IMG/VR virus record: IMGVR_UViG_3300042558_004148
Location: 124,001 to 188,000 of that record
Source: a virus
Strand: one strand, 5' to 3'
DNA: 64,000 nucleotides
The position numbers were made by a program, and so were the translations under genes. The notes under the pieces are model-generated. The model did no database searches. It worked only from the letters and a program-made list of their open reading frames with translations, and was not told the DNA's origin. This document shows, in pieces, positions 1 to 64,000 of this stretch; within the stretch, counting starts at the first letter, position 1, and each line of letters begins with the position of its first letter.

Positions 1-291
1 CCTAAAGGATCAAGTAAAGAGGAGAAAAGTTCAAATAAGTTTACTAAGGACGAACTAAAAGCTAAAAAGACTGAAATCCTTAATAAATGGGAAAGGGATA
101 ATATTGGTGATAAAAAAGTTACCGATGCTGATGCTGAAAAGTTCTATAAATCTGGAGTGATCAAGGGTAAAAAATACTTCGGGAAGGATTTTGATCCAGC
201 AAACCCTAAGAATAAGGAAGAGGAAATGTACGCCGATTATATGAATGGTATAATGGAGAGGTATTATAAAAAGACAAGCAATGCACAATAA
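1..291 (+). CDS. 3' end of a lysine-rich protein of unknown function (partial)
   Basis: An open frame runs in from the left edge and stops with TAA at 289-291, giving 96 visible residues. They are rich in Lys, Asp, Glu and Asn, with no recognisable motif or membrane segment. The reading frame overlaps the ATG of the next gene by 11 bases, the usual tight phage packing, so the two are probably co-transcribed. The start lies outside the window. Function unknown. Confidence 0.6.
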   Translation, partial: PKGSSKEEKSSNKFTKDELKAKKTEILNKWERDNIGDKKVTDADAEKFYKSGVIKGKKYFGKDFDPANPKNKEEEMYADYMNGIMERYYKKTSNAQ

Positions 292-1204
292 AACGCTATC
301 ATTTAATAACTTTGTAATTTTATTAGAGGGTGGTGCCGCTATTAAAACATCTAGAAGAATAAGGGAGGATGAGTTTGAAGAAACACTAGCCTCAATAAAG
401 AGCATATTGTTGCCGATTATTGGTGTAAATCCCAATTCATCTGCTGGTGAATACATCGTTATTGGAAGCATAGGGAAAAAGAAAAATCCAGATGATACAT
501 CGGGTGATCTTGATCTTGGACTTGATTCTAATTTATTCAATGTGCCACTAAAGGAGGTATCTGGATATATTTATTCGATATTAAGTGGATCGGAAGAGCT
601 AACAAGCAAATTGGGATTCGAACCTGAAATAAATTATTTGAAGGGACTAAATATAGTAAGTATAGGATGGCCTATAAACGGTGATCAAACTAACGGAATT
701 GTACAGCTTGATTTAATACCCGTTGCTGATATGGAATGGGCAAAGTTTATCTACTATTCACCTGACTACAAAACATCTGAAAGTAAATATAAATCAGCTC
801 ATAGAAACTGGTTACTTGCTGCTATATTAGCAATACGTAGAATGGTATTGGATGTTAACGATGCTGGAGAAGTTATGGATTATGATTCACCTGTGCTGAT
901 ATTAAGCGATGGTTTATATTGGCATACTAAATCATACAGAGGCAAACTAAAACCTAGATTAAAGAATGCTGCCAAGATAAGCGGAAGCGAGAGATTTATA
1001 ACTAGAGATCCTCAGGAATTTATAGACTTTGCATTGGGTACAGGTTATTCAATCAATGACGTTAAAACATTCGAAAAGTTATACCAGATTATAGATTCAC
1101 CTAGTTTTGAACTTTATGATAAGGTTGGCGAAATAGAGGAAAAGTTCCTCGAATATATTACTAGAGCAAATTTAGAGAGGCCCTCCGAAATAAAAAGAGC
1201 TTAA
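281..1204 (+). CDS. Tagged nucleotidyltransferase-fold protein
   Basis: A 307-residue protein. Residues about 64-82 contain a GS-x(10)-GDLDLGLD arrangement, the helix-turn plus paired acidic residues of the polymerase-beta-like nucleotidyltransferase fold, in which the Asp residues bind metal and NTP. A second acidic position, QLDLIPV, lies near residue 145. The substrate cannot be read from the sequence. The N-terminus (KTLSFNNFVILLE) matches the F-x-x-F peptide shared by many proteins of this phage. It precedes a ligase-like gene, so a role in nucleic-acid end processing is possible but only inferred. The start ATG overlaps the preceding gene. Confidence 0.6.
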   Translation: MHNKTLSFNNFVILLEGGAAIKTSRRIREDEFEETLASIKSILLPIIGVNPNSSAGEYIVIGSIGKKKNPDDTSGDLDLGLDSNLFNVPLKEVSGYIYSILSGSEELTSKLGFEPEINYLKGLNIVSIGWPINGDQTNGIVQLDLIPVADMEWAKFIYYSPDYKTSESKYKSAHRNWLLAAILAIRRMVLDVNDAGEVMDYDSPVLILSDGLYWHTKSYRGKLKPRLKNAAKISGSERFITRDPQEFIDFALGTGYSINDVKTFEKLYQIIDSPSFELYDKVGEIEEKFLEYITRANLERPSEIKRA

Positions 1205-1240
1205 TCTTATATAAATATAAAGATAAAATTAAAATTAAAT

Positions 1241-3322
1241 ATGTCTGGAATTAGCCACTTATATGATATTTACCATAAGAAAGGAAAAGAGTTTATTGAT
1301 AATCTCTTTAGTACTTATGTAACTGTTAATGAAAAAATGGATGGATCTGCTTTTGTTTTCGAAAGAGATGCTAACGATGGTAAATTTGTATTCTATAAGA
1401 GAGATCAGAGAAATCCGATAACAATGGTTGATAGAACCCTTATGAAATATTATGAGAAGCCTATCCAGTATATAGAATCTTTGAGTCCACACACAATAAG
1501 TAAAATCCCAAGAGGATGGAAATTTGGATTGGAATATTTTGCTAATAATAAGCCAGTCGAGATTGCTTACGATAGAATGCCAAAGAATAATCTTATATTG
1601 TCTTACGTTAGTCCTAAGGACTCTAAGCCTTCCAATAATTTTATAAATGACAAGGAGAAATTAGATACCTGGGCAGATCTTTTAGGAGTTGAGAGACCCC
1701 CGATTATTTTTCAAGGATATCTTAGTGAGGATCAGAAAGAAAAAATATCAGATTTTCTACGAACACCATTCGATGATTTGGTATCTGAGTATAAGACTAA
1801 GAGTTTTGTTAGGTATATCATAGGTGTACTAAATCCGGAAGCCAAGGAAAGCGCATTAAACGACGACCTTGATAAGGCCATAGAAGGAATAGTTTTTAAG
1901 TTTGGTGACGAGAAAGGTGAAGGTGAGACTGTTGTGTCAAAGATGGTAGATCCAGTATTTACCGAAATGGCAAAAAATAAAACCAAATTAAAGATTGAAA
2001 ATAAACCTAGTGATTTTCTGGGACTTACTGTTCTGGATGTTATGAATTTTATATTGGAATCTGGGGTTGATTCGTTTAGAATCGATGGAGATTCAGAAGA
2101 TGAGAGGTATATTTCGTTTGTTTCTGATGTATTTTCTAAATTCCTAGACGACTATGGCTATAAATATAAAGGTGCGGATTTTCAGGAACCTGATTATTTA
2201 AAGAAGGACGAATTCAGACTAAACAAGGAACTAATAAGAGATAGAAGAGTACTTAGCTATCTTGAGCAGGATGATTCATATGAATCATTATTTAAGTTAA
2301 TATTGAATTCTTTTAGAAAAATAAAGAAAAGAGCGGGTGGAATAATTACTGCTGGTATAATAAACCAGTTCAATATGCTGGTCTCTGATATACAAAAGGA
2401 AGTAGATAGAAAACAGACCCCAAAAATACAAGAATCCCAATCAGTCCCATCATTTTTTGATTTTAGAAAATCTAATATGTCAACCAAGAAAGTTGATTAT
2501 GTTACGTCTGAGAGTGAAAATGATGATCATAAGGACGATCACTTCTTTTCTTATAATGATTTTATATCAACATTGGAAACTATAGACACCAAGGAAAAGC
2601 CCGATGCTGAACCAATAGAAGAAAAAGATAAATCAGCCGAAAAGAAAGACAAAGAATTGCAGAAAGTAAATTTAATTGTTGGAAGATTTCAACCTTTCCA
2701 TAAAGGTCATCTTAAGATGGCTAATGACCTATTTAAAAAGAATAATCTGCCTTCGATAATAGCAGTAGTTCATCCTGGACATAATAAATCTGGTAAATCT
2801 CCATTTGATACTGATCTAGTTGATAAGTATATGGAATCAGTGGTTAGAGAGAATTCTAAAACTATATCCGGATATTTCATGGTAGATCGAGGATTACTCG
2901 GAATTATATACGGTAAAGCTAAACAGATGGGATACCTTCCCAAATATATAGGATGTGGTGATGATAGAACAGAAGATTACAAGAAGCAAGCAGAATATCT
3001 TAAGAAAGCTGGCGGTGATTTTCCTGATGATATAGAGATCATAGAGACTCCTAGAATCACCAGCGGATCGGAAGTTAGAGATATGATTGATGCGGAGGAT
3101 TTTGTAGCTTTTAAGAAGCTTGTTCCCCCATCAGTAGCATCGTTTTATCAGCAGTTAGTTTCTTCTAAGAAAGGAACCGGCGTTAATGAAGGTTTATCTG
3201 ACGATGAATTATCTGATTCTGAAAAAACGGATAAAACAGAAGTTATTAATTATCTGAATGAATATGGCGATGAGAAAACCATAGATGAGGTTAATAAAGA
3301 AATTAAAAATAACGAAGAATAA
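1241..3322 (+). CDS. Fusion of an ATP-dependent ligase-like domain and an NMN-adenylyltransferase-like domain
   Basis: A 693-residue protein. The N-terminal part shows ligase-superfamily motifs: EKMDGSAF near residue 32 (motif I, K-x-D-G, the adenylated lysine), FGLEYF near 115 (motif III-like) and EGIVFKF near 215 (motif IV-like). The C-terminal part, from about 475, is a nucleotidylyltransferase of the NadM/NadR type: GRFQPFHKGH is the HxGH-containing ATP site, and TSGSEVRDMI corresponds to the ISSTxxR motif. A charged linker separates the two and carries two F-x-x-F stretches resembling the shared N-terminal tag. Known family roles are nucleic-acid sealing and NAD synthesis; the joint function here is unknown. 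Whether the first domain prefers RNA or DNA is not visible. Confidence 0.7.
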   Translation: MSGISHLYDIYHKKGKEFIDNLFSTYVTVNEKMDGSAFVFERDANDGKFVFYKRDQRNPITMVDRTLMKYYEKPIQYIESLSPHTISKIPRGWKFGLEYFANNKPVEIAYDRMPKNNLILSYVSPKDSKPSNNFINDKEKLDTWADLLGVERPPIIFQGYLSEDQKEKISDFLRTPFDDLVSEYKTKSFVRYIIGVLNPEAKESALNDDLDKAIEGIVFKFGDEKGEGETVVSKMVDPVFTEMAKNKTKLKIENKPSDFLGLTVLDVMNFILESGVDSFRIDGDSEDERYISFVSDVFSKFLDDYGYKYKGADFQEPDYLKKDEFRLNKELIRDRRVLSYLEQDDSYESLFKLILNSFRKIKKRAGGIITAGIINQFNMLVSDIQKEVDRKQTPKIQESQSVPSFFDFRKSNMSTKKVDYVTSESENDDHKDDHFFSYNDFISTLETIDTKEKPDAEPIEEKDKSAEKKDKELQKVNLIVGRFQPFHKGHLKMANDLFKKNNLPSIIAVVHPGHNKSGKSPFDTDLVDKYMESVVRENSKTISGYFMVDRGLLGIIYGKAKQMGYLPKYIGCGDDRTEDYKKQAEYLKKAGGDFPDDIEIIETPRITSGSEVRDMIDAEDFVAFKKLVPPSVASFYQQLVSSKKGTGVNEGLSDDELSDSEKTDKTEVINYLNEYGDEKTIDEVNKEIKNNEE

Positions 3323-3323
3323 A

Positions 3324-3863
3324 ATGACAAAAATTGCAACTTTCGGACAATTTGTAAGTAATATGAATGAGTCTGATGGATTTGGTACTTCCCCATTTCT
3401 AATGAAAAAAAACGGGGATTTATATCATTATTTCTTTAATCTTGATATGGAGAATGAAGAGGTTAGAGGATTCCACCTCATAATCGGGAAATATTCGGAT
3501 CATGGTAATATAGAAGGTGCTAAGAATTCGTATGGTGTACTAACATTAAATGAAATTTCACCGGAAGTAATAGAGGATATCGCTGTAGATAAGGAAGATA
3601 TCCCACAGACAGATAAGAATAAATTTAAGATGGGATCTAACGAGCTATCTAGGCTAATGGAGTATGTTTATAAATGTGTTACTGATTACTTGGAGCTTAA
3701 TTCAAAGGTAACTAGAATATATGACGAGATTCAAGATAATCTCCAGTATGAGGGTAAAGGTACATATATGGAATACATGAAATCTATGTCGGTTTCACAA
3801 TTAGGCGGAAATTGGTCAGTTCAGGAAGGATCTGATAAGAATTCAGTTATTCTTAGCAGATAA
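3324..3863 (+). CDS. Tagged protein of unknown function
   Basis: I chose the ATG two bases after the upstream stop, giving 179 residues. It begins MTKIATFGQFVSNMNES, one of the clearest copies of the shared F-x-x-F...E peptide, which supports this start over the longer upstream frame. The rest is a mixed alpha/beta sequence without signal peptide, membrane segment or known motif. It follows the ligase fusion as part of the same run of genes. Function unknown; virion association is inferred from the N-terminus only. Confidence 0.65.
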   Translation: MTKIATFGQFVSNMNESDGFGTSPFLMKKNGDLYHYFFNLDMENEEVRGFHLIIGKYSDHGNIEGAKNSYGVLTLNEISPEVIEDIAVDKEDIPQTDKNKFKMGSNELSRLMEYVYKCVTDYLELNSKVTRIYDEIQDNLQYEGKGTYMEYMKSMSVSQLGGNWSVQEGSDKNSVILSR

Positions 3864-3914
3864 GGAAACATTTATTAAAAAGTTTATATAATTAATAATT
3901 AAAATAAATACAAA

Positions 3915-4094
3915 ATGGAAAAATTCGAACAAATTAAAGCTCTTATCGAGCAAACACAAGGTGATGTTGAAAAATTCGCATCTAAAGGAAACGGAGCAGC
4001 TGGTACTAGAGTTAGACAAGCTATGCAAGAACTTAAAAAACTTGCACAGGACTTAAGAGTTGAAGTACAGGAAGCAAAAAACAACAAAGCGTAA
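3915..4094 (+). CDS. Histone H1-like DNA-binding protein (Hc1 family)
   Basis: A 59-residue protein, short enough to be missed by length filters. It starts MEKFEQIKALIEQ and carries the family hallmark KGNGAAGTRVRQAMQELKKL followed by LAQDLRVEVQEAKNNK. This is the pattern of the small Hc1-type histone-like proteins of Bacteroidota and Chlamydia, which bind and compact DNA through a basic helical segment. It has its own AT-rich leader of about 50 bases after the preceding gene, and a DUF4494-like gene follows. Likely roles are condensing phage DNA or competing with host nucleoid proteins; either is inference. Family identity rests on recognising the pattern by eye. Confidence 0.8.
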   Translation: MEKFEQIKALIEQTQGDVEKFASKGNGAAGTRVRQAMQELKKLAQDLRVEVQEAKNNKA

Positions 4095-4119
4095 TTTTAA
4101 TCTCTAAAAAGAAAATCAA

Positions 4120-4356
4120 ATGAGTTACTATTTAGTAAAAGTAAATTTCGAGTCTGGTGAAGTTAATAAAGCAGGCGACCCAATGTACAAAAAATCCCAA
4201 TTCTTAGTTGCTGGAGAATCTATCATCGAGGTAGAAAAGAAAGTTGCTGAGTATATGGATGGAACCGTTGGAGGATTTGAAACCTTCCAGATCAATAAAA
4301 CTTTGATCGAAGCGGTTATATACGATAAAGACAAATATGAAGAAGAACTCCTCTAA
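4120..4356 (+). CDS. Small DUF4494-like protein
   Basis: A 78-residue protein whose layout (YYLVKVNFE, then KKSQFLVAGESIIEVEKKV, then an IEAVIYD strand) resembles DUF4494 proteins common in Bacteroidota and their phages. No catalytic motif is visible. The 3' end overlaps the next gene by 20 bases. The family assignment is from memory of the pattern; the function of the family is not known. Confidence 0.5.
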   Translation: MSYYLVKVNFESGEVNKAGDPMYKKSQFLVAGESIIEVEKKVAEYMDGTVGGFETFQINKTLIEAVIYDKDKYEEELL

Positions 4357-4588
4357 ATCTGCAGAAACTAGTTTCTATGCACCACCACAATCACCAATAG
4401 CTATACAGCCTGGAGATACCGGATTTGTTACGGTTGGTAAACAATATAACAGATTCATATGGACGTTTGGAGACTGGAAGAATCAGAAGAAGAGGATAAT
4501 AAATCCCGATACCAATTGGGATTTAGATTCTAAGCCCATTACTCAAAAAGAATGGAATAAAAAACAAAAAGACCTATTTTTAAAGTAG
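4337..4588 (+). CDS. Small protein of unknown function
   Basis: An 83-residue protein with a Lys/Ser-rich start, a central PPQSPIAIQPGDTGFVTV stretch and a C-terminal basic/aromatic region (FIWTFGDWKNQKKR). The start overlaps the upstream gene by 20 bases, suggesting translational coupling. The stop codon lies inside the stem of the terminator that follows, so this gene ends the transcription unit. Not recognised. Confidence 0.55.
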   Translation: MKKNSSKSAETSFYAPPQSPIAIQPGDTGFVTVGKQYNRFIWTFGDWKNQKKRIINPDTNWDLDSKPITQKEWNKKQKDLFLK

Positions 4589-4600
4589 GTCTTTTTTTTT
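4571..4600 (+). terminator. Rho-independent terminator
   Basis: GACCTA pairs with TAGGTC across a short loop and is followed by nine T residues. It closes the transcription unit ending with the 83-residue protein. Confidence 0.85.
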
Positions 4601-4609
4601 GATATATAG
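4601..4609 (+). promoter_or_regulatory. GATATATA-class promoter candidate
   Basis: GATATATAG directly follows a terminator and lies 21 bases before the ATG of the DUF3008-like gene. The same octamer recurs upstream of many virion, lysis and tagged genes here. It is comparable to the T4 late box TATAAATA; activity is inferred. Confidence 0.5.
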
Positions 4610-4630
4610 TCTGTAAAAAAATTAATAATT

Positions 4631-4984
4631 ATGCCATCATCGAGTGTAGCACAACAGAGATTAATGGGGCAGGCTTATGCTGTTAGAATAGGTGAACTTA
4701 AACCAGCAGACATAGACCCTAAATATAGAAAAGCGATAGTAGATCTTTCTAAAAGAATGACCGAGAAAGAGCTGAAAGCTTATGCATCAACAAAATATAA
4801 AAATCTACCAGATCACGTTGACGAGGATCTAGCTATAGTAACATCACCGAAAATACCGGATTTCTATCCTGGCGGACCAGCCAAGATAATGCCATTTTTG
4901 GATCCTGACTCAAAACAAAAATCCAAAGGTAAGAAGAACCTCCAGAATTTGAAGGATTATAGAGATTGGATTTCCTCTAAGTAA
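4631..4984 (+). CDS. DUF3008-like phage protein
   Basis: A 117-residue protein beginning MPSSSVAQQRLMGQAYAVR and continuing with MTEKELKAYASTKYKNLPDHV. This layout (M-P-x-x-S..QRLMG, then SEKELxxFAxTKxKxLP) is that of DUF3008 proteins, frequent in T4-like phages. The family function is unknown. It is the first gene of the adhesin unit, after a terminator and a GATATATA box, so it is probably expressed late. Confidence 0.6.
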   Translation: MPSSSVAQQRLMGQAYAVRIGELKPADIDPKYRKAIVDLSKRMTEKELKAYASTKYKNLPDHVDEDLAIVTSPKIPDFYPGGPAKIMPFLDPDSKQKSKGKKNLQNLKDYRDWISSK

Positions 4985-5012
4985 TATATGATATAGCAGT
5001 TCAGATCACACA

Positions 5013-6875
5013 ATGGCTAATAAAATAAAATATAGCGGCTCCTCGCAATCTAATACAATTAAGAAGGGAAATATCCTGATTGGTATAAATAATGTCGATT
5101 ACGCACCAACCTCATCTACTGGTTTCTGGAACGGTATAACTCCAACATATGGTGGATATACGATATATCTAAATAAGACATCCAATGGACCATCGATTTA
5201 TGTTGCTTCCAATGACGCACAATTAATAGATTTAACTAATAAAATCGCGGGTACATCATATACCACGGTGGTGCAGTGTCTTAATTATTTTTCGTCGCAA
5301 TCGGATAGAGTTGTTCTGAATTTCGATTATGAGAATATATTAACGAGCGGGATGGTATTAAATCTGGATTCTGGTTTTTCAGTATCATATCCAACCTCAG
5401 GAACAACAATCTATGACATAAGCTCGGGTAATAATAATGCAACATTGGTAAATGGTATCTCATTTAACCCAAATGGGTCATCGTTTGATGGAGGTGGAAG
5501 TTTAACCTTCGATGGTGTTGACGATCGTGTGGATTTCTATGCACCGAATCTATCTGGTACCGCCAGTGTCGAGATGTGGTGTAAAATAGGATCAGATTAT
5601 AGTAATAGGATGTTCATGGGATGGCAATATTACGACGTATATACTGCGGGTGGATCAATTGGGTATAATACTGGGAATGGTGATGTCTATGGAATATCTC
5701 AATCCACTGTTAACTCATTGGGTATCGTTAACGAATGGGCTCATTATATATTTGAATTTAGGAGTGATGTTGCATATACAAATAATAAGATATATGTTAA
5801 TGGAGTTTCACAGACATTAAGTCAACAGTACTCCGGTGAAGCATCAGGTAACAGAAACTTTAATAGCGGCTACGGTAAGATTGCAACTTGGGGAGGTGGA
5901 GGATATAATATGATCATGGAATGTGCAGTTTTTAGAGTTTATAATAGATCACTAACACAATCAGAGATAACCCAGAATTATAATTCGCAAAAGGGAAGAT
6001 TCCAAAATTTTTATACCAATGGTAACTTTAAATTTTTAACTTCAGGAGGTGCACTCCAGAATTATTCTGGTGGATCTACTAATAGTACGACGACCCTTCC
6101 TGGATATAGTTACTCGTTGCAACTCCCTCAGACACAGTATGGGACATTTACTAGTGATACACCAGTTCAGGTTGATACAACAAAAAAATATAAGGTGACA
6201 GTTAAAAATAGGACTCTCACTAAGGGTGGGCCGGGAGATAATATACTTTCTGGAGGTTATACCGGATTCATGACACTTGATTCAAGCTACAGGTTCATTG
6301 ATCTGAGAATGTGTGGGGGAATTGCTAATACAACTTTGACTAGAAATTTGGTTGCTGGTGATTCATATGCATATGTTTCCAGTGTAAATAATCAATGGGT
6401 AGGTCCAGGTAATACCTATTACTTCAGACATTTTATGATGTACCCACCATCACATCCAGAATTTAATAAACCTTGGGAATATACTAGGATAGGTTATGGT
6501 GATGTGGATCTCTATTATAACGAGATAACTGATATTGGTGGAGGTGAATTGAGATTTAGATTTGCTGATTCTAATAATAATTGGGTTTCTTTCCCTGACA
6601 TAGGTTATCCCACACCAGCTGGTACACCAGTAATGAATGGTGTTGCTGGTGGAACATATAATTATGTATTCTATCCAACAGAAGCTCCTTTTGGTAGCTG
6701 GGGAACACACGAGAGTGGTGTATTTACTGGGGAAAACCGAAATAGCGGTTTGCCTTTTAGATATGGAACAAAATATGTCATGTTTTTGCATTTGATAAAT
6801 TATGCGGTACCTGGTGGAACATCTCCTCTACCAATTATGCTATTTGGTGACATAACATTGGAGGAAGTAAAATAG
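5013..6875 (+). CDS. LamG-domain adhesin or tail fibre protein, copy 1
   Basis: A 620-residue protein. Residues 1 to about 105 form a domain shared with the second adhesin (KKGNILIGI, GGYTIYL, TTVVQCLNYF). A LamG/concanavalin-like jelly-roll domain follows: LNLDSGFSVSYPTSGT, NNATLVNG, LTFDGVDDRV and, near the end, VFRVYNRSLTQSEITQNYN. The final 280 residues are a beta-rich Gly/Thr/Tyr-rich region. Such domains bind glycans and are usual in phage receptor-binding proteins and in Bacteroidota surface proteins. No signal peptide. A small gene follows 7 bases downstream. Exact place in the tail is inferred. Confidence 0.75.
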   Translation: MANKIKYSGSSQSNTIKKGNILIGINNVDYAPTSSTGFWNGITPTYGGYTIYLNKTSNGPSIYVASNDAQLIDLTNKIAGTSYTTVVQCLNYFSSQSDRVVLNFDYENILTSGMVLNLDSGFSVSYPTSGTTIYDISSGNNNATLVNGISFNPNGSSFDGGGSLTFDGVDDRVDFYAPNLSGTASVEMWCKIGSDYSNRMFMGWQYYDVYTAGGSIGYNTGNGDVYGISQSTVNSLGIVNEWAHYIFEFRSDVAYTNNKIYVNGVSQTLSQQYSGEASGNRNFNSGYGKIATWGGGGYNMIMECAVFRVYNRSLTQSEITQNYNSQKGRFQNFYTNGNFKFLTSGGALQNYSGGSTNSTTTLPGYSYSLQLPQTQYGTFTSDTPVQVDTTKKYKVTVKNRTLTKGGPGDNILSGGYTGFMTLDSSYRFIDLRMCGGIANTTLTRNLVAGDSYAYVSSVNNQWVGPGNTYYFRHFMMYPPSHPEFNKPWEYTRIGYGDVDLYYNEITDIGGGELRFRFADSNNNWVSFPDIGYPTPAGTPVMNGVAGGTYNYVFYPTEAPFGSWGTHESGVFTGENRNSGLPFRYGTKYVMFLHLINYAVPGGTSPLPIMLFGDITLEEVK

Positions 6876-6882
6876 TGATAAT

Positions 6883-7116
6883 ATGATGAAATCTATAATT
6901 TTTAAAGTATACGAATTGGATAAGGTTGATTTTAATGAGGTTATACAAACTCCGGAGACATTAATTTATAGTGTAAATCAGGATAAAACATACGTTAGTT
7001 GGACCACTGTTGAAAATCCCGATTTTATTTCCACCATGGAAAGCGCTGAGGGTCCATATGATCAGAATCAATTATTAGGAATCACTGAGGGATATGAATG
7101 GCTATTAATCGTTTAG
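6883..7116 (+). CDS. Small partner protein of adhesin 1
   Basis: A 77-residue acidic protein. It is related to the 92-residue protein after the second adhesin: both share F-x-V-x-E-L-[DN]-x-[IV]-D-F-x-x-V, SV-[ND]-Q-[DT]-KT-[YF]-V-x-W and EGPY. The repeated adhesin/small-protein pairing suggests a dedicated assembly chaperone or a fibre-tip subunit. No motif of known function is visible. Confidence 0.6.
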   Translation: MMKSIIFKVYELDKVDFNEVIQTPETLIYSVNQDKTYVSWTTVENPDFISTMESAEGPYDQNQLLGITEGYEWLLIV

Positions 7117-7160
7117 TTATTTTATAATCGATTTTTAAATAAAACTAAATAAAATAAAAA

Positions 7161-9446
7161 ATGCCAAATTCAATAAAACATTCAACAACTGGTGATACAC
7201 AGTCATTAAAGAAGGGGAATTTCTTTTTTGGTGTGGGTGACGTTGGTAAGGGACCTTCAAGTTCATCTGGTCACTATAATGGAGTAACGCCGATGTCGGG
7301 TGGATACACCATTTATTCATATAACGTAAATGAAACATCCAAGATAAGCTTTCACACTGCGAACAGCGATCTTGAGCTAATATCATACACCAATATTATA
7401 TCAGGTCAGGGTTTCACTACAGCAGTACAATGTTTAAACTGGTATGCAACTCAAACAAATTATGCGTGTGTTAATAAAAATTACGAAGGAATAATTACTG
7501 ATGGTTTGGTCTTTAATGTTGATGCTGGGTTTATACCATCATATCCAACTAACGGCACTGGCTGGTATGATATATCACATAACGGAAATAATGCAACCCT
7601 TGTAAATGGACCGGCTTTTAGTTCCTTGAATGGCGGGTCTATAGTATTCGATGGAGCTGATGATGTTGTTAGTACTAATCTCGTTCAAACATTTACTAAT
7701 GAGCTTACTGTTGATACCTGGTATAGAGGAACTAAAACAACAAGGAATCACTTATGGAATTTCTACGGTAGTAATCTGAACTGTAATTTTAATGATTCAG
7801 GATATAGTCTTTGGATGTATTGGGAGGGTAACGGAGGTAATAGGATCTGGTGGACCTCTCCAAATTTTACTGACGGTAATATACACCATCTAGTATTTAG
7901 ACATTCGGGAAGCGTCAATCAAATTTATTTGGATGGTCAATTATTAACACCAAACCAAACAGCAGGCACGCAAACATTTTCCGGTGTTGGCGGTAGCGGT
8001 TATGATTTAGCTTCGCTTGGACCATTTGGTGGAAATATATATTCCAATAGAGTTTATAGTAGAGCATTATCATCATCAGAAATATTGCAAAACTACAACG
8101 CAGGATTAGCAAGATTTAACACCGCTAATATCGTAAAAAATAATTTGATGTTAAATCTTGATGCGTCCAATGCTATTTCATATCCAACGACTGGTACGAA
8201 GTGGAATGATTTGAGTGGATATGGAAATGTTGGTACATTAGCAAATGGACCAACATTTAACTCCACAACTAGGTCTATCGTATTTGATGGAGCTGATGAC
8301 TACGTATCAGATGGATCATCAACTTATGATATTACAAATCAATTCACAGTGGAAGTTTTATGTAACCCCACTCAAGAATATAATGGAATGTTTAATTTTG
8401 TAGGTCCTAATGGGTCTGATAGAGGAATGATGGCACATTGGCCTTGGGGTGGTGATTATGGATATTTCGATATCACCAATACTTCTAATGCATTTTTTAG
8501 ATGGTATAAAGCAGGTGCCGGAATATTAAACGTAAGAGCATTATATCACTTTATCTTAAACCCTAACGGTCAGGTGGTGGTAAAACAAAACAATCAGATA
8601 ATGACTCCATCCGGTACAGATACTTTTACTGGGAATGTTTCGCTGGGTTCATATAACACTATAGGTGCGTTTAGTTCAGCACAACTTCCCTGGAAAGGAG
8701 AGATGTCTAAATTTAGGGTCTATAATAGGGCATTAACCGATGCAGAGACTACTCAAAACTACTATGGTTCACCTATAATAACGGATGGTTTAATTATGGC
8801 GTTAGATGCTGGTAATTTCGTGTCTTATCCAGGATCAGGAACTACATGGAAAGATTTAACAACTAATGGTACTAATGGTACCTTAACAAACGGAACCACA
8901 TTTAATAGTTCAGATGGTGGAAGTATCGTGTTTGATGGGACTGACGATTATATGGTTGTACCTACATTTTCTAATAAACCAACAACCGCAATTACTTGCG
9001 AAAGTTGGATAAAACCAACTAAACTAACGGTTTCAGGAACGATAAGGGGCGGTGCGATATCTTCATCTAATAGTATGTATTTAGGTATCATTGATTCAAC
9101 GGATGGCGGTAATACGTTCTCAATGCATTGGGCAAACCAAACTAACAATAGTAGGGTATCTAATTGGAATGGTAGTATACCAAACAATTCTTGGTCTTAC
9201 TTAGTTGGTACTTATGACGGCACTATGGCAAGAGCATATCTTAATGGTGTTGAGATATGGTCAACCCCACAAACAGGTACGATACCCGATGCAACTTATT
9301 ATGTTGGAACTTATGGTGGTAGTGTTGTAGATGGGACTCATAATTTTAATGGACATATCCCAATTGCAAGAATATATAACCGAGCGTTAACCCCACAAGA
9401 AATATCACAAAACTATAATGCAGCCAAATCAAGATTTGGTTTATAA
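7161..9446 (+). CDS. LamG-domain adhesin with three tandem repeats, copy 2
   Basis: A 761-residue protein. Its N-terminal ~110 residues are homologous to those of adhesin 1 (LKKGNFFFGV, GGYTIYSYN, TTAVQCLNWY). Three LamG-like units follow, starting near residues 113, 325 and 545. Each has a LVFNVDAG/LMLNLDAS/LIMALDAG strand, SYPxxGTxWxDL, SIVFDGxDDYV and a closing RVYxRALTxxExxQNY. The repeats probably give multivalent glycan binding on the host surface. The tandem arrangement with copy 1 suggests duplication followed by divergence in repeat number. No signal peptide, as expected for a phage virion protein. Confidence 0.78.
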   Translation: MPNSIKHSTTGDTQSLKKGNFFFGVGDVGKGPSSSSGHYNGVTPMSGGYTIYSYNVNETSKISFHTANSDLELISYTNIISGQGFTTAVQCLNWYATQTNYACVNKNYEGIITDGLVFNVDAGFIPSYPTNGTGWYDISHNGNNATLVNGPAFSSLNGGSIVFDGADDVVSTNLVQTFTNELTVDTWYRGTKTTRNHLWNFYGSNLNCNFNDSGYSLWMYWEGNGGNRIWWTSPNFTDGNIHHLVFRHSGSVNQIYLDGQLLTPNQTAGTQTFSGVGGSGYDLASLGPFGGNIYSNRVYSRALSSSEILQNYNAGLARFNTANIVKNNLMLNLDASNAISYPTTGTKWNDLSGYGNVGTLANGPTFNSTTRSIVFDGADDYVSDGSSTYDITNQFTVEVLCNPTQEYNGMFNFVGPNGSDRGMMAHWPWGGDYGYFDITNTSNAFFRWYKAGAGILNVRALYHFILNPNGQVVVKQNNQIMTPSGTDTFTGNVSLGSYNTIGAFSSAQLPWKGEMSKFRVYNRALTDAETTQNYYGSPIITDGLIMALDAGNFVSYPGSGTTWKDLTTNGTNGTLTNGTTFNSSDGGSIVFDGTDDYMVVPTFSNKPTTAITCESWIKPTKLTVSGTIRGGAISSSNSMYLGIIDSTDGGNTFSMHWANQTNNSRVSNWNGSIPNNSWSYLVGTYDGTMARAYLNGVEIWSTPQTGTIPDATYYVGTYGGSVVDGTHNFNGHIPIARIYNRALTPQEISQNYNAAKSRFGL

Positions 9447-9464
9447 TAAAAAATATATAATAAT

Positions 9465-9743
9465 ATGGAAACACAAGTACAAGAATACGACAACAGAGAA
9501 TTTATGATTTTCAATGTAAGTGAATTGAATGAAATCGATTTCACTCAAGTTTTAGAAACATCAGCAGATACGGTTAGAAAATCTGTGGACCAAACAAAGA
9601 CATTTGTTAAGTGGGATGGTGTAATGCCAGAATGTGTAAGTAACCTAAATACAAAGGAAGGTCCTTATACATATGATGAAATTTTAATAATTTTGGCAAC
9701 ACCGGAATGGACCGATCCAAATCCACCGATGATGACTGCATAA
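9465..9743 (+). CDS. Small partner protein of adhesin 2
   Basis: A 92-residue protein homologous to the small protein after adhesin 1 (FNVSELNEIDFTQV, SVDQTKTFVKWDG, EGPYTYDEIL), with an N-terminal extension and a Pro-rich end. It lies 18 bases after the adhesin, presumably co-transcribed. A fibre chaperone or capping subunit is inferred from the duplicated arrangement only. Confidence 0.6.
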   Translation: METQVQEYDNREFMIFNVSELNEIDFTQVLETSADTVRKSVDQTKTFVKWDGVMPECVSNLNTKEGPYTYDEILIILATPEWTDPNPPMMTA

Positions 9744-9761
9744 TCGACCAAATTATAGTTA

Positions 9762-9770
9762 GATATATAG
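9762..9770 (+). promoter_or_regulatory. GATATATA-class promoter candidate, leaderless spacing
   Basis: GATATATAG ends three bases before the ATG at 9774. GATATA is exactly 6 bases from the ATG, as at three other tagged or small genes, which would place the transcription start at or next to the A of the start codon. Confidence 0.5.
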
Positions 9771-9773
9771 ATC

Positions 9774-10187
9774 ATGAGAAACATCAAGAGTTTTAAAGAC
9801 TATAATCCCAATGATGAATATAGGGTAGATTCAAGGAGGTCATTAGATCTTGATAGGGTAAGAAGAACCAAGGAATATAGAAGATTAATAAATCTTGGAT
9901 TTTCTGAGGAAACATCTGACCAGCAGGCTCTTAATAACACCATGAAGTTCGTAAGAACTAAACATAAGCAGAGGGAGAAGGGTCACAGTGATGTTTTTTA
10001 TACGATACATCCATCCGGAACAGTTAGAAGATATAATCCCATAAAATCCGATGATGTTCCACAGGGTAACGGTAACGATATAAAGAAATATATAATACCA
10101 TTCAGAAAATCATCAGATTATAAAAAGGCTCTAGATTACCTATGGCAATATATAAAGAGAAAAGAAGATAACGAAGACTTTAGATAA
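9774..10187 (+). CDS. Tagged basic protein of unknown function
   Basis: A 137-residue, strongly basic protein. It begins MRNIKSFKDYNPNDE, a copy of the shared N-terminal peptide (F-x-x-Y, then an acidic residue). The body is rich in Arg/Lys/Tyr with alternating charged residues and no known fold motif. Basic charge plus the tag would suit an internal head protein contacting DNA; this is inference. The next gene starts two bases after the stop. Confidence 0.6.
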   Translation: MRNIKSFKDYNPNDEYRVDSRRSLDLDRVRRTKEYRRLINLGFSEETSDQQALNNTMKFVRTKHKQREKGHSDVFYTIHPSGTVRRYNPIKSDDVPQGNGNDIKKYIIPFRKSSDYKKALDYLWQYIKRKEDNEDFR

Positions 10188-10189
10188 CT

Positions 10190-10420
10190 ATGTGCGACTG
10201 TGGAGATCCTAGTATAAATCTAGGCAATATTAAAAAGGATCATTCGAAGGAGATTAGTCAAATACTTAATAAATGGGTATTGGATAACCTTGATCGAAAA
10301 TTACTAATACAGGAACCTATATATGATGGTTACCAAGATATAATAGGTTACATAACTAAAAACGAGAAGGGAAATATAGTCAGAATATTTTCGCATAATA
10401 TAAAAATAATATTAGATTAA
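10190..10420 (+). CDS. Small protein of unknown function
   Basis: A 76-residue protein with an N-terminal MCDCG and a strand-rich remainder (LLIQEPIYDGYQDIIGYITKN, split here by no clear domain). It sits between a tagged protein and a Cys-rich protein with gaps of two bases on each side, so all three are probably translated from one message. Not recognised. Confidence 0.55.
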   Translation: MCDCGDPSINLGNIKKDHSKEISQILNKWVLDNLDRKLLIQEPIYDGYQDIIGYITKNEKGNIVRIFSHNIKIILD

Positions 10421-10422
10421 AT

Positions 10423-10872
10423 ATGGTTTACCCGGATTTTAAGTCACATATAGGAGAATCAAGATGCTTAGTTTGCATGGATGATGAAAAAGATTCGATA
10501 GAAGAGGCACTAAATAGTTGCGATGAATCATGTTATGAGTGTTTAATGGAGTGCATGAATAAATGGCTGAATGAGAATTCTTACTGCGTCGAAAAATGGC
10601 AGCTAAAGGAATATTTAAAAAATAAAGGCTGTGAGATATCCGAAGACATGGACGGGGGTGGATTAGCAACCCTGGGTGATGTTGGCGGGATGGGAAATCC
10701 GGCAACACCAACTAACGATGGAACAAATGCTGGATTTTATAATCCGAATAACGTTGGATCTGGTGATAAATTTCCTTCTCTTACTGTGGGTACTGCAGCA
10801 GCAAACAAGAGAAAGAAAGTCATGAAGAAACTAAAATCATACCTGGAGTTTTCTAATAGAAATAAAAAATGA
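10423..10872 (+). CDS. Cysteine-rich small protein
   Basis: A 149-residue protein. Its N-terminal half holds seven Cys spread over SRCLVCMDDE, SCDESCYECLMECM and SYCVEKW, which could bind metal. Then comes a Gly/Asn/Thr-rich linker and a basic C-terminus ending KKLKSYLEFSNRNKK, which weakly recalls the shared F-x-x-F peptide placed at the C-terminal end. No known family recognised. Confidence 0.5.
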   Translation: MVYPDFKSHIGESRCLVCMDDEKDSIEEALNSCDESCYECLMECMNKWLNENSYCVEKWQLKEYLKNKGCEISEDMDGGGLATLGDVGGMGNPATPTNDGTNAGFYNPNNVGSGDKFPSLTVGTAAANKRKKVMKKLKSYLEFSNRNKK

Positions 10873-10906
10873 CATTTCGTCAATTGGTAAACAATAAAAA
10901 TACCAG

Positions 10907-10933
10907 AAAGGTGACTTTTAGTCATCTTTTTTT
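10907..10933 (+). terminator. Rho-independent terminator
   Basis: AGGTGAC, a TTTTA loop and GTCATCT form a stem with one wobble pair, followed by a run of T. It ends the adhesin-to-Cys-rich-protein unit before hsp20. Confidence 0.75.
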
Positions 10934-10980
10934 GTATGGAGCGATTTTTGAAATAATTATATAAAAAATAATAATAAATT

Positions 10981-11367
10981 ATGAACACAAACCGATTCAG
11001 AACCATCTTCCCGATTATTAATTCGAATAATCTGACTGACTCCATATTGGACTCAATGTTTAATCAGAAACTTGATGATAAAAAATACGAGGTGTCAGAT
11101 AATGAAGATCTTGGATGGTTACTTAAATTACCCCTACCAGGTATAGAAAAGAGCGATATTAATATAGAAACTACAAACAAAAATTCTATTAAGATATCAA
11201 TCATCAACGGTAATACATGGGTTAAAAAATCAGATAGGCTTTTCACGCTACCTGATAACGCTGATAGTAATAATATATCAGCTGATTTTAAAAATGGTGT
11301 ATTGGTTATAGATATTCCTAAGATTAAGATTAAGAATCCAGATTCCAAGAAGATTACAATAAAATAA
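10981..11367 (+). CDS. Hsp20/alpha-crystallin small heat-shock protein
   Basis: A 128-residue protein with the alpha-crystallin core: LGWLLKLPLPGIEKSDINIE, then a short beta sandwich, then the hallmark ADFKNGVLVIDIPK (A-x-x-x-G-V-L). Family members are ATP-independent holdases that keep unfolded proteins soluble. Phage copies are known, for example in cyanophages. It stands alone after a terminator and converges on the amidase gene with a 9-base gap. With the DnaJ at 25 kb it suggests the phage supplements host folding capacity. Confidence 0.85.
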   Translation: MNTNRFRTIFPIINSNNLTDSILDSMFNQKLDDKKYEVSDNEDLGWLLKLPLPGIEKSDINIETTNKNSIKISIINGNTWVKKSDRLFTLPDNADSNNISADFKNGVLVIDIPKIKIKNPDSKKITIK

Positions 11368-11376
11368 TAAGCTATA

Positions 11377-12066
11377 TTATAAGTTTATTAACATCTCTAT
11401 TAATCTGGGACATGGGTAAATATCATCACGATCCATTCTAACATTAGAGTGTGACCATATTCCAGGATAACCCTCAAGAGCTTTTTTATTTATTTCGAAC
11501 GCTAAATTTGCATCGGATAATGAAAGAAGCTCTTTTTTTATTCCCTTAGATAAATCTATATCGAATTTATTACTAAGTTCCAATATAAGTATTCTTAATG
11601 ATTCTATTTGTGAATCCGTGTATGCTTGATAATATAGATTGCCTCTAAATGGATTATCAAGAGTGGTTACTAGACTTTCGTCAATTTCAACTCTACTATT
11701 GGTATAAAATCTGCCCTCTTTGGATCTAATTAGTGGTCCATAGTTGCATAATTCTATAGCTATGCTTTTTTGATTGATGAAGGTGTTATTTTTAGATTTT
11801 ATCCCTAGATGGTGTGACCAATATTTAGGATCGAATGATTCGTATATTTCCCCGTTATATAAATCTGAGGTTCCCATCGAACTTAATCCACCAATAACAT
11901 ATGATTTTGCGCTTCTAACCTTGCTACCACCTGTTGTCTCTTGTCTATCCCACGATTTAATAGTCCAATCGGGTCTATATGCTCCATTGGAGTGGTGAAG
12001 ATATATTGAATCCTTGGGTGTTTGCGTGGCAAAGAATTCGTCTGTTTGTAGGTGCTTTATGTTCAT
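11377..12066 (-). CDS. N-acetylmuramoyl-L-alanine amidase (amidase_2-like)
   Basis: A 229-residue protein on the minus strand. The zinc-site pattern fits the amidase_2 family: IYLHHSNG near residue 22 and GIWSHSNVRMDRDDIYPCP near 207 provide the His ligands and the D-x-x-P end motif; AIELCNYG supplies a core strand. These enzymes cut the MurNAc-L-Ala bond of peptidoglycan. It has no signal peptide or binding domain, so it is either a holin-dependent lysis enzyme or a tail-borne one. A GATATATA box lies 6 bases upstream of the start. A second wall enzyme, the GH19 protein, is at 60 kb. Confidence 0.75.
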   Translation of the reverse strand: MNIKHLQTDEFFATQTPKDSIYLHHSNGAYRPDWTIKSWDRQETTGGSKVRSAKSYVIGGLSSMGTSDLYNGEIYESFDPKYWSHHLGIKSKNNTFINQKSIAIELCNYGPLIRSKEGRFYTNSRVEIDESLVTTLDNPFRGNLYYQAYTDSQIESLRILILELSNKFDIDLSKGIKKELLSLSDANLAFEINKKALEGYPGIWSHSNVRMDRDDIYPCPRLIEMLINL

Positions 12067-12072
12067 ATCAAT

Positions 12073-12080
12073 TATATATC
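12073..12080 (-). promoter_or_regulatory. GATATATA-class promoter candidate for the amidase
   Basis: Minus-strand GATATATA, with GATATA 8 bases before the amidase ATG, giving a near-leaderless arrangement. Confidence 0.5.
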
Positions 12081-12100
12081 AAATGAATATGATAATAATA

Positions 12101-12132
12101 TTTTTTTATTTCGTGGATTTTATCTATTTTTG
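12101..12132 (+). promoter_or_regulatory. Host-type promoter (T7A, 16 bases, TATTTTTG)
   Basis: Seven T plus A at 12101-12108, a 16-base spacer with CG at spacer positions 4-5, then TATTTTTG at 12125-12132, matching the Bacteroidota -7 box TAnnTTTG. The ATG of the glycosylase lies 4 bases further on, so this mRNA may be leaderless. Confidence 0.65.
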
Positions 12133-12136
12133 CTAA

Positions 12137-12529
12137 ATGGAAAGAGAAATTTTAATACAGGAGGAATATCTGGATTCACCATGGAAAATTATGGTTTGTT
12201 GCATATTATTGAATCAAACAAATAATAAACAGGTAAGACCGATTTTAAGCTCCGTATTTGATTTAATTCCAGATCCCATATCTACTATTGGATGTGATCC
12301 TTTGGATCTAGCAGCGGTCATAAAATGTACCGGATTTCAGAATATAAAGGCAAAGAGAATAATACAATTAAGTCAGAAATGGATATCTGGATTTACTGAC
12401 GTTAATGATTTACCTGGTATAGGTGTTTATGGTAGGGAATCCTGGGAAATATTCGTTAATAATAATATTTCAATAACACCAACCGATAAAAAATTAGCTA
12501 GATATATCAGTGATGTAACTGGATGCTAG
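12137..12529 (+). CDS. HhH-GPD DNA glycosylase, MBD4-like
   Basis: A 130-residue protein matching the C-terminal glycosylase domain of MBD4: SPWKIMVCCILLNQT (first helix pair), a helix-hairpin-helix DLPGIGVYGRESWEIF and PTDKKLARYI, which carries the catalytic Asp in the position of MBD4 PxDxKLxxY. The family removes thymine or uracil from mismatches or deaminated CpG. It is short, essentially only the core domain. It is driven by a host-type promoter and converges with the next minus-strand gene, the two stops overlapping by four bases. Substrate in this phage, perhaps deaminated modified cytosine, is inference. Confidence 0.75.
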   Translation: MEREILIQEEYLDSPWKIMVCCILLNQTNNKQVRPILSSVFDLIPDPISTIGCDPLDLAAVIKCTGFQNIKAKRIIQLSQKWISGFTDVNDLPGIGVYGRESWEIFVNNNISITPTDKKLARYISDVTGC

Positions 12530-12831
12530 TTATTTTTTTTCGAACTTTTCTCGTTAAATGCCCCTTTGATATATTCAGCTACATCGGAGCCAGTTTTTTT
12601 ACCTTCCGATAGGAAATTATTAAATTCCTCTGATTTACCTTCGTTGTCTAGAAATTCATGGAAATACGAAGCTTCGTACATTGCATCCACCACTTCCGGT
12701 AAGGGTTGGTGTGCTGGTGTATAATTTCTGGAATTTACTCTTGGTGCATATTCGTTACCTGGAACATCAACGCTACCCGGAGCATCCAGCCATTCATTAA
12801 CACAATCTTTAAAGTTTTTGATATTTTTCAT
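12526..12831 (-). CDS. Tagged protein of unknown function
   Basis: A 101-residue protein beginning MKNIKNFKDCVNEWLD, a copy of the shared N-terminal peptide with F-x-x-C in place of F-x-x-F and an E at the expected position. The middle is Pro/Asn-rich, the end is helical and charged. A GATATATA box lies upstream. Not otherwise recognised; virion cargo is inferred from the tag. Confidence 0.6.
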   Translation of the reverse strand: MKNIKNFKDCVNEWLDAPGSVDVPGNEYAPRVNSRNYTPAHQPLPEVVDAMYEASYFHEFLDNEGKSEEFNNFLSEGKKTGSDVAEYIKGAFNEKSSKKNN

Positions 12832-12837
12832 ATATTT

Positions 12838-12845
12838 TATATATC
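12838..12845 (-). promoter_or_regulatory. GATATATA-class promoter candidate
   Basis: Minus-strand GATATATA, with GATATA 8 bases before the ATG at 12831. Confidence 0.45.
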
Positions 12846-12906
12846 CGTACGGAACATAATTTTATTTCAGGATAAAACATTATAAAGAACCAGAAAAATA
12901 TAGTGA

Positions 12907-14307
12907 ATGATAATTGATATCGAAAACAAAGGATCATATTTAAAAGTCTCTCATTTCGGAGAAGAAGGCGAATTAGCATTTCTTAATGTACCAATAGCTG
13001 AAGATCAAAGATATAATTGGGAAAAGTGCGGTCCAAATGATCCCAAAAGGGATAAGGAATGGACTGATTGGACAGGTTTACCTGTAAGAAAAGCTAAGAC
13101 TGAAAGATACGATAAGTATCGAATGGCTCAGATATTAATAGAAGCACCCGAGGAATTAACTAAGCCATTATGGGAATTTCAAGAGCCTAAGAAATACTTT
13201 GTCGATATTGAGGTTGAGATAACTGAAGACATGGCAGCGGCATTGGATACAGAAAATGCTAGAAATCGTGTTTTATCAATAGGTATAGCTACCGATAAGA
13301 ATAAGATTATAGTTCTTGGATTAGATCCATTGACACCTGAACAACAAGCTAGCATATACAAGAAAACCAACGACTATTTTGCAAAAACTGGTGATACCTG
13401 GACTTTTAAATACAAACAGTTTGAAAGCGAGTATGACATGATGTACACATTCTTTAGAGAGCTTGGACCTAAAATGCCAGTTATAACTGGATGGAACTGG
13501 CTCGGATATGACTGGCCTTATTTAATGAACAGGGCAAAGAGACTTGGTATAGATCCAAAGATTATTTCACCTGGTAATTATTTAATAGGCAAAGCACAGT
13601 TACCTATGCACTTACTTATGTTTGACTACTTGGAAATCTACAAAAAATGGGATCGAGTAATCAAAATAAAGGAAAGTAATAGACTTGATTACGTTGCTGA
13701 AAAAGCAGCAGGATTTAAAAAGGTTGAATATAACGGAACACTTAGAGATTTATACCAATCCAATTTCGAAGACTTTATTTTCTATAACGCTGTCGATTGC
13801 GCACTTGTTCATTACATAGATCAGAAACTTAAAACAATGCAAACTTTCTTTAAGATTGCGATGATCTCGGGGGTGGAGATAAACAGATGTCTTTCACCAG
13901 TATGGTCAACGGAAGTTATGATGCTTAGAAAATTTCTTGATAGGAAACAGGTTTTTGTTGTTGAGAGAAAGGAAGAGGTTCATGTTAAGTTTGCTGGAGG
14001 ATACGTTAAGGAACCAATCAAGGGTCTGCATGAATGGATAGCATGCTACGATTTTGCTTCACTTTACCCTAATGCCATGGTTCAATGGGGGATTTCACCA
14101 GAAATATACAAGGGAAAAAATCTATCAAATCCCAGCGAGGATTGGGTGAAAACTGCATCCGGAGCATATTTTGGATCAGATGAAGAAAATCCAATTCTAA
14201 GAACGATCATTAAAGATCTATACTCCAGAAGGAGAAAAACAAAAGACAGAATGCTTGAGCTGGAGCTGGAAATAGACCAACTAAAAAAAGTTTTAGATAA
14301 AGAATAA
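12907..14307 (+). CDS. 43: Family B DNA polymerase, N-terminal part (exonuclease and palm motif A)
   Basis: A 466-residue protein equal to the first half of a T4 gp43-like polymerase. The proofreading exonuclease motifs are intact: FVDIEVEI (Exo I), TGWNWLGYDWPYL (Exo II) and YNAVDCALVHYID (Exo III). Palm motif A is DFASLYPNAM near residue 383. The protein then stops after a charged helix ending ELEIDQLKKVLDKE. Motifs B and C are absent and are found in a separate gene at 28622-29770. The break lies in the fingers between motifs A and B, so the halves must assemble in trans. The next gene, dUTPase, starts about 100 bases later after its own promoter candidate. Confidence 0.9.
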   Translation: MIIDIENKGSYLKVSHFGEEGELAFLNVPIAEDQRYNWEKCGPNDPKRDKEWTDWTGLPVRKAKTERYDKYRMAQILIEAPEELTKPLWEFQEPKKYFVDIEVEITEDMAAALDTENARNRVLSIGIATDKNKIIVLGLDPLTPEQQASIYKKTNDYFAKTGDTWTFKYKQFESEYDMMYTFFRELGPKMPVITGWNWLGYDWPYLMNRAKRLGIDPKIISPGNYLIGKAQLPMHLLMFDYLEIYKKWDRVIKIKESNRLDYVAEKAAGFKKVEYNGTLRDLYQSNFEDFIFYNAVDCALVHYIDQKLKTMQTFFKIAMISGVEINRCLSPVWSTEVMMLRKFLDRKQVFVVERKEEVHVKFAGGYVKEPIKGLHEWIACYDFASLYPNAMVQWGISPEIYKGKNLSNPSEDWVKTASGAYFGSDEENPILRTIIKDLYSRRRKTKDRMLELELEIDQLKKVLDKE

Positions 14308-14346
14308 AAATTAACGAAGATTGGGTGAGGATAGGAAAAATCAGAT

Positions 14347-14354
14347 GATATATA
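14347..14354 (+). promoter_or_regulatory. GATATATA-class promoter candidate
   Basis: GATATATA 51 bases before the dUTPase ATG. This spacing leaves a leader, unlike the leaderless copies. Confidence 0.4.
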
Positions 14355-14405
14355 AAAACCTGGTGGAGCTAATCTAGACAATAAACCTAGTCAAAAATCA
14401 CAATT

Positions 14406-14885
14406 ATGGCAAATACAGACAATGAATGCAAAGATCTTCTCGTTGAGAATGACTACGTAAAGTCCACAAACCACCTGGATAAATTAATGACCCTTCAGAA
14501 GAGGACACAGGAGGGAGTTTATGGATACGATTTCAGTAACATGACTCTCGGTGAGATTAAAGATTTTTGGCTTTGGAATACCAGAGCTATTGATGATGAG
14601 GTCTCAGAAGCATACGATGCTTTAGGTGGTGTTTCTAATGATGGTGTAAATTCAATAGGAAATGCAGTTTGGAAACCTTGGAAAAGCAATCATAAGAAAG
14701 CTTATGAGATGAAAATCTCTGATCTTTCGGATGATGATCAAAAGGAGCTTAAGATGGAATTGGTTGACATCCAACATTTTATCTTTAATCTTATGATCTC
14801 AGTAGGCATGACAGCGGAGGAGCTTTACAATTACTACATTTCAAAAAACAAGGAGAATATCCGAAGACAAGAAAACAATTACTAA
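14406..14885 (+). CDS. Dimeric dUTPase-like (MazG-fold) pyrophosphatase
   Basis: A 159-residue all-alpha protein with two acidic metal-binding motifs of the dimeric dUTPase/MazG superfamily: DDEVSEAYDALGG near residue 76 and ELVDIQHFIFNLMISVGMTA near 117. These enzymes hydrolyse dUTP to dUMP, supplying thymidylate synthase and keeping uracil out of DNA. Its position directly before nrdB and nrdA fits that role. Other MazG-like specificities cannot be excluded from sequence alone. Confidence 0.7.
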   Translation: MANTDNECKDLLVENDYVKSTNHLDKLMTLQKRTQEGVYGYDFSNMTLGEIKDFWLWNTRAIDDEVSEAYDALGGVSNDGVNSIGNAVWKPWKSNHKKAYEMKISDLSDDDQKELKMELVDIQHFIFNLMISVGMTAEELYNYYISKNKENIRRQENNY

Positions 14886-14894
14886 AAAGAAATA

Positions 14895-15878
14895 ATGGAA
14901 AATTTATACTCGTTACCTGAACCGATATTACAGGAAAATCCAAATAGATTCGTTCTATTCCCTATAGAACATCATGACATATGGAACATGTACAAACAAC
15001 AAGAAGCTTCCATATGGACTGCCGAAGAGATAGATTTAGCTCAGGATCTAAATGACTGGAGAAACAAGCTTACTGATGATGAAAGATATTTTGTTAAGAA
15101 TGTATTAGCTTTCTTTGCGGCATCCGATGGTATAGTTAATGAAAATTTGGCAGAGAATTTTGTTAGCGAGGTTCAATATACGGAGGCTAAATTTTTCTAC
15201 GGATTCCAGATAATGATGGAGAATATACATTCCGAAACATATTCGCTACTTATAGACACATACATTCAGGACAAGGACGAAAAAGACCATCTGTTCAAAG
15301 CTATCGATACAATTGATGCAGTTAAGAAAAAAGCTCAATGGGCTTTAAAATGGATAGATTCCCCACACTTTCAGGAAAGACTAGTAGCATTTGCTGCTGT
15401 TGAGGGTATATTTTTTAGCGGATCTTTCTGCTCTATCTTTTGGCTTAAGAAAAGAGGATTGATGCCTGGATTATCTTTCTCTAATGAACTTATATCTAGA
15501 GACGAAGGTTTACATTGCGATTTTGCTGTGATGTTACATAACAATCACCTAGCAAATAAGGTTTCTGAGGAAAGAATAAAAGAGATTATTACCAGTGCGC
15601 TAGAAATAGAAAAGGAATTCATTACTGAATCGTTGCCAGTTAGACTAATTGGTATGAATTCGGATTTAATGAAACAGTATCTTGAATTTGTTGCTGATAG
15701 ATTACTTGTTGAATTGGGATGCTCCAAGGTCTATAATTCTGAAAATCCATTTGACTTCATGGCAAACATTTCTTTGCAGGGTAAAACAAACTTTTTTGAG
15801 AAAAGAGTTGGAGAATATCAAAAATCTGGTGTTATGAATAAATCGGAGGATGCTTTTGGGTTTGATGCCGAATTTTAA
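14895..15878 (+). CDS. nrdB: Ribonucleotide reductase class I, beta subunit
   Basis: A 327-residue radical-generating subunit. Diiron ligands and radical site are visible: [11 protein letters not shown] (Asp), [12 protein letters not shown] (E-x-x-H and the Tyr at the radical position), [11 protein letters not shown] (Glu) and [11 protein letters not shown] (E-x-x-H). Length matches the family. It forms the active enzyme with NrdA, encoded 22 bases downstream, reducing ribonucleotides to deoxyribonucleotides for phage DNA synthesis. The two genes and dUTPase form one operon. Confidence 0.95.
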
Positions 15879-15900
15879 AATTAAAAATAATAGATAATAA

Positions 15901-18390
15901 ATGCTTGTAATTAAGAGAGATGGTTCGAAGGAGCCGGTGAGATTTGAAAAAGTTTCAAATAGAATAAAAAAAATGACTTACGGGTTAAATCCTGATTATG
16001 TAGATGCAACAGAAATCGCTCAGAAGGTGATATCAGGTATCTATGATGGTATAACAACACAAGAGCTTGATAACCTAGCTGCTGAAACTGCAGCATCATT
16101 AATACCGAAACATCCGGACTATTCGATATTGGCTTCAAGAATTGCAGTATCTAGGCTACATAAGGTAACTAAAAAGAAATTTTCTGAGACCATACATGAT
16201 CTTTATAATTATATAGATCCTGAAACTAATGAGCCAGCTGGATTAATTAATGATGAAACGTATAATGCCGTAATTAAATACAAGCAGAAATTCGACGGCG
16301 CTATTATACACGAGAGAGATTTTGATTTTGAGTATTTCGGATTTAAAACTTTAGAAAAAAGTTATTTATTGAAGATGTATGGTCAGGTGGCTGAAAGTCC
16401 ACAACATATGTATATGAGAGTTGCAGTAGGAATATGGGGAGATGATATTAAGAACGCACTTAAAACTTATGAGCTGTTATCAAATCATATGATGACACAT
16501 GCAACACCTACATTATTTAATGCCGGAACAAAGAAACCACAACTATCATCTTGTTTCCTTCTTATGATGTCGGATGACTCCATACCTGGTATTTATAAAA
16601 CATTAACTGATGTTGCTATAATTTCTCAAAATGCAGGTGGTATCGGATTAGCAATACACAACGTTAGAAGTACGGGTTCTTATATCAAAGGAACTAATGG
16701 TACATCGAATGGTATTGTTCCGATGCTTAAGGTATTTAACGAAACCGCTAGATATGTTGATCAGGGTGGAGGAAAAAGAAAGGGGTCATTTGCTATGTAC
16801 ATGGAGCCATGGCATGCTGATATTGAGGATTTCTTGGATCTTAGAAAAAATACAGGTAAGGAAGAGATTAGAGCTAGAGATTTATTCCTTGCACTTTGGA
16901 CACCTGACCTATTTATGAAAAGAGTTGAAGAGGATGGACAATGGTCATTGTTTTCTCCATCTGATGTTCAAGGTCTTTGGGAATTATATGGTGATGAATT
17001 CGAGGATGCCTATGTTAAATATGAGACTTCGGGAAAAGCTAGAAAAGTAATGAAAGCTAGAGAGCTTTGGAGTAAAATTATCGATGCTCAAACTGAAACC
17101 GGTACACCATATATGATGTACAAGGATGCAGCTAATAAAAAATCAAATCAGAAAAATTTAGGTACGATTAAAAGTTCTAATCTTTGTACTGAGATTCTTG
17201 AATATACTGATAAGGACGAACAGGCTGTTTGTAATTTGGCTTCCATCCCCGTTAATAAATTTTTAAGATCAACAGATAACAGAACAGCCAAAATAGCTAG
17301 AGGTAAATGTGAAGTTGATCATAAAGCATTATATGATGTTGCTTATCAAACAACGATGAATCTTAATAAGGTTATAGATGTTAACTATTACCCGACACCG
17401 GAAACAAAAAGATCTAATATGAGACATAGACCGATAGGTATCGGTATTCAGGGTCTTGCTGATCTCTTTGCTATTGTTGGTATTCCTTTTACCTCACCTG
17501 AGGCTAAAAGAATTAACGAGGAAATATTTGAAACAATTTATTTTGCTTCGATGACAGCTTCCATGGATCTTGCTAAGAAAGATGGTAAGTACGAAACTTT
17601 CGATGGCTCTCCATTAAGTAAAGGTGAATTCCAATTTAACTTATGGGGCTTCAACGATTCGGATCTTTCAGGAAGATGGGATTGGACCAAGCTAAGAAAA
17701 GATGTTATGAAAAACGGGGCTAGGAATTCATTGTTATTAGCACCTATGCCAACAGCATCCACAGCACAAATTATGGGTAACAACGAGGCATTTGAACCAT
17801 TTACATCAAATATCTATACAAGAAGAACATTAAGCGGTGAATTTGTTATTATAAATAAACACCTAGTTAAAGATCTGATTGCTTTAGATCTTTGGGGAGA
17901 AGATATGAAGAATATGATCATTTTACATAAGGGATCGGTTCAGAATATAGCGCAAATCCCTGAATCTATAAGAGAAACATATAAAACTGTTTGGGAGATA
18001 AGACAGAAAGATCTTATTGATATGTCTGCTGACAGAGGTAAATTTATATGTCAATCCCAATCACTTAATTTATTTATAGAGAATGTTAATTCTGCTAAAT
18101 TAACTGCAGCTCATTTCCATTCATGGAAGATTGGACTTAAAACGGGGATGTATTATCTAAGAACAAAATCAGCTGTTGATGCAATTGCTGGATTGGGTGT
18201 AGATTTATCTAAGGCTAAGACCACAACAAGTAACGAAGCAGCATCACAACAGAGAGAAATAGCAAAAGAATCTATCTCAGCATCAATTGGTATGTCTAGT
18301 GAGGAATTAAGTAGGGCAGCGGAGGAAGCTACCGCAGGGATTACATGCAGCTTAGATAATCCTGAGGATTGTGAAATGTGTGGATCATAA
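15901..18390 (+). CDS. nrdA: Ribonucleotide reductase class I, alpha subunit
   Basis: An 829-residue catalytic subunit. An ATP-cone is present at residues 1-90 ([17 protein letters not shown]). The active-site Cys in QLSSCFLL, the NLCTEI loop with Cys and Glu, the second redox Cys in [14 protein letters not shown] and [18 protein letters not shown] are intact, as is the C-terminal Cys pair ([14 protein letters not shown]) that shuttles electrons from a thioredoxin. A phage thioredoxin is encoded at 57.6 kb. The ATP-cone suggests normal dATP feedback control is retained. Adenylate kinase follows 15 bases after the stop. Confidence 0.95.
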
Positions 18391-18405
18391 AAATAAATTA
18401 AACTA

Positions 18406-19035
18406 ATGGAATCTAAAATAAAAGCATTTAACGAATTTTTAAACGAAAGAGAACTTCCGGATAATCAGGGTAAAATCCTGGTTATTTTGGGAGCTCCCGG
18501 ATCAGGGAAGGGAACTCTATCAAAGGAACTAAATAAGGAATATGGTATACATCATATTTCAACCGGAGATCTTATTAGAAATTCAGACGATCCGGAATTA
18601 AAAAAAATAATATCAGGAGGCAACTTTATATCTGATGATATGATGGTAAAGATGCTAAGAGGTGAACTTAAAAAATTAGATCCTTCCAATGGAATTATTT
18701 TTGACGGATTTCCTAGAAATCTTAAGCAATCAAAAAAATTAGATTCAATCCTGGGAAAAATGGGGCTCGGTCTAAACCATGCCATATTTCTAGATCTGCC
18801 GGAGGATATCTCGAAGGAAAGAATTAGAGAAAGAGCTAAGAAGGAAAATAGAAAGGATGATGGTAGCGACGAGATAATAGATAAGAGATTCGAGGAATAT
18901 AATGATAAAACTTTACCTTTGTTGGACTTCTATAAGAAGAGCAGAAAATTAATTACAATAGATGCTAACACCGGGAGAGAAGGAGTCTTAAAATCAGTAG
19001 CTAAAAAACTAGGACTTAAAAAGCCAAAAAAATAA
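18406..19035 (+). CDS. adk: Tagged adenylate kinase
   Basis: A 209-residue protein. After a 22-residue N-terminal extension (MESKIKAFNEFLNERE, the shared peptide) comes a complete adenylate kinase: P-loop LGAPGSGKGTLS, the AMP-binding STGDLIR, FDGFPRNLKQ and the lid-proximal RIRERAKKE, ending KRFEEYNDKT. It interconverts ATP+AMP and 2 ADP. The lid is short, without a zinc finger. The extension is not part of the kinase fold, which is the best single argument that the peptide is a targeting tag. It is the last recognisable nucleotide gene of the nrd operon. Confidence 0.9.
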   Translation: MESKIKAFNEFLNERELPDNQGKILVILGAPGSGKGTLSKELNKEYGIHHISTGDLIRNSDDPELKKIISGGNFISDDMMVKMLRGELKKLDPSNGIIFDGFPRNLKQSKKLDSILGKMGLGLNHAIFLDLPEDISKERIRERAKKENRKDDGSDEIIDKRFEEYNDKTLPLLDFYKKSRKLITIDANTGREGVLKSVAKKLGLKKPKK

Positions 19036-19039
19036 TTAT

Positions 19040-19684
19040 ATGAGAGATACTAGCGAAAAATTTGTTAGATCTCTTAAAGAGAAATTAGAAAAAAATAAAA
19101 ATCTGGAGAAGCTAAGGAGAAATATACTTGGAGATTCTCTGGATTTTATTTCTTATATGATAAGGAATTCTAATGATATCGAAATAAGAGAAATAAGAAA
19201 TTACGAAACCAGCGAGATATCATGTTTAATAAACCTATATAGTGATTCCGATGATTTAATATCATCCATCAGCAATATGCTATTATCCAAAAATCTTAGC
19301 TATAAGAAAAAGGAATTAAATCAGAAGAAAAGCCTATTTTTAGTTAATCTGGGGGAGAATATAATATCATCCGGTAAAAAAGATAATTGGTGCTTCCTTG
19401 AATTTGACTTTAAGGGAAAACATATATTTGATGTCAAGATAACTATAATGGATGATCCATTATCATATTCAATATACGATAAAAATTATTTTAGAGTTGA
19501 TTTTTGGATTTGCGAGGATCTCGACATTAAAAAATATGATATACAATTAAGATCAGCAAACAGGGATAAAAATAAATTAATAGTTCATATAGAACCAAAT
19601 TATAAAGCAACCCTATTTTTTGATGGCGTTGGTGAAATTGAGAAAATAAATATTTCCAAGAAAAAGGGAGAAAAAATAAACTAA
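19040..19684 (+). CDS. Protein of unknown function
   Basis: A 214-residue protein starting five bases after adenylate kinase. The N-terminal third is helical and charged, the rest beta-rich (WCFLEFDFKGKHIFDVKITI, RVDFWICEDL). Very rich in Lys, Asn and Ile, with no signal peptide, membrane segment or known motif. Probably co-transcribed with nrdAB and adk. Confidence 0.55.
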   Translation: MRDTSEKFVRSLKEKLEKNKNLEKLRRNILGDSLDFISYMIRNSNDIEIREIRNYETSEISCLINLYSDSDDLISSISNMLLSKNLSYKKKELNQKKSLFLVNLGENIISSGKKDNWCFLEFDFKGKHIFDVKITIMDDPLSYSIYDKNYFRVDFWICEDLDIKKYDIQLRSANRDKNKLIVHIEPNYKATLFFDGVGEIEKINISKKKGEKIN

Positions 19685-19711
19685 GACACTATAACTACTA
19701 AATTATAATCA

Positions 19712-20986
19712 ATGACAAACAATAAGAATAAAAAGAAGCAATCTATGCCGATTAAGATGTCGGTTCCTATGAACATTCTACCCAAATCAAATCTGAAGCA
19801 AACAATATCATTATGTTTGGTTATGATTGTGAAAGACGAGGAAGACACCATGGAAAGGTGTTTGAAGGCTGTTGCACCTTATATAAAATATTGGGTAATA
19901 GTTGACACCGGATCAACTGACAAGACGAAGGAAGTTATTAAAACCACGATGGATTCGTTGGGTATTGAAGGGGAATTGCACGAGAGACCATGGGTAAACT
20001 TTGAGGTAAATAGAACTGAAAGTTTAAATTTGGCTAAAGATAAGTGTGACTATAGATGGATAATCGATGCGGATGATACTTTTTTTCCTGATACACCAGG
20101 AGTAAATCCATTTGCTGGATTGGACACACAAGCGGATTGCTATCAGCTTCTATATAAACTAAATGCTCTACAATATAACAGAGCACAGATAGTCAGATCA
20201 AACCAGAATTGGGTGTATCGAGGGGTTCTTCATGAGTATCTATTTCTTGATGAAGATAAGAAGGAAGTTCTGCAGTCTCCAATAAGAGGATGCCACGTTA
20301 TTGCTGATATTTCTCCACTTAAAAGAGCTGGTTCACTAGAGGAAAAATATTCAAATGATGCCAAGATATTGGAAGAAGCATTGATAAAAGAGCCGGGTAA
20401 CGAAAGATATATGTTTTATTTAGCACAGAGTTATAGAGATTCTGAACAGCTAGATAAAGCTATAGAAGCATATCAGAAGAGAATAGATATGGGTGGATGG
20501 GAAGAAGAGGTTTACTATTCCAAATATATGATAGCCAAGATAAGCGAGAAAAAGGGTAAACCAGATAACGAGCTTTCAGAATTATATTCCAAAGCATGGG
20601 AATATAGGCCATCCAGATTAGAGTGTGTTTTCCATACCATGAGAAAGCTTAGAGATCAGGGAAGACATCTTGTTGCATTTGCTTATGGTGATGTAGCTAT
20701 AAAAACTAAAGGAACATCGGATATTCTTTTTATTGAGCCTGAAATTTGGCAATGGAGACTTTTGGATGAATATTCACTGGCTGCTTATTATATAGGTAAC
20801 CCAGAAATTGCTATGGAAAAAACATCAGCTATTTTAAGTGCTCCTTTCTTTAAGGATATAGCACCAGCTGAACAAGCTAGGCTTAAGAAAAATATGGATT
20901 TCTATAAGAAAGGATCGGAGGAAAAATCCAAAAAGCTACAGATGATGCAACAGATGCAAAAAGCACAGGATAGCAGAAAGGTATAG
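19712..20986 (+). CDS. Family 2 glycosyltransferase with TPR-like C-terminus
   Basis: A 424-residue protein. Residues about 28-150 form a GT-A fold: SLCLVMIVKDEEDTMERCL, VDTGSTDKTKEVI and DADDTFFPD, the D-x-D that holds a metal-bound nucleotide sugar. From about 205 a helical repeat region resembles TPR units (NERYMFYLAQSYRDSEQLDKAIEAY). Acceptor unknown: host surface glycans or modified phage bases are both possible. The latter is attractive because a dCMP-hydroxymethylase-like gene is present, but the TPR layout is more typical of protein or glycan transferases. Confidence 0.75.
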   Translation: MTNNKNKKKQSMPIKMSVPMNILPKSNLKQTISLCLVMIVKDEEDTMERCLKAVAPYIKYWVIVDTGSTDKTKEVIKTTMDSLGIEGELHERPWVNFEVNRTESLNLAKDKCDYRWIIDADDTFFPDTPGVNPFAGLDTQADCYQLLYKLNALQYNRAQIVRSNQNWVYRGVLHEYLFLDEDKKEVLQSPIRGCHVIADISPLKRAGSLEEKYSNDAKILEEALIKEPGNERYMFYLAQSYRDSEQLDKAIEAYQKRIDMGGWEEEVYYSKYMIAKISEKKGKPDNELSELYSKAWEYRPSRLECVFHTMRKLRDQGRHLVAFAYGDVAIKTKGTSDILFIEPEIWQWRLLDEYSLAAYYIGNPEIAMEKTSAILSAPFFKDIAPAEQARLKKNMDFYKKGSEEKSKKLQMMQQMQKAQDSRKV

Positions 20987-20987
20987 T

Positions 20988-20995
20988 GATATATA
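20988..20995 (+). promoter_or_regulatory. GATATATA-class promoter candidate
   Basis: GATATATA 22 bases before the ATG of a tagged gene at 21018. Confidence 0.5.
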
Positions 20996-21017
20996 GAGAA
21001 AATAATTAGAAAGTAAA

Positions 21018-21569
21018 ATGAAACATCTTTTAGAATTTGATTCTTATTCTCCTATGGATGAAGCCGAGGTAAAAGCAGGAGTTCCAGTATATAACGAGGA
21101 TGAGTTCAATAAAAATACCAGTGCTAAACCAGCTATGGTCGTTAAAGTTCCTGAAATTATATCAGTTTTAAATAAATTTATTGCTGATCAGGAAAGTGGT
21201 GAAGTTGAAAAAATCGTAGTTCTAGCTGAGATTCCATCGCAAGGTAAAAATGCACCTAAGTATGTTCTTGATGATGCAGCAGCTGAAAGAGAAAGACAAA
21301 TACAAAGAAAAACCGCTATCTACGGAAGTAGAACGGAGAGATCTGATAGACCTGAAGACGACGAGCAAACAGATGCAATCAACATATTTGTTGATTCCGA
21401 GTTTATAGTAAAGGGAGTTATTAATAAATTAGGTAAAGATTATATTTTAGGTATCCCAGAATCTAAGAAAAAGAAAGCTGAATCTAGTAAAGAAATGATG
21501 GACTATTACACTGTTGAAATTGAACCTAGACAAGTATTTGAAATATTCTTCTCTCCTAAGGGAATGTAA
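21018..21569 (+). CDS. Tagged protein of unknown function
   Basis: A 183-residue protein beginning MKHLLEFDSYSPMDEAE, matching the shared peptide (F-x-x-Y then E). The rest alternates beta strands (KIVVLAEIPSQ) with a charged Arg/Glu-rich loop and ends in VEIEPRQVFEIFFSPKGM. It has its own GATATATA box and terminator, so it is a single-gene unit. Not recognised; internal virion protein is inferred. Confidence 0.6.
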   Translation: MKHLLEFDSYSPMDEAEVKAGVPVYNEDEFNKNTSAKPAMVVKVPEIISVLNKFIADQESGEVEKIVVLAEIPSQGKNAPKYVLDDAAAERERQIQRKTAIYGSRTERSDRPEDDEQTDAINIFVDSEFIVKGVINKLGKDYILGIPESKKKKAESSKEMMDYYTVEIEPRQVFEIFFSPKGM

Positions 21570-21590
21570 TAAAAATCAACAATATAACGA

Positions 21591-21624
21591 AATCCCCAAT
21601 AATTTTTTATTATTGGGGATTTTT
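21591..21624 (+). terminator. Rho-independent terminator
   Basis: AATCCCCAATAA pairs perfectly with TTATTGGGGATT around a 7-base loop, followed by T residues. Confidence 0.85.
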
Positions 21625-21677
21625 ATTGAAATTAAATTGTGTAGGTGTGATATAAAATTAAAGTAAATTTCATATAC

Positions 21678-23459
21678 ATGAGCAAAGTTAATAAATCAAT
21701 AGAGGTTCTTACTGATTTCGAGCATATTATTAAGAGACCGACTATGTACGTCGGTTCGGTTAAAAAAAGCGACGAAGTGCTTCCTATTATAGGGGATGGC
21801 TTTATAAAATCAGTCACCAAGGAGCACTCCATAGGTATGTATAAACTCTTCGATGAGGTTTTTGCAAACTCGGTTGATGAGGCCAAGAGAATGCAATCAC
21901 CGATGAAGAAGATTACTGTTGAGATTAATAGCAAGGAAAATATGATGTCCATAACCGATTCGGGTGACGGATTTACTAATGGTTCAGTTATTAATAAGAA
22001 GAGTAAATTAAGCAATATAGAAACTGCGGTATCTATGCTTAGAGCTGGTTCTAATTTCGACAACGATTCAATAGACGAATCAATTGTCGGAACCAATGGT
22101 ATGGGAGTCAGTTTGGTTAACGCTTTATCTGTAATGTTTGAGATTGAAACTACAAACAGTAATGAAACCTATACGCAAACTTGGAAAAATTTTATAGCTT
22201 CCAAAGCAGATGTAAAAAGTAAGGTGAAGAGTAAGTCTACTGGTACTAGAGTTACCTTTATACCAAATGGATCGGTGTTTGATAAGTCCCAATGGGACTA
22301 TTCGACAATAAAATCATATCTCTGTCTGAAAAAGAGAGTATTGGAGTCGGAAGAAAAAACATCCAATCTGAAGATAGAATTTATATGGGATGGTAAGACT
22401 GAATTAGTTCAATCAGGTTTAAATCCTGATTGGTCAGCAAAAACTCCGATAGGCGAGCTTCTTATATGGGAGAAGAAACAGGACTCCGGCTCATTCTCTT
22501 TTGTTAATAGTGCTATATGTACTGGTATACATCAAAAGATCGTATACGATAAAATAAACAATGAATTGGACGATTCATTGGGGCATCACTTCTACGACAG
22601 CTTACTTATATTAAATCTTTCACCAAAGATAGTTAGATTCGGAGATCAGAATAAAACAAAATTTGTTTCCAAGAGAGAGGAAGTCGAACCAACGATAATA
22701 AGAAACTTTGATTCTCAACTTAATAAATTTTTTAGAAGTGAAACTTTTAAAAAAATTAAGAAAGCGGTAGATGATAGAAAAAAAGATACAGCACTAAAAA
22801 AAATTAGGAAAGAAAAAAAATCAATTAAGATAAAACATTCCAATAAATATTTTCCACCAACCTCGGGAAAAGCGGAAAATTTATTTATAGTTGAGGGACT
22901 AAGTGCGATGGGATCAATCTTACAAAAAAGAGATTCTAAGAAGGATGGTGTTTATGCGCTTAAAGGTAAAATTAAGAATGCCAGAAGTCTTGGGGATCTT
23001 TCTGATAACAGGGAGATTTTGGAACTTATGCAAATCTTAAATCTTGATCCTGAAGGTCCCGCATTAAATTGTCCATTCGATAAAGTTGTTATTGCAACGG
23101 ACCAGGATCCAGACGGAGCACATATAACATCCTTGTTAATAAATCTTTTCTATTCCTGGTTTCCCTGGATGGTTAAGCAAGGGAGAATACATTTCCTTGA
23201 AACCCCTCTGGTAACTGTTGGCGATAGAACTAAGAAATATTATTATTCATTAGACGAATTTAAGAAAGCTTCCAATAGAGGAGGAGCGGTTAGATACCTT
23301 AAGGGACTTGGTTCTCTTTCGATGGATGACTGGGATTATGTAATGAAAAACAAAAGAATAATAGCGCTGAAGGAGGATACACATACAAAGAAAAATCTGG
23401 AGATGGCCTTTGGTAAATCCGCGCAAGAAAGGAAAAAATGGTTAAGTAACCCATTATAA
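21678..23459 (+). CDS. 39: Type II DNA topoisomerase, ATPase/TOPRIM subunit (T4 gp39/gp60-like)
   Basis: A 593-residue GyrB/ParE-type subunit. GHKL ATPase motifs are present: DEVFANSVDEA (N-box), ITDSGDGF (G1) and GTNGMGVSLVNALS (G3). The TOPRIM domain follows with NLFIVEGLSAMGSIL (catalytic Glu; the usual EGDSA is EGLSA), IATDQDPDGAHITSLL (D-x-D-x-D) and a C-terminal part with KGLGSLSMDDW. In T4 this region is split into gp39 and gp60; here it is one chain. The partner breakage subunit is encoded at 26410. It relieves torsional stress at phage replication forks. Confidence 0.92.
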   Translation: MSKVNKSIEVLTDFEHIIKRPTMYVGSVKKSDEVLPIIGDGFIKSVTKEHSIGMYKLFDEVFANSVDEAKRMQSPMKKITVEINSKENMMSITDSGDGFTNGSVINKKSKLSNIETAVSMLRAGSNFDNDSIDESIVGTNGMGVSLVNALSVMFEIETTNSNETYTQTWKNFIASKADVKSKVKSKSTGTRVTFIPNGSVFDKSQWDYSTIKSYLCLKKRVLESEEKTSNLKIEFIWDGKTELVQSGLNPDWSAKTPIGELLIWEKKQDSGSFSFVNSAICTGIHQKIVYDKINNELDDSLGHHFYDSLLILNLSPKIVRFGDQNKTKFVSKREEVEPTIIRNFDSQLNKFFRSETFKKIKKAVDDRKKDTALKKIRKEKKSIKIKHSNKYFPPTSGKAENLFIVEGLSAMGSILQKRDSKKDGVYALKGKIKNARSLGDLSDNREILELMQILNLDPEGPALNCPFDKVVIATDQDPDGAHITSLLINLFYSWFPWMVKQGRIHFLETPLVTVGDRTKKYYYSLDEFKKASNRGGAVRYLKGLGSLSMDDWDYVMKNKRIIALKEDTHTKKNLEMAFGKSAQERKKWLSNPL

Positions 23460-23466
23460 TTTTTCA

Positions 23467-23490
23467 TTCCGCATTAATTTATTAATCTTG
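23467..23490 (+). promoter_or_regulatory. Host-type promoter, degenerate -7 box
   Basis: A 16-base spacer starting TTCCG, then TAATCTTG (one mismatch to TAnnTTTG), preceded by a T-rich stretch. The CG is at the same place as in the other promoters of this class. It serves the UV endonuclease gene 16 bases further on. Confidence 0.5.
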
Positions 23491-23505
23491 TAAAAAAAAT
23501 AAGAT

Positions 23506-24420
23506 ATGGATAGAAAGTATGGTTACTGCTGTATAAACATGACTCTAGCTGAAAGCAAGGAGAAAGTTACCACCAATAGAGGAATGGTCAAAAAAACATT
23601 TTTGGAGAGAGGAATAGATTATGTTTCTGATCTTGCTCTTTTAAATGTCAGAGATCTAAAAAAAATTATTGAATGGAACCATTCTAATTCTATATTCATG
23701 TACAGGATGTCCAGTGACATATTCCCGTGGTGCTCAGAATATGAAATATCCGAATTAAAGGATTATCCGGAGATCAAAGATATTCTTAAGGAATGCGGTG
23801 ATCTTGCTAAGAAATTTGATCAGAGAATAACTTTTCACCCATCACCATATGGTGTGCTTGCATCTGAAAGACCAGACGTTGTAATAAAAGCAATTAAGGA
23901 ATTATCGCAGCATGGTGAAATAATGGATATGATGGGTCTGGATAGATCCGTTTATTATCCTATAAACATCCACGTAAATACAACGAAACCAGATAAGGAA
24001 AGCGCAGCTAATAGATTCTGTGATAATTTTTCGTTATTGCCAGATTCTGTTAAGAGTAGACTTGTCGTGGAAGTTGACGATAAAAAATCCCAGTATACAT
24101 CGGTGGATCTATTTAATATGGTCCATTCGAAAATAGGAATACCTGTTACTTTCGATTATCTACACAATGAATGTAATAAACCAGATAATATGACGGAAGC
24201 CCAATCTTTATCTGTTTGTTTATCCACATGGCCGGAGGGTATACCAGCAATAACACACTACTCCGATTCAAGAAGATTAAACGAGGATTCTACAGCCAGA
24301 GAGGTTGCACATTCTGATTGGATTTGGAAAGCACCCGAAACATACGGATTAAACTTTGATATAGAGTTTGAAGTAAAGATGAAAGAAAGGGCTTTATTAA
24401 AATACCTAAATCAAATATAA
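23506..24420 (+). CDS. uvsE: UV damage endonuclease (UvdE/UVDE)
   Basis: A 304-residue TIM-barrel endonuclease. Family hallmarks run the full length: GYCCINMTL at the N-terminus, SNSIFMYRMSSDIFPW, RITFHPSPYGVLAS, NIHVNTTKPDK, RLVVEVDDKK, TFDYLHNE and THYSDSRR...AHSDWIW, which supply the metal-binding His, Glu and Asp residues. It nicks DNA 5' to UV photoproducts and abasic sites. T4 uses the unrelated DenV for this job. It sits between the topoisomerase subunit genes. Confidence 0.93.
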   Translation: MDRKYGYCCINMTLAESKEKVTTNRGMVKKTFLERGIDYVSDLALLNVRDLKKIIEWNHSNSIFMYRMSSDIFPWCSEYEISELKDYPEIKDILKECGDLAKKFDQRITFHPSPYGVLASERPDVVIKAIKELSQHGEIMDMMGLDRSVYYPINIHVNTTKPDKESAANRFCDNFSLLPDSVKSRLVVEVDDKKSQYTSVDLFNMVHSKIGIPVTFDYLHNECNKPDNMTEAQSLSVCLSTWPEGIPAITHYSDSRRLNEDSTAREVAHSDWIWKAPETYGLNFDIEFEVKMKERALLKYLNQI

Positions 24421-24425
24421 TTTTT

Positions 24426-24656
24426 ATGAAAAATAGTCAAGAGATAGAAGATTTCGAATCGCTACTAGCATCACAGGAAAATTCAAATATTAAATATAAC
24501 GTTGATACAGATATGGAGTCATTGGTTAAATATGACTACCTGATCGAAGTTTACGGTAAAGATTTGGTTGACTCCGTGGTTTATAAGAAGAATGATTTAT
24601 TTGATCCTGAATATTATAAGACTGTATTACTGGAATTAGAAAATAGAGGAATGTAA
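24426..24656 (+). CDS. Small acidic protein of unknown function
   Basis: A 76-residue acidic protein starting five bases after uvsE. N-terminus MKNSQEIEDFESLLASQENS only loosely recalls the shared tag. The remainder is helical (LIEVYGKDLVDSVVYKK). It overlaps the next start by one base. Not recognised. Confidence 0.5.
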   Translation: MKNSQEIEDFESLLASQENSNIKYNVDTDMESLVKYDYLIEVYGKDLVDSVVYKKNDLFDPEYYKTVLLELENRGM

Positions 24657-25018
24657 TGTTTAAGGAGGAAGATAATAATCTAGAAAGTGGATATCCCATA
24701 GATAAACATCCACAGTATTCTATATTAAGAAAGCATATAGAAAGATCCGTACAAGATCTATTTTTAATTTCACTAAGAAATCAAAATAGTGATATTTTTT
24801 ATGTTTTCGAAAAAGAAGAACAGATAGATGCATTTCTTGAAAGAATGCTTAAGTATTGGGAAAAATACGAGAAGTACGAAACTTGCCAGGAAATAGTTAA
24901 GCTTGGGAAGAAGTTGAAGAAGAAGTGGAAAACCAGAGAATCAAATCCGGAAACAGCCGGCGAGATAAGAATAAAAGATATATTTAGATCAACATTTGAT
25001 GACGAAAGATTACTATAG
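24656..25018 (+). CDS. Small protein of the E-x-Y-E-x-C family
   Basis: A 120-residue helical protein. Near the end, [18 protein letters not shown] matches the motif E-x-Y-E-K-C-x-x-I/L found in three tandem small genes at 39.2-39.9 kb, so it is a fourth, diverged paralogue. It overlaps the dnaJ start by about 20 bases. Function unknown. Confidence 0.5.
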
Positions 25019-26018
25019 AATATTAGATGTATCTAAAGATGCTACAGCGGATGATATAAAAAAGGCATATCGTAAATTAGCTATCAAGTACCACCCAGAT
25101 AAAACTGGGAATGATAAGGTGGCGGAAGAAAAATTTAAGGAGATATCGGAAGCCTATGAGATATTATCCGACCCAGCAAAAAGATCGTCTCACGACAGAC
25201 CACCATTCAGTGGATTCTGGGACGGAAGTAATCCATACCAGACTGGTGATTTTTCATCATTCTTTACGGCACAGCAAAGACAGAGCGAACCAAGGGTACA
25301 TAAGGGTAGAAACATTAGCATTTATGTTTCTGTTACTCTGGAGGAAATGATGACGGGAACTAGCAAAAAAGTAAAGATAACAAGGAAGACTCAATGTAGG
25401 GATTGCTCCGGAACCGGCGCAGAAAATGCGGATCTACAAAAATGTAATGAATGTGGTGGTATAGGTAAGGTTAATAGAACTGTACATCATGCATTCGGTG
25501 AGGTTGTTATGCAGGAAGACTGTAAATATTGCTATGGCTCGGGAACAAGGTCTAAATCGAATTGTAAATCATGCTTTGGTTCTGGTACAATAAGGAGAGA
25601 AGAGGAGATTGACGTAAACATACCGAAGGGATCTATTTCCGGAGTCTCTTATTTAATAGTCGGTAAAGGAGACTGGGAAAAATCTCCATCCAACCCAGGT
25701 GATTTGGTAATAAACGTAGAGGAATATTTACATCCGATTTATACCAGGGATGGCATAAATCTAATTCACGAAAAAAAGGTTTCTTTTAAGGATCTTTGCG
25801 TTGGAATAGAAGCTGAAATTCCTAACTTAAAAGGATCCAATTGGAGAATAAAAATACCTGCAGGATCTTCTCCTGGTAGGCTATTCAGATTACCTGGAAA
25901 GGGAATACCCGAATTTAATGGATTTGGTAGCGGTGATATACTCGTTAAATTAAACCTAAATGTTCCTAAGGATCTCACCGAGGAACAAATAGAAGCATTA
26001 GAAAACTTTAAAGATTAA
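24999..26018 (+). CDS. dnaJ: DnaJ-type co-chaperone
   Basis: A 339-residue full-length type I J protein starting at ATG 24999 ([11 protein letters not shown]). The J domain has YHPDKTGND with the HPD tripeptide that stimulates DnaK. It is followed by a shortened Gly/Phe-like linker, four CxxCxGxG zinc repeats ([32 protein letters not shown]) and a C-terminal substrate-binding domain. No dnaK is visible, so it must work with host DnaK, perhaps redirecting it to phage proteins as lambda P/DnaJ systems do for replication. Confidence 0.93.
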
Positions 26019-26021
26019 AAT

Positions 26022-26333
26022 ATGGAAATGATATTATTATTCCTTTTTATAGGATGGACCTTTGCAACTACCATAGTTAATGGATCTATTTTTGATAGAA
26101 TTAGAAATTGGCTGCTAGTTAGAATTCCGCTATTAGGTAAACTTTTTTCTTGCATAAGATGCCTTAGTTTCTGGACTGGATTATTCATATTTGGTATGCT
26201 TACCAAATATGACTATATACACGAAATTTTTGGACTGCCATTATATTTCAATTTTATAATATATCCATTTATACAGAGTGGGGTTTCAGTAATTATCGAA
26301 TCATTCGTTATATTTCTTAGAAAATCAAATTAA
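26022..26333 (+). CDS. Small membrane protein, DUF1360-like
   Basis: A 103-residue protein with about three hydrophobic segments: residues 3-20, 46-62 and 73-95. A CIRCLSFWTG motif lies at the start of the second, as in DUF1360 inner-membrane proteins (C-x-x-C followed by F-W). No enzymatic role is known for the family. It follows dnaJ by three bases and precedes the topoisomerase A-type subunit. Confidence 0.55.
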   Translation: MEMILLFLFIGWTFATTIVNGSIFDRIRNWLLVRIPLLGKLFSCIRCLSFWTGLFIFGMLTKYDYIHEIFGLPLYFNFIIYPFIQSGVSVIIESFVIFLRKSN

Positions 26334-26409
26334 AATTAGTGTAGATGTGGAAATAAAGACCATAGCAGCACTATAAATTAGAAATCATATAAAACCAAGT
26401 ACAAGCAAG

Positions 26410-27804
26410 ATGAATAAGAATTTGAGCATATCTGATCAAATAAACACACAATACAGAACATATGCGCTGTATGTTTTACAAAGCAGAGGTATACCTAATT
26501 TCTATGATGGACTTACTCCGGTTCAGAGATTGATCCTGGAAAACTCACCTTCCCGATTTAATAAAACTGTGGGTCTTGTTGGTGAAGTCATTAAAACCGG
26601 ATTATATCACCATGGGGATTCTTCTTTAGCAGGTGCCATCTCAAAATTGGCGAGACCTTTTGGATGTGCATATGGTATATTGGAAGGAGATGGATATTTT
26701 GGATCTCCAGTTAATCCAAGTCCAGCCGCTCCGAGATATACATCGGTTAGAATCAACAGTAAAATTAAAGATATACTTTCCAAAAATTCCGACCTAAACG
26801 AAAAGAATGAGGAGGGTGGACATGATTGGATTCATACTGAAGTCCCATTGGGATTACTTACTCACGTGGTTGGTATTGCAGTTGGATACAGAAGTAATAT
26901 ACTTCCCAGAAAGTTTGAGGATATAATCGAATATCTACAGGGAACACCAAAGTTACTAAAACCTTACTTCAAGGACTTTACTGGGAAGATCAGTAAATAT
27001 ATGGGTGAAGAAAATACGTGGCTTATAGAAAGCTCGTTTGTAGCAGACCCAAACAAAAAAACAATTACCATAGCGGATCTTCCGCCAGTGATGAGGTACG
27101 ATAGTTTCATTAATAAACTGGACGATAAACTTGAAAGACTCGGATTTGATTATAGAATAGAAAACAGATCACAGAGTAAATGTGAGCTGGTTGTTTCACT
27201 AAGAGGAATCACACCCGATAATTTTAAGTATGTTTGTGAGGTAGTATCCAAGATATGTAAGATCATAGTTAAGGAGGACGTTATTCTTATTAAGGACGGG
27301 AATGTAATGGAATTTGGTTCGGTGAAAGAATATCTAGATCATTTCAAGGAGCATCTCGAATTGGTTAAACTGAAGAGATTATTAAGAGACGAATCTGATT
27401 ATTCTAGAGAGCTTACTTTCTTAGAGGCAAAATTAAAGTTTCTTAATTTTATGATAACCAAAAAAAGAACAAATCCCGAGATTATTAAATTTTTGGATGA
27501 ATTTGAATCGTGGATTTCTTCACGACTTGGTAAAATAGAATTGGTTAAATTATCAGTTGAACATATAAAACAAACTGAGAACGAAATAGCTGAACTTAAG
27601 AAAAAAATTATACAGGTCAGAAAAGAAATAAAAGAACAGGACAAGATCTATAAGACTATGTGTAAGGAAGTTCTTAAACTTGAAAAAACTAGACATAAGA
27701 AAATCATAAATTCTTTATTTGAACCTGAACAATCCAATGGTATTGAAATATTCCAGGTGGAAGAAGAAGAAATTGAAATTAAGCAGGAAGAGGACGAAAT
27801 TTAA
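26410..27804 (+). CDS. 52: Type II DNA topoisomerase, breakage-reunion subunit (T4 gp52-like)
   Basis: A 464-residue GyrA/ParC-type core. It starts with YALYVLQSRGIPNFYDGLTPVQRLIL, contains YHHGDSSLAGAISKLARPF, and has the catalytic Tyr in AAPRYTSVRI near residue 118 that forms the phosphotyrosyl DNA link. A long coiled-coil (residues about 340-430) closes the subunit, and a Glu-rich tail follows. There are no C-terminal GyrA pinwheel repeats, as in T4 gp52. It acts with the ATPase/TOPRIM subunit encoded 3 kb upstream. Confidence 0.92.
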   Translation: MNKNLSISDQINTQYRTYALYVLQSRGIPNFYDGLTPVQRLILENSPSRFNKTVGLVGEVIKTGLYHHGDSSLAGAISKLARPFGCAYGILEGDGYFGSPVNPSPAAPRYTSVRINSKIKDILSKNSDLNEKNEEGGHDWIHTEVPLGLLTHVVGIAVGYRSNILPRKFEDIIEYLQGTPKLLKPYFKDFTGKISKYMGEENTWLIESSFVADPNKKTITIADLPPVMRYDSFINKLDDKLERLGFDYRIENRSQSKCELVVSLRGITPDNFKYVCEVVSKICKIIVKEDVILIKDGNVMEFGSVKEYLDHFKEHLELVKLKRLLRDESDYSRELTFLEAKLKFLNFMITKKRTNPEIIKFLDEFESWISSRLGKIELVKLSVEHIKQTENEIAELKKKIIQVRKEIKEQDKIYKTMCKEVLKLEKTRHKKIINSLFEPEQSNGIEIFQVEEEEIEIKQEEDEI

Positions 27805-27842
27805 AATAAAAAGAGAACTAGAACTATTAAATAAATAAAATA

Positions 27843-28616
27843 ATGAAATTAAGAATTACGAGCATACCGAATTTAATTGCTTTCCTTAAGAGATTGAAAG
27901 CTGTAGACAAGAGTGTAATATTAGAAATAACCGACGATATGGTTTTTTCCAAGGTTCATACTCCGGATAAATCAATCATGAAATATTCTAGCGTAAAGAT
28001 AGGGGATGTTTTAGAGGGAGATATTGATTGGAAAGGATTAAAGACAGACAGAGTTAAAATAGGTATTATAGATGCTACCAGATTAATGGATGCATTTAAG
28101 CACTTTAGACCTGAAGAAGAGGTATTTTTGGAACTTGTAACAGACCAAGTGGACGGATCTTGCGTAGCGACGGAGGTAAAATTAGTATCTGCATCACTTA
28201 ATATCAAATTAAGATGCGCTGATCTGAATTTATTATCATATATCGAGGATAAGATACTTTCTCTTGTTCACAGTAAGGAAGATTATTTAGTTAATTTTAA
28301 AATATACCAATCTGATTTTACCACGGTACTTTCACTATGTGGATTGGAAAATAACTCGGAGGAGATACTTTCATTCCAGATAAGTGATAAGAATGCGCAT
28401 GCTGTAGGTGATTCTTTCAACTATAAGTTAAACATAGGTGCATCCGAAATATTATTTCATGATGACTCAATTAACAAGGTGGAGCCAAACGTGTACAAGA
28501 ATCAACTATCACACATGGAGGCTGAAACATGCCAGGTTTATGTACATGAGAACAGATTTGTTTTATTCTCTGAACAATCATCAACTTCGATAGCAATCGG
28601 ATTGGTAGAAAAATAA
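27843..28616 (+). CDS. 45: DNA polymerase sliding clamp (T4 gp45-like)
   Basis: A 257-residue protein. It lies immediately upstream of the polymerase C-terminal part and has the size and alternating strand/helix layout of T4-type clamps. DVLEGDIDWKGLK, VKIGIIDATRLMDAFKHF and IAIGLVEK at the end recall gp45 strands and its hydrophobic C-terminus. As a ring-shaped homotrimer it would tether the polymerase to DNA. Assignment rests on context and overall layout rather than on a sharp motif. Confidence 0.7.
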   Translation: MKLRITSIPNLIAFLKRLKAVDKSVILEITDDMVFSKVHTPDKSIMKYSSVKIGDVLEGDIDWKGLKTDRVKIGIIDATRLMDAFKHFRPEEEVFLELVTDQVDGSCVATEVKLVSASLNIKLRCADLNLLSYIEDKILSLVHSKEDYLVNFKIYQSDFTTVLSLCGLENNSEEILSFQISDKNAHAVGDSFNYKLNIGASEILFHDDSINKVEPNVYKNQLSHMEAETCQVYVHENRFVLFSEQSSTSIAIGLVEK

Positions 28617-28621
28617 TATAA

Positions 28622-29770
28622 ATGAGTCCAGAAGAAAAAATAGAGATTAAGAAAAAGATAGAGAGACTTACCTCACTTAAGAATGAACTTAAGAATGAGG
28701 AGCAGGCTATCAAGTTAACCATGAACTCCATCTATGGAGCGATTGGTAATAACTGGTTTATTTGCTTCAATACTGACGTTGCCGAATCAGTAACTCTGCA
28801 GGGACAGGACTTAATTAAGTATTCTGAAAAGATACTCGACAAGTATTTTCATGAACATTGGCATCTAGATACAGAATTACACGAGAGATTAGGTATTACT
28901 AAGGTAAAGAAAGTTGTAAAACCCTTGGTTGTATATGGTGACACTGATTCGAATTATGTGACCTTTCAGGAGGTTGTAGATTCCTGTGATTACCAGGGGG
29001 AGGACAAGGATCTTATTATTAAAATCAATGAATATAGATTAAATGAGTATCTTAGAAAGTGCTTTGATATTTACTCCAAAAAATGGAACACCACGAACTA
29101 TCAGGATTTTGAGTTAGAAACTCTTTCATATAACGGTATATTTTTGGGTAAGAAAAAATATGTAGTGAACCTAGCATATGATTCTGGACTTCATATGGAT
29201 CCACTTCAACAACTCAAGTTCACTGGGGTTGAAATGATTAAAGGCGGTACCCCTCCATTCGTTAGAGAAAAATTAATATATCTAACTAAATTTATATTCT
29301 CCAAAGGTAGGTCATTTGACATAAGAGAATTTGTTAAGGAGCTTAAAACCATCAAGAAGGAATTTAAAACTCAGGAGCCCAAGAATATATCGGCATCAGT
29401 TAATATAAACAATTATGAAAAGTTTATATTAAATGATACTACCGGATTCGAGGTTTCGAAGGGATGCCCGATTCACGTAAGAGCTTCAGGATATCATAAT
29501 TATTTACTAAATGCATCAAAATACAAAAGTAAATATTCACTCATAAGAAGCTCTGAAAAAATAAATTACTATTTTGTTAAAGTTAAATCAATATCGGAGA
29601 ATAACGTTTTTGCTTACCCGCAGGGAACTTATCCATACGAATTTGCTCCACCTATTGATTATGATGAGCAATTTACAAAGACCATACTCGATCCGATAAA
29701 CAGATTCATAGAGGTCATGGGATATAATAGGATAAGTCCAAATTTATTCATGATAAACGCACTATTTTAA
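28622..29770 (+). CDS. 43: Family B DNA polymerase, C-terminal part (fingers, palm motifs B and C, thumb)
   Basis: A 382-residue protein completing the polymerase begun at 12907. It starts with a charged helix (MSPEEKIEIKKKIERL), then motif B LTMNSIYGAIGNNW, motif C VYGDTDSNYV with the two catalytic Asp, and the KKKYVV thumb-entry motif. The last residues (LFMINALF) resemble the clamp-binding tail of gp43. Exonuclease motifs and motif A are missing. With the 466-residue half the total is 848 residues, near the 898 of T4 gp43. It follows the clamp gene by five bases. Confidence 0.9.
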   Translation: MSPEEKIEIKKKIERLTSLKNELKNEEQAIKLTMNSIYGAIGNNWFICFNTDVAESVTLQGQDLIKYSEKILDKYFHEHWHLDTELHERLGITKVKKVVKPLVVYGDTDSNYVTFQEVVDSCDYQGEDKDLIIKINEYRLNEYLRKCFDIYSKKWNTTNYQDFELETLSYNGIFLGKKKYVVNLAYDSGLHMDPLQQLKFTGVEMIKGGTPPFVREKLIYLTKFIFSKGRSFDIREFVKELKTIKKEFKTQEPKNISASVNINNYEKFILNDTTGFEVSKGCPIHVRASGYHNYLLNASKYKSKYSLIRSSEKINYYFVKVKSISENNVFAYPQGTYPYEFAPPIDYDEQFTKTILDPINRFIEVMGYNRISPNLFMINALF

Positions 29771-29958
29771 TGAGCTTTAATAAAAGATTTTTACCCGAGG
29801 TGGATGTACTTGAAAAAAGAAGGGAACAGTATGATAATGATCTTGATTTCTTTAATTCGATTGTAGGAAAGGCTGATTGCTTTATAGGATCGGAGGAATC
29901 TATAGAATATCTGGACAGATTGGAAAAAAAGCTCTTTGGTGATGAAGAAGAAAAATAG
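29770..29958 (+). CDS. Small acidic protein of unknown function
   Basis: A 62-residue, acidic, helical protein whose ATG overlaps the polymerase stop by one base, so it is translationally coupled. The sequence (LEKRREQYDNDLDFFNSIVGK) has no known motif. Confidence 0.5.
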   Translation: MSFNKRFLPEVDVLEKRREQYDNDLDFFNSIVGKADCFIGSEESIEYLDRLEKKLFGDEEEK

Positions 29959-30241
29959 CATTGAGATAAATTTTAATCCAGTGGACGATAATATTTTCTA
30001 TGATTACTATAACGAATATAGAACGCTGATGATCCACGAGGCGGAAGGTATACTTAGTAATAAACCAAGTTACATCCTACATACTCCAATACCCATACAG
30101 GATAAGATTGCCAGAATATCAGATCTCTTGGATTTTTTTGTACTTGAAAATGAACAAGATATTGTGGATGATCTAATTATGACTAGAAATTCGATAAAAA
30201 TCAAGATGTTCATCAACCTGCAGATTAATGAATTAATTTAA
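29942..30241 (+). CDS. Small protein of unknown function
   Basis: A 99-residue protein; I chose ATG 29942, which overlaps the upstream gene by 17 bases. Helical, with LLDFFVLENEQDIVDDLIM resembling the general layout of the small E-x-C paralogues but lacking the Cys. Last gene of the clamp/polymerase unit. Not recognised. Confidence 0.5.
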   Translation: MKKKNSIEINFNPVDDNIFYDYYNEYRTLMIHEAEGILSNKPSYILHTPIPIQDKIARISDLLDFFVLENEQDIVDDLIMTRNSIKIKMFINLQINELI

Positions 30242-30271
30242 GAAAGTCCAATTATAGATCTAATTGATCTT

Positions 30272-30279
30272 GATATATA
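30272..30279 (+). promoter_or_regulatory. GATATATA-class promoter candidate
   Basis: GATATATA 26 bases before the ATG of the tagged RimK/RimB-like fusion. Confidence 0.5.
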
Positions 30280-30305
30280 GATGGTAAAATAATTAATATT
30301 AATTG

Positions 30306-31766
30306 ATGTTATTAAATAAGAAGGTATTAAATTTCGTTTCTTTCTTGAATGAATCAAAGACTGACGGAATAAAGGTTATAGTTCTTACTGGGAATGTAAA
30401 GGGTAGTAAAACATCTGAATCATTCAAGGAAGAATGTGAAAAAATGGGAGCTGAATGTCACGTTGTTGATGTGAACGAAGCTGTATTGGAAGCCGTGTAT
30501 AACGGACATCTTATAAAGATGGACGGAGAACAGATTCTGATAGATCCAAATTCGACTGTGATTGTTCCGCGAAGAGGTGTATTGGAAAATTCACACACTA
30601 AGCAAATATTGCTATCTTTGGAGGAAGCAAGGTATTTTACAGTAAATAGCTTGGAATCGATGGAGGTTTGCGAAAATAAATTCATTACATCGAAGATAAT
30701 GGAAGAGCATGGATTACCTGTTCCTAAATATGCTCTAGTACCCAACGAGGATGCACTTGATAGAGCACTTGAAGAGATTGGTGGTAAATTCCCGGTTATA
30801 ATGAAATTATTATCAGGAACACAAGGAATCGGAGTTTCTATAGTTGATTCCTATGCATCTTTAAAATCTGTATATCAAACAATCAGAAAACTTGATGATA
30901 CAAATGAGATATTGATACAGGAGAAAATTGATTCAAAATCTGATTTAAGAATTCAGGTAATAACCAAAAAAATAGATCCACTAAATCCAACTAAAGACAA
31001 TTGTATTATACTGGGATCTATGAAAAGGGATGCTGTTGATAAGGACTTTAGAACTAATTACTCTTTAGGTGGAAGCGTTTCTAAATACGAAATAGACGAT
31101 GAACTAGTAGATATCGCATGCAGAGCAGCTAATGCAGTAGGATGTCATTGGTGTGGAGTTGATATTATGATTGATAGTAAGACTAAAAAGCCTTACATTC
31201 TGGAAGTTAATTCATCCCCCGGTACTGAGGGTATATCTAAAGCTATAGGTAAACCGATTGTGGAGGATGTTCTTGATTATATACTAAACAAAGACAACTG
31301 GTCACAATCTGACCTTGAAATAGGATATCTCGAAACATTAACAGTTCCTGGAATTGGTAGAATGGTTGCTAAGTTTGATACTGGTAACGGTGCTAGATCT
31401 TGCACATTACATGCAGACGAAGTAGAAGAGCTGGATGGAAAATTAGTTTGGCAGGTTGGTAAGAAAAAATTTGTCAATGAAATAATTGAATATTCGGATG
31501 CTGAAGTTGGTAGGGACGTACACACAAGACCAGTTATAGAAATTGATTTAGTTTTTAATAATGTAACTGTACCTAAAGTAAAGGTATCTCCCGTTGATAG
31601 AACAGAGAAGAGCACACCGTTTTTAGCAAATAGAGCATTTATGAGAAAACTTGGATTAGTAGTTAATCCAGATAAAGCTTTCGTAGTAAGTGGTGAGCTA
31701 GAAGATAAATATAGTGCAGGATCATCTAAGGGTGAAGCCCATGCAGGAATAGAATTTGAAAAATAA
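30306..31766 (+). CDS. Tagged RimK-like ATP-grasp ligase fused to a RimB/retropepsin-like protease
   Basis: A 486-residue protein from ATG 30306. It begins with the shared peptide (KKVLNFVSFLNES). Residues about 95-325 are an ATP-grasp ligase of the RimK type: KFPVIMKLLSGTQGIGVSIV, EILIQEKI, CHWCGVDIMID and PYILEVNSSPGTEGI carry the ATP and Mg contacts. Residues about 340-470 match the RimB/DUF785 family: VAKFDTGNGARSCTLHADEV has the D-T-G of retropepsin-like proteases. RimK adds Glu to ribosomal protein S6 and RimB trims it in bacteria; one chain carrying both could edit glutamylation of host proteins. The target is inferred. Confidence 0.82.
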   Translation: MLLNKKVLNFVSFLNESKTDGIKVIVLTGNVKGSKTSESFKEECEKMGAECHVVDVNEAVLEAVYNGHLIKMDGEQILIDPNSTVIVPRRGVLENSHTKQILLSLEEARYFTVNSLESMEVCENKFITSKIMEEHGLPVPKYALVPNEDALDRALEEIGGKFPVIMKLLSGTQGIGVSIVDSYASLKSVYQTIRKLDDTNEILIQEKIDSKSDLRIQVITKKIDPLNPTKDNCIILGSMKRDAVDKDFRTNYSLGGSVSKYEIDDELVDIACRAANAVGCHWCGVDIMIDSKTKKPYILEVNSSPGTEGISKAIGKPIVEDVLDYILNKDNWSQSDLEIGYLETLTVPGIGRMVAKFDTGNGARSCTLHADEVEELDGKLVWQVGKKKFVNEIIEYSDAEVGRDVHTRPVIEIDLVFNNVTVPKVKVSPVDRTEKSTPFLANRAFMRKLGLVVNPDKAFVVSGELEDKYSAGSSKGEAHAGIEFEK

Positions 31767-31776
31767 TATAATATAA

Positions 31777-32004
31777 ATGGAAAATTTAAAAGAGTTTGGT
31801 AGTGTTGATATACAACCTATGCACGAGTCTTCTCAGGACGAAAAAACTGAAAAAATACAGGTACTTCTTTCCAAAGAGGATCTAACCGATTTAAGTAGAA
31901 AAATCTCGAAAGAAGCATTGGCAAAAGGTGAAGCACCTGTATCAATTTCTCATTATGTAAGAATACTTATTAGAAGAAATCTTGGTAAAACTACCTCTGA
32001 TTAA
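31777..32004 (+). CDS. Small protein, possible ribbon-helix-helix DNA binder
   Basis: A 75-residue protein, 10 bases after the RimK/RimB fusion. The middle (EKIQVLLSKEDLTDLSRKI) could be a strand plus helix and the end (VSISHYVRILIRRNL) a second helix with basic face, an arrangement seen in Arc/MetJ-type repressors. The N-terminus (ENLKEFGSV...MHES) is a weak version of the shared tag. Low certainty. Confidence 0.45.
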   Translation: MENLKEFGSVDIQPMHESSQDEKTEKIQVLLSKEDLTDLSRKISKEALAKGEAPVSISHYVRILIRRNLGKTTSD

Positions 32005-32342
32005 TTTCTAAAGAAATCCTCAAATGATAATACTCTATTCGAATCAACGGATGGAGTATTTTTTTGATCATCGGAATCATCTTCTGTGTCTTCTTCAGAA
32101 TCATCAGATGTAAAATCTGAATCCTCTTCGGAAGAATCATATGATTCCTCATCGTTCGAGGTATAATCAGAATCATCATCAGATGTAACTTCAGCCTCTT
32201 CGTTATCTTCTAAAGGATCTGTGTCATCAAATGATTCTTCGTTGTCCCATGAGCCAGCGCCATCTAATTGGCCTTCCTCTTGGTTTAATCTGTTCTCTGT
32301 TTCCTGCGATTCAGATTCTTGTGGATTAAATTCTGTTTCCAT
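32001..32342 (-). CDS. Highly acidic protein with a C-terminal copy of the shared peptide
   Basis: A 113-residue protein made almost entirely of Asp, Glu, Ser and Asn (DDSDYTSNDEESYDSSEED). It ends in SNRVLSFEDFFRN, which matches the shared F-x-x-F core but at the C-terminus. The stop overlaps the convergent gene by four bases. A strongly acidic, disordered body with a packaging-type peptide would suit a scaffold-core or DNA-mimic protein; that is inference. Confidence 0.55.
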   Translation of the reverse strand: METEFNPQESESQETENRLNQEEGQLDGAGSWDNEESFDDTDPLEDNEEAEVTSDDDSDYTSNDEESYDSSEEDSDFTSDDSEEDTEDDSDDQKNTPSVDSNRVLSFEDFFRN

Positions 32343-32364
32343 TTTTAAATTTTAAAATTAGTTA

Positions 32365-32372
32365 AATATATA
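32365..32372 (+). promoter_or_regulatory. AATATATA-type promoter candidate, leaderless spacing
   Basis: AATATATA with AATATA exactly 6 bases before ATG 32377, the same spacing as at 9762, 51445 and 56143. Confidence 0.4.
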
Positions 32373-32376
32373 TCAC

Positions 32377-32697
32377 ATGAAAAAAATACTAGAATTTGAA
32401 GATTTTTTAGAGAATGATCTTGAATTAGACGAAGCTCAGAAAGCAATGCTTAGAGATTGGATCACTAAATATGAGAAATACTTTAATTTCCATGATAGTG
32501 GTAGTTTTATCGATTCCATAGACGATATAACTAATGATGCAATAGCACAATTAGGCATAGATAAGAGTAAGCATGATGCTGTCCAGAGTTACCTTGAAAG
32601 CCTATATGATCTCTCCGATGGCATATCAGTTATAATGGCTCCCGGAATAGAATTTCAATATACGAACATAGACCAGGTTCAGAGATTCCAATATTAA
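32377..32697 (+). CDS. Tagged protein of unknown function
   Basis: A 106-residue acidic protein starting MKKILEFEDFLENDLELDE, an archetypal copy of the shared peptide. The remainder is helical (AMLRDWITKYEKYF, HDAVQSYLESLYDL) with a hydrophobic end. Divergently arranged with the acidic protein whose C-terminus carries the same peptide. Function unknown; virion cargo inferred. Confidence 0.6.
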   Translation: MKKILEFEDFLENDLELDEAQKAMLRDWITKYEKYFNFHDSGSFIDSIDDITNDAIAQLGIDKSKHDAVQSYLESLYDLSDGISVIMAPGIEFQYTNIDQVQRFQY

Positions 32698-32753
32698 TTA
32701 TATTTTTATTGAAATAATTGCATTTTTTTATGTATAATTATTAAATATTTTTA

Positions 32754-33674
32754 ATGAATAAAATTGAGGCAGTGTATGTGGATTGGCATGCACCCAGAAA
32801 ATTCAGAGGAGCATCTTCACCGGTTAAAAAACCATGGGAGATTGCATTAATAATTAGAAGTACATATTTTGCTAGGGAAGCAAATTCCTGGTCTCCTGTT
32901 TTATATTGTGACGAAATAACATATGCGTATTACGATAAGATAGGACTTCTTGACCACTTCGATAAAGTTTATCCGATATTACCTCTTACTGATATAGGTT
33001 TCGATCCGAATATATTTTGGGCTGGTGCTAAATTTATAGCAATGAAAAATTGCGATTCGCCGTTTGTAATGATGGATTTGGATGCAGAAATTCGTTTTGA
33101 AGTAGATCTTTCCGCTTATGATGCATTTTTCACACATTATGAGGGTATTATTCCCGGAGATATTAAATTTTATCCGGATCCTGAATATCTTGATACTGAT
33201 GGATTTTTTAAAGAAAGATATTCTTTTGAATGGGGTGAAAAAGCTTTCAATACATGTATTTTCCATATTAAGGATCTTATATTAGCAAAGGAATACGCAA
33301 ATGCAGCTCTAGATTTTATGTATGGTGTTAGCTCAGTTAATCCAGCATTTGAAAAAGTACCGTATATACTTTTAGCTGAACAGAGATTCGTGTATGAATT
33401 CTGTAAAATAAAGAATTTGAAAGTCGGTACTCTAATAAAAGGAGAGTATATACCAACCAACTATATGCACGGAGTTGATTCCTTCATTAATTCAGATTTA
33501 GCTGAGATTGGCGAGAAAGGATTTTTGCATGTTTGGGGATATAAAAGCAATCTAAATGGTAACGATGAGGAAGCGGAAAGCTTTTTTGGTAATCTTATTT
33601 CGACAGCACCTCAACTAAGTAAGCATATAGTTAATTCGGTTTCTCTAAATACTGAATTAACTTTGGATAAATAG
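32754..33674 (+). CDS. Putative GT-A-type glycosyltransferase
   Basis: A 306-residue protein with a glycosyltransferase-like layout: KPWEIALIIRSTYFA, VLYCDEITY, NIFWAGAKFIAMKNC and MMDLDAEI, where D-x-D would bind a metal-nucleotide-sugar. Similar proteins are common hypothetical proteins in Bacteroidota (a DUF6734-like pattern as I recall it). No membrane anchor. It is a lone gene before the tmRNA. The start is immediately preceded by T7A and TATTTTTA, a degenerate host-type promoter pattern. Sugar and acceptor are unknown. Confidence 0.5.
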   Translation: MNKIEAVYVDWHAPRKFRGASSPVKKPWEIALIIRSTYFAREANSWSPVLYCDEITYAYYDKIGLLDHFDKVYPILPLTDIGFDPNIFWAGAKFIAMKNCDSPFVMMDLDAEIRFEVDLSAYDAFFTHYEGIIPGDIKFYPDPEYLDTDGFFKERYSFEWGEKAFNTCIFHIKDLILAKEYANAALDFMYGVSSVNPAFEKVPYILLAEQRFVYEFCKIKNLKVGTLIKGEYIPTNYMHGVDSFINSDLAEIGEKGFLHVWGYKSNLNGNDEEAESFFGNLISTAPQLSKHIVNSVSLNTELTLDK

Positions 33675-33694
33675 TTAACTTCCAATCAAACAAT

Positions 33695-33718
33695 ATTCGC
33701 AATAAATATTTATTTTTG
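33695..33718 (+). promoter_or_regulatory. Host-type promoter for the tmRNA
   Basis: A 16-base segment starting ATTCG then TATTTTTG, matching TAnnTTTG with the CG in the class position; the upstream T-run is missing. It lies 44 bases before the mature 5' end of the tmRNA, leaving a leader for RNase P to remove. Confidence 0.5.
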
Positions 33719-33761
33719 TGAAGTGAAACATTTAGAGATTCAAGTACTTTAAATAATATAT

Positions 33762-34218
33762 GGGGCTGACCAGGTATTGATTGGCAGCATTAGTTCTTTG
33801 AGACGCAGGCAGAGTTAGTATCGGAAACTCTTTAATAACCTATACAAAGCTTTAAACGGCAAAACAAATGTTTGGGAAGCGATCAACTCGTTTGGTGCTC
33901 CCGTATCTCAAGTTGAGTTCGCAGTAGCGGCTTAATTGTCGGGTCTCAGTTACCTAGGAACAGAAATCTGAAAGCGGGAAAAAGGGTTAATAGTACCACA
34001 AATCGATGAGCATCAGTAACCCTGAGCGAAAGCGACAGTCCACGGAGAAATCTAAGGAGCGCTGTTAATGTGATTCAAATGGAAGATTAGTTCACGATAA
34101 ACCGAACCATTTAATAAGGGAATCGTAAATTTTGTTTATTTAGAAAAATAAACTAAGCCTGTGAATGAGTCCTTAGGGTTAACTGAGCAAGACTAGGGTT
34201 CGATTCCCTACAGCTCCA
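33762..34218 (+). ncRNA. ssrA: tmRNA (SsrA) with an extended tag reading frame
   Basis: The tRNA-like ends are clear. GGGGCTG at 33762 pairs with CAGCTCC at 34211-34217 through seven pairs including one G-U, and the discriminator A is 34218. The T arm GGGTTCGATTCCC precedes it. CCA is not encoded. The mRNA-like part has the resume codon GGC at 33858 after TTAAAC, then an open frame of 25 codons, GKTNVWEAIN... ending VEFAVAA, closed by TAA at 33933-33935. The hydrophobic Ala-Ala end is the usual protease signal. Bacteroidota tags are normally short, of the GENNYALAA kind, so the length is exceptional. At about 457 bases the RNA is also longer than usual. It would rescue stalled ribosomes and mark nascent proteins. 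Confidence 0.9.
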
Positions 34219-34244
34219 CTGACGCGATTTTGTACTTTAGTTTG

Positions 34245-34252
34245 GATATATA
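34245..34252 (+). promoter_or_regulatory. GATATATA-class promoter candidate
   Basis: GATATATA 20 bases before the GIY-YIG gene, inside an imperfect palindrome (TTTAGTTT...AAACTAAA). Confidence 0.45.
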
Positions 34253-34272
34253 ATCTAAACTAAAGTATAGAA

Positions 34273-35115
34273 ATGGCAAGAAAGGAACATAAATACCACT
34301 ACATCTACAAAATAACTTGCACCAGAACCAAAAGATATTATATTGGAATGCACTCAACCGATAAACTAAATGATGGTTATATGGGCGGAGGAAAAAGAAT
34401 AAGAAATTCGATAAGAAGACATGGCAAGGAAGCACACACTAAGGAGATTTTGGAATATTTCAATGACAGGGAATCATTAAGAAACAGAGAGATTGTATTA
34501 GTTAATGAAGATCTATTGAATGATCCGATGTGTATGAATTTACAACCAGGAGGTGGAGGAGGAATAATAAACGAAAAACATCTGAAGGATTTTTGCCAGG
34601 CTGGAAATAAAGCATTCGTCGAGAAATTAAAGGATGATGTCTATATGAATAGATTCATCGAGTGTACAAAAGAGGGAAGAAAAAAGGCAGTTGCTAAAGC
34701 CAAAGAACTCTATGAAAATGGTACATACAGACTGGACACTTTTAAAGACCGAACGCATACACCCGAAACGATTTTAAAAATGAAGGAAGCAAAGAAATTT
34801 CATGGATCCGGTGATAAAAATTCCCAGTTTGGAAAAAAATGGATAAAAAATTCAGAAACTATGGAATGCATAAAGATAGATGCATCCGAATATGAAAATT
34901 ATATAGTTCTGGGATGGGAAAGCGGGAGATTCCCAAGTTCAGCTGGATTAACTGTTAAATTAACAGAATCCCAGATTAGCGAAATAAAAACTATGCTATC
35001 CGATAATATTATGGTATCTGAAATAGCTAAGAATTTCCAAACATCGGTAACAACGATCAGAAAAATAAAACGTGGAGATACTTGGAGACATGTTAATATA
35101 GAAGGGCTGGAATAA
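34273..35115 (+). CDS. GIY-YIG homing endonuclease
   Basis: A 280-residue protein. The N-terminal nuclease domain has YHYIYKITC and RYYIGMHST (the GIY and YIG equivalents), DGYMGGGKRI, an Arg-rich helix and a catalytic Glu in NREIVLVNE. It is followed by a NUMOD-type segment (GSGDKNSQFGKKW) and a C-terminal helix-turn-helix (MVSEIAKNFQTSVTTIRKIKRG) for DNA recognition. Such free-standing nucleases spread by cutting cognate sites in related phages. It lies 54 bases after the tmRNA, as expected if it homes near ssrA; it has its own promoter box and terminator. Confidence 0.88.
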   Translation: MARKEHKYHYIYKITCTRTKRYYIGMHSTDKLNDGYMGGGKRIRNSIRRHGKEAHTKEILEYFNDRESLRNREIVLVNEDLLNDPMCMNLQPGGGGGIINEKHLKDFCQAGNKAFVEKLKDDVYMNRFIECTKEGRKKAVAKAKELYENGTYRLDTFKDRTHTPETILKMKEAKKFHGSGDKNSQFGKKWIKNSETMECIKIDASEYENYIVLGWESGRFPSSAGLTVKLTESQISEIKTMLSDNIMVSEIAKNFQTSVTTIRKIKRGDTWRHVNIEGLE

Positions 35116-35118
35116 TGT

Positions 35119-35146
35119 CCTATTTTCGATGAGAATAGGCTTTTTT
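35119..35146 (+). terminator. Rho-independent terminator
   Basis: CCTATT and AATAGG form a stem around a 9-base loop, followed by C and six T. It ends the GIY-YIG transcript. Confidence 0.75.
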
Positions 35147-35167
35147 ATTGAAACTTTATTTTATAAA

Positions 35168-35175
35168 GATATATA
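35168..35175 (+). promoter_or_regulatory. GATATATA-class promoter candidate
   Basis: GATATATA 20 bases before ATG 35196 of a single-gene unit bounded by terminators. Confidence 0.5.
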
Positions 35176-35195
35176 ATTTTAAAATAAATTTATAC

Positions 35196-35543
35196 ATGGA
35201 AAACATTATTATCTCAATCTTTGGAGTTATCTTATTATTTGTTATAGCTATTTTTGCTACAAATTGGAAAGAAAAGAAAGAAGATCAAAAAATTGATACC
35301 TCTATCAGAACTAAAAAAACATCATCTAATGTTAATTCATCTGGAGCAACTTCAGGATCGGGCGGAAAAGGTTATATCGGAACTATCGATAAGAACTCAG
35401 AAAAAGTAAAGCCGAAGAAAAAAACACCTAAAGCGAAGGCATCTAAACCTGAATTTCCGATCACTGACAATAAACCAAAACCAGGAGCTAAAAGAGGTAG
35501 AAAACCTAAAAAAGATAAAGGTAACGATCTATTATTAAGCTAA
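35196..35543 (+). CDS. Single-pass membrane protein with a basic tail
   Basis: A 115-residue protein from ATG 35196. Residues 3-22 (IIISIFGVILLFVIAIFATN) form one membrane segment, then a Lys-rich cytosolic region with a Gly/Ser patch and repeated KPK/KKTPKAK motifs like those of DNA- or RNA-binding tails. It is a monocistronic unit between two terminators. Possible roles include membrane tethering of DNA or a holin-like function; nothing decides between them. Confidence 0.6.
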   Translation: MENIIISIFGVILLFVIAIFATNWKEKKEDQKIDTSIRTKKTSSNVNSSGATSGSGGKGYIGTIDKNSEKVKPKKKTPKAKASKPEFPITDNKPKPGAKRGRKPKKDKGNDLLLS

Positions 35544-35561
35544 TATAAATATACAGCATTC

Positions 35562-35592
35562 AAATCCCAATCTTCTCAGATTGGGATTTTTT
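35562..35592 (+). terminator. Rho-independent terminator
   Basis: AAATCCCAATCT pairs perfectly with AGATTGGGATTT around TCTC, followed by T residues. Confidence 0.88.
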
Positions 35593-35601
35593 TTGATTTT
35601 A

Positions 35602-35633
35602 TTTTTTTGTCCCGTAATTTTTACTTAACTTTG
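35602..35633 (+). promoter_or_regulatory. Host-type promoter (T7G, 16 bases, TAACTTTG)
   Basis: T7G at 35602-35609, a 16-base spacer beginning TCCCG, then TAACTTTG. It begins the methylglyoxal synthase unit right after a strong terminator. Confidence 0.7.
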
Positions 35634-35653
35634 TATAAATTAAAAAAAAAGAT

Positions 35654-36106
35654 ATGAACCTTAGAAGATTGAAGAAAAGAATGAGTCTAAATTTCGTTAG
35701 ATTCTCTAGAATAGCCACTGGGAGATCCTCGGAGATTAAGCATAGGAGAAGCAAGAACGAGAGAATGATTATCAGAATTGTTAGATCAGTCATTAATGTA
35801 CCCGATAGTAGGGTATATTATTCACCTAAGAGTTCTAGATTTTTTCTGCATACGAAGGATCGGAGATATATTATATCAATGGATTCAGAATCCATTAGGA
35901 TAACGAATCATCATTTCTTTTTCAATAGTGATCTTAGAAGCAGTGTTTCGGATGAGCTGATGGGTCTTGCATTTTCCAGAATCGAGGAGGATATGATAAA
36001 ACTGGAATCTGCATCTATCTTTAATGAGAACATATTTCTTAATGAGGTTTATTCATCGATTAAGGAAAATAGTGAGATAATGGTCGGAATGCCGGTAGAA
36101 GAATAA
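35654..36106 (+). CDS. Basic protein of unknown function
   Basis: A 150-residue protein with an Arg/Lys-rich first 45 residues (NLRRLKKRMSLNFVRFSR), a beta-rich middle (FFLHTKDRRYIISMD) and an acidic helical end. First gene of the unit that continues with methylglyoxal synthase 17 bases later. The charge pattern would allow nucleic-acid binding. Not recognised. Confidence 0.55.
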   Translation: MNLRRLKKRMSLNFVRFSRIATGRSSEIKHRRSKNERMIIRIVRSVINVPDSRVYYSPKSSRFFLHTKDRRYIISMDSESIRITNHHFFFNSDLRSSVSDELMGLAFSRIEEDMIKLESASIFNENIFLNEVYSSIKENSEIMVGMPVEE

Positions 36107-36122
36107 AAATAAAAAGCAGTGA

Positions 36123-36500
36123 ATGAGAATAGCGGTAATAGCACACGATAACAAGAAGGCAGATATGGTTGCATTCGTAATGAAGCGACTGGATTTCTTT
36201 TCAAAAATTGAAATTGTAGCAACTGGAACTACAGGAACACACATAGAACATGCGGGTTTAGATGTAGATCTAAAAAAATCAGGACCTCAAGGAGGTGATG
36301 CACAAATTGCAGCTGAACTTGTGGAGGGAAAGATCGATATGATATTATTTTTCATAGATCCATTAACATCCCATGCACATGAAGTTGACGTACAAATGTT
36401 ATTAAGATTGTGTAATGTGTATAATATACCGATTGCTACAAACTACTCCACTGCTGATCTTCTAATAAGATCAATCAAAAATAACAAATCGCAGGAATGA
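36123..36500 (+). CDS. mgsA: Methylglyoxal synthase
   Basis: A 125-residue protein with the complete MgsA core: IAVIAHDNKKADMV at the N-terminus, ATGTTGTHIEH (phosphate-binding loop), KSGPQGGDAQIAAEL with the catalytic Asp, IDMILFFIDPLTSHAHEVDV with the His that polarises the substrate, and NIPIATNYSTADLLIRS. It converts dihydroxyacetone phosphate to methylglyoxal and phosphate. The bacterial enzyme relieves phosphate-starved glycolysis but makes a toxic aldehyde that attacks guanine and Arg. Its gene overlaps the next by four bases. The benefit for a phage is unknown. Confidence 0.92.
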   Translation: MRIAVIAHDNKKADMVAFVMKRLDFFSKIEIVATGTTGTHIEHAGLDVDLKKSGPQGGDAQIAAELVEGKIDMILFFIDPLTSHAHEVDVQMLLRLCNVYNIPIATNYSTADLLIRSIKNNKSQE

Positions 36501-37153
36501 GAATAATTTTTATATCAGATACACACACCCAACATCATGAGCTCGATTCACACTTGGACTCATTATATTTGGAGGACAATAACAGCATACTAGTACACTG
36601 TGGTGATATCTCATCAAGAGGTAGAGGATATGAAGTTGAGGATTTTTTTATCTGGTATGATTCATTACCTTTTAAAAATAAGATAATGATCGCGGGTAAC
36701 CATGATTTTCTTTTTGAGAAAAATCCAGATGCAGCCAAAAATCTACTGGATGAATACGGAAAATCAATAATTTACTTGGAGGACAGTGGTGTAGAAATAG
36801 AAGGCGTTAAATTCTGGGGAAGCCCAGTAACCCCTTGGTTTTATGACTGGGCATTTAATAGAAGAGAGGATATACAGAATCATTGGGATCTTATACCTGA
36901 AGACACAAACGTTCTAATAACTCATGGCCCACCATTCGGTATTCTCGATGTTACATATAGGGAGAGAATGCATGTTGGCTGCCCATTATTGAGAAGCAAA
37001 ATAGAAACTCTGAAAGACCTTAAAATTAGCGCTTTTGGGCATATACACGAGGCTTTCGGTACTGATAATATAAATGATGTTCATTATGTTAATGCGAGCT
37101 TTGTAACGCTTAGATATGACCCGTTAAACCATCCCATCGTAATAGATTTATAA
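36497..37153 (+). CDS. Calcineurin-like metallophosphoesterase
   Basis: A 218-residue protein with all metal-binding motifs in order: FISDTHTQHHEL (D-x-H), LVHCGDISSRG (G-D), IAGNHDFLFE (G-N-H-D), ITHGPPFGILD and FGHIHEAFG (G-H-x-H). The family cleaves phosphomonoesters or diesters; the arrangement is like bacterial YfcE/MJ0936-type enzymes or 2',3'-cyclic phosphodiesterases. It overlaps mgsA by four bases, so they are co-translated. Substrate not evident. Confidence 0.85.
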   Translation: MRIIFISDTHTQHHELDSHLDSLYLEDNNSILVHCGDISSRGRGYEVEDFFIWYDSLPFKNKIMIAGNHDFLFEKNPDAAKNLLDEYGKSIIYLEDSGVEIEGVKFWGSPVTPWFYDWAFNRREDIQNHWDLIPEDTNVLITHGPPFGILDVTYRERMHVGCPLLRSKIETLKDLKISAFGHIHEAFGTDNINDVHYVNASFVTLRYDPLNHPIVIDL

Positions 37154-37223
37154 AAATTACATTTTTTTTATTTGTTTATGAAATATAATCAACCAAATGT
37201 GATAGAATTAATAAACCAAATAA

Positions 37224-38003
37224 ATGAAGACTTTTTATAAACCCTCGGTAGCAATCAAATGGACTAAGGACCGATTGAAAGATTATGGCTACACAGTAAA
37301 AACAGAGAAATGGCAAGGTATAGATTCGCCAGATGATATGTGGGAGGTGATGAATCACTCTTTCCAATTTTTTATACCTCATACTCTGGAAGAACTTGTA
37401 AGCGAGGTTAAACCGAATCTTCCCTGGGCAGATGACCATTTCAGGGAAAGAGTAGGTGGTCTTCCGTTAAATCCTCCACCCTCTCATGAATGGTGGCCCT
37501 TTTCTCAGAAGAATAATGAACAGTTCGGCGGAAACACACAATTTTCTCATACGTATCCTGAAAGAATATGGCCGAAAAATTCTGGGCCAGACGGGGATTC
37601 AGTACATTTGGAGGGTATCAGATTTAAGTATGGCGATCTTGGTGACGTTGTTAATCTATTGGAAAAAGAACCTTATACTAGACAAGCATTCTTACCGATT
37701 TGGTTCCCTGAAGATACCGGAACCGTACATGGGGAAAGGGTACCATGCACCATAGGATATCAATTTATGAGGAGAGGGGATCATTTCCATATGGTTTATT
37801 ATATAAGATCCTGTGATTATATTAGGCATTTTAGAGACGACGTTTATATGGCTTGCAGAAAGCTTATGTGGATTCTTGATATATTGAAGGAAAGAAATCC
37901 TGATCTGTGGGGAAATGTTACACCCGGATATTTCGCCATGCACATAACTTCCCTGCATTGTTTTAATAGCGAGAAGACAGTTTTAAAAATGAATAATAAA
38001 TAA
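37224..38003 (+). CDS. 42: Thymidylate synthase-superfamily protein resembling T4 dCMP hydroxymethylase
   Basis: A 259-residue protein. TS-family elements are in order: FSHTYPERIW (like the YGRQWR region), RQAFLPIWFPE, RVPCTIGYQF with the catalytic Cys, RSCDYIRHFRDDVYM and ITSLHCF with the conserved His. In thymidylate synthases the RSxD block ends in P-F-N; here it is F-R-D-D, with Asp where dUMP enzymes have Asn. T4 gp42, as I recall it, has the same C-T and F-R-N-D features and makes hydroxymethyl-dCMP. A canonical ThyA is encoded separately at 48.8 kb, which supports a different job for this one. Confidence 0.7.
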   Translation: MKTFYKPSVAIKWTKDRLKDYGYTVKTEKWQGIDSPDDMWEVMNHSFQFFIPHTLEELVSEVKPNLPWADDHFRERVGGLPLNPPPSHEWWPFSQKNNEQFGGNTQFSHTYPERIWPKNSGPDGDSVHLEGIRFKYGDLGDVVNLLEKEPYTRQAFLPIWFPEDTGTVHGERVPCTIGYQFMRRGDHFHMVYYIRSCDYIRHFRDDVYMACRKLMWILDILKERNPDLWGNVTPGYFAMHITSLHCFNSEKTVLKMNNK

Positions 38004-38004
38004 T

Positions 38005-38163
38005 ATGGAAAAGTGTATAAAAGATTGCTTAAGAGCTATAGAAAAAACCTATCCAAATAATTATGAGTATGGAAGTAAAATGAGAATTTTTATGGATTAC
38101 ATAAAGGAGGAAAGAACAGAAGAAGAAATTTTAATTTTTACCGAAACACTTAATAAAAAATAG
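38005..38163 (+). CDS. Small protein of unknown function
   Basis: A 52-residue open frame (MEKCIKDCLRAIEKTY...) filling the gap between two genes, with one base before and three after. Helical and charged, with two Cys near the N-terminus. Codon use (ATA, AGA) is like its neighbours, which supports it as real. Confidence 0.5.
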   Translation: MEKCIKDCLRAIEKTYPNNYEYGSKMRIFMDYIKEERTEEEILIFTETLNKK

Positions 38164-38166
38164 ATT

Positions 38167-38457
38167 ATGAGTCAAGAAATGAACCCATCAAAAGCATACT
38201 TTAAGCTAATTAAAGAACCTACGGAATCGATGGCTGAATATTACGTTAAGATGTTTAGAAGAAATCAGATGAAGTTTATAAGAAGATCAAGTTTAGATGT
38301 TGATCACTTAGGATCCGAATTTTCATACGAAGGTCTTAATCTAAAAATTCTTGGTGCATCTGATACTAGCACCATGGTGGTTAAGGATATAGATAATGAT
38401 AAATACTATCTTATACACTCCGACATAGTTACCAATTCAATCTTAATAAACAATTAG
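38167..38457 (+). CDS. Small protein of unknown function
   Basis: A 96-residue protein with a basic helix (YVKMFRRNQMKFIRRSSLD) and a beta-rich C-terminal half (LNLKILGASDTSTMVVKDIDN). Co-directional and tightly packed with its neighbours. Not recognised. Confidence 0.5.
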   Translation: MSQEMNPSKAYFKLIKEPTESMAEYYVKMFRRNQMKFIRRSSLDVDHLGSEFSYEGLNLKILGASDTSTMVVKDIDNDKYYLIHSDIVTNSILINN

Positions 38458-38460
38458 GCC

Positions 38461-38682
38461 TTGATTGAATATATTATAAAGACTGATAATCCTGAGATTC
38501 ACATACAGGTATGTGAAATAATATCCATAATGGGTGTTACAATAATCGATGATAAATTCGGCGAATCTGAGGATGGATTTTATGGTTATTTTAGATTGAA
38601 CGGTAACGAGGATTCATTTGAGATACTTTCAGAATTTCCAAATGTTGTCCTGGAGCTTCCAAAGGATAAAATACTGAGATAA
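38461..38682 (+). CDS. Small protein of unknown function, TTG start
   Basis: A 73-residue frame opening with TTG three bases after the upstream stop; no ATG is available before residue 24. The fold looks like alternating strands and helices (YIIKTDNPEIHIQVCEIISI, GFYGYFRLNGNEDSFEIL). Real on the evidence of codon use and packing. Function unknown. Confidence 0.45.
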   Translation: MIEYIIKTDNPEIHIQVCEIISIMGVTIIDDKFGESEDGFYGYFRLNGNEDSFEILSEFPNVVLELPKDKILR

Positions 38683-38727
38683 AATAATATATCAACTTTA
38701 TTTAGATCACTTCTTCATATCCGACAT

Positions 38728-38735
38728 GATATATA
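38728..38735 (+). promoter_or_regulatory. GATATATA-class promoter candidate
   Basis: GATATATA 32 to 41 bases before the possible starts of the coiled-coil membrane protein. Confidence 0.45.
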
Positions 38736-38767
38736 GTTAGGATATTCTTTTGATTGGGCAAAACCAA

Positions 38768-39163
38768 ATGATTATCATGGAGGAAAATAACAACATTAGT
38801 CAGACACTTCTGATGAAGCAAATTTTAGACGAGATTTCTAGATTGAAGTCCACGATGCCTAATGGTGAGTTAAAACACCTACAGGATGCAGTCGAGGGAC
38901 TTAGACTAGATCAAAAATCCTTGAAGGAGGATGTTTCTGATATAAAGAAGAAATTACTTGATCCAGATACTGGTGTTATCGTTAAGGTTAACGAGAACAC
39001 CAAGTTTAGGGTACAAGAGGAAAGTAGATATGAGGACTATTTGCAATTTAACGTTGATCTTAATGATCTTAAGAAATGGCAAAGCGGAATAAATAAAGCA
39101 ATGTGGATTATATTCACTGCTATAGCTGCTATTGCTCTTAAGGTTATATTCGGTGTTGGATAA
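38768..39163 (+). CDS. Coiled-coil protein with a C-terminal membrane anchor (XhlA-like)
   Basis: A 131-residue protein from ATG 38768 (ATG 38777 is also possible). A long helical region with heptad-like spacing (LLMKQILDEISRLK, LQDAVEGLRLDQKSLKEDVSDIKKKL) is followed by one C-terminal membrane helix (AMWIIFTAIAAIALKVIFGVG). This is the layout of XhlA-type haemolysin/holin accessory proteins, though other anchored coiled coils look the same. Its own GATATATA box suggests late expression. Confidence 0.55.
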   Translation: MIIMEENNNISQTLLMKQILDEISRLKSTMPNGELKHLQDAVEGLRLDQKSLKEDVSDIKKKLLDPDTGVIVKVNENTKFRVQEESRYEDYLQFNVDLNDLKKWQSGINKAMWIIFTAIAAIALKVIFGVG

Positions 39164-39184
39164 CACTAATTAAAAACTATTTTT

Positions 39185-39481
39185 ATGGAATCCTGGTTTT
39201 TTAAAGATATAATTGGTTCTAAATCTGAAAGTAGATCACTTCTAGGTGATGCGATTTACGAGAAAGTAAAAGAAGCGATATTGGATAATTATGATAGGAT
39301 AGAAATATTTACTCTCCTATCCAAATCTAGTCACGAATCACCTATTTCTGGGATCACATTTAGTCTCGATAACAAGCAATTTTATTTATTTTTAGAAAAT
39401 TATCTGAAAGTTTGCGAGGATAGAGAGGAGTATGAAAAGTGCAGGGAAATATTGGATCTCACTGAACTAATAACTGGATGA
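39185..39481 (+). CDS. Small E-x-Y-E-K-C family protein, copy 1
   Basis: A 98-residue helical protein ending FLENYLKVCEDREEYEKCREIL. First of three tandem genes sharing the E-[DE]-[YF]-E-K-C-[RK]-x-[LI] motif. It overlaps the next by four bases. Function unknown. Confidence 0.55.
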   Translation: MESWFFKDIIGSKSESRSLLGDAIYEKVKEAILDNYDRIEIFTLLSKSSHESPISGITFSLDNKQFYLFLENYLKVCEDREEYEKCREILDLTELITG

Positions 39482-39678
39482 TACCTATGAAAGTGGCAGA
39501 TATTCAGAAATATGACGACAATTTATCAAGATACTCATTGATAGTAAGAGGAGTAATAAAATCCAGTGATGAGATAGTAGATTGTATAAGAATTTTTGAA
39601 TACTTTGAGGATTATGAAAAATGTAAGCATCTAAGGGATATATTACTTAATAGTAAAGATGGAGAAAAAATTAGATAG
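39478..39678 (+). CDS. Small E-x-Y-E-K-C family protein, copy 2
   Basis: A 66-residue protein (a start at ATG 39487 would give 63) containing EYFEDYEKCKHLRDIL near its end. It overlaps both neighbours, by four and twenty bases. Paralogue of its neighbours; function unknown. Confidence 0.55.
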   Translation: MIPMKVADIQKYDDNLSRYSLIVRGVIKSSDEIVDCIRIFEYFEDYEKCKHLRDILLNSKDGEKIR

Positions 39679-39895
39679 ACAGATTTTTGAGAATGCCCTT
39701 AGTAGCATGGTAAAATATGGTAGCATAAGTATTATGAGCGAACGCATATATTACAGGAGAGAATTGCTTAAAAAGTCAATGCTGGCTTACTATGAATCAA
39801 CTGAAGAGTTTGAAAAATGTAGATATCTCGTATGGTTTTTTAATTCGGTTGAGATCGATAATCAGGTAGGAGCTACTGGTGAATATGTGGAATAA
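39659..39895 (+). CDS. Small E-x-Y-E-K-C family protein, copy 3
   Basis: A 78-residue protein with YYESTEEFEKCRYLVWFF in the C-terminal half. Third tandem paralogue, overlapping copy 2 by 20 bases. The position of the motif near the C-terminus after two helices is the same in all three. Function unknown. Confidence 0.55.
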   Translation: MEKKLDRQIFENALSSMVKYGSISIMSERIYYRRELLKKSMLAYYESTEEFEKCRYLVWFFNSVEIDNQVGATGEYVE

Positions 39896-39997
39896 TCCTC
39901 ATATAATGTGGATAAAAATAGTAATTATGGGTTTCTTTTTGAAACCTTTATTTTTGTTGGTGGTATAAAACATAACCAACAAAAAGTAAATAGATTA

Positions 39998-41575
39998 ATG
40001 AAATTTTCAGAACTTACTGCAGAACAAATCTTTGAAATTTCGGAAATATATTGGAATAGAAAGGCTTCTTGGGACGAACGAATGAAGCAACTAAGTCAAT
40101 ATCTTGGAAAATCCGAAAGAACAGTTCAGAGTTGGATCTCCAAATTAGGGATCACAGAAAAATCGATACAAGAATCACCACAACTCATAAAAGCCAAAGA
40201 GAGGAAATTCGATAAGAAGAAAAAAAGATTTATCATAACTTGGGCTCAAAATGACACCCCTGTTCATGATGTATTCTTTTCAAATCTTGAAGAATATGCT
40301 AATTTCATTGGAGCTGATATACACGTAATAGCGGGTAGATACAAAAATCCAACTTCAGTATTTTCTGATAAGAAATATGATACTTGGGCCCCTAGAATAG
40401 AACCATTCCTGGATGCGAATAGACATGAGGTTCATAAACATATGTGGATTATGTCTGATGTGAAGATACAGCCAACAGCTGTTGATCCAATGACTGGACT
40501 ACAAGGTATGAGCGGAGTTAATTCATGCGTATTTGGATCTCCAAAGGTACACATGGAAACCATTCCTGTACTAGAGGGTAATCTTCCGAAGATGATGATG
40601 ACCACTGGAGCATGTACGGTTAAAAATTATACAGATTCAAAATCTGGAAAGAAAGGAGAATTCCACCACACTCTAGGGTTTGTTGTTGTTGAGATAAAGG
40701 ATTCAAAAATATTCTTTGCAAGACAAGTAACAGCAACGGACGACGGTGATTTCCACGATCTTTATCATTCGGTTAAATATAATCCTGATAGTAACATTAG
40801 TGAGGTTACTAGGATAACTAAAATACCAGCAGCGATATTAGGGGATTTACACTACGGTCAACATGATCCGGAAGTTATAAAGAAAACATTGGAGCTTTTT
40901 AGTAACTTAGAACCTGAAAATGTAGTTTTGCATGATGTTTTTGATGGACTTTCAATAAATCATCACGAATCAAACGATCCATTTATACAGTATCATAGAG
41001 AAATGGACGGTACAAATTCTCTAAGAAAGGAAATAGATGCAATGCTAATTGGTCTGGAGGATTTCGAGAAATATAACGTTACTATAGTTAGAAGTAACCA
41101 TGATGATTTCTTAGATAGATGGCTTAAAAACACAGATTGGAGAAAAGCAAGTACGCTGAAGAATTCCATAGAATATATGGAATTTAGTGCATTGCTATTA
41201 AAAGGTGAGGCACCTAAGGGGATTATACCGCATCTTATAAATAAAAGATTTCCTACATTCAAAACATTAGACCGAAGTGATAGCTTCGTTATAAATGGAT
41301 GGGAATTAGGACAGCACGGGGACATAGGATCAAATGGATCCAGAGGTTCACTTCTGCAATTCAGAAAGCTAAACACTAAAATAGTAGTTGGTCACTACCA
41401 CTCACCCGGTAGAAAGGATGGTGCTTTAGCTGTCGGTACATCAACCAAACTTAGAGTTAATTATAATCTAGGCCCTAGTGGATGGTTACAATCACACGTT
41501 ATAGTTCATGCTGATGGTAAGGCTCAACACATAAATTTCATTAAAGGTGAATTCACCACTATAAAACTCAAATAA
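39998..41575 (+). CDS. HTH plus metallophosphoesterase, possibly phage A1-type protein
   Basis: A 525-residue protein if begun at ATG 39998; a GTG at 39908 would add 30 residues. The N-terminus has a helix-turn-helix (MKQLSQYLGKSERTVQSWISKLG). The C-terminal half is a calcineurin-like phosphoesterase: LGDLHYGQHDP, VLHDVFDGLS, VRSNHDDFLDRWL (S-N-H-D) and VVGHYHSPG. This combination recalls the T5 A1 family involved in host DNA breakdown after first-step transfer; that link is from memory. A TATTTTTG box at 39949 could be a promoter, though its spacer lacks the CG. The stop overlaps the RNase HII start. Confidence 0.65.
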   Translation: MKFSELTAEQIFEISEIYWNRKASWDERMKQLSQYLGKSERTVQSWISKLGITEKSIQESPQLIKAKERKFDKKKKRFIITWAQNDTPVHDVFFSNLEEYANFIGADIHVIAGRYKNPTSVFSDKKYDTWAPRIEPFLDANRHEVHKHMWIMSDVKIQPTAVDPMTGLQGMSGVNSCVFGSPKVHMETIPVLEGNLPKMMMTTGACTVKNYTDSKSGKKGEFHHTLGFVVVEIKDSKIFFARQVTATDDGDFHDLYHSVKYNPDSNISEVTRITKIPAAILGDLHYGQHDPEVIKKTLELFSNLEPENVVLHDVFDGLSINHHESNDPFIQYHREMDGTNSLRKEIDAMLIGLEDFEKYNVTIVRSNHDDFLDRWLKNTDWRKASTLKNSIEYMEFSALLLKGEAPKGIIPHLINKRFPTFKTLDRSDSFVINGWELGQHGDIGSNGSRGSLLQFRKLNTKIVVGHYHSPGRKDGALAVGTSTKLRVNYNLGPSGWLQSHVIVHADGKAQHINFIKGEFTTIKLK

Positions 41576-42153
41576 TGATGGATATTAGCAGTTATAAATT
41601 TATTGCGGGGGTTGACGAAGTTGGACGCGGGGGACTTAGTGGACCTGTAGTTGCAGCCGCTGTTATATTGCCAGCGGATTTTCATGACAGCCGGATTAAG
41701 GACAGTAAAACTATCAAAAGTCTAAAGAAGCGAGAGGAGCTGGAGCTATTAATAAAGGATAATGCAATATCTTGGGGTATTGGAGCAGCATCTCCGCAGG
41801 AAATAGATCAGATGAACATTTTACAAGCCACATTCTTAGCTATGAAAAGAGCTATTGATGCATGCTCACATAAGCCAGATTTTCTTTATATTGATGGTGA
41901 TAGATTTCCTGGTCATCAGGGAATACCTTATGAATGCGTCATTAAAGGTGATTCTAAAATCTTTAGTATCTCAGCTGCGTCGATATTAGCTAAAGTCCAT
42001 AGGGACAAGCTGATGAGAGAATTAGATTCACAGTACCCAAAATATCTATGGTCAAGAAATGTAGGATATGGAACAGCTGATCATATTAAGGCCATCAGGG
42101 AGACTGGAATAACCAAACATCACAGAAAAACATTTTGTCAAAATTTTATTTAA
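41575..42153 (+). CDS. rnhB: Ribonuclease HII
   Basis: A 192-residue protein with the four acidic catalytic residues of RNase HII: GVDEVGRGGLSGPVV (Asp and Glu), FLYIDGDRFP (Asp) and SAASILAKVHRDKLM after KGDSK (Asp region). It cleaves the RNA strand of RNA-DNA hybrids, removing primers or embedded ribonucleotides. T4 uses an unrelated FEN-like RNase H, so this phage may use RnhB instead. It is translationally coupled to the phosphoesterase gene by a one-base overlap. Confidence 0.93.
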   Translation: MMDISSYKFIAGVDEVGRGGLSGPVVAAAVILPADFHDSRIKDSKTIKSLKKREELELLIKDNAISWGIGAASPQEIDQMNILQATFLAMKRAIDACSHKPDFLYIDGDRFPGHQGIPYECVIKGDSKIFSISAASILAKVHRDKLMRELDSQYPKYLWSRNVGYGTADHIKAIRETGITKHHRKTFCQNFI

Positions 42154-42159
42154 TAAATC

Positions 42160-42522
42160 ATGGAAAATAAAGAATTAGATGTAAACATCAATCCTCTAAC
42201 GGGGGAAGTTATTATCGATCCAGTAATGGATGAATCTGAGGAGATGGAAATCCTTGGTATAGAGGAATTTGATAGAGCCGAGTGGGTTTGCCAATTCGAC
42301 GAGGAAGATCCAATAGTTATAGCATGGAGCAATGACAAGACTGAACCTGGAGAATTATCATTCGTGCTAAAAGCAAGGTCGGATTCTAGTTTAATCTTTC
42401 AATCTGGAGATGGTCAGAAAACTTTTAGATTGTTCGCTAGAAGAATGCCAGATGAGAGAAGATCTGAACTTGATCAACACGAAGAAACTGAAAGAAAACT
42501 GAGAGAAGAAAATAATCTTTAA
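42160..42522 (+). CDS. Acidic protein of unknown function
   Basis: A 120-residue acidic protein. N-terminal PLTGEVIIDPVMDESEEME, a central beta segment (LSFVLKARSDSSLIFQSGDG) and a charged helical end. It lies six bases after rnhB and three before the GMP reductase-like gene. Not recognised. Confidence 0.55.
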   Translation: MENKELDVNINPLTGEVIIDPVMDESEEMEILGIEEFDRAEWVCQFDEEDPIVIAWSNDKTEPGELSFVLKARSDSSLIFQSGDGQKTFRLFARRMPDERRSELDQHEETERKLREENNL

Positions 42523-42525
42523 GAA

Positions 42526-43584
42526 ATGCAACCTAAACAACCAAAGTTTGATTTTAATGACATCCTAATTTCACCTGCTATCATAACTGATATCAGTACC
42601 AGAAAGCAGGTGAATGTTCTATACGATGATGAATATCTTCCTATATTTACTGCTCCAATGGACACGGTAGTATCTAGTGAAAATAAGGATTTCTTTTTCA
42701 GAAACGGTATCAAGGTCGTAATGCCAAGAACTGAAAAGCTGGGTAATGTTATCGTAACATCCCATGATTTATTTAGATCTGTGGGAATGGATGAATTTGA
42801 ATCGATATTTCTTGGAGAAATTTCTATAGAAGGAGGTCCTTTTTACATGTTGATTGATATAGCGAATGGACATATGAACAAGCTACTTGATATAACAAGG
42901 AGAGCAAAGGAGCAGTATGGAAATTCCATGATATTAATGGTTGGTAATATAGCACATCCGGAAACTTATAGGCTTTTCTCGTCAGCTGGAGCTGATTACA
43001 TTAGAATTGGTATAGGTAATGGGGCTGGTTGCTTAACAACAGTCCAGACTGGAGTTGGCTATCCCATGGCATCGCTAATTAAGGAATGCTATGATGTAAG
43101 CTGCACCATAGACAATCCAGCAAAGATTGTTGCTGATGGTGGATTTAAAAACTACTCCGATATTATAAAGGCGCTAGCATTAGGTGCTGATTATGTTATG
43201 TTGGGATCAATACTGAATAAAGCTTTAGAAAGTTGCGGTGAAACCTATCTTAGTAATAGAAGTATCAATTATGATAGTAAAGTAAACCAATATTCTGTTG
43301 ACACGGAGAACCTATTTAAAAACGGTGCTAAGATGTTTAAAAATTTTAGAGGGATGAGTACCAAGGAGGCACAGACCGCTATGGGTAAATCTATATTAAA
43401 GACCAGTGAGGGAGTTACTAGGGTGCAGGAGGTTGAATATACGATATCAGGATGGACAGATAACTTCAAAAGTTATCTAAGTTCTGCAATGAGCTATTCT
43501 AATGCAACAACACTGGAAGACTTTATAGGTAAAGCCGAATGGAATATGATAACCGTGAATTCATATGACAGGTTCAAAAAATAA
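42526..43584 (+). CDS. guaC: GMP reductase / IMP dehydrogenase family enzyme
   Basis: A 352-residue TIM barrel without CBS domains, near the 347 residues of bacterial GMP reductase. FDFNDILISPA and APMDTVVSSEN begin the barrel; the substrate loop IGIGNGAGCLTTVQTGVGYP has the catalytic Cys, and the TGVGYP form is typical of GuaC rather than IMPDH (TGVGVP). VADGGFKNYSDIIKALALGA binds the phosphate. GMP reductase makes IMP from GMP with NADPH. In the usual G-x-G-P-x-x-C the Pro is replaced by Ala-Gly, so activity should be tested. It could rebalance purines toward ATP and dATP in an AT-rich phage. Confidence 0.8.
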   Translation: MQPKQPKFDFNDILISPAIITDISTRKQVNVLYDDEYLPIFTAPMDTVVSSENKDFFFRNGIKVVMPRTEKLGNVIVTSHDLFRSVGMDEFESIFLGEISIEGGPFYMLIDIANGHMNKLLDITRRAKEQYGNSMILMVGNIAHPETYRLFSSAGADYIRIGIGNGAGCLTTVQTGVGYPMASLIKECYDVSCTIDNPAKIVADGGFKNYSDIIKALALGADYVMLGSILNKALESCGETYLSNRSINYDSKVNQYSVDTENLFKNGAKMFKNFRGMSTKEAQTAMGKSILKTSEGVTRVQEVEYTISGWTDNFKSYLSSAMSYSNATTLEDFIGKAEWNMITVNSYDRFKK

Positions 43585-43620
43585 AAACTTTTTTTGGTAT
43601 ATAGTTAAAAAAATAACAAA

Positions 43621-44070
43621 ATGAAATCTAATTATCTACTAACTATAGAGTTAATATCAAAAAACAAATTCACTAAAGGTGAAATAGAGGGAATAAAGGA
43701 TATCTTAGATCTTGGTGTTGATAACACCCCATTTAGATCTATTTTTAACGATAGTCTTTCAATCAATTTTAATAGCTATCTTGAAGTTTATGCGGAGGAT
43801 ATAATATTTGATGCTGATGTACAGGAAGAACTTGGTAATTTAATTGAAAATATAGATTCGATTATACCAGGTGGATGGGAAAACGATTCCAAGATAGAAT
43901 GGGTAAGTGAATATCAACACACATCTTCTGTTTGGTACAAGGATGGTCAGAAATGGATCAACGTTATCAAGGAAAATGATAGAGGAATATTAGGAGAAGA
44001 TGAAGAATGGAATGAAGAACTTGATGACCATGGTTACGGTTCGGATTTCGATGACGATGAATGGAACTAA
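43621..44070 (+). CDS. Acidic protein of unknown function
   Basis: A 149-residue protein preceded by a GTATATA element 17 bases upstream. A helical/beta N-terminal half is followed by VSEYQHTSSVWYKDGQKWI and a strongly acidic tail (EELDDHGYGSDFDDDEWN). No known motif. Function unknown. Confidence 0.55.
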   Translation: MKSNYLLTIELISKNKFTKGEIEGIKDILDLGVDNTPFRSIFNDSLSINFNSYLEVYAEDIIFDADVQEELGNLIENIDSIIPGGWENDSKIEWVSEYQHTSSVWYKDGQKWINVIKENDRGILGEDEEWNEELDDHGYGSDFDDDEWN

Positions 44071-44082
44071 TTTTTTAATTAG

Positions 44083-44090
44083 GATATATA
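44083..44090 (+). promoter_or_regulatory. GATATATA-class promoter candidate
   Basis: GATATATA four bases before the 5' member of a long-range inverted repeat (44095). If used, the transcript would begin at or next to that repeat. Confidence 0.5.
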
Positions 44091-44094
44091 ATTT

Positions 44095-44108
44095 AAGGGT
44101 GCCTTTCG
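44095..44108 (+). repeat. 5' arm of a long-range inverted repeat
   Basis: AAGGGTGCCTTTCG can pair with 45064-45077 (CGGAAGGCACCCTT) over 14 bases with one G-U. The 11-base core is exact. The arms bracket the zinc-ribbon protein gene. Confidence 0.65.
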
Positions 44109-44193
44109 TGCTTAGTGTCCCGGGTCAGAGTGGCCTTAGAATTGTTCATGTATAATGAGCAGTGATGGGATTTTAAAAAATAAAAAAGGTAAA

Positions 44194-45048
44194 ATGAAAA
44201 CAAACAAAACAATGCAGGGGCTAAATTCTCCTGAAGCTTGGGTAGCCGTAGCCAGCAATAGACAAAAAATATACGGAGCAAACGAGGATCTGGTTTACCT
44301 TGACGATAACCAGGAATTTCAGATTGAGTTATTTAATCCAACATCTGAAAAATACCTAGCTAAAATTTATCTTAATGATAAATTGATTAGCAACACTGGC
44401 TTAGTTCTTAAGCCGGGACAGAGATACTTCCTTGATAGATACCTGGACGAAAAGAAGAAATTCTTATTTTCAACCTATGAGGTAGATTCGTCTGATGAAG
44501 TAAAGGCTGCAATCAGAAATAATGGTAAGGTTAAGGTTGAGTTCTTTAAGGAGATACCAGTATTCAATAATCCGATCTCTATTAATACCGGGACTGCAAT
44601 ATTCACCCAATATCCAACAAATCCGTGGTACGGTGGAAGCTGGGGTGGAAGTTTTGGCGGGAATGTTTATTGTGGTACAACACTATCCGGTACAACGGGT
44701 ACAACTTTTACCACGACCTCTGCCGCTAATAATAACATATCTTTTACATCATCTCTTTCCTCAGGGAATACCGCTTATTATAGCTCTCCTGTAGCTGGAT
44801 CTGCTAATGTATCAGGAACTTTAGAAACCGGTATGGTAGAGAAGGGAAGTAAATCGGATCAGTCTTTTGGTAATGATAGCGGATCTTATTCTCTGTACAG
44901 CTCATACACTAGTGAATATCAAATATTACCAAGATCCACTAAGCCAGTAGAGGTATCTGAAATCAGATCATACTGCACAGGCTGTGGAACAAGAATGAAA
45001 AAGAAAACATGGAAATTCTGTCCAAACTGCGGAGAATCCATGGAATAA
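44194..45048 (+). CDS. Zinc-ribbon protein with a Ser/Thr/Gly-rich region
   Basis: A 284-residue protein from ATG 44194; an ATG at 44155 in the same frame would add 13. The N-terminal 120 residues are beta-rich (FQIELFNPTSEKYLAKIYLN), typical of a small immunoglobulin-like or decoration domain. Then come a Pro/Gly/Tyr stretch (YPTNPWYGGSWGGSFGGN), about 90 residues rich in Ser/Thr, and a C-terminal zinc ribbon CTGCGTRM...FCPNCGESM. The whole transcript is bracketed by complementary 14-base arms. A head-decoration or virion role is possible; not recognised. Confidence 0.6.
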   Translation: MKTNKTMQGLNSPEAWVAVASNRQKIYGANEDLVYLDDNQEFQIELFNPTSEKYLAKIYLNDKLISNTGLVLKPGQRYFLDRYLDEKKKFLFSTYEVDSSDEVKAAIRNNGKVKVEFFKEIPVFNNPISINTGTAIFTQYPTNPWYGGSWGGSFGGNVYCGTTLSGTTGTTFTTTSAANNNISFTSSLSSGNTAYYSSPVAGSANVSGTLETGMVEKGSKSDQSFGNDSGSYSLYSSYTSEYQILPRSTKPVEVSEIRSYCTGCGTRMKKKTWKFCPNCGESME

Positions 45049-45063
45049 TAAATTAATTTAATT

Positions 45064-45077
45064 CGGAAGGCACCCTT
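45064..45077 (+). repeat. 3' arm of a long-range inverted repeat
   Basis: CGGAAGGCACCCTT, complementary to 44095-44108. It lies 15 bases after the stop codon and inside a weaker local hairpin (ATTCGG with CCGAAT). Confidence 0.65.
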
Positions 45078-45121
45078 TTATTCAACCGAATATAAAATTA
45101 TAATATAGGGTTAATACTGAT

Positions 45122-45129
45122 GATATATA
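45122..45129 (+). promoter_or_regulatory. GATATATA-class promoter candidate
   Basis: GATATATA 17 bases before the ATG of the secreted nuclease. Confidence 0.5.
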
Positions 45130-45146
45130 GGCTAAAACAATTTTAA

Positions 45147-45746
45147 ATGAAAGCCAAAACGTTATTATTATTAACCCTATTATTTTCAACCAATCTTTTA
45201 TTTTCTCAGGTTCTTAGGGATTCGGTTAAAGTTAAAACTGATATCTATGAGGTTATCTACAGTGAGAAGCTGGAGCAACCAAGATTCATAAAATATGATG
45301 TGCTATGTCCCACTGGAACAGCATCTAGAGCTGGTATGGACTTCTATACCAACGACAGTATAAAAACCTCAGACAATCTGGATTATGTCAAAAATCTGTA
45401 CGATAAAGGACATCTAGCACCCGCTGCTGATTTTAATTGTACCAAAGACATGCTTAAGAAGACATTCAGTTACCTCAATTGCGCATTACAGGATCAATAC
45501 CTTAACAGAGGAGTTTGGCGAATCCTTGAAGAATATGAAAGAGAATTAGCTAAAAGCAGTAAAGTTACAGTGACAATAGAATTAGTATTTACCGCAAAAT
45601 CTAAGAAGCTACCAACAGGAGCCACTGTTCCCGACGGATTTTATAAGACGATATACGTCGAAAAAACCAAAAAAGTGTATAAATACTATTTTCCCAACAT
45701 AAAACCAACCAAACTCAAATATAGCGACTACTTATTAGGAAACTAA
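45147..45746 (+). CDS. Secreted DNA/RNA non-specific endonuclease (NucA-like)
   Basis: A 199-residue protein. Residues 1-20 (MKAKTLLLLTLLFSTNLLFS) form a signal peptide. The nuclease core has DKGHLAPAADF, the D-R-G-H-x-A-P motif of the beta-beta-alpha metal family with the general-base His, and an Asn-containing helix (SYLNCALQDQYLNRGVW) that binds Mg. Family members degrade DNA and RNA outside the cytoplasm. A phage-made periplasmic or secreted nuclease could recycle nucleotides or destroy competing incoming DNA; this is inference. Confidence 0.82.
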   Translation: MKAKTLLLLTLLFSTNLLFSQVLRDSVKVKTDIYEVIYSEKLEQPRFIKYDVLCPTGTASRAGMDFYTNDSIKTSDNLDYVKNLYDKGHLAPAADFNCTKDMLKKTFSYLNCALQDQYLNRGVWRILEEYERELAKSSKVTVTIELVFTAKSKKLPTGATVPDGFYKTIYVEKTKKVYKYYFPNIKPTKLKYSDYLLGN

Positions 45747-45757
45747 TATGGTATACC

Positions 45758-45765
45758 GATATATA
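45758..45765 (+). promoter_or_regulatory. GATATATA-class promoter candidate
   Basis: GATATATA 17 bases before a tagged gene, the same distance as for the upstream nuclease. Confidence 0.5.
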
Positions 45766-45782
45766 ATAAAAAAAGAAAACCT

Positions 45783-46223
45783 ATGAATAAAATAGCTTCA
45801 TTCGAAGATTTTAAAAAATCAAAAGCTGCACCTTCTATTAAGGAGGAGCATGGAGAAGAACATGGTGGTGATCCACAACATTATATGTTCTTTCAGAATC
45901 TTGCATCTATCAAACATTATATTGATGAGATTCTTAAAATGGAACCAGAGCAAGTTGATAACATGCTGAAAAATGGGCATGATTGGGCAGCTGATCATAT
46001 CGCTACATCTAAAGATGATATTCAGGAAGTTGCTGAGTGGATTAGAAATGAAATGGAAAATCCAGGTCACGAGGAGGAAAGCGGAGACGACGAACTAGCT
46101 GAACCTGAGGTAGATAATATCATCGTTAATATCGAGGGTGAAGATGATGATAAGGAAGATGAAGAAGAGGAAGACGACGATGAAGATGAAGATGATGACG
46201 AAGAGGAGGAAGAAGAAGCTTAA
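45783..46223 (+). CDS. Tagged protein with an extreme acidic tail
   Basis: A 146-residue protein beginning MNKIASFEDFKKSKAAP, a clear copy of the shared peptide core. The middle is helical (HYIDEILKMEPEQVDNMLKN) and the last 40 residues are almost all Asp and Glu. It is a single-gene unit with promoter box and terminator. A highly acidic head-core protein, like T4 internal scaffold components, is the natural comparison. Confidence 0.62.
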   Translation: MNKIASFEDFKKSKAAPSIKEEHGEEHGGDPQHYMFFQNLASIKHYIDEILKMEPEQVDNMLKNGHDWAADHIATSKDDIQEVAEWIRNEMENPGHEEESGDDELAEPEVDNIIVNIEGEDDDKEDEEEEDDDEDEDDDEEEEEEA

Positions 46224-46240
46224 TCTTTAAAAAATATAAA

Positions 46241-46275
46241 AAAGGCCGATATCAATCAGATTTCGGCCTTTTTTG
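46241..46275 (+). terminator. Rho-independent terminator
   Basis: AAAGGCCGA pairs with TCGGCCTTT around a 13-base loop, followed by T residues. Confidence 0.85.
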
Positions 46276-46322
46276 TGAAACTAATTAGAGCAAACCGTAT
46301 ATGATTTTAAAATTAATATACC

Positions 46323-46958
46323 ATGGAAGTAAATTTCTCCGATTCGTTTGCAAAGAGCCTTAAGAGGTTAACATGGCACGAAAGTAAATTATATAAAACG
46401 TATTCGGTATTTCGCTATGATATACCAAGATTTATCAGGAATGTTTGGAGGTTTAGAAAACCACTGATGAATCACTACTGGTGGGACCATCATTCAACTC
46501 TGGAATTTGTAAGAATCTCATTGGATCATATGTCAGTTAATCTCGAAGAGAAAGGATTGGAAATAGATAAACCTAGAATGAAAAAGGTTAATGCCATGAG
46601 AAGAGCTTCACAGATCATTCAAAATTACAACGAGGACAATTACATAGAGATGGCCGAGGCAGAGCTTGGCGAAATTATACATCATCCATGGGAATTCGAA
46701 GACGTTGAAGGAAAGCCTGGGCTTAGTAGATTGGTTGATAAGGATACTGAAGAGGAAAAAATTCATAATAGAAAAGTTTATGATAGAACCAGGGAGATCT
46801 CTGAGGCTGAATGGAAGGAGCTTTGGATCATATTCAGTGGACAAAATCATGATGAATATAAGGAAATATACGAAAAATTAAATGAGGAGGAAAAGAAAGA
46901 AGAAAACCACTACTACAATTGGTTTGACGGAACCGATATGCGAGGATGGTGGGATTAA
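46323..46958 (+). CDS. Conserved phage protein of unknown function
   Basis: A 211-residue protein rich in Trp, His and charged residues. HYWWDHHSTLEFVR, IHHPWEFEDVE and a C-terminal YYNWFDGTDMRGWWD stand out; the last motif recurs, as I recall, in hypothetical proteins of other large myophages. The many His/Trp/Asp could form a metal site. It overlaps the next gene by 77 bases, an unusually long overlap here. Confidence 0.55.
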   Translation: MEVNFSDSFAKSLKRLTWHESKLYKTYSVFRYDIPRFIRNVWRFRKPLMNHYWWDHHSTLEFVRISLDHMSVNLEEKGLEIDKPRMKKVNAMRRASQIIQNYNEDNYIEMAEAELGEIIHHPWEFEDVEGKPGLSRLVDKDTEEEKIHNRKVYDRTREISEAEWKELWIIFSGQNHDEYKEIYEKLNEEEKKEENHYYNWFDGTDMRGWWD

Positions 46959-47571
46959 TCCTACCAAAATAAAGCATTCGGAAAAGAGCATACAGAAACT
47001 TCTCGAGAGCAGATTTGATATAAGTAACATTAAATTCGTTGTTTCAAATCTCTACCTATTTAGACATAATTGGGAAAGCGATTTTCTGGTGGTCCAGAGA
47101 AATTCTGGATATTGCTATGAGATAGAGATCAAAATAAGTAGAGCGGATTTCCTTAATGACTCTAAAAAAGTCGATAAACATTCTATATTGAAAGACGGTA
47201 CATACCTGGTTAAGAAATATAAATACCGATGGGATAAGGAACTTAATAAAAGTGTTAGCGAACATAATTTCATACCTACAGAATGGAAATTTAGACCTAA
47301 TAAATTTTATTATTGTGTACCCGAGGGACTTATTAAACCAGAGGAAGTTCCTGAATATGCCGGACTTATGTACGTTAATGAGTTTGGTGTAACTACAGTA
47401 AAGGAGCCAAAATTTATTCATAAGGAAAAGCTAGCTCTAGAAAAGCCTCTATGTGATAAATTTTATTATTATTGGAGGAATGAGAAAAATAATAACATCT
47501 CGCTAATAAAGGAGATTGCTAAATTCAAAAATGAAATTGGTATCCTTAACGAGAAGCTAAATAAAAATTGA
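46882..47571 (+). CDS. MmcB-like PD-(D/E)XK nuclease-fold protein
   Basis: A 229-residue protein. ESDFLVVQRNSGYCYEIEIKISRADFLND contains the D-x(n)-E-x-K core of the PD-(D/E)XK fold (split: ESDFLVV, then YEIEIKISRADF), and FYYCVPEGLIKPEEVPEYAGLMYV is typical of MmcB/DUF2161-like DNA repair proteins. The first 30 residues overlap the upstream gene; a downstream TTG start near 46921 is possible. DNA damage processing is the likely role. Confidence 0.6.
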   Translation: MRRKRKKKTTTTIGLTEPICEDGGINPTKIKHSEKSIQKLLESRFDISNIKFVVSNLYLFRHNWESDFLVVQRNSGYCYEIEIKISRADFLNDSKKVDKHSILKDGTYLVKKYKYRWDKELNKSVSEHNFIPTEWKFRPNKFYYCVPEGLIKPEEVPEYAGLMYVNEFGVTTVKEPKFIHKEKLALEKPLCDKFYYYWRNEKNNNISLIKEIAKFKNEIGILNEKLNKN

Positions 47572-47574
47572 TAT

Positions 47575-47988
47575 ATGGAAGATTCAATAATGGAGAGATA
47601 CGTTTCGTTTATATGCGAAGAAATACCAGGATCGATGAAAGTCCGTATATCACCTCCACCGCCAAAAGATGATGGTACATTGGGATATAACATAATGCCT
47701 AAAATTGGACCCTGGGTAAATCGTAATGTCGGAATTGAGATTATAGAGAAATACACCAGATCAGCTAAAATAAGACTGTCTTTTGATTCATATACCGACG
47801 AATCAATATATTACATGTCCAGAAGGAAAGGACCAGAAACTATATTGGATGAGATCCATAATAAGATAGTAAAAATAGTGAATGTTAGATTCAAGGAAGA
47901 AGACAGAACTGAAGATATTAGAGAAGAATACTCAAAGTTATCTGGTATTTTTGAAAAAATGAAAATAAAAAATAATAAAGATCAGTAG
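47575..47988 (+). CDS. Protein of unknown function
   Basis: A 137-residue protein with a Pro-rich stretch (RISPPPPKDDGTLGYNIMP), a beta-rich centre (SAKIRLSFDSYTDESIYYM) and a charged helical C-terminus. Three bases after the MmcB-like gene and two before the next. Not recognised. Confidence 0.5.
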   Translation: MEDSIMERYVSFICEEIPGSMKVRISPPPPKDDGTLGYNIMPKIGPWVNRNVGIEIIEKYTRSAKIRLSFDSYTDESIYYMSRRKGPETILDEIHNKIVKIVNVRFKEEDRTEDIREEYSKLSGIFEKMKIKNNKDQ

Positions 47989-47990
47989 AT

Positions 47991-48218
47991 ATGAAAAAGA
48001 CAAGAGTAATAGCAGCCTTAAAAGCTCAGGCATTAGCAGACAGAGAAAAAGCATTAATGGCTTTAGATTTATTGGAGAACCAGGCAGTTGGTATCGGAGA
48101 TCATACAGCGAATGATTTTTTAAAGGATGCCACTGAATCATTACAGTTATTAGCGGAAGCTGAGGATAGACTGGATATGATCAAAAAGTATTTTAGCGGT
48201 GGTGAATCTTCTTCCTAA
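47991..48218 (+). CDS. Small helical protein of unknown function
   Basis: A 75-residue protein, Ala/Leu-rich and predicted helical throughout (VIAALKAQALADREKALMALDLLENQ as two helices). It starts with MKKTRV. No known motif. Confidence 0.5.
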   Translation: MKKTRVIAALKAQALADREKALMALDLLENQAVGIGDHTANDFLKDATESLQLLAEAEDRLDMIKKYFSGGESSS

Positions 48219-48222
48219 AAAT

Positions 48223-48435
48223 ATGGGGACGTTCATTAAAAAAACTATTTGTAAGATTCGTGGACATAAATATTCCTATAATTTTGGATGGATGCCAACC
48301 AAATGTACATGCAAGAGATGCGGGATGAAATGGAAGACCGTTAATAATCCAGAGTACATTCCAGGTAAATCAAATCCACTAGAGATTGATATTTATACAT
48401 GGGTAGAGGATGATCAAAATAGTGTCAATGAGTGA
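48223..48435 (+). CDS. Small zinc-ribbon-like protein (DUF1660-like)
   Basis: A 70-residue protein from ATG 48223 (MGTFIKKTICKIRGHKYS). CKIRGHKY followed by CTCKRCGMKW gives Cys/His positions for one zinc ion, as in short phage proteins annotated DUF1660. The stop overlaps the next start (ATGAGTGA). Function unknown. Confidence 0.5.
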   Translation: MGTFIKKTICKIRGHKYSYNFGWMPTKCTCKRCGMKWKTVNNPEYIPGKSNPLEIDIYTWVEDDQNSVNE

Positions 48436-48580
48436 AATAAACCTAGTTGAGGAGGAATTATGGGATCACTACAGTGGATTACCAAATCCTCTATGGTATC
48501 AATACAAAAAAGAATTGGTCAATGAAGAGGATGATACAAGTGATAGTCCTGATTTGGGAAATGATGTTAAAGAGATTTAA
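48428..48580 (+). CDS. Small acidic protein of unknown function
   Basis: A 50-residue open frame (MSEINLVEEELWDHYSG...) beginning inside the upstream gene's last codons by an eight-base overlap. It is rich in Asp/Glu and Trp/Tyr. Tight coupling and coherent codon use support it. Confidence 0.45.
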   Translation: MSEINLVEEELWDHYSGLPNPLWYQYKKELVNEEDDTSDSPDLGNDVKEI

Positions 48581-48598
48581 ACGAAGAAAGAAAAGTAT

Positions 48599-48793
48599 AT
48601 GGGAATTGTAAATAAAATAAAGGAGCATGTTCGTGTTTTATTTTCGGTGGAAGATTCAAATTATGATTTTGTGTCTGTTCTTAATGATGAGAGTGGCTAT
48701 GAATTTATTAGCTGCGAAAGAATTGAAAATGTAACTAATTCTAGCTGGCCTAAATGGTCAATTATTATAAACTATAAAAGATATAAGAAATGA
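48599..48793 (+). CDS. Small protein of unknown function
   Basis: A 64-residue protein, IVNKIKEHVRVLF at the start and KWSIIINYKRYKK at the end, suggesting a small alpha/beta domain. It overlaps thyA by four bases (ATGA). Not recognised. Confidence 0.5.
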   Translation: MGIVNKIKEHVRVLFSVEDSNYDFVSVLNDESGYEFISCERIENVTNSSWPKWSIIINYKRYKK

Positions 48794-50010
48794 ATAGGTT
48801 GGACAAACAATACCAAGAACTCCTACAGGATATTCTCGATAATGGGGTAACAAAAGGTGATAGAACCGGAACTGGAACAATCTCAGTATTCGGAAGACAA
48901 ATCAGACACAAAATGTCAGAAGGATTCCCTTTACTTACAACCAAAAAAATGCCATGGAAAACAATCGTAACAGAATTACTTTGGTTCTTACGCGGTGATA
49001 CAAACATCAAATTCCTTGTTGATAATAATTGTCATATTTGGGATGGTGATGCTTATAAGAATTATAAATTAAAAGCAGAGGGTTCTTCCACTTATAGTAA
49101 AATGTCAGAAAAAGAATTTATTCAATGGATTAAAATGGATAAAGCATTTGCTGCAGAATGGGGAGAATTAGGTCCAATTTATGGTAGGCAGTGGAGACAA
49201 TGGGGAGGATTACAAGATTTAACAGATGACAGTAAACCTATCTATTTAGACCAAATCCAAAATCTAATTAACGATCTTAAAACAAACCCAGATTCTAGAC
49301 GATTAATGGTTAATGCTTGGAATGTTGGAGAATTAGACCAAATGGTTTTACCACCTTGTCATTATGGGTTTCAAGTTTATACAAGAGAGTTGAGTTTGAA
49401 TGAAAGAGGTGAATTGTTTAGAAAAACATATCCAAACAAATCCGTTGATGACTTCAAACCAAATGGAATGGAAATACAATCAATGACACACCAATTAGAC
49501 ACGAGATACACTAATGCAAATATTCCAAAAAGAACAATCTCTCTAATATGGAATCAACGTTCAGTAGATACATTCTTAGGTTTACCCTTTAACATTGCTT
49601 CTTATGGTTTGTTATTAGAAATCATTGCTAGGGAAGTTAACATGGTTCCTGATGAATTGATTGGAAATCTTGGTGATGTTCACTTATATTCAAATCATAT
49701 TGAACAAGCAGAGGAACAGATTGGACGAGATTTAACTGATGAGGAGAGATATAATATTTGGTTTAATAATAATTACGAAACAGGAATGGAAAGATATTTT
49801 AATCCAAATGATTTACCGGATTTTGATAATGACTATTATACTTCAACGCCAAAAAGAACAAGAGAACCATATCTATTACCCACATTACAAATCATGGATT
49901 ATGATTCGGGACTTACAATCTTAGGAAGCATGGAAAACTGGGGATCTGATGATTTTGTTATCAAAAACTATCAATCACATACCGCAATTAAAGCACCCTT
50001 AAGTAACTAA
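48790..50010 (+). CDS. thyA: Thymidylate synthase
   Basis: A 406-residue ThyA, longer than the usual 264 because of inserts. Complete active site: GDRTGTGT (phosphate loop Arg), GPIYGRQWRQW, DSRRLMVNAWN, LPPCHYGFQVY with the catalytic Cys, QRSVDTFLGLPFNIASYG with the Asn that selects dUMP, and LGDVHLY. An insert of about 45 residues follows the Cys block, and another near 330. Codon use differs from its neighbours: Ile is mostly ATT/ATC rather than ATA. It makes dTMP from the dUMP delivered by dUTPase. Confidence 0.95.
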   Translation: MNRLDKQYQELLQDILDNGVTKGDRTGTGTISVFGRQIRHKMSEGFPLLTTKKMPWKTIVTELLWFLRGDTNIKFLVDNNCHIWDGDAYKNYKLKAEGSSTYSKMSEKEFIQWIKMDKAFAAEWGELGPIYGRQWRQWGGLQDLTDDSKPIYLDQIQNLINDLKTNPDSRRLMVNAWNVGELDQMVLPPCHYGFQVYTRELSLNERGELFRKTYPNKSVDDFKPNGMEIQSMTHQLDTRYTNANIPKRTISLIWNQRSVDTFLGLPFNIASYGLLLEIIAREVNMVPDELIGNLGDVHLYSNHIEQAEEQIGRDLTDEERYNIWFNNNYETGMERYFNPNDLPDFDNDYYTSTPKRTREPYLLPTLQIMDYDSGLTILGSMENWGSDDFVIKNYQSHTAIKAPLSN

Positions 50011-50024
50011 AAATAATATAGCAT

Positions 50025-50246
50025 ATGAGCGTAGAAGAAACCATGGAGCTTGTTTTGAAATCATCAAATTCCAATCCATATAGTGGTAGATTATCAAAAT
50101 TGGATAACTATATAGCAGCAATTGAATTATCGGAGCTCTGTAAACATTTTGCTAAAAAAGGACAAATTGAAGAAGCCATGAATTTGGATGCAGCTCATTG
50201 GGACGAAGTTATTGGTAGACTTAAATCACAACAAATAAAAATATAA
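50025..50246 (+). CDS. Small helical protein of unknown function
   Basis: A 73-residue helical protein (LDNYIAAIELSELCKHFAKKGQIEEAMNL, shown here in part as two helices with Cys) resembling a single helical repeat unit. It follows thyA by 14 bases. Function unknown. Confidence 0.5.
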   Translation: MSVEETMELVLKSSNSNPYSGRLSKLDNYIAAIELSELCKHFAKKGQIEEAMNLDAAHWDEVIGRLKSQQIKI

Positions 50247-50249
50247 GCA

Positions 50250-50642
50250 ATGGCACAAAAGATGGCAAAATATTATAATGAAGAAATAAGGGAATTAATA
50301 AGAGAATCGATTAAGACTAAATCTGCTGGTAATAAAAAATCAGATTTCGGTAAATTTAGTACCGATGTGAGATTAAACGAAAAATACTACAAAGGTAACA
50401 AGGGATGGGAAATATCAGAAAGCCCTAATAACAAAATCGTAGAGGATAAGTCTAGCAAGGATTCGATATTAAATCATCTTTTTATCTATGATATTACTAC
50501 GAAATTGGTTTTATTAGGTACTGAATTATTAGGCTCTGCTATAAAAAATGTTTATAAAAGTATCAGAAACTCGGAAGCTAAACCATCAAATATACAATTG
50601 AATAAATTAGAGGAAGTTAAATCTGCTATAAAAACAAAATAA
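50250..50642 (+). CDS. Basic protein of unknown function
   Basis: A 130-residue Lys-rich protein. One moderately hydrophobic helix (FIYDITTKLVLLGTELLGSA) could be amphipathic or membrane-associated. Three bases after the previous stop, one base before the next start. Not recognised. Confidence 0.5.
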   Translation: MAQKMAKYYNEEIRELIRESIKTKSAGNKKSDFGKFSTDVRLNEKYYKGNKGWEISESPNNKIVEDKSSKDSILNHLFIYDITTKLVLLGTELLGSAIKNVYKSIRNSEAKPSNIQLNKLEEVKSAIKTK

Positions 50643-50643
50643 T

Positions 50644-51090
50644 ATGATACTGGACATTTTTAAGAAAAAAAAATCAGTTGGATCATCCGGAGAGATGGAA
50701 GAGATAGCATCCGTAATAAAAACTAAAATACCAAAAAATCATAAACATGATACACCTACATTCATTAAGAGTAATACAATAGGTGGTCAGTTTAATGACA
50801 TGCCCATTGGTGACCGCAAAAACTTTAGTTGTAGCTCCGGATTTAAGAGTATGTCATGTAATATAGGAATTAGAAATTCCTGCTCAAGTTATATTGGGGT
50901 TCCTAGCGAAATAAAGGCCAAATTACTACGACACCCAATAATAATAATTGACAGCAAGGACGTAATAGATTTACCCGGATTTAGTTATATAGGAAATTCC
51001 ATGGCTGATGGTAATTCAATGTACCACTACATTAACGGTGATCTGAAACAACTGATAAAAATGGGATATAATTATGAGGAATTAATCTAA
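50644..51090 (+). CDS. Protein of unknown function with a Cys/Ser cluster
   Basis: A 148-residue protein: a basic N-terminus (ILDIFKKKKS), four Cys in FSCSSGFKSMSCNIG and NSCSS, then a globular alpha/beta end (HPIIIIDSKDVIDLPGFSYIG). Not recognised. Confidence 0.5.
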   Translation: MILDIFKKKKSVGSSGEMEEIASVIKTKIPKNHKHDTPTFIKSNTIGGQFNDMPIGDRKNFSCSSGFKSMSCNIGIRNSCSSYIGVPSEIKAKLLRHPIIIIDSKDVIDLPGFSYIGNSMADGNSMYHYINGDLKQLIKMGYNYEELI

Positions 51091-51096
51091 AGAATC

Positions 51097-51225
51097 ATGA
51101 AATTTATAAAATCTTTAAATTGGCAGGCAATAATAGTTTGGATAGTGATATTCTCAATAAGTTATCTACTTGGTAGATTATGGATAGCTCCACTGTTTAA
51201 ATTTATATCGGATAGTATAAATTAA
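51097..51225 (+). CDS. Very small single-pass membrane protein
   Basis: A 42-residue frame with one membrane segment (AIIVWIVIFSISYLLGRLWI) after a basic N-terminus. It follows the upstream gene by six bases, and its stop overlaps the end of the convergent minus-strand gene. Size and topology would suit a small membrane effector or lysis accessory; not recognised. Confidence 0.5.
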   Translation: MKFIKSLNWQAIIVWIVIFSISYLLGRLWIAPLFKFISDSIN

Positions 51226-51440
51226 TATTGATTTCTATCAGGAAACATCGGATCAGGAAGTATTTCATGATCCTTTTTATTTTTTAGATATTCCATCGCG
51301 GTTCTACCTAATTGCTCCTCAAATGAAGGAAGACTATAGTCCAAATTACATGATCCCTCTGAACTTGAATTTGAGATACCAGGATTCATGGCTTCCAACC
51401 TTTTTATTATATGATCTAAATATTCCTTACTTGGCTTCAT
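51222..51440 (-). CDS. Small protein of unknown function
   Basis: A 72-residue protein (MKPSKEYLDHIIKRLEAMNPG...) with helical ends and a Ser-rich middle. A GATATATA box lies four bases before its ATG, so it is likely a separate, near-leaderless late transcript on the minus strand. Confidence 0.5.
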   Translation of the reverse strand: MKPSKEYLDHIIKRLEAMNPGISNSSSEGSCNLDYSLPSFEEQLGRTAMEYLKNKKDHEILPDPMFPDRNQY

Positions 51441-51444
51441 TTAT

Positions 51445-51452
51445 TATATATC
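51445..51452 (-). promoter_or_regulatory. GATATATA-class promoter candidate, leaderless spacing
   Basis: Minus-strand GATATATA with GATATA exactly 6 bases from ATG 51440. It is back to back with a host-type promoter on the plus strand. Confidence 0.5.
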
Positions 51453-51455
51453 CAA

Positions 51456-51487
51456 TTTTTTTATACCGTATCTAATGATTATATTTG
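51456..51487 (+). promoter_or_regulatory. Host-type promoter (T7A, 16 bases, TATATTTG)
   Basis: T7A at 51456-51463, a 16-base spacer beginning TACCG, TATATTTG at 51480-51487. It starts the unit 51551-55381 or beyond, with a leader of about 60 bases. Confidence 0.7.
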
Positions 51488-51550
51488 CATACTAATAAAT
51501 AGGAAAGCGAAACAAAAACTATAAAGTCCCTTTAATAATAAAAAGATAAC

Positions 51551-52021
51551 ATGGAATATTCCAGATTTGCAGAGATTATATTAAGACTCAAAAAACAGCA
51601 AGAAAAATCTGATGCAGCTTATAAATTGAAGATAGATCTGATAGACTTTAATGACGATCTAAATCGTATAATAGATATACTGATCAGAGAGGTTTATGGT
51701 GACGAAGGATATGATTGGTTTAGTTGGTTTTGTTACGAGAGTGACTTTGGAGAGAAAGATTGGAGTCTATTTCCATGCTATAAAATGATCGATGGTAAGA
51801 TGGTTAAGATCCATGAGGAAGGGGAAATAAGATATGGAGCAAGTGACGAGGATGGGAATCCAATATGTCATTCAGTCGAATCCACATGGGAGTATCTCGA
51901 GACAAATTATTCGAATAACAAAAAGAAAACAAATAAACCAAAGAAAGGTGAATCCATATGGGAAGACCTTGCTAAGGATTTTGGAACAGATAATAAAAAC
52001 AAAGGAAAGAAAGATGAATAA
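51551..52021 (+). CDS. Acidic protein of unknown function
   Basis: A 156-residue protein. VYGDEGYDWFSWFCYESDFG and the DGKMVKIHEEGEIRYGASDEDGNP area (split) form its distinctive core, followed by a Lys-rich tail. Similar aromatic/acidic proteins occur in other large phages but I cannot name a family. It overlaps the next gene by eight bases. Confidence 0.55.
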   Translation: MEYSRFAEIILRLKKQQEKSDAAYKLKIDLIDFNDDLNRIIDILIREVYGDEGYDWFSWFCYESDFGEKDWSLFPCYKMIDGKMVKIHEEGEIRYGASDEDGNPICHSVESTWEYLETNYSNNKKKTNKPKKGESIWEDLAKDFGTDNKNKGKKDE

Positions 52022-52289
52022 GACTCTAACTATTTTTTTAATCACTATCTCTACTGTGGCATATTCACAAAGGAGAGAAACACCTCAAGCACCAGTAAAG
52101 TTTGCTGATTTTGCATATGCAACCGAATCTAGGGACACGCTCTTCCTTGCGGAGAATGATCCAAGTTCCATCAATACGATGAAGGTCTGGAATGCTGATC
52201 CCGAATGGAACGGAACAAATCCGGTTATTATTATGATACCGCAGGTTGATCTTGACAGAAAAAAGAAGGCTCTTTTGCCAAAATATTAA
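52014..52289 (+). CDS. Small secreted protein
   Basis: A 91-residue protein from ATG 52014, which overlaps the upstream gene by eight bases. Residues 1-18 (MNKTLTIFLITISTVAYS) form a signal peptide with an Ala-Tyr-Ser cleavage region; the mature part is small, acidic and without Cys. It should act in the host periplasm or outer surface. Function unknown. Confidence 0.6.
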   Translation: MNKTLTIFLITISTVAYSQRRETPQAPVKFADFAYATESRDTLFLAENDPSSINTMKVWNADPEWNGTNPVIIMIPQVDLDRKKKALLPKY

Positions 52290-53297
52290 ATGAGAAAGAT
52301 AATAGAAGATCTTATATTAACCAACAGAAGGATTAAAATAATAAAAAAGAAAGATATGCTAGAAAACAGATACCTATCAGATGATGAATTAAGACATCCC
52401 CATGAGGAGGAGGAGACGGAAAAAATTAATTTTCATCAATGGTCAATAGTTGGCGATGGAAGCTTCTTACCTTCACCAGAAACTGTCAGAGCTCTAAAGC
52501 CTGGATTATATGAACCCCAATATAATAACAGATCTGGTGAATGGGCGATAAGAAGACAGCAGATAAACACCGATGAGCTATACGAATTGCCAACTAAGGA
52601 GATTGCAGTAATTCTAAATGATCTTAAAAGCTTCTGGGAAAGAAGAGAGACATATTCTAAATATAAGCTGATGCACAAAAGAGGAATTCTTTTATATGGA
52701 GATCCTGGAGCGGGTAAATCAGGTATACTGCAGCTGTGTATGAAACACATCATCGAGGAGCTTAGCGGTTTAGTTATTAATATAAAAGACGAGGATACAG
52801 TTAGAGGTTATTTAGATCTTGTCCCTAAATTAAGACAAATCGAACCAATCAGACCGATTGTAGTTATTATTGAGGATATTGATTCAATCGCAGGAGAAAG
52901 CAGCTACATCACTTCACAGCTTCTTAATATGCTGGATGGTATTAAACAGATAGAAAATGTTGTTTATATTGCAACAACTAATTACCCAGAAAAATTGGAA
53001 GAGCGTATTACAAATCGTCCATCAAGATTTGATAGAAGATATTATATTGCTCCACCAAGTAATGAGGTAAGAAAAGCATATCTGGAAAGAAAACTTGGTG
53101 AGGATGCTAAAGTTGATATTGAGAGATGGGTTTCTGATACAGATGGAATGTCGATGTCACACCTTAAGGAGCTATTCATTTCAGTATTCCTTCTGGATGT
53201 AGCATATGACGATGCTATAGACCATCTTAAGGAGATGAAGAAAAAACCTAGAGGTAAAGGTCAGAAGAGCGTTGGTTTTGGTAATTCATCAAATTAA
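52290..53297 (+). CDS. AAA ATPase (BCS1/proteasomal-type)
   Basis: A 335-residue protein. The AAA module at about 125-270 has Walker A GILLYGDPGAGKSGIL, Walker B VVIIEDIDSIAG, and TNYPEKLEERITNRPSRFDRRYYI with the sensor Asn and arginine finger, as in BCS1 and proteasomal AAA proteins. The N-terminal 120 residues carry a FHQWSIVGDGSF segment that may bind substrate. Likely a remodelling ATPase; no protease partner is adjacent. It follows the secreted protein with no gap. Confidence 0.85.
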   Translation: MRKIIEDLILTNRRIKIIKKKDMLENRYLSDDELRHPHEEEETEKINFHQWSIVGDGSFLPSPETVRALKPGLYEPQYNNRSGEWAIRRQQINTDELYELPTKEIAVILNDLKSFWERRETYSKYKLMHKRGILLYGDPGAGKSGILQLCMKHIIEELSGLVINIKDEDTVRGYLDLVPKLRQIEPIRPIVVIIEDIDSIAGESSYITSQLLNMLDGIKQIENVVYIATTNYPEKLEERITNRPSRFDRRYYIAPPSNEVRKAYLERKLGEDAKVDIERWVSDTDGMSMSHLKELFISVFLLDVAYDDAIDHLKEMKKKPRGKGQKSVGFGNSSN

Positions 53298-53303
53298 TCT
53301 GAG

Positions 53304-53633
53304 ATGAGCGGGGGAGCATTTGATTATAATCAATATAAGATAGGCTATATAGCTGATCAGATAGAACATGAGATTGAAAGAAGCGGAAGACCTAAGACTC
53401 AGGAGGAGATAAAGGACGATTTTAGAGATCCTAGTTGGTACGAAAAGTACCCGGAGGATCTAAACCATTACCAATATCCCGATGACGTCATAAACGAGTT
53501 TAAAAATGCCGTTAAAGCGCTTAGAATAGCGGAAGTCTATGCTCAAAGAGTTGATTGGCTGCTAAGCGGAGACGATGGAGAAGAAAGTTTTAGAACTAGA
53601 CTTTATGAGGAGTTAAATAAATTAGAAAAATAG
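53304..53633 (+). CDS. Small acidic protein of unknown function
   Basis: A 109-residue helical protein: MSGGAFDYNQYKIGYIADQIE, then FRDPSWYEKYPEDLNHYQYP and an Arg/Glu helix. The S-G-G-A-F-D-Y-x-Q start recurs in hypothetical proteins of bacteria and phages. It follows the AAA gene by six bases. No function known. Confidence 0.55.
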   Translation: MSGGAFDYNQYKIGYIADQIEHEIERSGRPKTQEEIKDDFRDPSWYEKYPEDLNHYQYPDDVINEFKNAVKALRIAEVYAQRVDWLLSGDDGEESFRTRLYEELNKLEK

Positions 53634-53637
53634 AAAT

Positions 53638-53901
53638 ATGAAAAAAGTATTAGCAATCGCTTTAGTAGCTATCACATTAGCTTCATGCACAGAAAATGCT
53701 CGAGTAAAATCTTGGGGCGGAGAAGGTACAATCAATTTACCCAAAGGACAAAAATTAGTTACCATCACTTGGAAAGAAACTCAAGTTTGGTATTTAACAC
53801 GTCCGATGAATTCAACAGATAAAGCAGAAACTTACAAATTCCAGGAGGAATCAAGTCTTGGTGTAATGGAAGGAACATATAATATCGTTGAGACCAAATA
53901 A
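53638..53901 (+). CDS. Lipoprotein of unknown function
   Basis: An 87-residue protein with a lipoprotein signal: KKVLAIALVAITLASC, the Cys at position 17 being the lipidation site. The mature part is a small beta domain (KLVTITWKETQVWYLTRPM). Codons are less ATA-rich than the neighbours, suggesting later acquisition. An envelope role such as superinfection exclusion is possible by analogy with other phage lipoproteins. Confidence 0.65.
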   Translation: MKKVLAIALVAITLASCTENARVKSWGGEGTINLPKGQKLVTITWKETQVWYLTRPMNSTDKAETYKFQEESSLGVMEGTYNIVETK

Positions 53902-53910
53902 ATTACTAAT

Positions 53911-54168
53911 ATGAAAACTCACACAAGGGGTAATATCATAGTGGAAGACATCAAGATTGGTGATATACACTATGAATATGAATACGGGGTAGGTATTAAA
54001 TGTGAGGTGATAAGCTTGCCTGAATTGAATGCTGAGGGACAATATGAGTGGAAGAGCAAAAATATTAATAGTGGAAAAGTGATAGATTATTTAGTTGATC
54101 CTAAATACTCACATTACTCGGCTAATCTATACGATTACGAGGCTTATAAAGTTAATACTTATCTATGA
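53911..54168 (+). CDS. Small protein of unknown function
   Basis: An 85-residue protein; strands (VEDIKIGDIHYEYEYGVGIK) suggest a small beta domain of the SH3/RNA-binding sort. It overlaps the next start (ATGATGA). Not recognised. Confidence 0.5.
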   Translation: MKTHTRGNIIVEDIKIGDIHYEYEYGVGIKCEVISLPELNAEGQYEWKSKNINSGKVIDYLVDPKYSHYSANLYDYEAYKVNTYL

Positions 54169-54800
54169 TGAAGAATAAAGGAATATTATGGAACAAGCAC
54201 GGGTGGATAATTGAATATACCACCTATGGAGGTCCTGGAAAGGAATCAATAAGATCCGTTGTTCTTATTGATTCAGACAAGTCAGATCATAGATTATTGG
54301 AATTGGAGGGCAAGGAAGTTTCATTCTACCACTTAAAGATTAATCCATTAGGAAGACAGGTAGATCCTTTTGATTTAACGCAGAATCAATCTGGATGCAA
54401 ATGGGTTGCTAGAATAGAATTTAGTGAAACCATCCCTGTCATTGATGAGCCGGTTAAGAATAAAAAATCCAGAGAATATATTCTATGTGCTGCGATCTGG
54501 TACAAAGACATTACTCTGAAAAAAGAAATTCCACAAGTTCTACCAAAGAATTGCGATAGAGGTTTGGTGGTGTTAGGGCATAGGCACGGACAGGCTATGT
54601 GGACCATGAGCTGTCTAACCGGACTAAGAAGTGTTGAAAATGCTGAAGATGGTGTTGGAGAACATGAGCAGGGATTCCTAACGAATACAAATAGATTTGT
54701 TGGACGTGAGGAAGCACTGGAAATTGCGATTAGAGAAGATCAAGTTATGGATCACAATGAAATCAGAGGAGATAGATTATTCTCCGAGGACCTATATTAA
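54165..54800 (+). CDS. Conserved phage protein of unknown function
   Basis: A 211-residue protein. The C-terminal half has a pattern I recall from many phage and bacterial hypothetical proteins: ILCAAIWYKD, GLVVLGHRHGQAMWT, QGFLTNTNRFVGREEALEIA and LFSEDLY at the very end. The conserved His-Arg-His and Arg residues could form an active site. The N-terminal half (SVVLIDSDKSDHRL) is variable. No function is established to my knowledge. Confidence 0.6.
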   Translation: MMKNKGILWNKHGWIIEYTTYGGPGKESIRSVVLIDSDKSDHRLLELEGKEVSFYHLKINPLGRQVDPFDLTQNQSGCKWVARIEFSETIPVIDEPVKNKKSREYILCAAIWYKDITLKKEIPQVLPKNCDRGLVVLGHRHGQAMWTMSCLTGLRSVENAEDGVGEHEQGFLTNTNRFVGREEALEIAIREDQVMDHNEIRGDRLFSEDLY

Positions 54801-54811
54801 TATTAAATGTT

Positions 54812-55381
54812 ATGAAAATTTTGTTCCTGGATAATGACGGAGTAATATGTCTTCATAATAATTGGGGAGGCAGAACGAAAAAGTGGTCTAAATATAGATC
54901 GGCTAATCCTGAGAGTAGTCCAAATTTAAAAGATGCACCAGTCGAAATCCGTTTTGATGATTTTGATAAAAAAGCAATCAAGATTCTAAATGAGATACTT
55001 CAGGAGACCGGTGCTGAAATTGTTGTGAGCTCGGATTGGAAACTTCATGCAACACTAGAGGAGCTTGGTGATTACTATGAAGCACAGGGTATTATTAAAA
55101 GACCCATTGCAATTACACCAAATTTGGATGAATTTGATCCAAATGCCAACGACCTGTTTGTGTGGAAATGGTGGTTGGAAAAAAAGAGAATATTGGAGAT
55201 CCAGGAGTATCTTGAAAAAAATCCCGATATAACACATTGGGTTGCTATCGACGATCTTAATATGAGTCCAGGAGCAAACGGTGGATATGGGTTAGAAAAC
55301 TTTGTTCTAACACCAAGATCGACTGAAGGAATTAAACAATTGGGAATTAAAGAAAAAATAAATAATTTTTTAACTAAATAA
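54812..55381 (+). CDS. HAD-family phosphatase (RNA-repair-associated type)
   Basis: A 189-residue protein with HAD motifs: ILFLDNDGVICLH (D-x-D), VVSSDWKLHAT (Ser/Thr and K) and WVAIDDLNM (acidic pair). Its layout is that of the HAD domain found in RNA-repair multi-domain proteins, so a 5'- or 3'-end phosphatase for nucleic acids is plausible. The ligase-like and nucleotidyltransferase genes at the left of the window would be logical partners, though they are not adjacent. Confidence 0.72.
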   Translation: MKILFLDNDGVICLHNNWGGRTKKWSKYRSANPESSPNLKDAPVEIRFDDFDKKAIKILNEILQETGAEIVVSSDWKLHATLEELGDYYEAQGIIKRPIAITPNLDEFDPNANDLFVWKWWLEKKRILEIQEYLEKNPDITHWVAIDDLNMSPGANGGYGLENFVLTPRSTEGIKQLGIKEKINNFLTK

Positions 55382-55390
55382 TAATAAATA

Positions 55391-56131
55391 ATGATTAAAT
55401 TTTTAAAAAGAGTCTTGAGACTCAATCGAGCATTGAAAGAAGAAAATGCTCTTTTTGGTACGCCTTCATCGAATGATGGACTAGACGAAACTTTCCTGTT
55501 TGACTTTAAAAATTACAGCTCCGGATACAGAGGCGGAACCGGAATAAATACATTTCTGACCGTCGGATCATCCTTATCTAGTGATGATAGCAAAGACTCC
55601 GAACCTGTATCTAAGAAAATAGCAATGAAGCCAATTGATATCTTGGGTGAATTGGAAACTATACCAACTCCTTGGACTATGGCTAATCTAGATGACAAAA
55701 TCGAAGTTCTTAAATACAAGAGAGATTTGATCACTCAAAAGTATTCACGCAGAGAAGTAGAAGCTCTAATCGAAAGACTAGAAAACCGTAAGAAGTATGA
55801 CAAATTCCACGCTTTTTTCAACGGTTTTCAAAACACTACTGACGAGAAGATTGATGTCTTACTAGAAAAGTATGATGTAGTCATGAACACTTCGGATCTA
55901 TTTGTCCCAGAATTTCCAGATGATGCTATACAGACCATGAAAAGCTACACTGATAATATGATGAAGCTTTGTAAAAAGAAGCCAGTATTCTATGTTATTG
56001 CTGAACCTGATAAATTTAGAAAAGCATATGAAAAAAGGGATCCTATTTTATTAGTACAGAGTCCATTTGGATTTTATTGGCAAATTTTGGGTGCCTGGGA
56101 TAAAGAAATGATGCTTTTGAGCGAACTGTAA
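55391..56131 (+). CDS. Protein of unknown function
   Basis: A 246-residue protein. A basic N-terminal helix (IKFLKRVLRLNRALKEEN), a low-complexity Gly/Ser stretch, then a helical domain (LDDKIEVLKYKRDLITQKYSR) and a C-terminal alpha/beta part (PVFYVIAEPDKFRKAYEKRD). Not recognised. It ends 23 bases before a tagged gene with its own promoter box. Confidence 0.5.
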   Translation: MIKFLKRVLRLNRALKEENALFGTPSSNDGLDETFLFDFKNYSSGYRGGTGINTFLTVGSSLSSDDSKDSEPVSKKIAMKPIDILGELETIPTPWTMANLDDKIEVLKYKRDLITQKYSRREVEALIERLENRKKYDKFHAFFNGFQNTTDEKIDVLLEKYDVVMNTSDLFVPEFPDDAIQTMKSYTDNMMKLCKKKPVFYVIAEPDKFRKAYEKRDPILLVQSPFGFYWQILGAWDKEMMLLSEL

Positions 56132-56142
56132 TTAAATAAACT

Positions 56143-56150
56143 GATATATA
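56143..56150 (+). promoter_or_regulatory. GATATATA-class promoter candidate, leaderless spacing
   Basis: GATATATA with GATATA exactly 6 bases before ATG 56155 of the tagged SGNH/phosphatase protein. Confidence 0.5.
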
Positions 56151-56154
56151 CTGC

Positions 56155-57564
56155 ATGGAAAAAGTATATAATTTTAATCAGTTTTCAAAACTGTACGAAT
56201 CGCAATCTTCTAATTTACAAAATATTATAATTGGAGATTCTCTAACCCCGCTAATTGCTAAGAATTCTATTGATGTGGATATTTTAGGTCCGGTTGGATC
56301 TGAAGCTAACTTATGGAAATCCGGTGTTAATACAGAATGGCTTAAAAAAGCTGTTGCTAAATTTCCAACAACACAATCCATCAAGAATGTAGTAATAAAA
56401 ATTGGTACTAATAGCGGATTTAGTATCAGGGATGACGTGAGAGGTCTATTTATAGAGCTAAGAAGGGCATTCCCAGAAGCCAAATTCTTTGTGGTACAGG
56501 GATCTTGGGGATGGGGGAATAACAAGAATGTTACTGCTGCCAAAGTGAAAGCTTATTATGAGCTTTTCTCTAAAGAGGGAGCAACGGTAATAGAACCGCC
56601 AGTTGGATATTCACCAACATCTGCAAAGGCACATAGTGAAACTCAAGCAATTAAGGAGATCGGTAAGAATTTAGACCTTGCTATACAGGAGAGTGTAAAT
56701 AATTCAATTTTGGAAACCCCGACACTGACAGATTCAGAGATAATTGTAAGAAAGGGTGATCCATATAAATATAAGGTTGTTAATGATCATTGGTTAGCTA
56801 AGAGAGACGACCAGTCAAGATGGTATGAAATTACAGGTAAGGATTTCAAACCAGGATTTCAGGTATCCATAAATATTCTAGATTCAGAAAATCCAACGCT
56901 TAGATCAAACGTTGCACCAAAGAGAGAAAATAGAATTAAATCAGGAGAGGTTAACAAGGATATTGAAACTGACGAAACATTTCTACCACTAGGTCTCGGT
57001 GCTGATCCAGAAAAGATAGATCCTAGAATTGCAGAAAAATATAATTTCCATATAATCCCGGACGGTAAAAAAACTAATTACAGGAGTGCTCAGTTTCCTC
57101 TTGATATCATGAGGAACGTTTATACTAAATATAACGTTAAAAACGTAATTAGGTTAAATGATGATGGGAAGGATGGTAAACATCTACCTCTTCAGAGATC
57201 AGTTTCAATAGAAAAAGAGATGGAATTATGCAAAGAAATAGGATGCGATTTCTATAAGCTCTCGCCAACGGAAGATCAGGATAAGATAAATGAATTATTA
57301 TCCAAGGGAAACACACTAATACATTGTGCACATGGATCTGATAGAACTGGAGGATCTGTTGGGGGATATCTATATAAAACTAAATTAAATCCAGAATTAT
57401 CTACCACTGAAAATATATGGAAATATACAACCCAATATAATGATTGGAATAGCATCGTTACTAAGAATCCGGATGATTTTTTGGATGATGTTTATTTGAA
57501 ACAAGCTCAGAAATTCGGAGTAAAAGATATAGAGGATGCAAAAAGACTCGCTAAACTAAATTAA
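56155..57564 (+). CDS. Tagged fusion of an SGNH-type hydrolase and a dual-specificity-type phosphatase
   Basis: A 469-residue protein. It begins with the shared peptide (MEKVYNFNQFSKLYESQ). Residues about 22-180 look like an SGNH/GDSL hydrolase: IIIGDSLTPLI (catalytic Ser), VVIKIGTNSGFS (block III Gly/Asn) and a late His. A small middle segment (YKVVNDHWLAKRDDQSRWYE) follows. Residues about 290-430 match cysteine phosphatases: VIRLNDDG and IHCAHGSDRTGGSVGGYL, the H-C-x-x-G-x-D-R-T-G loop with Cys nucleophile and Arg. Substrates could be esters, sugars, proteins or lipids. The tag suggests delivery with the DNA. Confidence 0.75.
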   Translation: MEKVYNFNQFSKLYESQSSNLQNIIIGDSLTPLIAKNSIDVDILGPVGSEANLWKSGVNTEWLKKAVAKFPTTQSIKNVVIKIGTNSGFSIRDDVRGLFIELRRAFPEAKFFVVQGSWGWGNNKNVTAAKVKAYYELFSKEGATVIEPPVGYSPTSAKAHSETQAIKEIGKNLDLAIQESVNNSILETPTLTDSEIIVRKGDPYKYKVVNDHWLAKRDDQSRWYEITGKDFKPGFQVSINILDSENPTLRSNVAPKRENRIKSGEVNKDIETDETFLPLGLGADPEKIDPRIAEKYNFHIIPDGKKTNYRSAQFPLDIMRNVYTKYNVKNVIRLNDDGKDGKHLPLQRSVSIEKEMELCKEIGCDFYKLSPTEDQDKINELLSKGNTLIHCAHGSDRTGGSVGGYLYKTKLNPELSTTENIWKYTTQYNDWNSIVTKNPDDFLDDVYLKQAQKFGVKDIEDAKRLAKLN

Positions 57565-57569
57565 TAAAT

Positions 57570-57857
57570 ATGAAATTAGAAGTAATTGATTTTTATGCTG
57601 AATGGTGTGGACCATGTAAAGCAATGGCTCCAGCTTTCGAGAGCTTAAAAAGTGAATATCCGGAAGGAAATGATAGTGGTGTAGTTATTACTAAGCTTAA
57701 TGTTGATGAACATCAGGAAGTTGCTCAGAAATACTCCGTTAGAAATATACCAACCTTGGTTTACCTTAAAGATGGTGTTGAGGTACATCGAGTATCGGGA
57801 ATGCAAACTAAATCTGCTATGGATACAAAAATCAAAGAGATTTTAGCGGAAGCTTAA
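57570..57857 (+). CDS. trxA: Thioredoxin
   Basis: A 95-residue thioredoxin with the WCGPCKAM active site near residue 12, the cis-Pro in NIPTLVYLKDG and an ordinary size. It is the likely electron donor for the phage NrdA, whose C-terminal Cys pair is intact. It lies six bases after the phosphatase fusion and is closed by a perfect terminator. Confidence 0.93.
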   Translation: MKLEVIDFYAEWCGPCKAMAPAFESLKSEYPEGNDSGVVITKLNVDEHQEVAQKYSVRNIPTLVYLKDGVEVHRVSGMQTKSAMDTKIKEILAEA

Positions 57858-57875
57858 TATTTTCAAATATCAAAT

Positions 57876-57907
57876 AAAAAGGACACTAATATTAGTGTCC
57901 TTTTTTG
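57876..57907 (+). terminator. Bidirectional-capable Rho-independent terminator
   Basis: GGACACTAAT and ATTAGTGTCC form a perfect 10-pair palindrome flanked by A5 and T6. It can end both trxA and the converging minus-strand unit. Confidence 0.88.
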
Positions 57908-57921
57908 TATCCGGCATTTAA

Positions 57922-58062
57922 TTACCTTCCCTGACCTTTATAAGCTTTCTTATAATTCTTGGAGCTCTTATTTTTGGAAGTACCGCTCTTAGAGTGTCTG
58001 TCACAAGATGTGTTTGTTTTTTTAACAAACGAAACTGCTGATTGTGTTTTTGCCTTTGCCAT
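57922..58062 (-). CDS. Small, very basic protein
   Basis: A 46-residue frame (MAKAKTQSAVSFVKKTN...) made mostly of Lys, Ser, Thr, Asn and Gly with one Cys, ending YKGQGR. No membrane segment. The composition resembles small ribosome- or nucleic-acid-binding peptides. An AATATATA element lies about 30 bases upstream, giving its own transcript at the end of the lysis-like cluster. Not recognised. Confidence 0.5.
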   Translation of the reverse strand: MAKAKTQSAVSFVKKTNTSCDRHSKSGTSKNKSSKNYKKAYKGQGR

Positions 58063-58116
58063 TACGGGTTAATATTTTTTGAATTTTATCTATATATTTT
58101 TTTGATATAAAGTTTT

Positions 58117-58689
58117 TTAACTCTTTCTCCTAAAATTCATACTGATTACAATACGTTGTTCATTGCTGAAATTCTTTGTGACGTAATGCGGCAGGGTGCT
58201 ATCAAACATCGCAAATTTACCGGCTTCAGCTACAATCTCTTTATGACATGTTCTGTATGGGTTAATCTGATATTGAAATACTAGATTTCCACTGTCTTTG
58301 GGAACCTGAATCCAAATAGCAGCACTTACGTGAGCTCCTCCCTCATAGTTATCCTGTGTCTCGTGGGAATGCAGATTTGTAGATTCATTGTGATTGTGGA
58401 TAACAGCCCAGAATGCGGAATTTGGATCCTGACCCTCCTGATTTTGCCAACAAAGTTCTATTTCCTCTCCAAACGAAGAAAACCACTCGTTACAGAGGAC
58501 TTGTACTATCCCCTGTACCTGTGGTGTAAAATTTATTCTGATATCCTCATACCTTATATTAGTAATATCCTTTGACATGTTTCTCCCCTCTTTATGGTTT
58601 GATAATATCATTTCTACGAGGGGATTTAGATCCTCTTGTAAATGGCCTATAAGATATTCAGTTTTTGTAAGAGTAATTACTTCTGACAT
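58117..58689 (-). CDS. 2-oxoglutarate/Fe(II)-dependent oxygenase-like protein
   Basis: A 190-residue jelly-roll protein: AVIHNHNESTNLHSHETQ (H-x-D/E-type iron ligands), AAIWIQVPKDSGNLVFQ, KFAMFDSTLPHYV (distal His) and RIVISMNFRR (Arg that binds 2-oxoglutarate). The layout fits the putative 2OG-Fe oxygenases common in T4-like cyanophages. It may hydroxylate a protein or small molecule. It lies 4 bases after the Ala/Gly-rich protein on the same strand. Confidence 0.72.
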   Translation of the reverse strand: MSEVITLTKTEYLIGHLQEDLNPLVEMILSNHKEGRNMSKDITNIRYEDIRINFTPQVQGIVQVLCNEWFSSFGEEIELCWQNQEGQDPNSAFWAVIHNHNESTNLHSHETQDNYEGGAHVSAAIWIQVPKDSGNLVFQYQINPYRTCHKEIVAEAGKFAMFDSTLPHYVTKNFSNEQRIVISMNFRRKS

Positions 58690-58692
58690 AGA

Positions 58693-59595
58693 TTACCATT
58701 TAAAAGCTTTCTTGAATCCTTTATCTATTTGGTTTCCTGCGTCTTTAAATGCATTATCAGCTTCTCTTGCTAATCTCTCGGTTTCTCTGGCTGCAGCATC
58801 AGCTTCTTCCTGAGCAGCTCTAGCTTGTCTGTCAAATTCTTCCTGAGCTTCTCTAGCTAATCTTTCAGTTTCTCTTTGAGCTTCTGCAGCTTGTTCTGCT
58901 AATACCCTATCAGCCTCATCAGCTAATCTTTTTGCTTCTGCAGCTTGTTCTTCAGCTAATTTTTGTGCTGCAGCGGCATCTTCTGCTATTTGATTTGTAT
59001 CAATACTAACGCTTAGGTCAACATCAACACCAAGTAGTACTGCTACTTCACCGCTAACTCCGATTGTTGCAACTCCATCAACATAAGTAGCTTCGCCACC
59101 TCCACCGATTCCAACTTGTTCACCAACTGATACTCCTGCACCGGCTGTAACTGAACCTTCTCTTAAATCTAATGTTCCTTCTCCATCTACACCAGCCGCT
59201 GATCCCGCTGATACGCTTCCATTTGCTACTACACCTTCATCACCTGCTCTTACTTCAAGTTCAGCTTCGTTTCCTGTTTTAACATAAGCATCTACTGTAC
59301 CACTAGCACCAAATCCTTCAGCATTAGCTTGACCATCTACTGTAATATGAGCTTCAGTCGTATCTGAATAACTTGCTTCCACATAAACGTTATTACCATC
59401 TAAACCACCCTCAACAGATGCTTCAGTTCCGGTTTTAACAGATGCTTCAATACCGATTGAGGCATTTTCATCTCCTGTTGATACTCCTGCAGATGCAGTT
59501 GTTGTAGTATCAATCGATGCACCGCCTGAAGTTCCATCTGAGTGGGTTTCAGCCGATTGATTGTTTTCAAAATTTGTGTTTGTTTCTGTTGACAT
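58693..59595 (-). CDS. Ala/Gly/Glu-rich repetitive protein with a C-terminal coiled coil
   Basis: A 300-residue protein of low complexity. The first 200 residues are short beta-like repeats of the type ASVKTGTEASVEGG, VYVEASYS, AYVKTGNEAELEV. From about 205 a long Ala/Glu/Arg helix repeats A-E-E-Q-A-A-E-A-x-R and ends in an amphipathic segment (QIDKGFKKAFKW). No Cys. It lies between the oxygenase and a membrane protein in the lysis-like cluster. A fibrous virion protein or a membrane-active effector are both possible. Confidence 0.5.
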   Translation of the reverse strand: MSTETNTNFENNQSAETHSDGTSGGASIDTTTTASAGVSTGDENASIGIEASVKTGTEASVEGGLDGNNVYVEASYSDTTEAHITVDGQANAEGFGASGTVDAYVKTGNEAELEVRAGDEGVVANGSVSAGSAAGVDGEGTLDLREGSVTAGAGVSVGEQVGIGGGGEATYVDGVATIGVSGEVAVLLGVDVDLSVSIDTNQIAEDAAAAQKLAEEQAAEAKRLADEADRVLAEQAAEAQRETERLAREAQEEFDRQARAAQEEADAAARETERLAREADNAFKDAGNQIDKGFKKAFKW

Positions 59596-59611
59596 AATTT
59601 ATTTTTTATTT

Positions 59612-59902
59612 TTATTTTAATTCGTTTATTGCATCCTCAGCATACTTGTCCCTCTGGTCCTCCAGATATTTAATCCTGTCTAGCATAATGGATTTATCCT
59701 CCTTGTTAGTCTGTTCAATATAGGCTTTCTGCTCTTCATATAATTTCTGCCAATATGCTACTCGCTCTTCCATCATTCTACCTTGATACCAAATAACACC
59801 TATCATGAGTACTATGGTAAATGATTGTTCTTTTAGTTTAGATAGAAATACGTCGGCGAATCCTGATATATTCGAATTGCCATTTGTTTCTTTTGCTTCC
59901 AT
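59612..59902 (-). CDS. Single-pass membrane protein with coiled coil, holin or spanin candidate
   Basis: A 96-residue protein: a hydrophilic N-terminus, one membrane segment (SFTIVLMIGVIWYQGRMM) and a charged coiled coil (RVAYWQKLYEEQKAYIEQ). It is encoded just downstream of the GH19 endolysin on the same strand, preceded by an AATATATA box. Position and topology fit a lysis membrane protein. The role is inferred from context. Confidence 0.5.
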   Translation of the reverse strand: MEAKETNGNSNISGFADVFLSKLKEQSFTIVLMIGVIWYQGRMMEERVAYWQKLYEEQKAYIEQTNKEDKSIMLDRIKYLEDQRDKYAEDAINELK

Positions 59903-59946
59903 ATTCTTAATATTTTAGATATTTGAAAATTATATATTATAATAAG

Positions 59947-59977
59947 TAAAAAGGCCCGGGGATAACCGAGCCTTTTG
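59947..59977 (-). terminator. Terminator of the endolysin gene
   Basis: On the minus strand, AAAAGGCTCGG pairs with CCGGGCCTTTTT with one bulged base and a T-rich end, 20 bases after the endolysin stop. Confidence 0.7.
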
Positions 59978-59996
59978 GTGTTATTTGTTATTCAAA

Positions 59997-60818
59997 TTAT
60001 TTTAAAAGAGAATAATACTCTTTGAAGTGCTTAATTCTATCAGCTAAGCCAATTGTACCTCCATTAACTCTTTTAGTAACTGAGGTAACAACAGCATCAG
60101 TAGCTCCTTGATCACAAATAGACCAAAGTTTATTGTTGTTGAAGAACCAAGCTGCAGAAGCCAATGGATATTTAGTTGAAACTAAATCTGGATTTGCTAA
60201 GATATCATCATCAACGAATTTATCGAATGAAGTGTAATTAGCTTTACCTGTTAATTGGATATAACCTCTACCTCTAAATTTAAAACCTTCTTTAGAAGCT
60301 TCGTCACCGTTACCCATTCTTCCACCATAAACTCTTGCAGCAATCTTTTCAGGTTGTCTTGCATAAGATTCATTAAGTGTACCTGGGAAATATTTTGGAA
60401 AAATCTTTTTAAGACCATCCGCAGAGTAGTTAAGGTTTTCACTAACTGCTTTAAATCCGCCAGATTCATGACCACACTGAGCTAAAAAGTGAGCAAGTCT
60501 TAGTACATTACTAATCCCAAATTTTGAAGCAGTAGCAGGAATTTGTGCAATAACTGCATCAGGAATATGACCTTTAAGAGCTGCCAATTTAAAATCAGAA
60601 GCAGGTATAGCAACTGGAGCAGCAGCAACTGGAGCAGCACCAAATAATTTAGTCCATGTTCCATCACCAACAACGCCATCAGCAGTTAATCCATTAGCTG
60701 CTTGCCATGCTTTAACCTTAGCTTCAGTACCCGGACCGAAAGCTCCATCAGCAGCTAATCCTAATTTAGCTTGGAGTTTTTTTACGTCTTCTCCTTTAGA
60801 CCCATTCTTTAATAACAT
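59997..60818 (-). CDS. Endolysin: peptidoglycan-binding domain plus GH19 chitinase/lysozyme
   Basis: A 273-residue protein. Residues 1-60 are a PG_binding_1 domain (GEDVKKLQAKLGLAADGAFGP, VKAWQAANGLTADGVVG). After a Pro/Ala linker, residues about 85-273 are a GH19 catalytic domain: LAHFLAQCGHESGGF carries the catalytic Glu, FKFRGRGYIQLTGKANY is the family signature, and ASAAWFFNN follows. It cuts the glycan strands of peptidoglycan. It lacks a signal peptide, so it needs a holin. Separate AATATATA promoter box and terminator. Confidence 0.92.
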   Translation of the reverse strand: MLLKNGSKGEDVKKLQAKLGLAADGAFGPGTEAKVKAWQAANGLTADGVVGDGTWTKLFGAAPVAAAPVAIPASDFKLAALKGHIPDAVIAQIPATASKFGISNVLRLAHFLAQCGHESGGFKAVSENLNYSADGLKKIFPKYFPGTLNESYARQPEKIAARVYGGRMGNGDEASKEGFKFRGRGYIQLTGKANYTSFDKFVDDDILANPDLVSTKYPLASAAWFFNNNKLWSICDQGATDAVVTSVTKRVNGGTIGLADRIKHFKEYYSLLK

Positions 60819-60839
60819 ATTAGTTTTGGTTTTTTATTT

Positions 60840-60847
60840 TATATATT
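60840..60847 (-). promoter_or_regulatory. AATATATA-type promoter candidate for the endolysin
   Basis: Minus-strand AATATATA 21 bases before the endolysin ATG, back to back with a host-type promoter on the other strand. Confidence 0.45.
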
Positions 60848-60872
60848 CCCATAACCAAAAAAAATACGTACA

Positions 60873-60904
60873 TTTTTTTGTTCCGTAATCATAAATTACA
60901 TTTG
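60873..60904 (+). promoter_or_regulatory. Host-type promoter (T7G, 16 bases, TACATTTG)
   Basis: T7G at 60873-60880, a 16-base spacer starting TTCCG, TACATTTG at 60897-60904. The first 13 bases match those of the promoter at 35602 except one. The transcription start would fall at about 60908, past ATG 60906. Confidence 0.7.
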
Positions 60905-60923
60905 CATGAAAATAAAAAGACGT

Positions 60924-61283
60924 ATGAAAAAAATAATGCCTTTATTGATCCTGGTTATTGCTATTTCCAGTTGTAATAATGTTGAATATCCGATGTATCA
61001 ATATGGTGAGGAATCTGAAATTCCTGATTCACTGAGAGTGAAATATGCAGAGTGGGTTACGGAGACAGTTAAAGCCTCCAATAACAACATGACCGGTGGT
61101 GATTATGAGGATCCGGAGGATGTTGTTGCACAGGTTGAGATTACTGGTCATAATATATTCTCTGTTAAAGTGGAAGGAATGCACGTTACTAATTGTGCCG
61201 AATGTATGTGGGAATTCGTCCCAGTATATAAAATGACACCCCGACAGATTTCAATTTTTAAAAAACTAAAGGAACAAAGATAA
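60924..61283 (+). CDS. Lipoprotein related to the secreted protein at 62173
   Basis: A 119-residue lipoprotein from ATG 60924; ATG 60906 lies within two bases of the promoter's -7 box, so it is probably not transcribed. The lipobox is LVIAISSC. The mature part has WVTETVKASNNNMTGGD and HNIFSVKVEG, which align with FVDSTVSASGKNLTKLD and HNIFSYTADS of the protein at 62173, so the two are paralogues. Early promoter and envelope location fit a role in host surface takeover or superinfection exclusion. Confidence 0.65.
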   Translation: MKKIMPLLILVIAISSCNNVEYPMYQYGEESEIPDSLRVKYAEWVTETVKASNNNMTGGDYEDPEDVVAQVEITGHNIFSVKVEGMHVTNCAECMWEFVPVYKMTPRQISIFKKLKEQR

Positions 61284-61302
61284 TATATCGAATATAAATA
61301 AT

Positions 61303-61995
61303 ATGAAATACTTATCAATAGACATCGAGACCACCGGACTTAATCCGGAAAAAAATGAAATCCTATCAATCGGAGTTATTGTAGAGGATACAAACAACAA
61401 GCTTCCATTTGAGGACATCCCAAAATTCCACGTTGCAATTAAAAGGGAAGAAATCACTGGATCCCCATTTGCTATCAATATGAATAAGGATCTCATCGAG
61501 GCTATAGTTCATTATCAGGAGGCAGAATCACTGGATGAAAAGAATGATTTGGTTCATATGACCGGTATGCAATTTTTAAATGAAAGCGATGTTGCTGATG
61601 CCCTATTTAGATTCCTGTATGATAATGGAATGGTTAAAAAGGAAGATACCAGCGGATGGAGCCATGCGCAAACTGGTGAGCATTTTAGAATCATTAACGG
61701 CAAGTCATATCCGGTATTAAAATCTAACATGAATCCTGTCTCTCTAAATGTAGCAGGTAAAAACTTTGGTACATTTGATAAATTGTTTATCGAGAAACTT
61801 CCGAGATGGAAACAAATATTCAGAATTAAGCAAAGAATTATTGATCCATCGATATTATTTACCAATTGGATCGAGGATGATTCATTGCCTTCATTAAATC
61901 AATGTAAGCAGAGAGCTAAGATAGATGGAGCAGTTACTCATAATGCTTTGGAAGATGCATGGGATGTTGTAGAATTACTACGAACACAGTATTAG
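61303..61995 (+). CDS. DnaQ-like 3'-5' exonuclease
   Basis: A 230-residue protein with DEDDh motifs: LSIDIETTGLNPEKNEIL (Exo I, D-x-E), a middle Asp region and THNALEDAWDVVELL (Exo III, H-x-A-x-x-D). It degrades single-stranded DNA or RNA ends; T4 DexA is a comparable free-standing enzyme. The N-terminal extension is absent. It lies between two paralogous secreted-protein genes, 20 bases after the first, and may help degrade host DNA or trim repair intermediates. Confidence 0.85.
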   Translation: MKYLSIDIETTGLNPEKNEILSIGVIVEDTNNKLPFEDIPKFHVAIKREEITGSPFAINMNKDLIEAIVHYQEAESLDEKNDLVHMTGMQFLNESDVADALFRFLYDNGMVKKEDTSGWSHAQTGEHFRIINGKSYPVLKSNMNPVSLNVAGKNFGTFDKLFIEKLPRWKQIFRIKQRIIDPSILFTNWIEDDSLPSLNQCKQRAKIDGAVTHNALEDAWDVVELLRTQY

Positions 61996-62107
61996 TATAA
62001 GCTAAAATAAAAGCTTTTAGTGACGTCTTTTATTTTTACTGATGTAGATGCATTAAAATGTATTTAATCCGGTAGGGATAAAAAAAATCAATAAAAAATC
62101 AATAAAA

Positions 62108-62139
62108 TTTTTTTATCCCGAGTTGTGGTCTTATATTTG
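62108..62139 (+). promoter_or_regulatory. Host-type promoter (T7A, 16 bases, TATATTTG)
   Basis: T7A at 62108-62115, a 16-base spacer beginning TCCCG, TATATTTG at 62132-62139. It starts the single-gene unit of the secreted protein at 62173. Confidence 0.72.
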
Positions 62140-62172
62140 TAATGTATTTAAAAACAAAAACAATTAAGAGAT

Positions 62173-62694
62173 ATGAAAAAGTTAATCGCAATCGCAGTTT
62201 TAATTATCGCATCGGTAACAACTGCACAGGTAAATGCTCAATCTAAAGAAACAGCATTTGAAAAAGAATTAATTAAATTCGTAGATAGCACAGTTAGTGC
62301 ATCAGGTAAAAATCTTACAAAGCTAGATAGATTTAAGGAAGGATGCTATACCCACGTGAAAGTAAAAAAATTCGGGGAAGCAGATACGCCATATAGTAGA
62401 TCTAAAGCACCTAGTCACAATATATTTAGCTACACCGCAGATAGTGAAGGTAATGGGAATATTAATCCGGAAAAATATGGTATTGAATTGGTTGAAAAAA
62501 CATATGCTTCACGAATCTCTAAGATATTAAATGATCCAGCAAATATTGAAGCGGGTTATGATTCATATTACTTCACAATTGTAACAATAAAAGGCTCTTA
62601 CTACTTAGTTTTTGCAATGGGATATTTAGATCCAGTAGACACGGACGAAAGAATGAATGCAGAATTTAATAAGTCAATGGAAACTACAAATTAG
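62173..62694 (+). CDS. Secreted protein of unknown function
   Basis: A 173-residue protein with a signal peptide (KKLIAIAVLIIASVTTAQVNAQS, here split; cleavage after AQVNA). The mature part aligns with the lipoprotein at 60924 over FVDSTVSASGKNLT and HNIFS, then continues with a longer C-terminal domain (YYFTIVTIKGSYYLVFAMGYL). It has its own host-type promoter and a bidirectional terminator, so it is an independent early gene. Probably periplasmic; function unknown. Confidence 0.65.
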   Translation: MKKLIAIAVLIIASVTTAQVNAQSKETAFEKELIKFVDSTVSASGKNLTKLDRFKEGCYTHVKVKKFGEADTPYSRSKAPSHNIFSYTADSEGNGNINPEKYGIELVEKTYASRISKILNDPANIEAGYDSYYFTIVTIKGSYYLVFAMGYLDPVDTDERMNAEFNKSMETTN

Positions 62695-62710
62695 AATCCA
62701 TATAAAAACA

Positions 62711-62745
62711 AAAAACCCTAGATAAAATATTATCTAGGGTTTTTT
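62711..62745 (+). terminator. Bidirectional Rho-independent terminator
   Basis: AAAAACCCTAGATAA pairs with TTATCTAGGGTTTTT around a short loop, with A and T runs on both sides, between convergent genes. Confidence 0.9.
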
Positions 62746-62762
62746 TGTTTTTTATGTTACGA

Positions 62763-63956
62763 TTAAGCTATAACGCTAGAATTTAATTGAATTACTGCCT
62801 GAGCTATAATGATTTTATCAGCCTTGTTTGAATCTTCAGATGCCATATAAACTAATTCAGGAGTTGTTTTATCAACTGGTGCTAAATATTCACCCTCAAC
62901 ATTAAGTGTAACTCTTCTCCAGGTCTTTCTGTCTTCAGTACTTGCTTTTGGTTGAATGTCTAATTTATCAGAAACCTTAACATCAGCAGCCTTGAAAGAG
63001 GTAGTTGATTTAATATAATCAGCAACCGCTTGAGCTCTTTCTTTACAAAGTGCTTCGTTTCTAGCTTTATCACCTTCTTGTGATGCACCACCAGTAACAG
63101 TAATACTATTAGCTGAAGCAACGTTACCTAGTGCTGCTAATATTGCAGCTTTACCTTCTTCTTTAAGAACTGATTTATTAACATCAAAAAGAGTGTTATC
63201 ATCCTGAATAACGATAGGTTTTAATGTTTCTGCAGTTGTTGTTTTTTGTCTTACGAACTGTATAATCTCCCTAGATTCATATTCAACACCACCTTGTGGA
63301 ACGATCTTAACAGGGTAATAGAAATAGTATTGTACAGATACATCTGATGAACCTTTTCTATCGGCAGGCTGTGGCTCGCTAACGAATCCAGATGGTGTCT
63401 TTAATAATTGATTCTTAACTGGACTATCATATCTCCACACTTTAGCGTCAAGTTTAGCTTGATTATCTACAATAAGGTATTGATTAACTGGACCTGATCC
63501 CGAAAGGAAATCACCATCATTTTTCTCACCTGATGTGAATTTCTTTTTACCGCTATCGTAATATGGATCCTTAAATCCACCAATATTTTTTAGGTTTAAT
63601 TTGGCTAAATATTGGGCAAACCCTATTCTTTTACCCGATCCATCAAGAACTGAACCACCCAAAAGATTCTTATATTCAAATTCTTGTAGATCGAAATCGA
63701 TGCTAGAAATCTCAGTTGCATCGGTTCTTGTCATATCTGATAGACAGCTACTAATACGACCCAAAGGTATTGCTTGTGAATAATTACCCTGATTAATTAC
63801 TTCCTCGATAGCACCTAATGCCTTTCTTCCTTTAGCATCCAGACCTTCAGCAGCTAATGCTGTTTTAAGTTCAGTGAAATCGCTTACTTTTAATCCTTCA
63901 TTAATAGCAAATTTTAAGAACTCGCTAAAGCTCTCGAATACTGGTTTATTTTCCAT
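62763..63956 (-). CDS. Tagged protein with a C-terminal OmpA-like domain
   Basis: A 397-residue protein. It starts MENKPVFESFSEFLKFAINEG, an extended copy of the shared peptide. Residues about 50-240 are a mixed region without known motif, in which SGSGPVNQYLIVDNQAK and WRYDSPVKNQ stand out. Residues about 250-365 resemble OmpA-C: TLFDVNKSVLKEEGKAAILA, ITVTGGASQEGDKARNEALC, ERAQAVADYI and WRRVTLNVEG. OmpA-like domains bind diaminopimelate in peptidoglycan. No signal peptide is present, so it is a virion rather than a membrane protein. A GATATATA box lies 30 bases upstream. Confidence 0.7.
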   Translation of the reverse strand: MENKPVFESFSEFLKFAINEGLKVSDFTELKTALAAEGLDAKGRKALGAIEEVINQGNYSQAIPLGRISSCLSDMTRTDATEISSIDFDLQEFEYKNLLGGSVLDGSGKRIGFAQYLAKLNLKNIGGFKDPYYDSGKKKFTSGEKNDGDFLSGSGPVNQYLIVDNQAKLDAKVWRYDSPVKNQLLKTPSGFVSEPQPADRKGSSDVSVQYYFYYPVKIVPQGGVEYESREIIQFVRQKTTTAETLKPIVIQDDNTLFDVNKSVLKEEGKAAILAALGNVASANSITVTGGASQEGDKARNEALCKERAQAVADYIKSTTSFKAADVKVSDKLDIQPKASTEDRKTWRRVTLNVEGEYLAPVDKTTPELVYMASEDSNKADKIIIAQAVIQLNSSVIA

Positions 63957-63986
63957 TATATTATTGTTTTTATTTTTATTATTTAT

Positions 63987-63994
63987 TATATATC
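63987..63994 (-). promoter_or_regulatory. GATATATA-class promoter candidate
   Basis: Minus-strand GATATATA 30 bases before the ATG of the tagged OmpA-domain protein. Confidence 0.5.
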
Positions 63995-64000
63995 TACTCC

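Follow-up and report, generated by a model that had tools for sequence, protein, structure and literature searches.

The window, a stretch of 64,000 nucleotides, belongs to a T4-headed phage that has a genome of 373 kb and is a relative of the largest known phages. The original prediction was that proteins from eleven starts in the window carry a common N-terminal peptide, and all 11 starts translated to the peptides it described; among them, those at 9774 and 32377 are weak (Table 1).

Table 1. Tag peptides and copies of the upstream element in the window
Feature	Sequence	Position	Strand	Context
Tag	MHNKTLSFNNFVILLE	281..328	+	On 307-aa protein
Tag	MTKIATFGQFVSNMNE	3324..3371	+	On 179-aa protein
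Upstream element	GATATATA	9762-9769	+	By weak tag candidate 9774
Weak tag candidate	MRNIKSFKDYNPNDE	9774..9818	+	Translation; 3 loci found, all identical
Tag	MKNIKNFKDCVNE	12793..12831	-	On 101-aa protein
Upstream element	GATATATA	12838-12845	-	By tagged 101-aa gene at 12831
Tag	MESKIKAFNEFLNE	18406..18447	+	On complete adenylate kinase
Upstream element, further copies	GATATATA	20988, 45758, 56143		
Tag	MKHLLEFDSYSPMDE	21018..21062	+	On 183-aa protein
Upstream element, candidate late promoter	GATATATA	30272..30279	+	Upstream of ATP-grasp gene
Tag	MLLNKKVLNFVSFLNE	30306..30353	+	On RimK-type ATP-grasp protein
Weak tag candidate	MKKILEFEDFLE	32377..32412	+	F-x-x-[FY] without conserved [LI]-x-E
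Tag	MNKIASFEDF(KKSKAAPSIKEE)	45783..45848	+	On acidic 146-aa protein
Tag	MEKVYNFNQFSKLYE	56155..56199	+	On protein with GDS block and HCxxGxxR block
Tag	MENKPVFESFSEFLKFAINE	63897..63956	-	On OmpA-domain protein

The bodies of these proteins had been described as unrelated to one another. This stood for the adenylate kinase (residues 27-179 match Pfam ADK, covering profile positions 1-149 of 151), the RimK ATP-grasp protein and the OmpA-domain protein. Pfam gave no match for the RimB half of the 30306 protein or for the SGNH and phosphatase halves of the 56155 protein. The latter, whose structure model was poor (pLDDT 59.5), is a candidate SGNH and phosphatase protein by its motifs only. The 307-aa protein at 281 probably has a pol-beta nucleotidyltransferase fold; the Foldseek matches of its predicted model were weak, the top one having an E of about 1e-3, and nearly all of the 50 shown were nucleotidyltransferases. 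Residues 1-17 of the model had pLDDT<50. The start at 3324 sits within an ORF listed from 3285; of its 11 homologues 10 were readable, and in each of these the ORF starts at the 3324 equivalent.

The literal pattern that had been proposed as the general form of the peptide, K[ILV]xxFxx[FYC]x(3-6)E, fitted only 3 of the 89 ORFs in the window. The data showed that the tag is composed of two elements, F-x-x-F and then [LI]-x-E. Written as [FY]xx[FYWC]-x(0-8)-[ILMVFY]xE within residues 1-24, this two-element pattern was found in 14/89 window ORFs, where internal stretches predict 3.2 (p 4e-6), and in 8/92 ORFs of 80 kb elsewhere in the genome, against 2.4 expected (p 0.003); it was written after the N-termini of both regions had been inspected. 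A slightly wider pattern (residues 1-28), fixed before its 40-kb test stretch was inspected, matched 12/79 ORFs in that later-fetched stretch, where 1.9 were expected. In the first 144 kb, the [LIM]xE form of the pattern was found in 19/181 ORFs against 4.9 expected (p 6e-7). An expectation-maximization (EM) model seeded with the T4 capsid-targeting sequence (CTS), for which five other phages served as the training set, called 9/181 ORFs here, with 2.6 and 3.1 expected under two nulls. The prior was fixed because a free-prior EM, which reached the motif, labelled 70% of ORFs as tagged. None of nine window enzymes for DNA or nucleotide metabolism or chaperoning matched the pattern; these were hand-picked and are hence not a blind control.

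Most of the homologue families tested kept both elements of the tag, with a linker of variable length. The pattern, in a form also allowing Leu, was present in all 22 distinct N-termini of the 281 nucleotidyltransferase family (30 loci, less one that was partial), and F8, F11 and E16 were invariant among 20 aligned members. In the ATP-grasp family of 30306, which spans 49-100% identity, all 25 distinct N-termini from 37 loci carried the pattern; N15 and E16 were invariant and F10 and F13 at least 90% conserved among 13 aligned. F-x-x-F and [LI]NE↓[RK]E (↓, putative cut) were kept in 24/24 IMG/VR loci of the adenylate kinase family (60-100% identity, with many duplicates; 14 distinct DNA versions), and F-x-x-F and x-[NH]-E↓[SAN]DG in 10/10 readable homologues of the 3324 protein, again with variable linker length and with one unreadable homologue of 11 left out. 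The L/I-x-E site was conserved in the ATP-grasp, adenylate kinase and 3324 families. The pattern was matched by 15/15 members of the 21018 family and by 5/5 distinct N-termini of the 56155 family (7 of 9 loci, two partial ones being dropped), in which the conserved blocks were also present. All 9 loci found for 45783, 6 of them divergent, had F-x-x-F, and the downstream E was variable. F-x-x-[FY] was present in 8 of 9 homologues of 32377 and absent in one, and these nine had no conserved [LI]-x-E cut site. The three loci found for 9774 included no divergent homologue, and the OmpA protein at 63956 gave only three IMG/VR loci, all identical.

The upstream element lay ahead of 12/36 pattern-tagged and 24/233 other ORFs (p 7e-4); it had been chosen after inspection. 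With one locus taken per homologue type, it was found within 110 nt upstream in 25/25 ATP-grasp and 5/5 SGNH types, and in 0/22 nucleotidyltransferase types.

The head genes of the phage were also examined. Two Portal_T4 matches were present in the genome, and the major capsid protein (MCP) is gp23-like (phrog_138, major head protein). A gp21-like protease, which the original prediction had put forward for checking, was indeed encoded: a Peptidase_S77 match above the cut-off (E 3.4e-9) forms part of a 656-aa fusion with a scaffold-like domain, and the MCP gene follows directly. Across nine records, the S77 match reached E 0.001 in all and exceeded the cut-off in five. The MCP propeptide site HSLNE↓SAGAY was found in 70/70 MCP N-termini read (of 80 loci, ten being left out). 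The tag junctions FLNE↓R and FLNE↓S share LNE with this site, which was counted in favour of the reading as a CTS.

Repeats of 14 residues (…YSEY[LI]AE…), 10-13 per fusion, were found in 5/7 protease-scaffold fusions examined, those of this phage and of 4 of 5 huge relatives, and they hold the same F/Y-x-x-F/Y-[LI]-x-E unit as the tag. The 56 repeats in these five fusions had a period of 14 with a single gap of 28. Tyr occupied 55/56 positions in each of two columns and Glu 56/56, a conservation that is partly by construction because the pattern selected the repeats; this does not apply to Ile (53/56), Ala (53/56) and Asp (44/56). The LR756500 fusion had only degenerate repeats by eye, the PTm1 fusion had none by pattern, and the PAU scaffold had none; mimicry of the scaffold would therefore not be universal. 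When N-termini were scored with a profile of the repeats only, an excess was found in LR756501 (20/185 against 6.1, p 4e-6) and a marginal one in this genome (13/180 against 7.3, p 0.03), and none in LR745206 (4/114 against 7.3) or LR756502 (8/137 against 7.8).

Scanning of more of this genome and of related phages, as had been proposed, showed an excess of the tag here and, by leave-one-phage-out EM, in 5/5 huge relatives. Summed over six phages, 98/854 ORFs were called, compared with 17.1 internal and 21.9 shuffled; a second model gave 87. In the training phages, [LIVMFY]xE occurred at residues 9-20 in 46.5% of tagged and 21.9% of untagged proteins, and at residues 31-42 the two groups did not differ; the tagged count of 170/673 is training data and not an estimate. 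In a separate draw of 60 untagged proteins, 20 were dropped. The two-element pattern was non-significant in LR756500 (8/177 against 4.9 expected), LR756502 (4/138 against 2.7) and a T4 stretch (4/59 against 2.7). No consistent tag excess was seen in phiKZ (not in excess in a 50-kb stretch), MaF61 or PTm1, and no variant was seen by eye among the N-termini of one stretch each of PTm1 and MaF61. Strongly scored proteins in the huge relatives included RecA-like, transposase-like and NFACT-R proteins, which are either odd cargo or false calls. N-terminal extensions have been described on phage bS21 (PMC7162821); these were considered as instances of the tag and rejected, since the three readable ones begin MLI[IV] and are tagless. 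PF01165 (bS21) was matched in 5/14 records, in open frames of just 64-73 aa.

The T4 CTS of IPI, IPII, IPIII and Alt, which works with gp21, is likewise a short N-terminal peptide with a hydrophobic or aromatic pair three apart. PMC9026906 gives residues 4 and 7 as targeting and L/I-x-E as the gp21 cut site; the spacing of F-x-x-F is that of these two residues. The T4 system and this phage also share the L/I-x-E junction, the S77 protease, and a T4-type portal and MCP. Unlike in T4, many unrelated proteins are tagged here, whole enzymes among them, the linker is variable, and the scaffold is fused to the protease and made of tag-like repeats. The T4 register, with K or R at position 2, a hydrophobic residue at 4 and an aromatic residue or Leu at 7, was enriched in LR756500, LR745206, LR756502, LR756504 and PAU (5000 permutations), and not in LR756501 (p 0.36) or this genome. 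In Sphingobacterium phage PAU, a variant tag (MK[TS][LI]xxL[YF]E) was found on the scaffold and on three of four internal capsid proteins named by the depositors, gp70 being without it; 18 MK[TS]-type tags were present in 248 ORFs, and 19 regex matches overall compared with 1.0 expected. Some have a second site, KLNE↓[AS], with a putative cut. In contrast to this phage, the PAU tag has Leu in place of aromatics, and its scaffold is separate from the protease. Table 1 of PMC5646251 reports by N-terminal sequencing that the PAU MCP is shortened from 585 to 520 residues; in the 585-aa record this N-terminus falls within one residue of L-M-E64. SPN3US and phiKZ are giant phages too, with many packed head proteins that a gp21 relative cleaves after Glu (PMC5694885, PMC9026906), and the propeptides described in these papers are mostly much longer than the T4 CTS.

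The idea that the peptide is a functional equivalent of the CTS passed most tests and is partly supported: the gp21-type protease, the conservation of two elements, the excess in huge relatives, the PAU internal proteins and the T4-like spacing agree with it, while 32377 lacks the cut site. We consider it likely that the peptide is a T4-type CTS, probably one that mimics a scaffold repeat, with F-x-x-F for core binding, [LI]-x-E for a gp21-type cut, and a cargo that is packed and deliverable. Beyond what was computed (the peptide, its two-part conservation, the protease-scaffold fusion and the spread), we infer binding, cleavage, packaging and injection. F-x-x-F would attach the cargo to the growing core within the prohead, the gp21-type protease would remove the tag at [LI]-x-E on maturation, and the freed cargo would stay packed beside the DNA, ready for delivery at the next infection.

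The tag might instead direct proteins to a destination outside the head, such as a replication compartment or the membrane, with the E being incidental. Most tagged proteins scanned had no Pfam match, which would fit such a role; however, the variant tags on the PAU scaffold and internal capsid proteins, the match of tag junctions to the conserved MCP propeptide site and the shared unit in the scaffold repeats make it unlikely. Less likely still is that the peptide is mainly a protease site within an ordinary Lys- and Phe-rich N-terminal composition, with no targeting element. In line with this, F-x-x-[FYWC] by itself was without enrichment in the window (17/89 against 13.2 expected), a free, unseeded EM on the 89 window N-termini was overfitted and did not recover the motif, and the fixed K2/4/7 register of T4 was not enriched in this genome (7/181 against 4.3, p 0.12). 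However, shuffled N-termini of five huge phages scored far below the real ones (LL 162-197 against 432), aromatic pairs stood out at spacing 3 only (244 against 173 expected, ratio 1.41, in 854 ORFs of six phages; ratios 0.81-1.20 at spacings 1, 2 and 4-7), and homologues kept F-x-x-F while neighbouring residues and the linker changed.

Descent of the tagged proteins from one duplicated internal-protein gene, the shared N-terminus reflecting ancestry without present function, appears very improbable. Tagged genes do lie in tandem runs, for example at 308.0-314.6 kb of this genome and in LR756502 (L019, 18540-26158), but the cargo domains (ADK, RimK, OmpA and SLT) are unrelated, and in the ATP-grasp family codons differ at synonymous sites while the aromatics and xNE persist.

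The new part of the CTS explanation is the link between the tag and the 14-residue scaffold repeats. Because the repeat ladder of the fusion contains the unit of the tag, the tag probably passes as a scaffold repeat; it would pose as an extra one, and the cuts that shred the scaffold would also release the cargo. A bolder form, to which we give slightly less than an even chance, is that the CTS is a single scaffold repeat, that in the largest phages the core consists of roughly twelve 14-residue units arranged as a ladder that cleaves itself, and that about a tenth of the phage proteins carry one such unit, join the ladder, are released by the same protease and are injected as a takeover kit. 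Since the tag resembles both the T4 packing signal and the scaffold repeat, these phages may deliver many ready-made proteins. For many huge-phage genes no function is known; if packaging tags could be read, sequence alone would show which uncharacterised proteins are delivered at infection, yield candidate host-takeover and anti-defence proteins, and hint at how the T4 CTS recognises the core. The accessible parts of the literature searched (including PMC13282480, PMC9723584 and PMC5694885) did not describe tags of this kind for Bacteroidota phages or huge phages, and no account of that recognition was found there. In T4, the repeat-only profile gave no good match on gp67, gp68 or gp21 and one weak match on gp22; among 59 ORFs in 50 kb it missed IPI and placed the CTS of IPII and IPIII at the top, with 14.7 bits against 10.7 for the next.

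The original prediction held that a common peptide opens at least eleven otherwise unrelated proteins, and all 11 listed starts translated as it described (gene starts were our own ATG calls; the records are unannotated). The shared peptide was upheld in a two-element form, F-x-x-F followed by [LI]-x-E, which was present in excess, but the literal pattern proposed was too strict and fitted 3 of the 89 window ORFs. The two-element pattern, [FY]xx[FYWC]-x(0-8)-[ILMVFY]xE within residues 1-24, was found in 14 of these 89 ORFs (3.2 expected), and its stricter form, with [LIM]xE, in 19/181 ORFs over 144 kb of the genome (4.9 expected). A slightly wider form matched 12 of 79 ORFs, against 1.9 expected, in 40 kb fetched once that form was already written. 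Among window ORFs, F-x-x-[FYWC] by itself was not enriched, and an unseeded motif search on the window N-termini missed the tag. The virus record is 373,485 bases long, the window being its bases 124001-188000; extrapolation from the excess gave roughly 50 tagged proteins genome-wide, an estimate rather than a count.

Tagged genes beyond the window and portal genes (L004 and L007, stretches of the present phage genome)
Feature	Genome position	Locus position	Strand	Size	Remarks
T4-type portal gene 1	35879-37477	L004		532 aa	above Pfam cut-off
T4-type portal gene 2	37482-39098	L004		538 aa	adjoins portal 1; above Pfam cut-off
Tagged genes	54668, 55817, 56700				downstream of MCP gene
Protein with possible tag	188023-189444	L007 23-1444	minus		start MIKSFKEKLEEASLQGNPGIPGEGGKPG; short collagen-like stretch after tag
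Run of small tagged genes	308.0-314.6 kb

Both elements were kept in homologues of cargo proteins without sequence kinship to one another: the adenylate kinase (24/24 loci, many duplicates), nucleotidyltransferase-like (22/22 distinct N-termini), ATP-grasp (25/25) and SGNH/phosphatase-like (5/5) families, and 10 readable homologues, of 11, of the protein starting at 3324. The linker separating the elements varied in length among homologues. Two of these families, ATP-grasp and adenylate kinase, varied in their codons at synonymous sites, which places selection on the peptide. For protein 32377 the first element was present in 8/9 homologues and the second absent, while homologues of protein 45783 kept the first with a variable second; no divergent relatives of 9774 and 63956 were found.

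The first ten residues of T4 IPIII are sufficient for targeting, residues 4 and 7 carrying most of it and residues 8 and 10 serving processing, and gp21 cuts after L/I-x-E (PMC9026906, in excerpt). The tag is probably a capsid targeting sequence of this type: its aromatic pair has the same spacing as these targeting residues, and it contains a putative cut site like that of gp21. Pairs of aromatic residues were enriched 1.41-fold at spacing 3 (0.81-1.20 at other spacings). A gp21-like protease, which the original prediction proposed to look for, was found in the genome as a gp21-type domain within a 656-aa protein, followed by the gene for a gp23-like major capsid protein (MCP). HSLNE/SAGAY, the slash marking the putative cut, was present in 70/70 MCP N-termini read, out of 80 loci. 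The genome has two adjacent T4-type portal genes; a head with two portals would be unusual.

The closest MCP relatives in the phage collection were the metagenomic phages LR756500, LR745206, LR756502, LR756504 and LR756501 (462-735 kb), together with Lak, Tenacibaculum PTm1, Sphingobacterium PAU and Flavobacterium MaF61. The Mahaphage clade unites Lak with the largest genomes of PMC7162821, where a Bacteroidetes host is predicted for the largest (in excerpt). Stretches of 50 kb, rather than whole genomes, were scanned with a motif model seeded by the T4 capsid targeting sequence and trained without the phage being tested. At 7 bits it matched 15/177 ORFs in LR756500, 20/115 in LR745206, 24/138 in LR756502, 17/186 in LR756501 and 13/57 in LR756504, where internal stretches predicted 2.2-3.5 and shuffled N-termini 1.8-5.0; the present genome gave 9/181 (2.6 and 3.1 expected). 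A second, longer model gave 10, 14, 27, 16 and 11, respectively, and 9 in the present genome. Because training and test phages are kin, these excesses are not wholly independent. The two-element pattern was significant in LR745206, LR756501 and LR756504 and lacked significance in LR756500 and LR756502, where tags are often shorter. phiKZ showed no excess, nor did MaF61, PTm1 and Lak-B1 in most tests, with single exceptions (2/46, p 0.047; 3/49 vs 1.25; 8/111 vs 2.95, respectively). In LR756502, a run of small genes (18540-26158 of the stretch L019), many starting MKHLK[KSR][FY]NE, may be a payload cassette.

In PAU, the form MK[TS][LI]xxL[YF]E was carried by 18/248 ORFs (1.0 expected; 180 of 219 kb scanned), one of 19 regex matches being of another form. 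Its carriers include gp152, which the depositors named a scaffolding protein, and gp142, gp154 and gp199, which they named internal capsid proteins (basis unstated in the record); gp70, likewise named an internal capsid protein, was without it. The mature end of the PAU MCP falls at most one residue from LME64 (published N-terminal sequencing, in excerpt).

The domain fused to the protease contained 14-residue repeats, 13 in the present phage, 10 each in LR745206 and LR756502, 12 in LR756501 and 11 in LR756504. Their consensus over five fusions and 56 repeats was KNIAYSEYLAENLD, in which the aromatic and Glu columns are conserved partly by construction, having been used to pick repeats; this does not apply to the period or to the Ile, Ala and Asp columns. 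The LR756500 fusion had a degenerate version, judged by eye; no repeats were found by pattern in the PTm1 fusion or PAU scaffold. A seven-column profile made from the 56 repeats only ranked the T4 IPII and IPIII targeting peptides top at 14.7 bits, the next scoring 10.7 (15,459 residues, 59 ORFs, 50 kb of T4), and missed IPI. On N-termini, it matched 20/185 in LR756501 (6.1 expected), with marginal excess in the present genome (13/180 vs 7.3), LR756500 (13/177 vs 6.8) and LR756504 (6/57 vs 2.2) and none in LR745206 or LR756502. Tag and repeat therefore resemble each other strongly in T4 IPII/IPIII and LR756501, and elsewhere in part or not at all. Judging from sequence, we infer that this resemblance is likely the basis of targeting. 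T4 inh (L017, a T4 stretch, 46327-47007), whose annotation names it a minor head protein and protease inhibitor, begins with MIDKDYIAELKALD and scored 8.7 bits with the repeat profile.

A candidate promoter element, GATATATA, chosen post hoc from hand-listed tagged and structural genes (16/34 vs 12/147), lay upstream of 12/36 pattern-tagged ORFs and 24/233 others (p 7e-4), and in the later 40 kb alone of 4/12 and 4/67 (p 0.016).

The tagged cargo of the present phage comprised adenylate kinase, RimK-type ATP-grasp, OmpA-domain and transglycosylase SLT proteins and, by a weak match, a nucleotidyltransferase-like fold. We picked nine window enzymes that act in DNA or nucleotide metabolism or in chaperoning, and none fitted the tag pattern. 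Of 83 strongly scored proteins over the cut in the huge relatives, 82 were scanned (one copy omitted) and few had Pfam matches, including 2H phosphoesterase (a weak match to anti-CBASS Acb1), LRR, VWA-type, NUDIX, NFACT-R, transposase-like and RecA-like proteins. In the untagged comparison (40 of 60 proteins drawn from 362), at least 25 families were among the matches listed, including glycosyltransferases, DNA polymerase B and prohead protease. In one tagged LR745206 protein (48257-49573 of the stretch L018), an RNase T exonuclease domain is joined to a 2H phosphoesterase domain whose Acb1 match is weak and below the cut-off; the protein is a candidate injected anti-defence protein.
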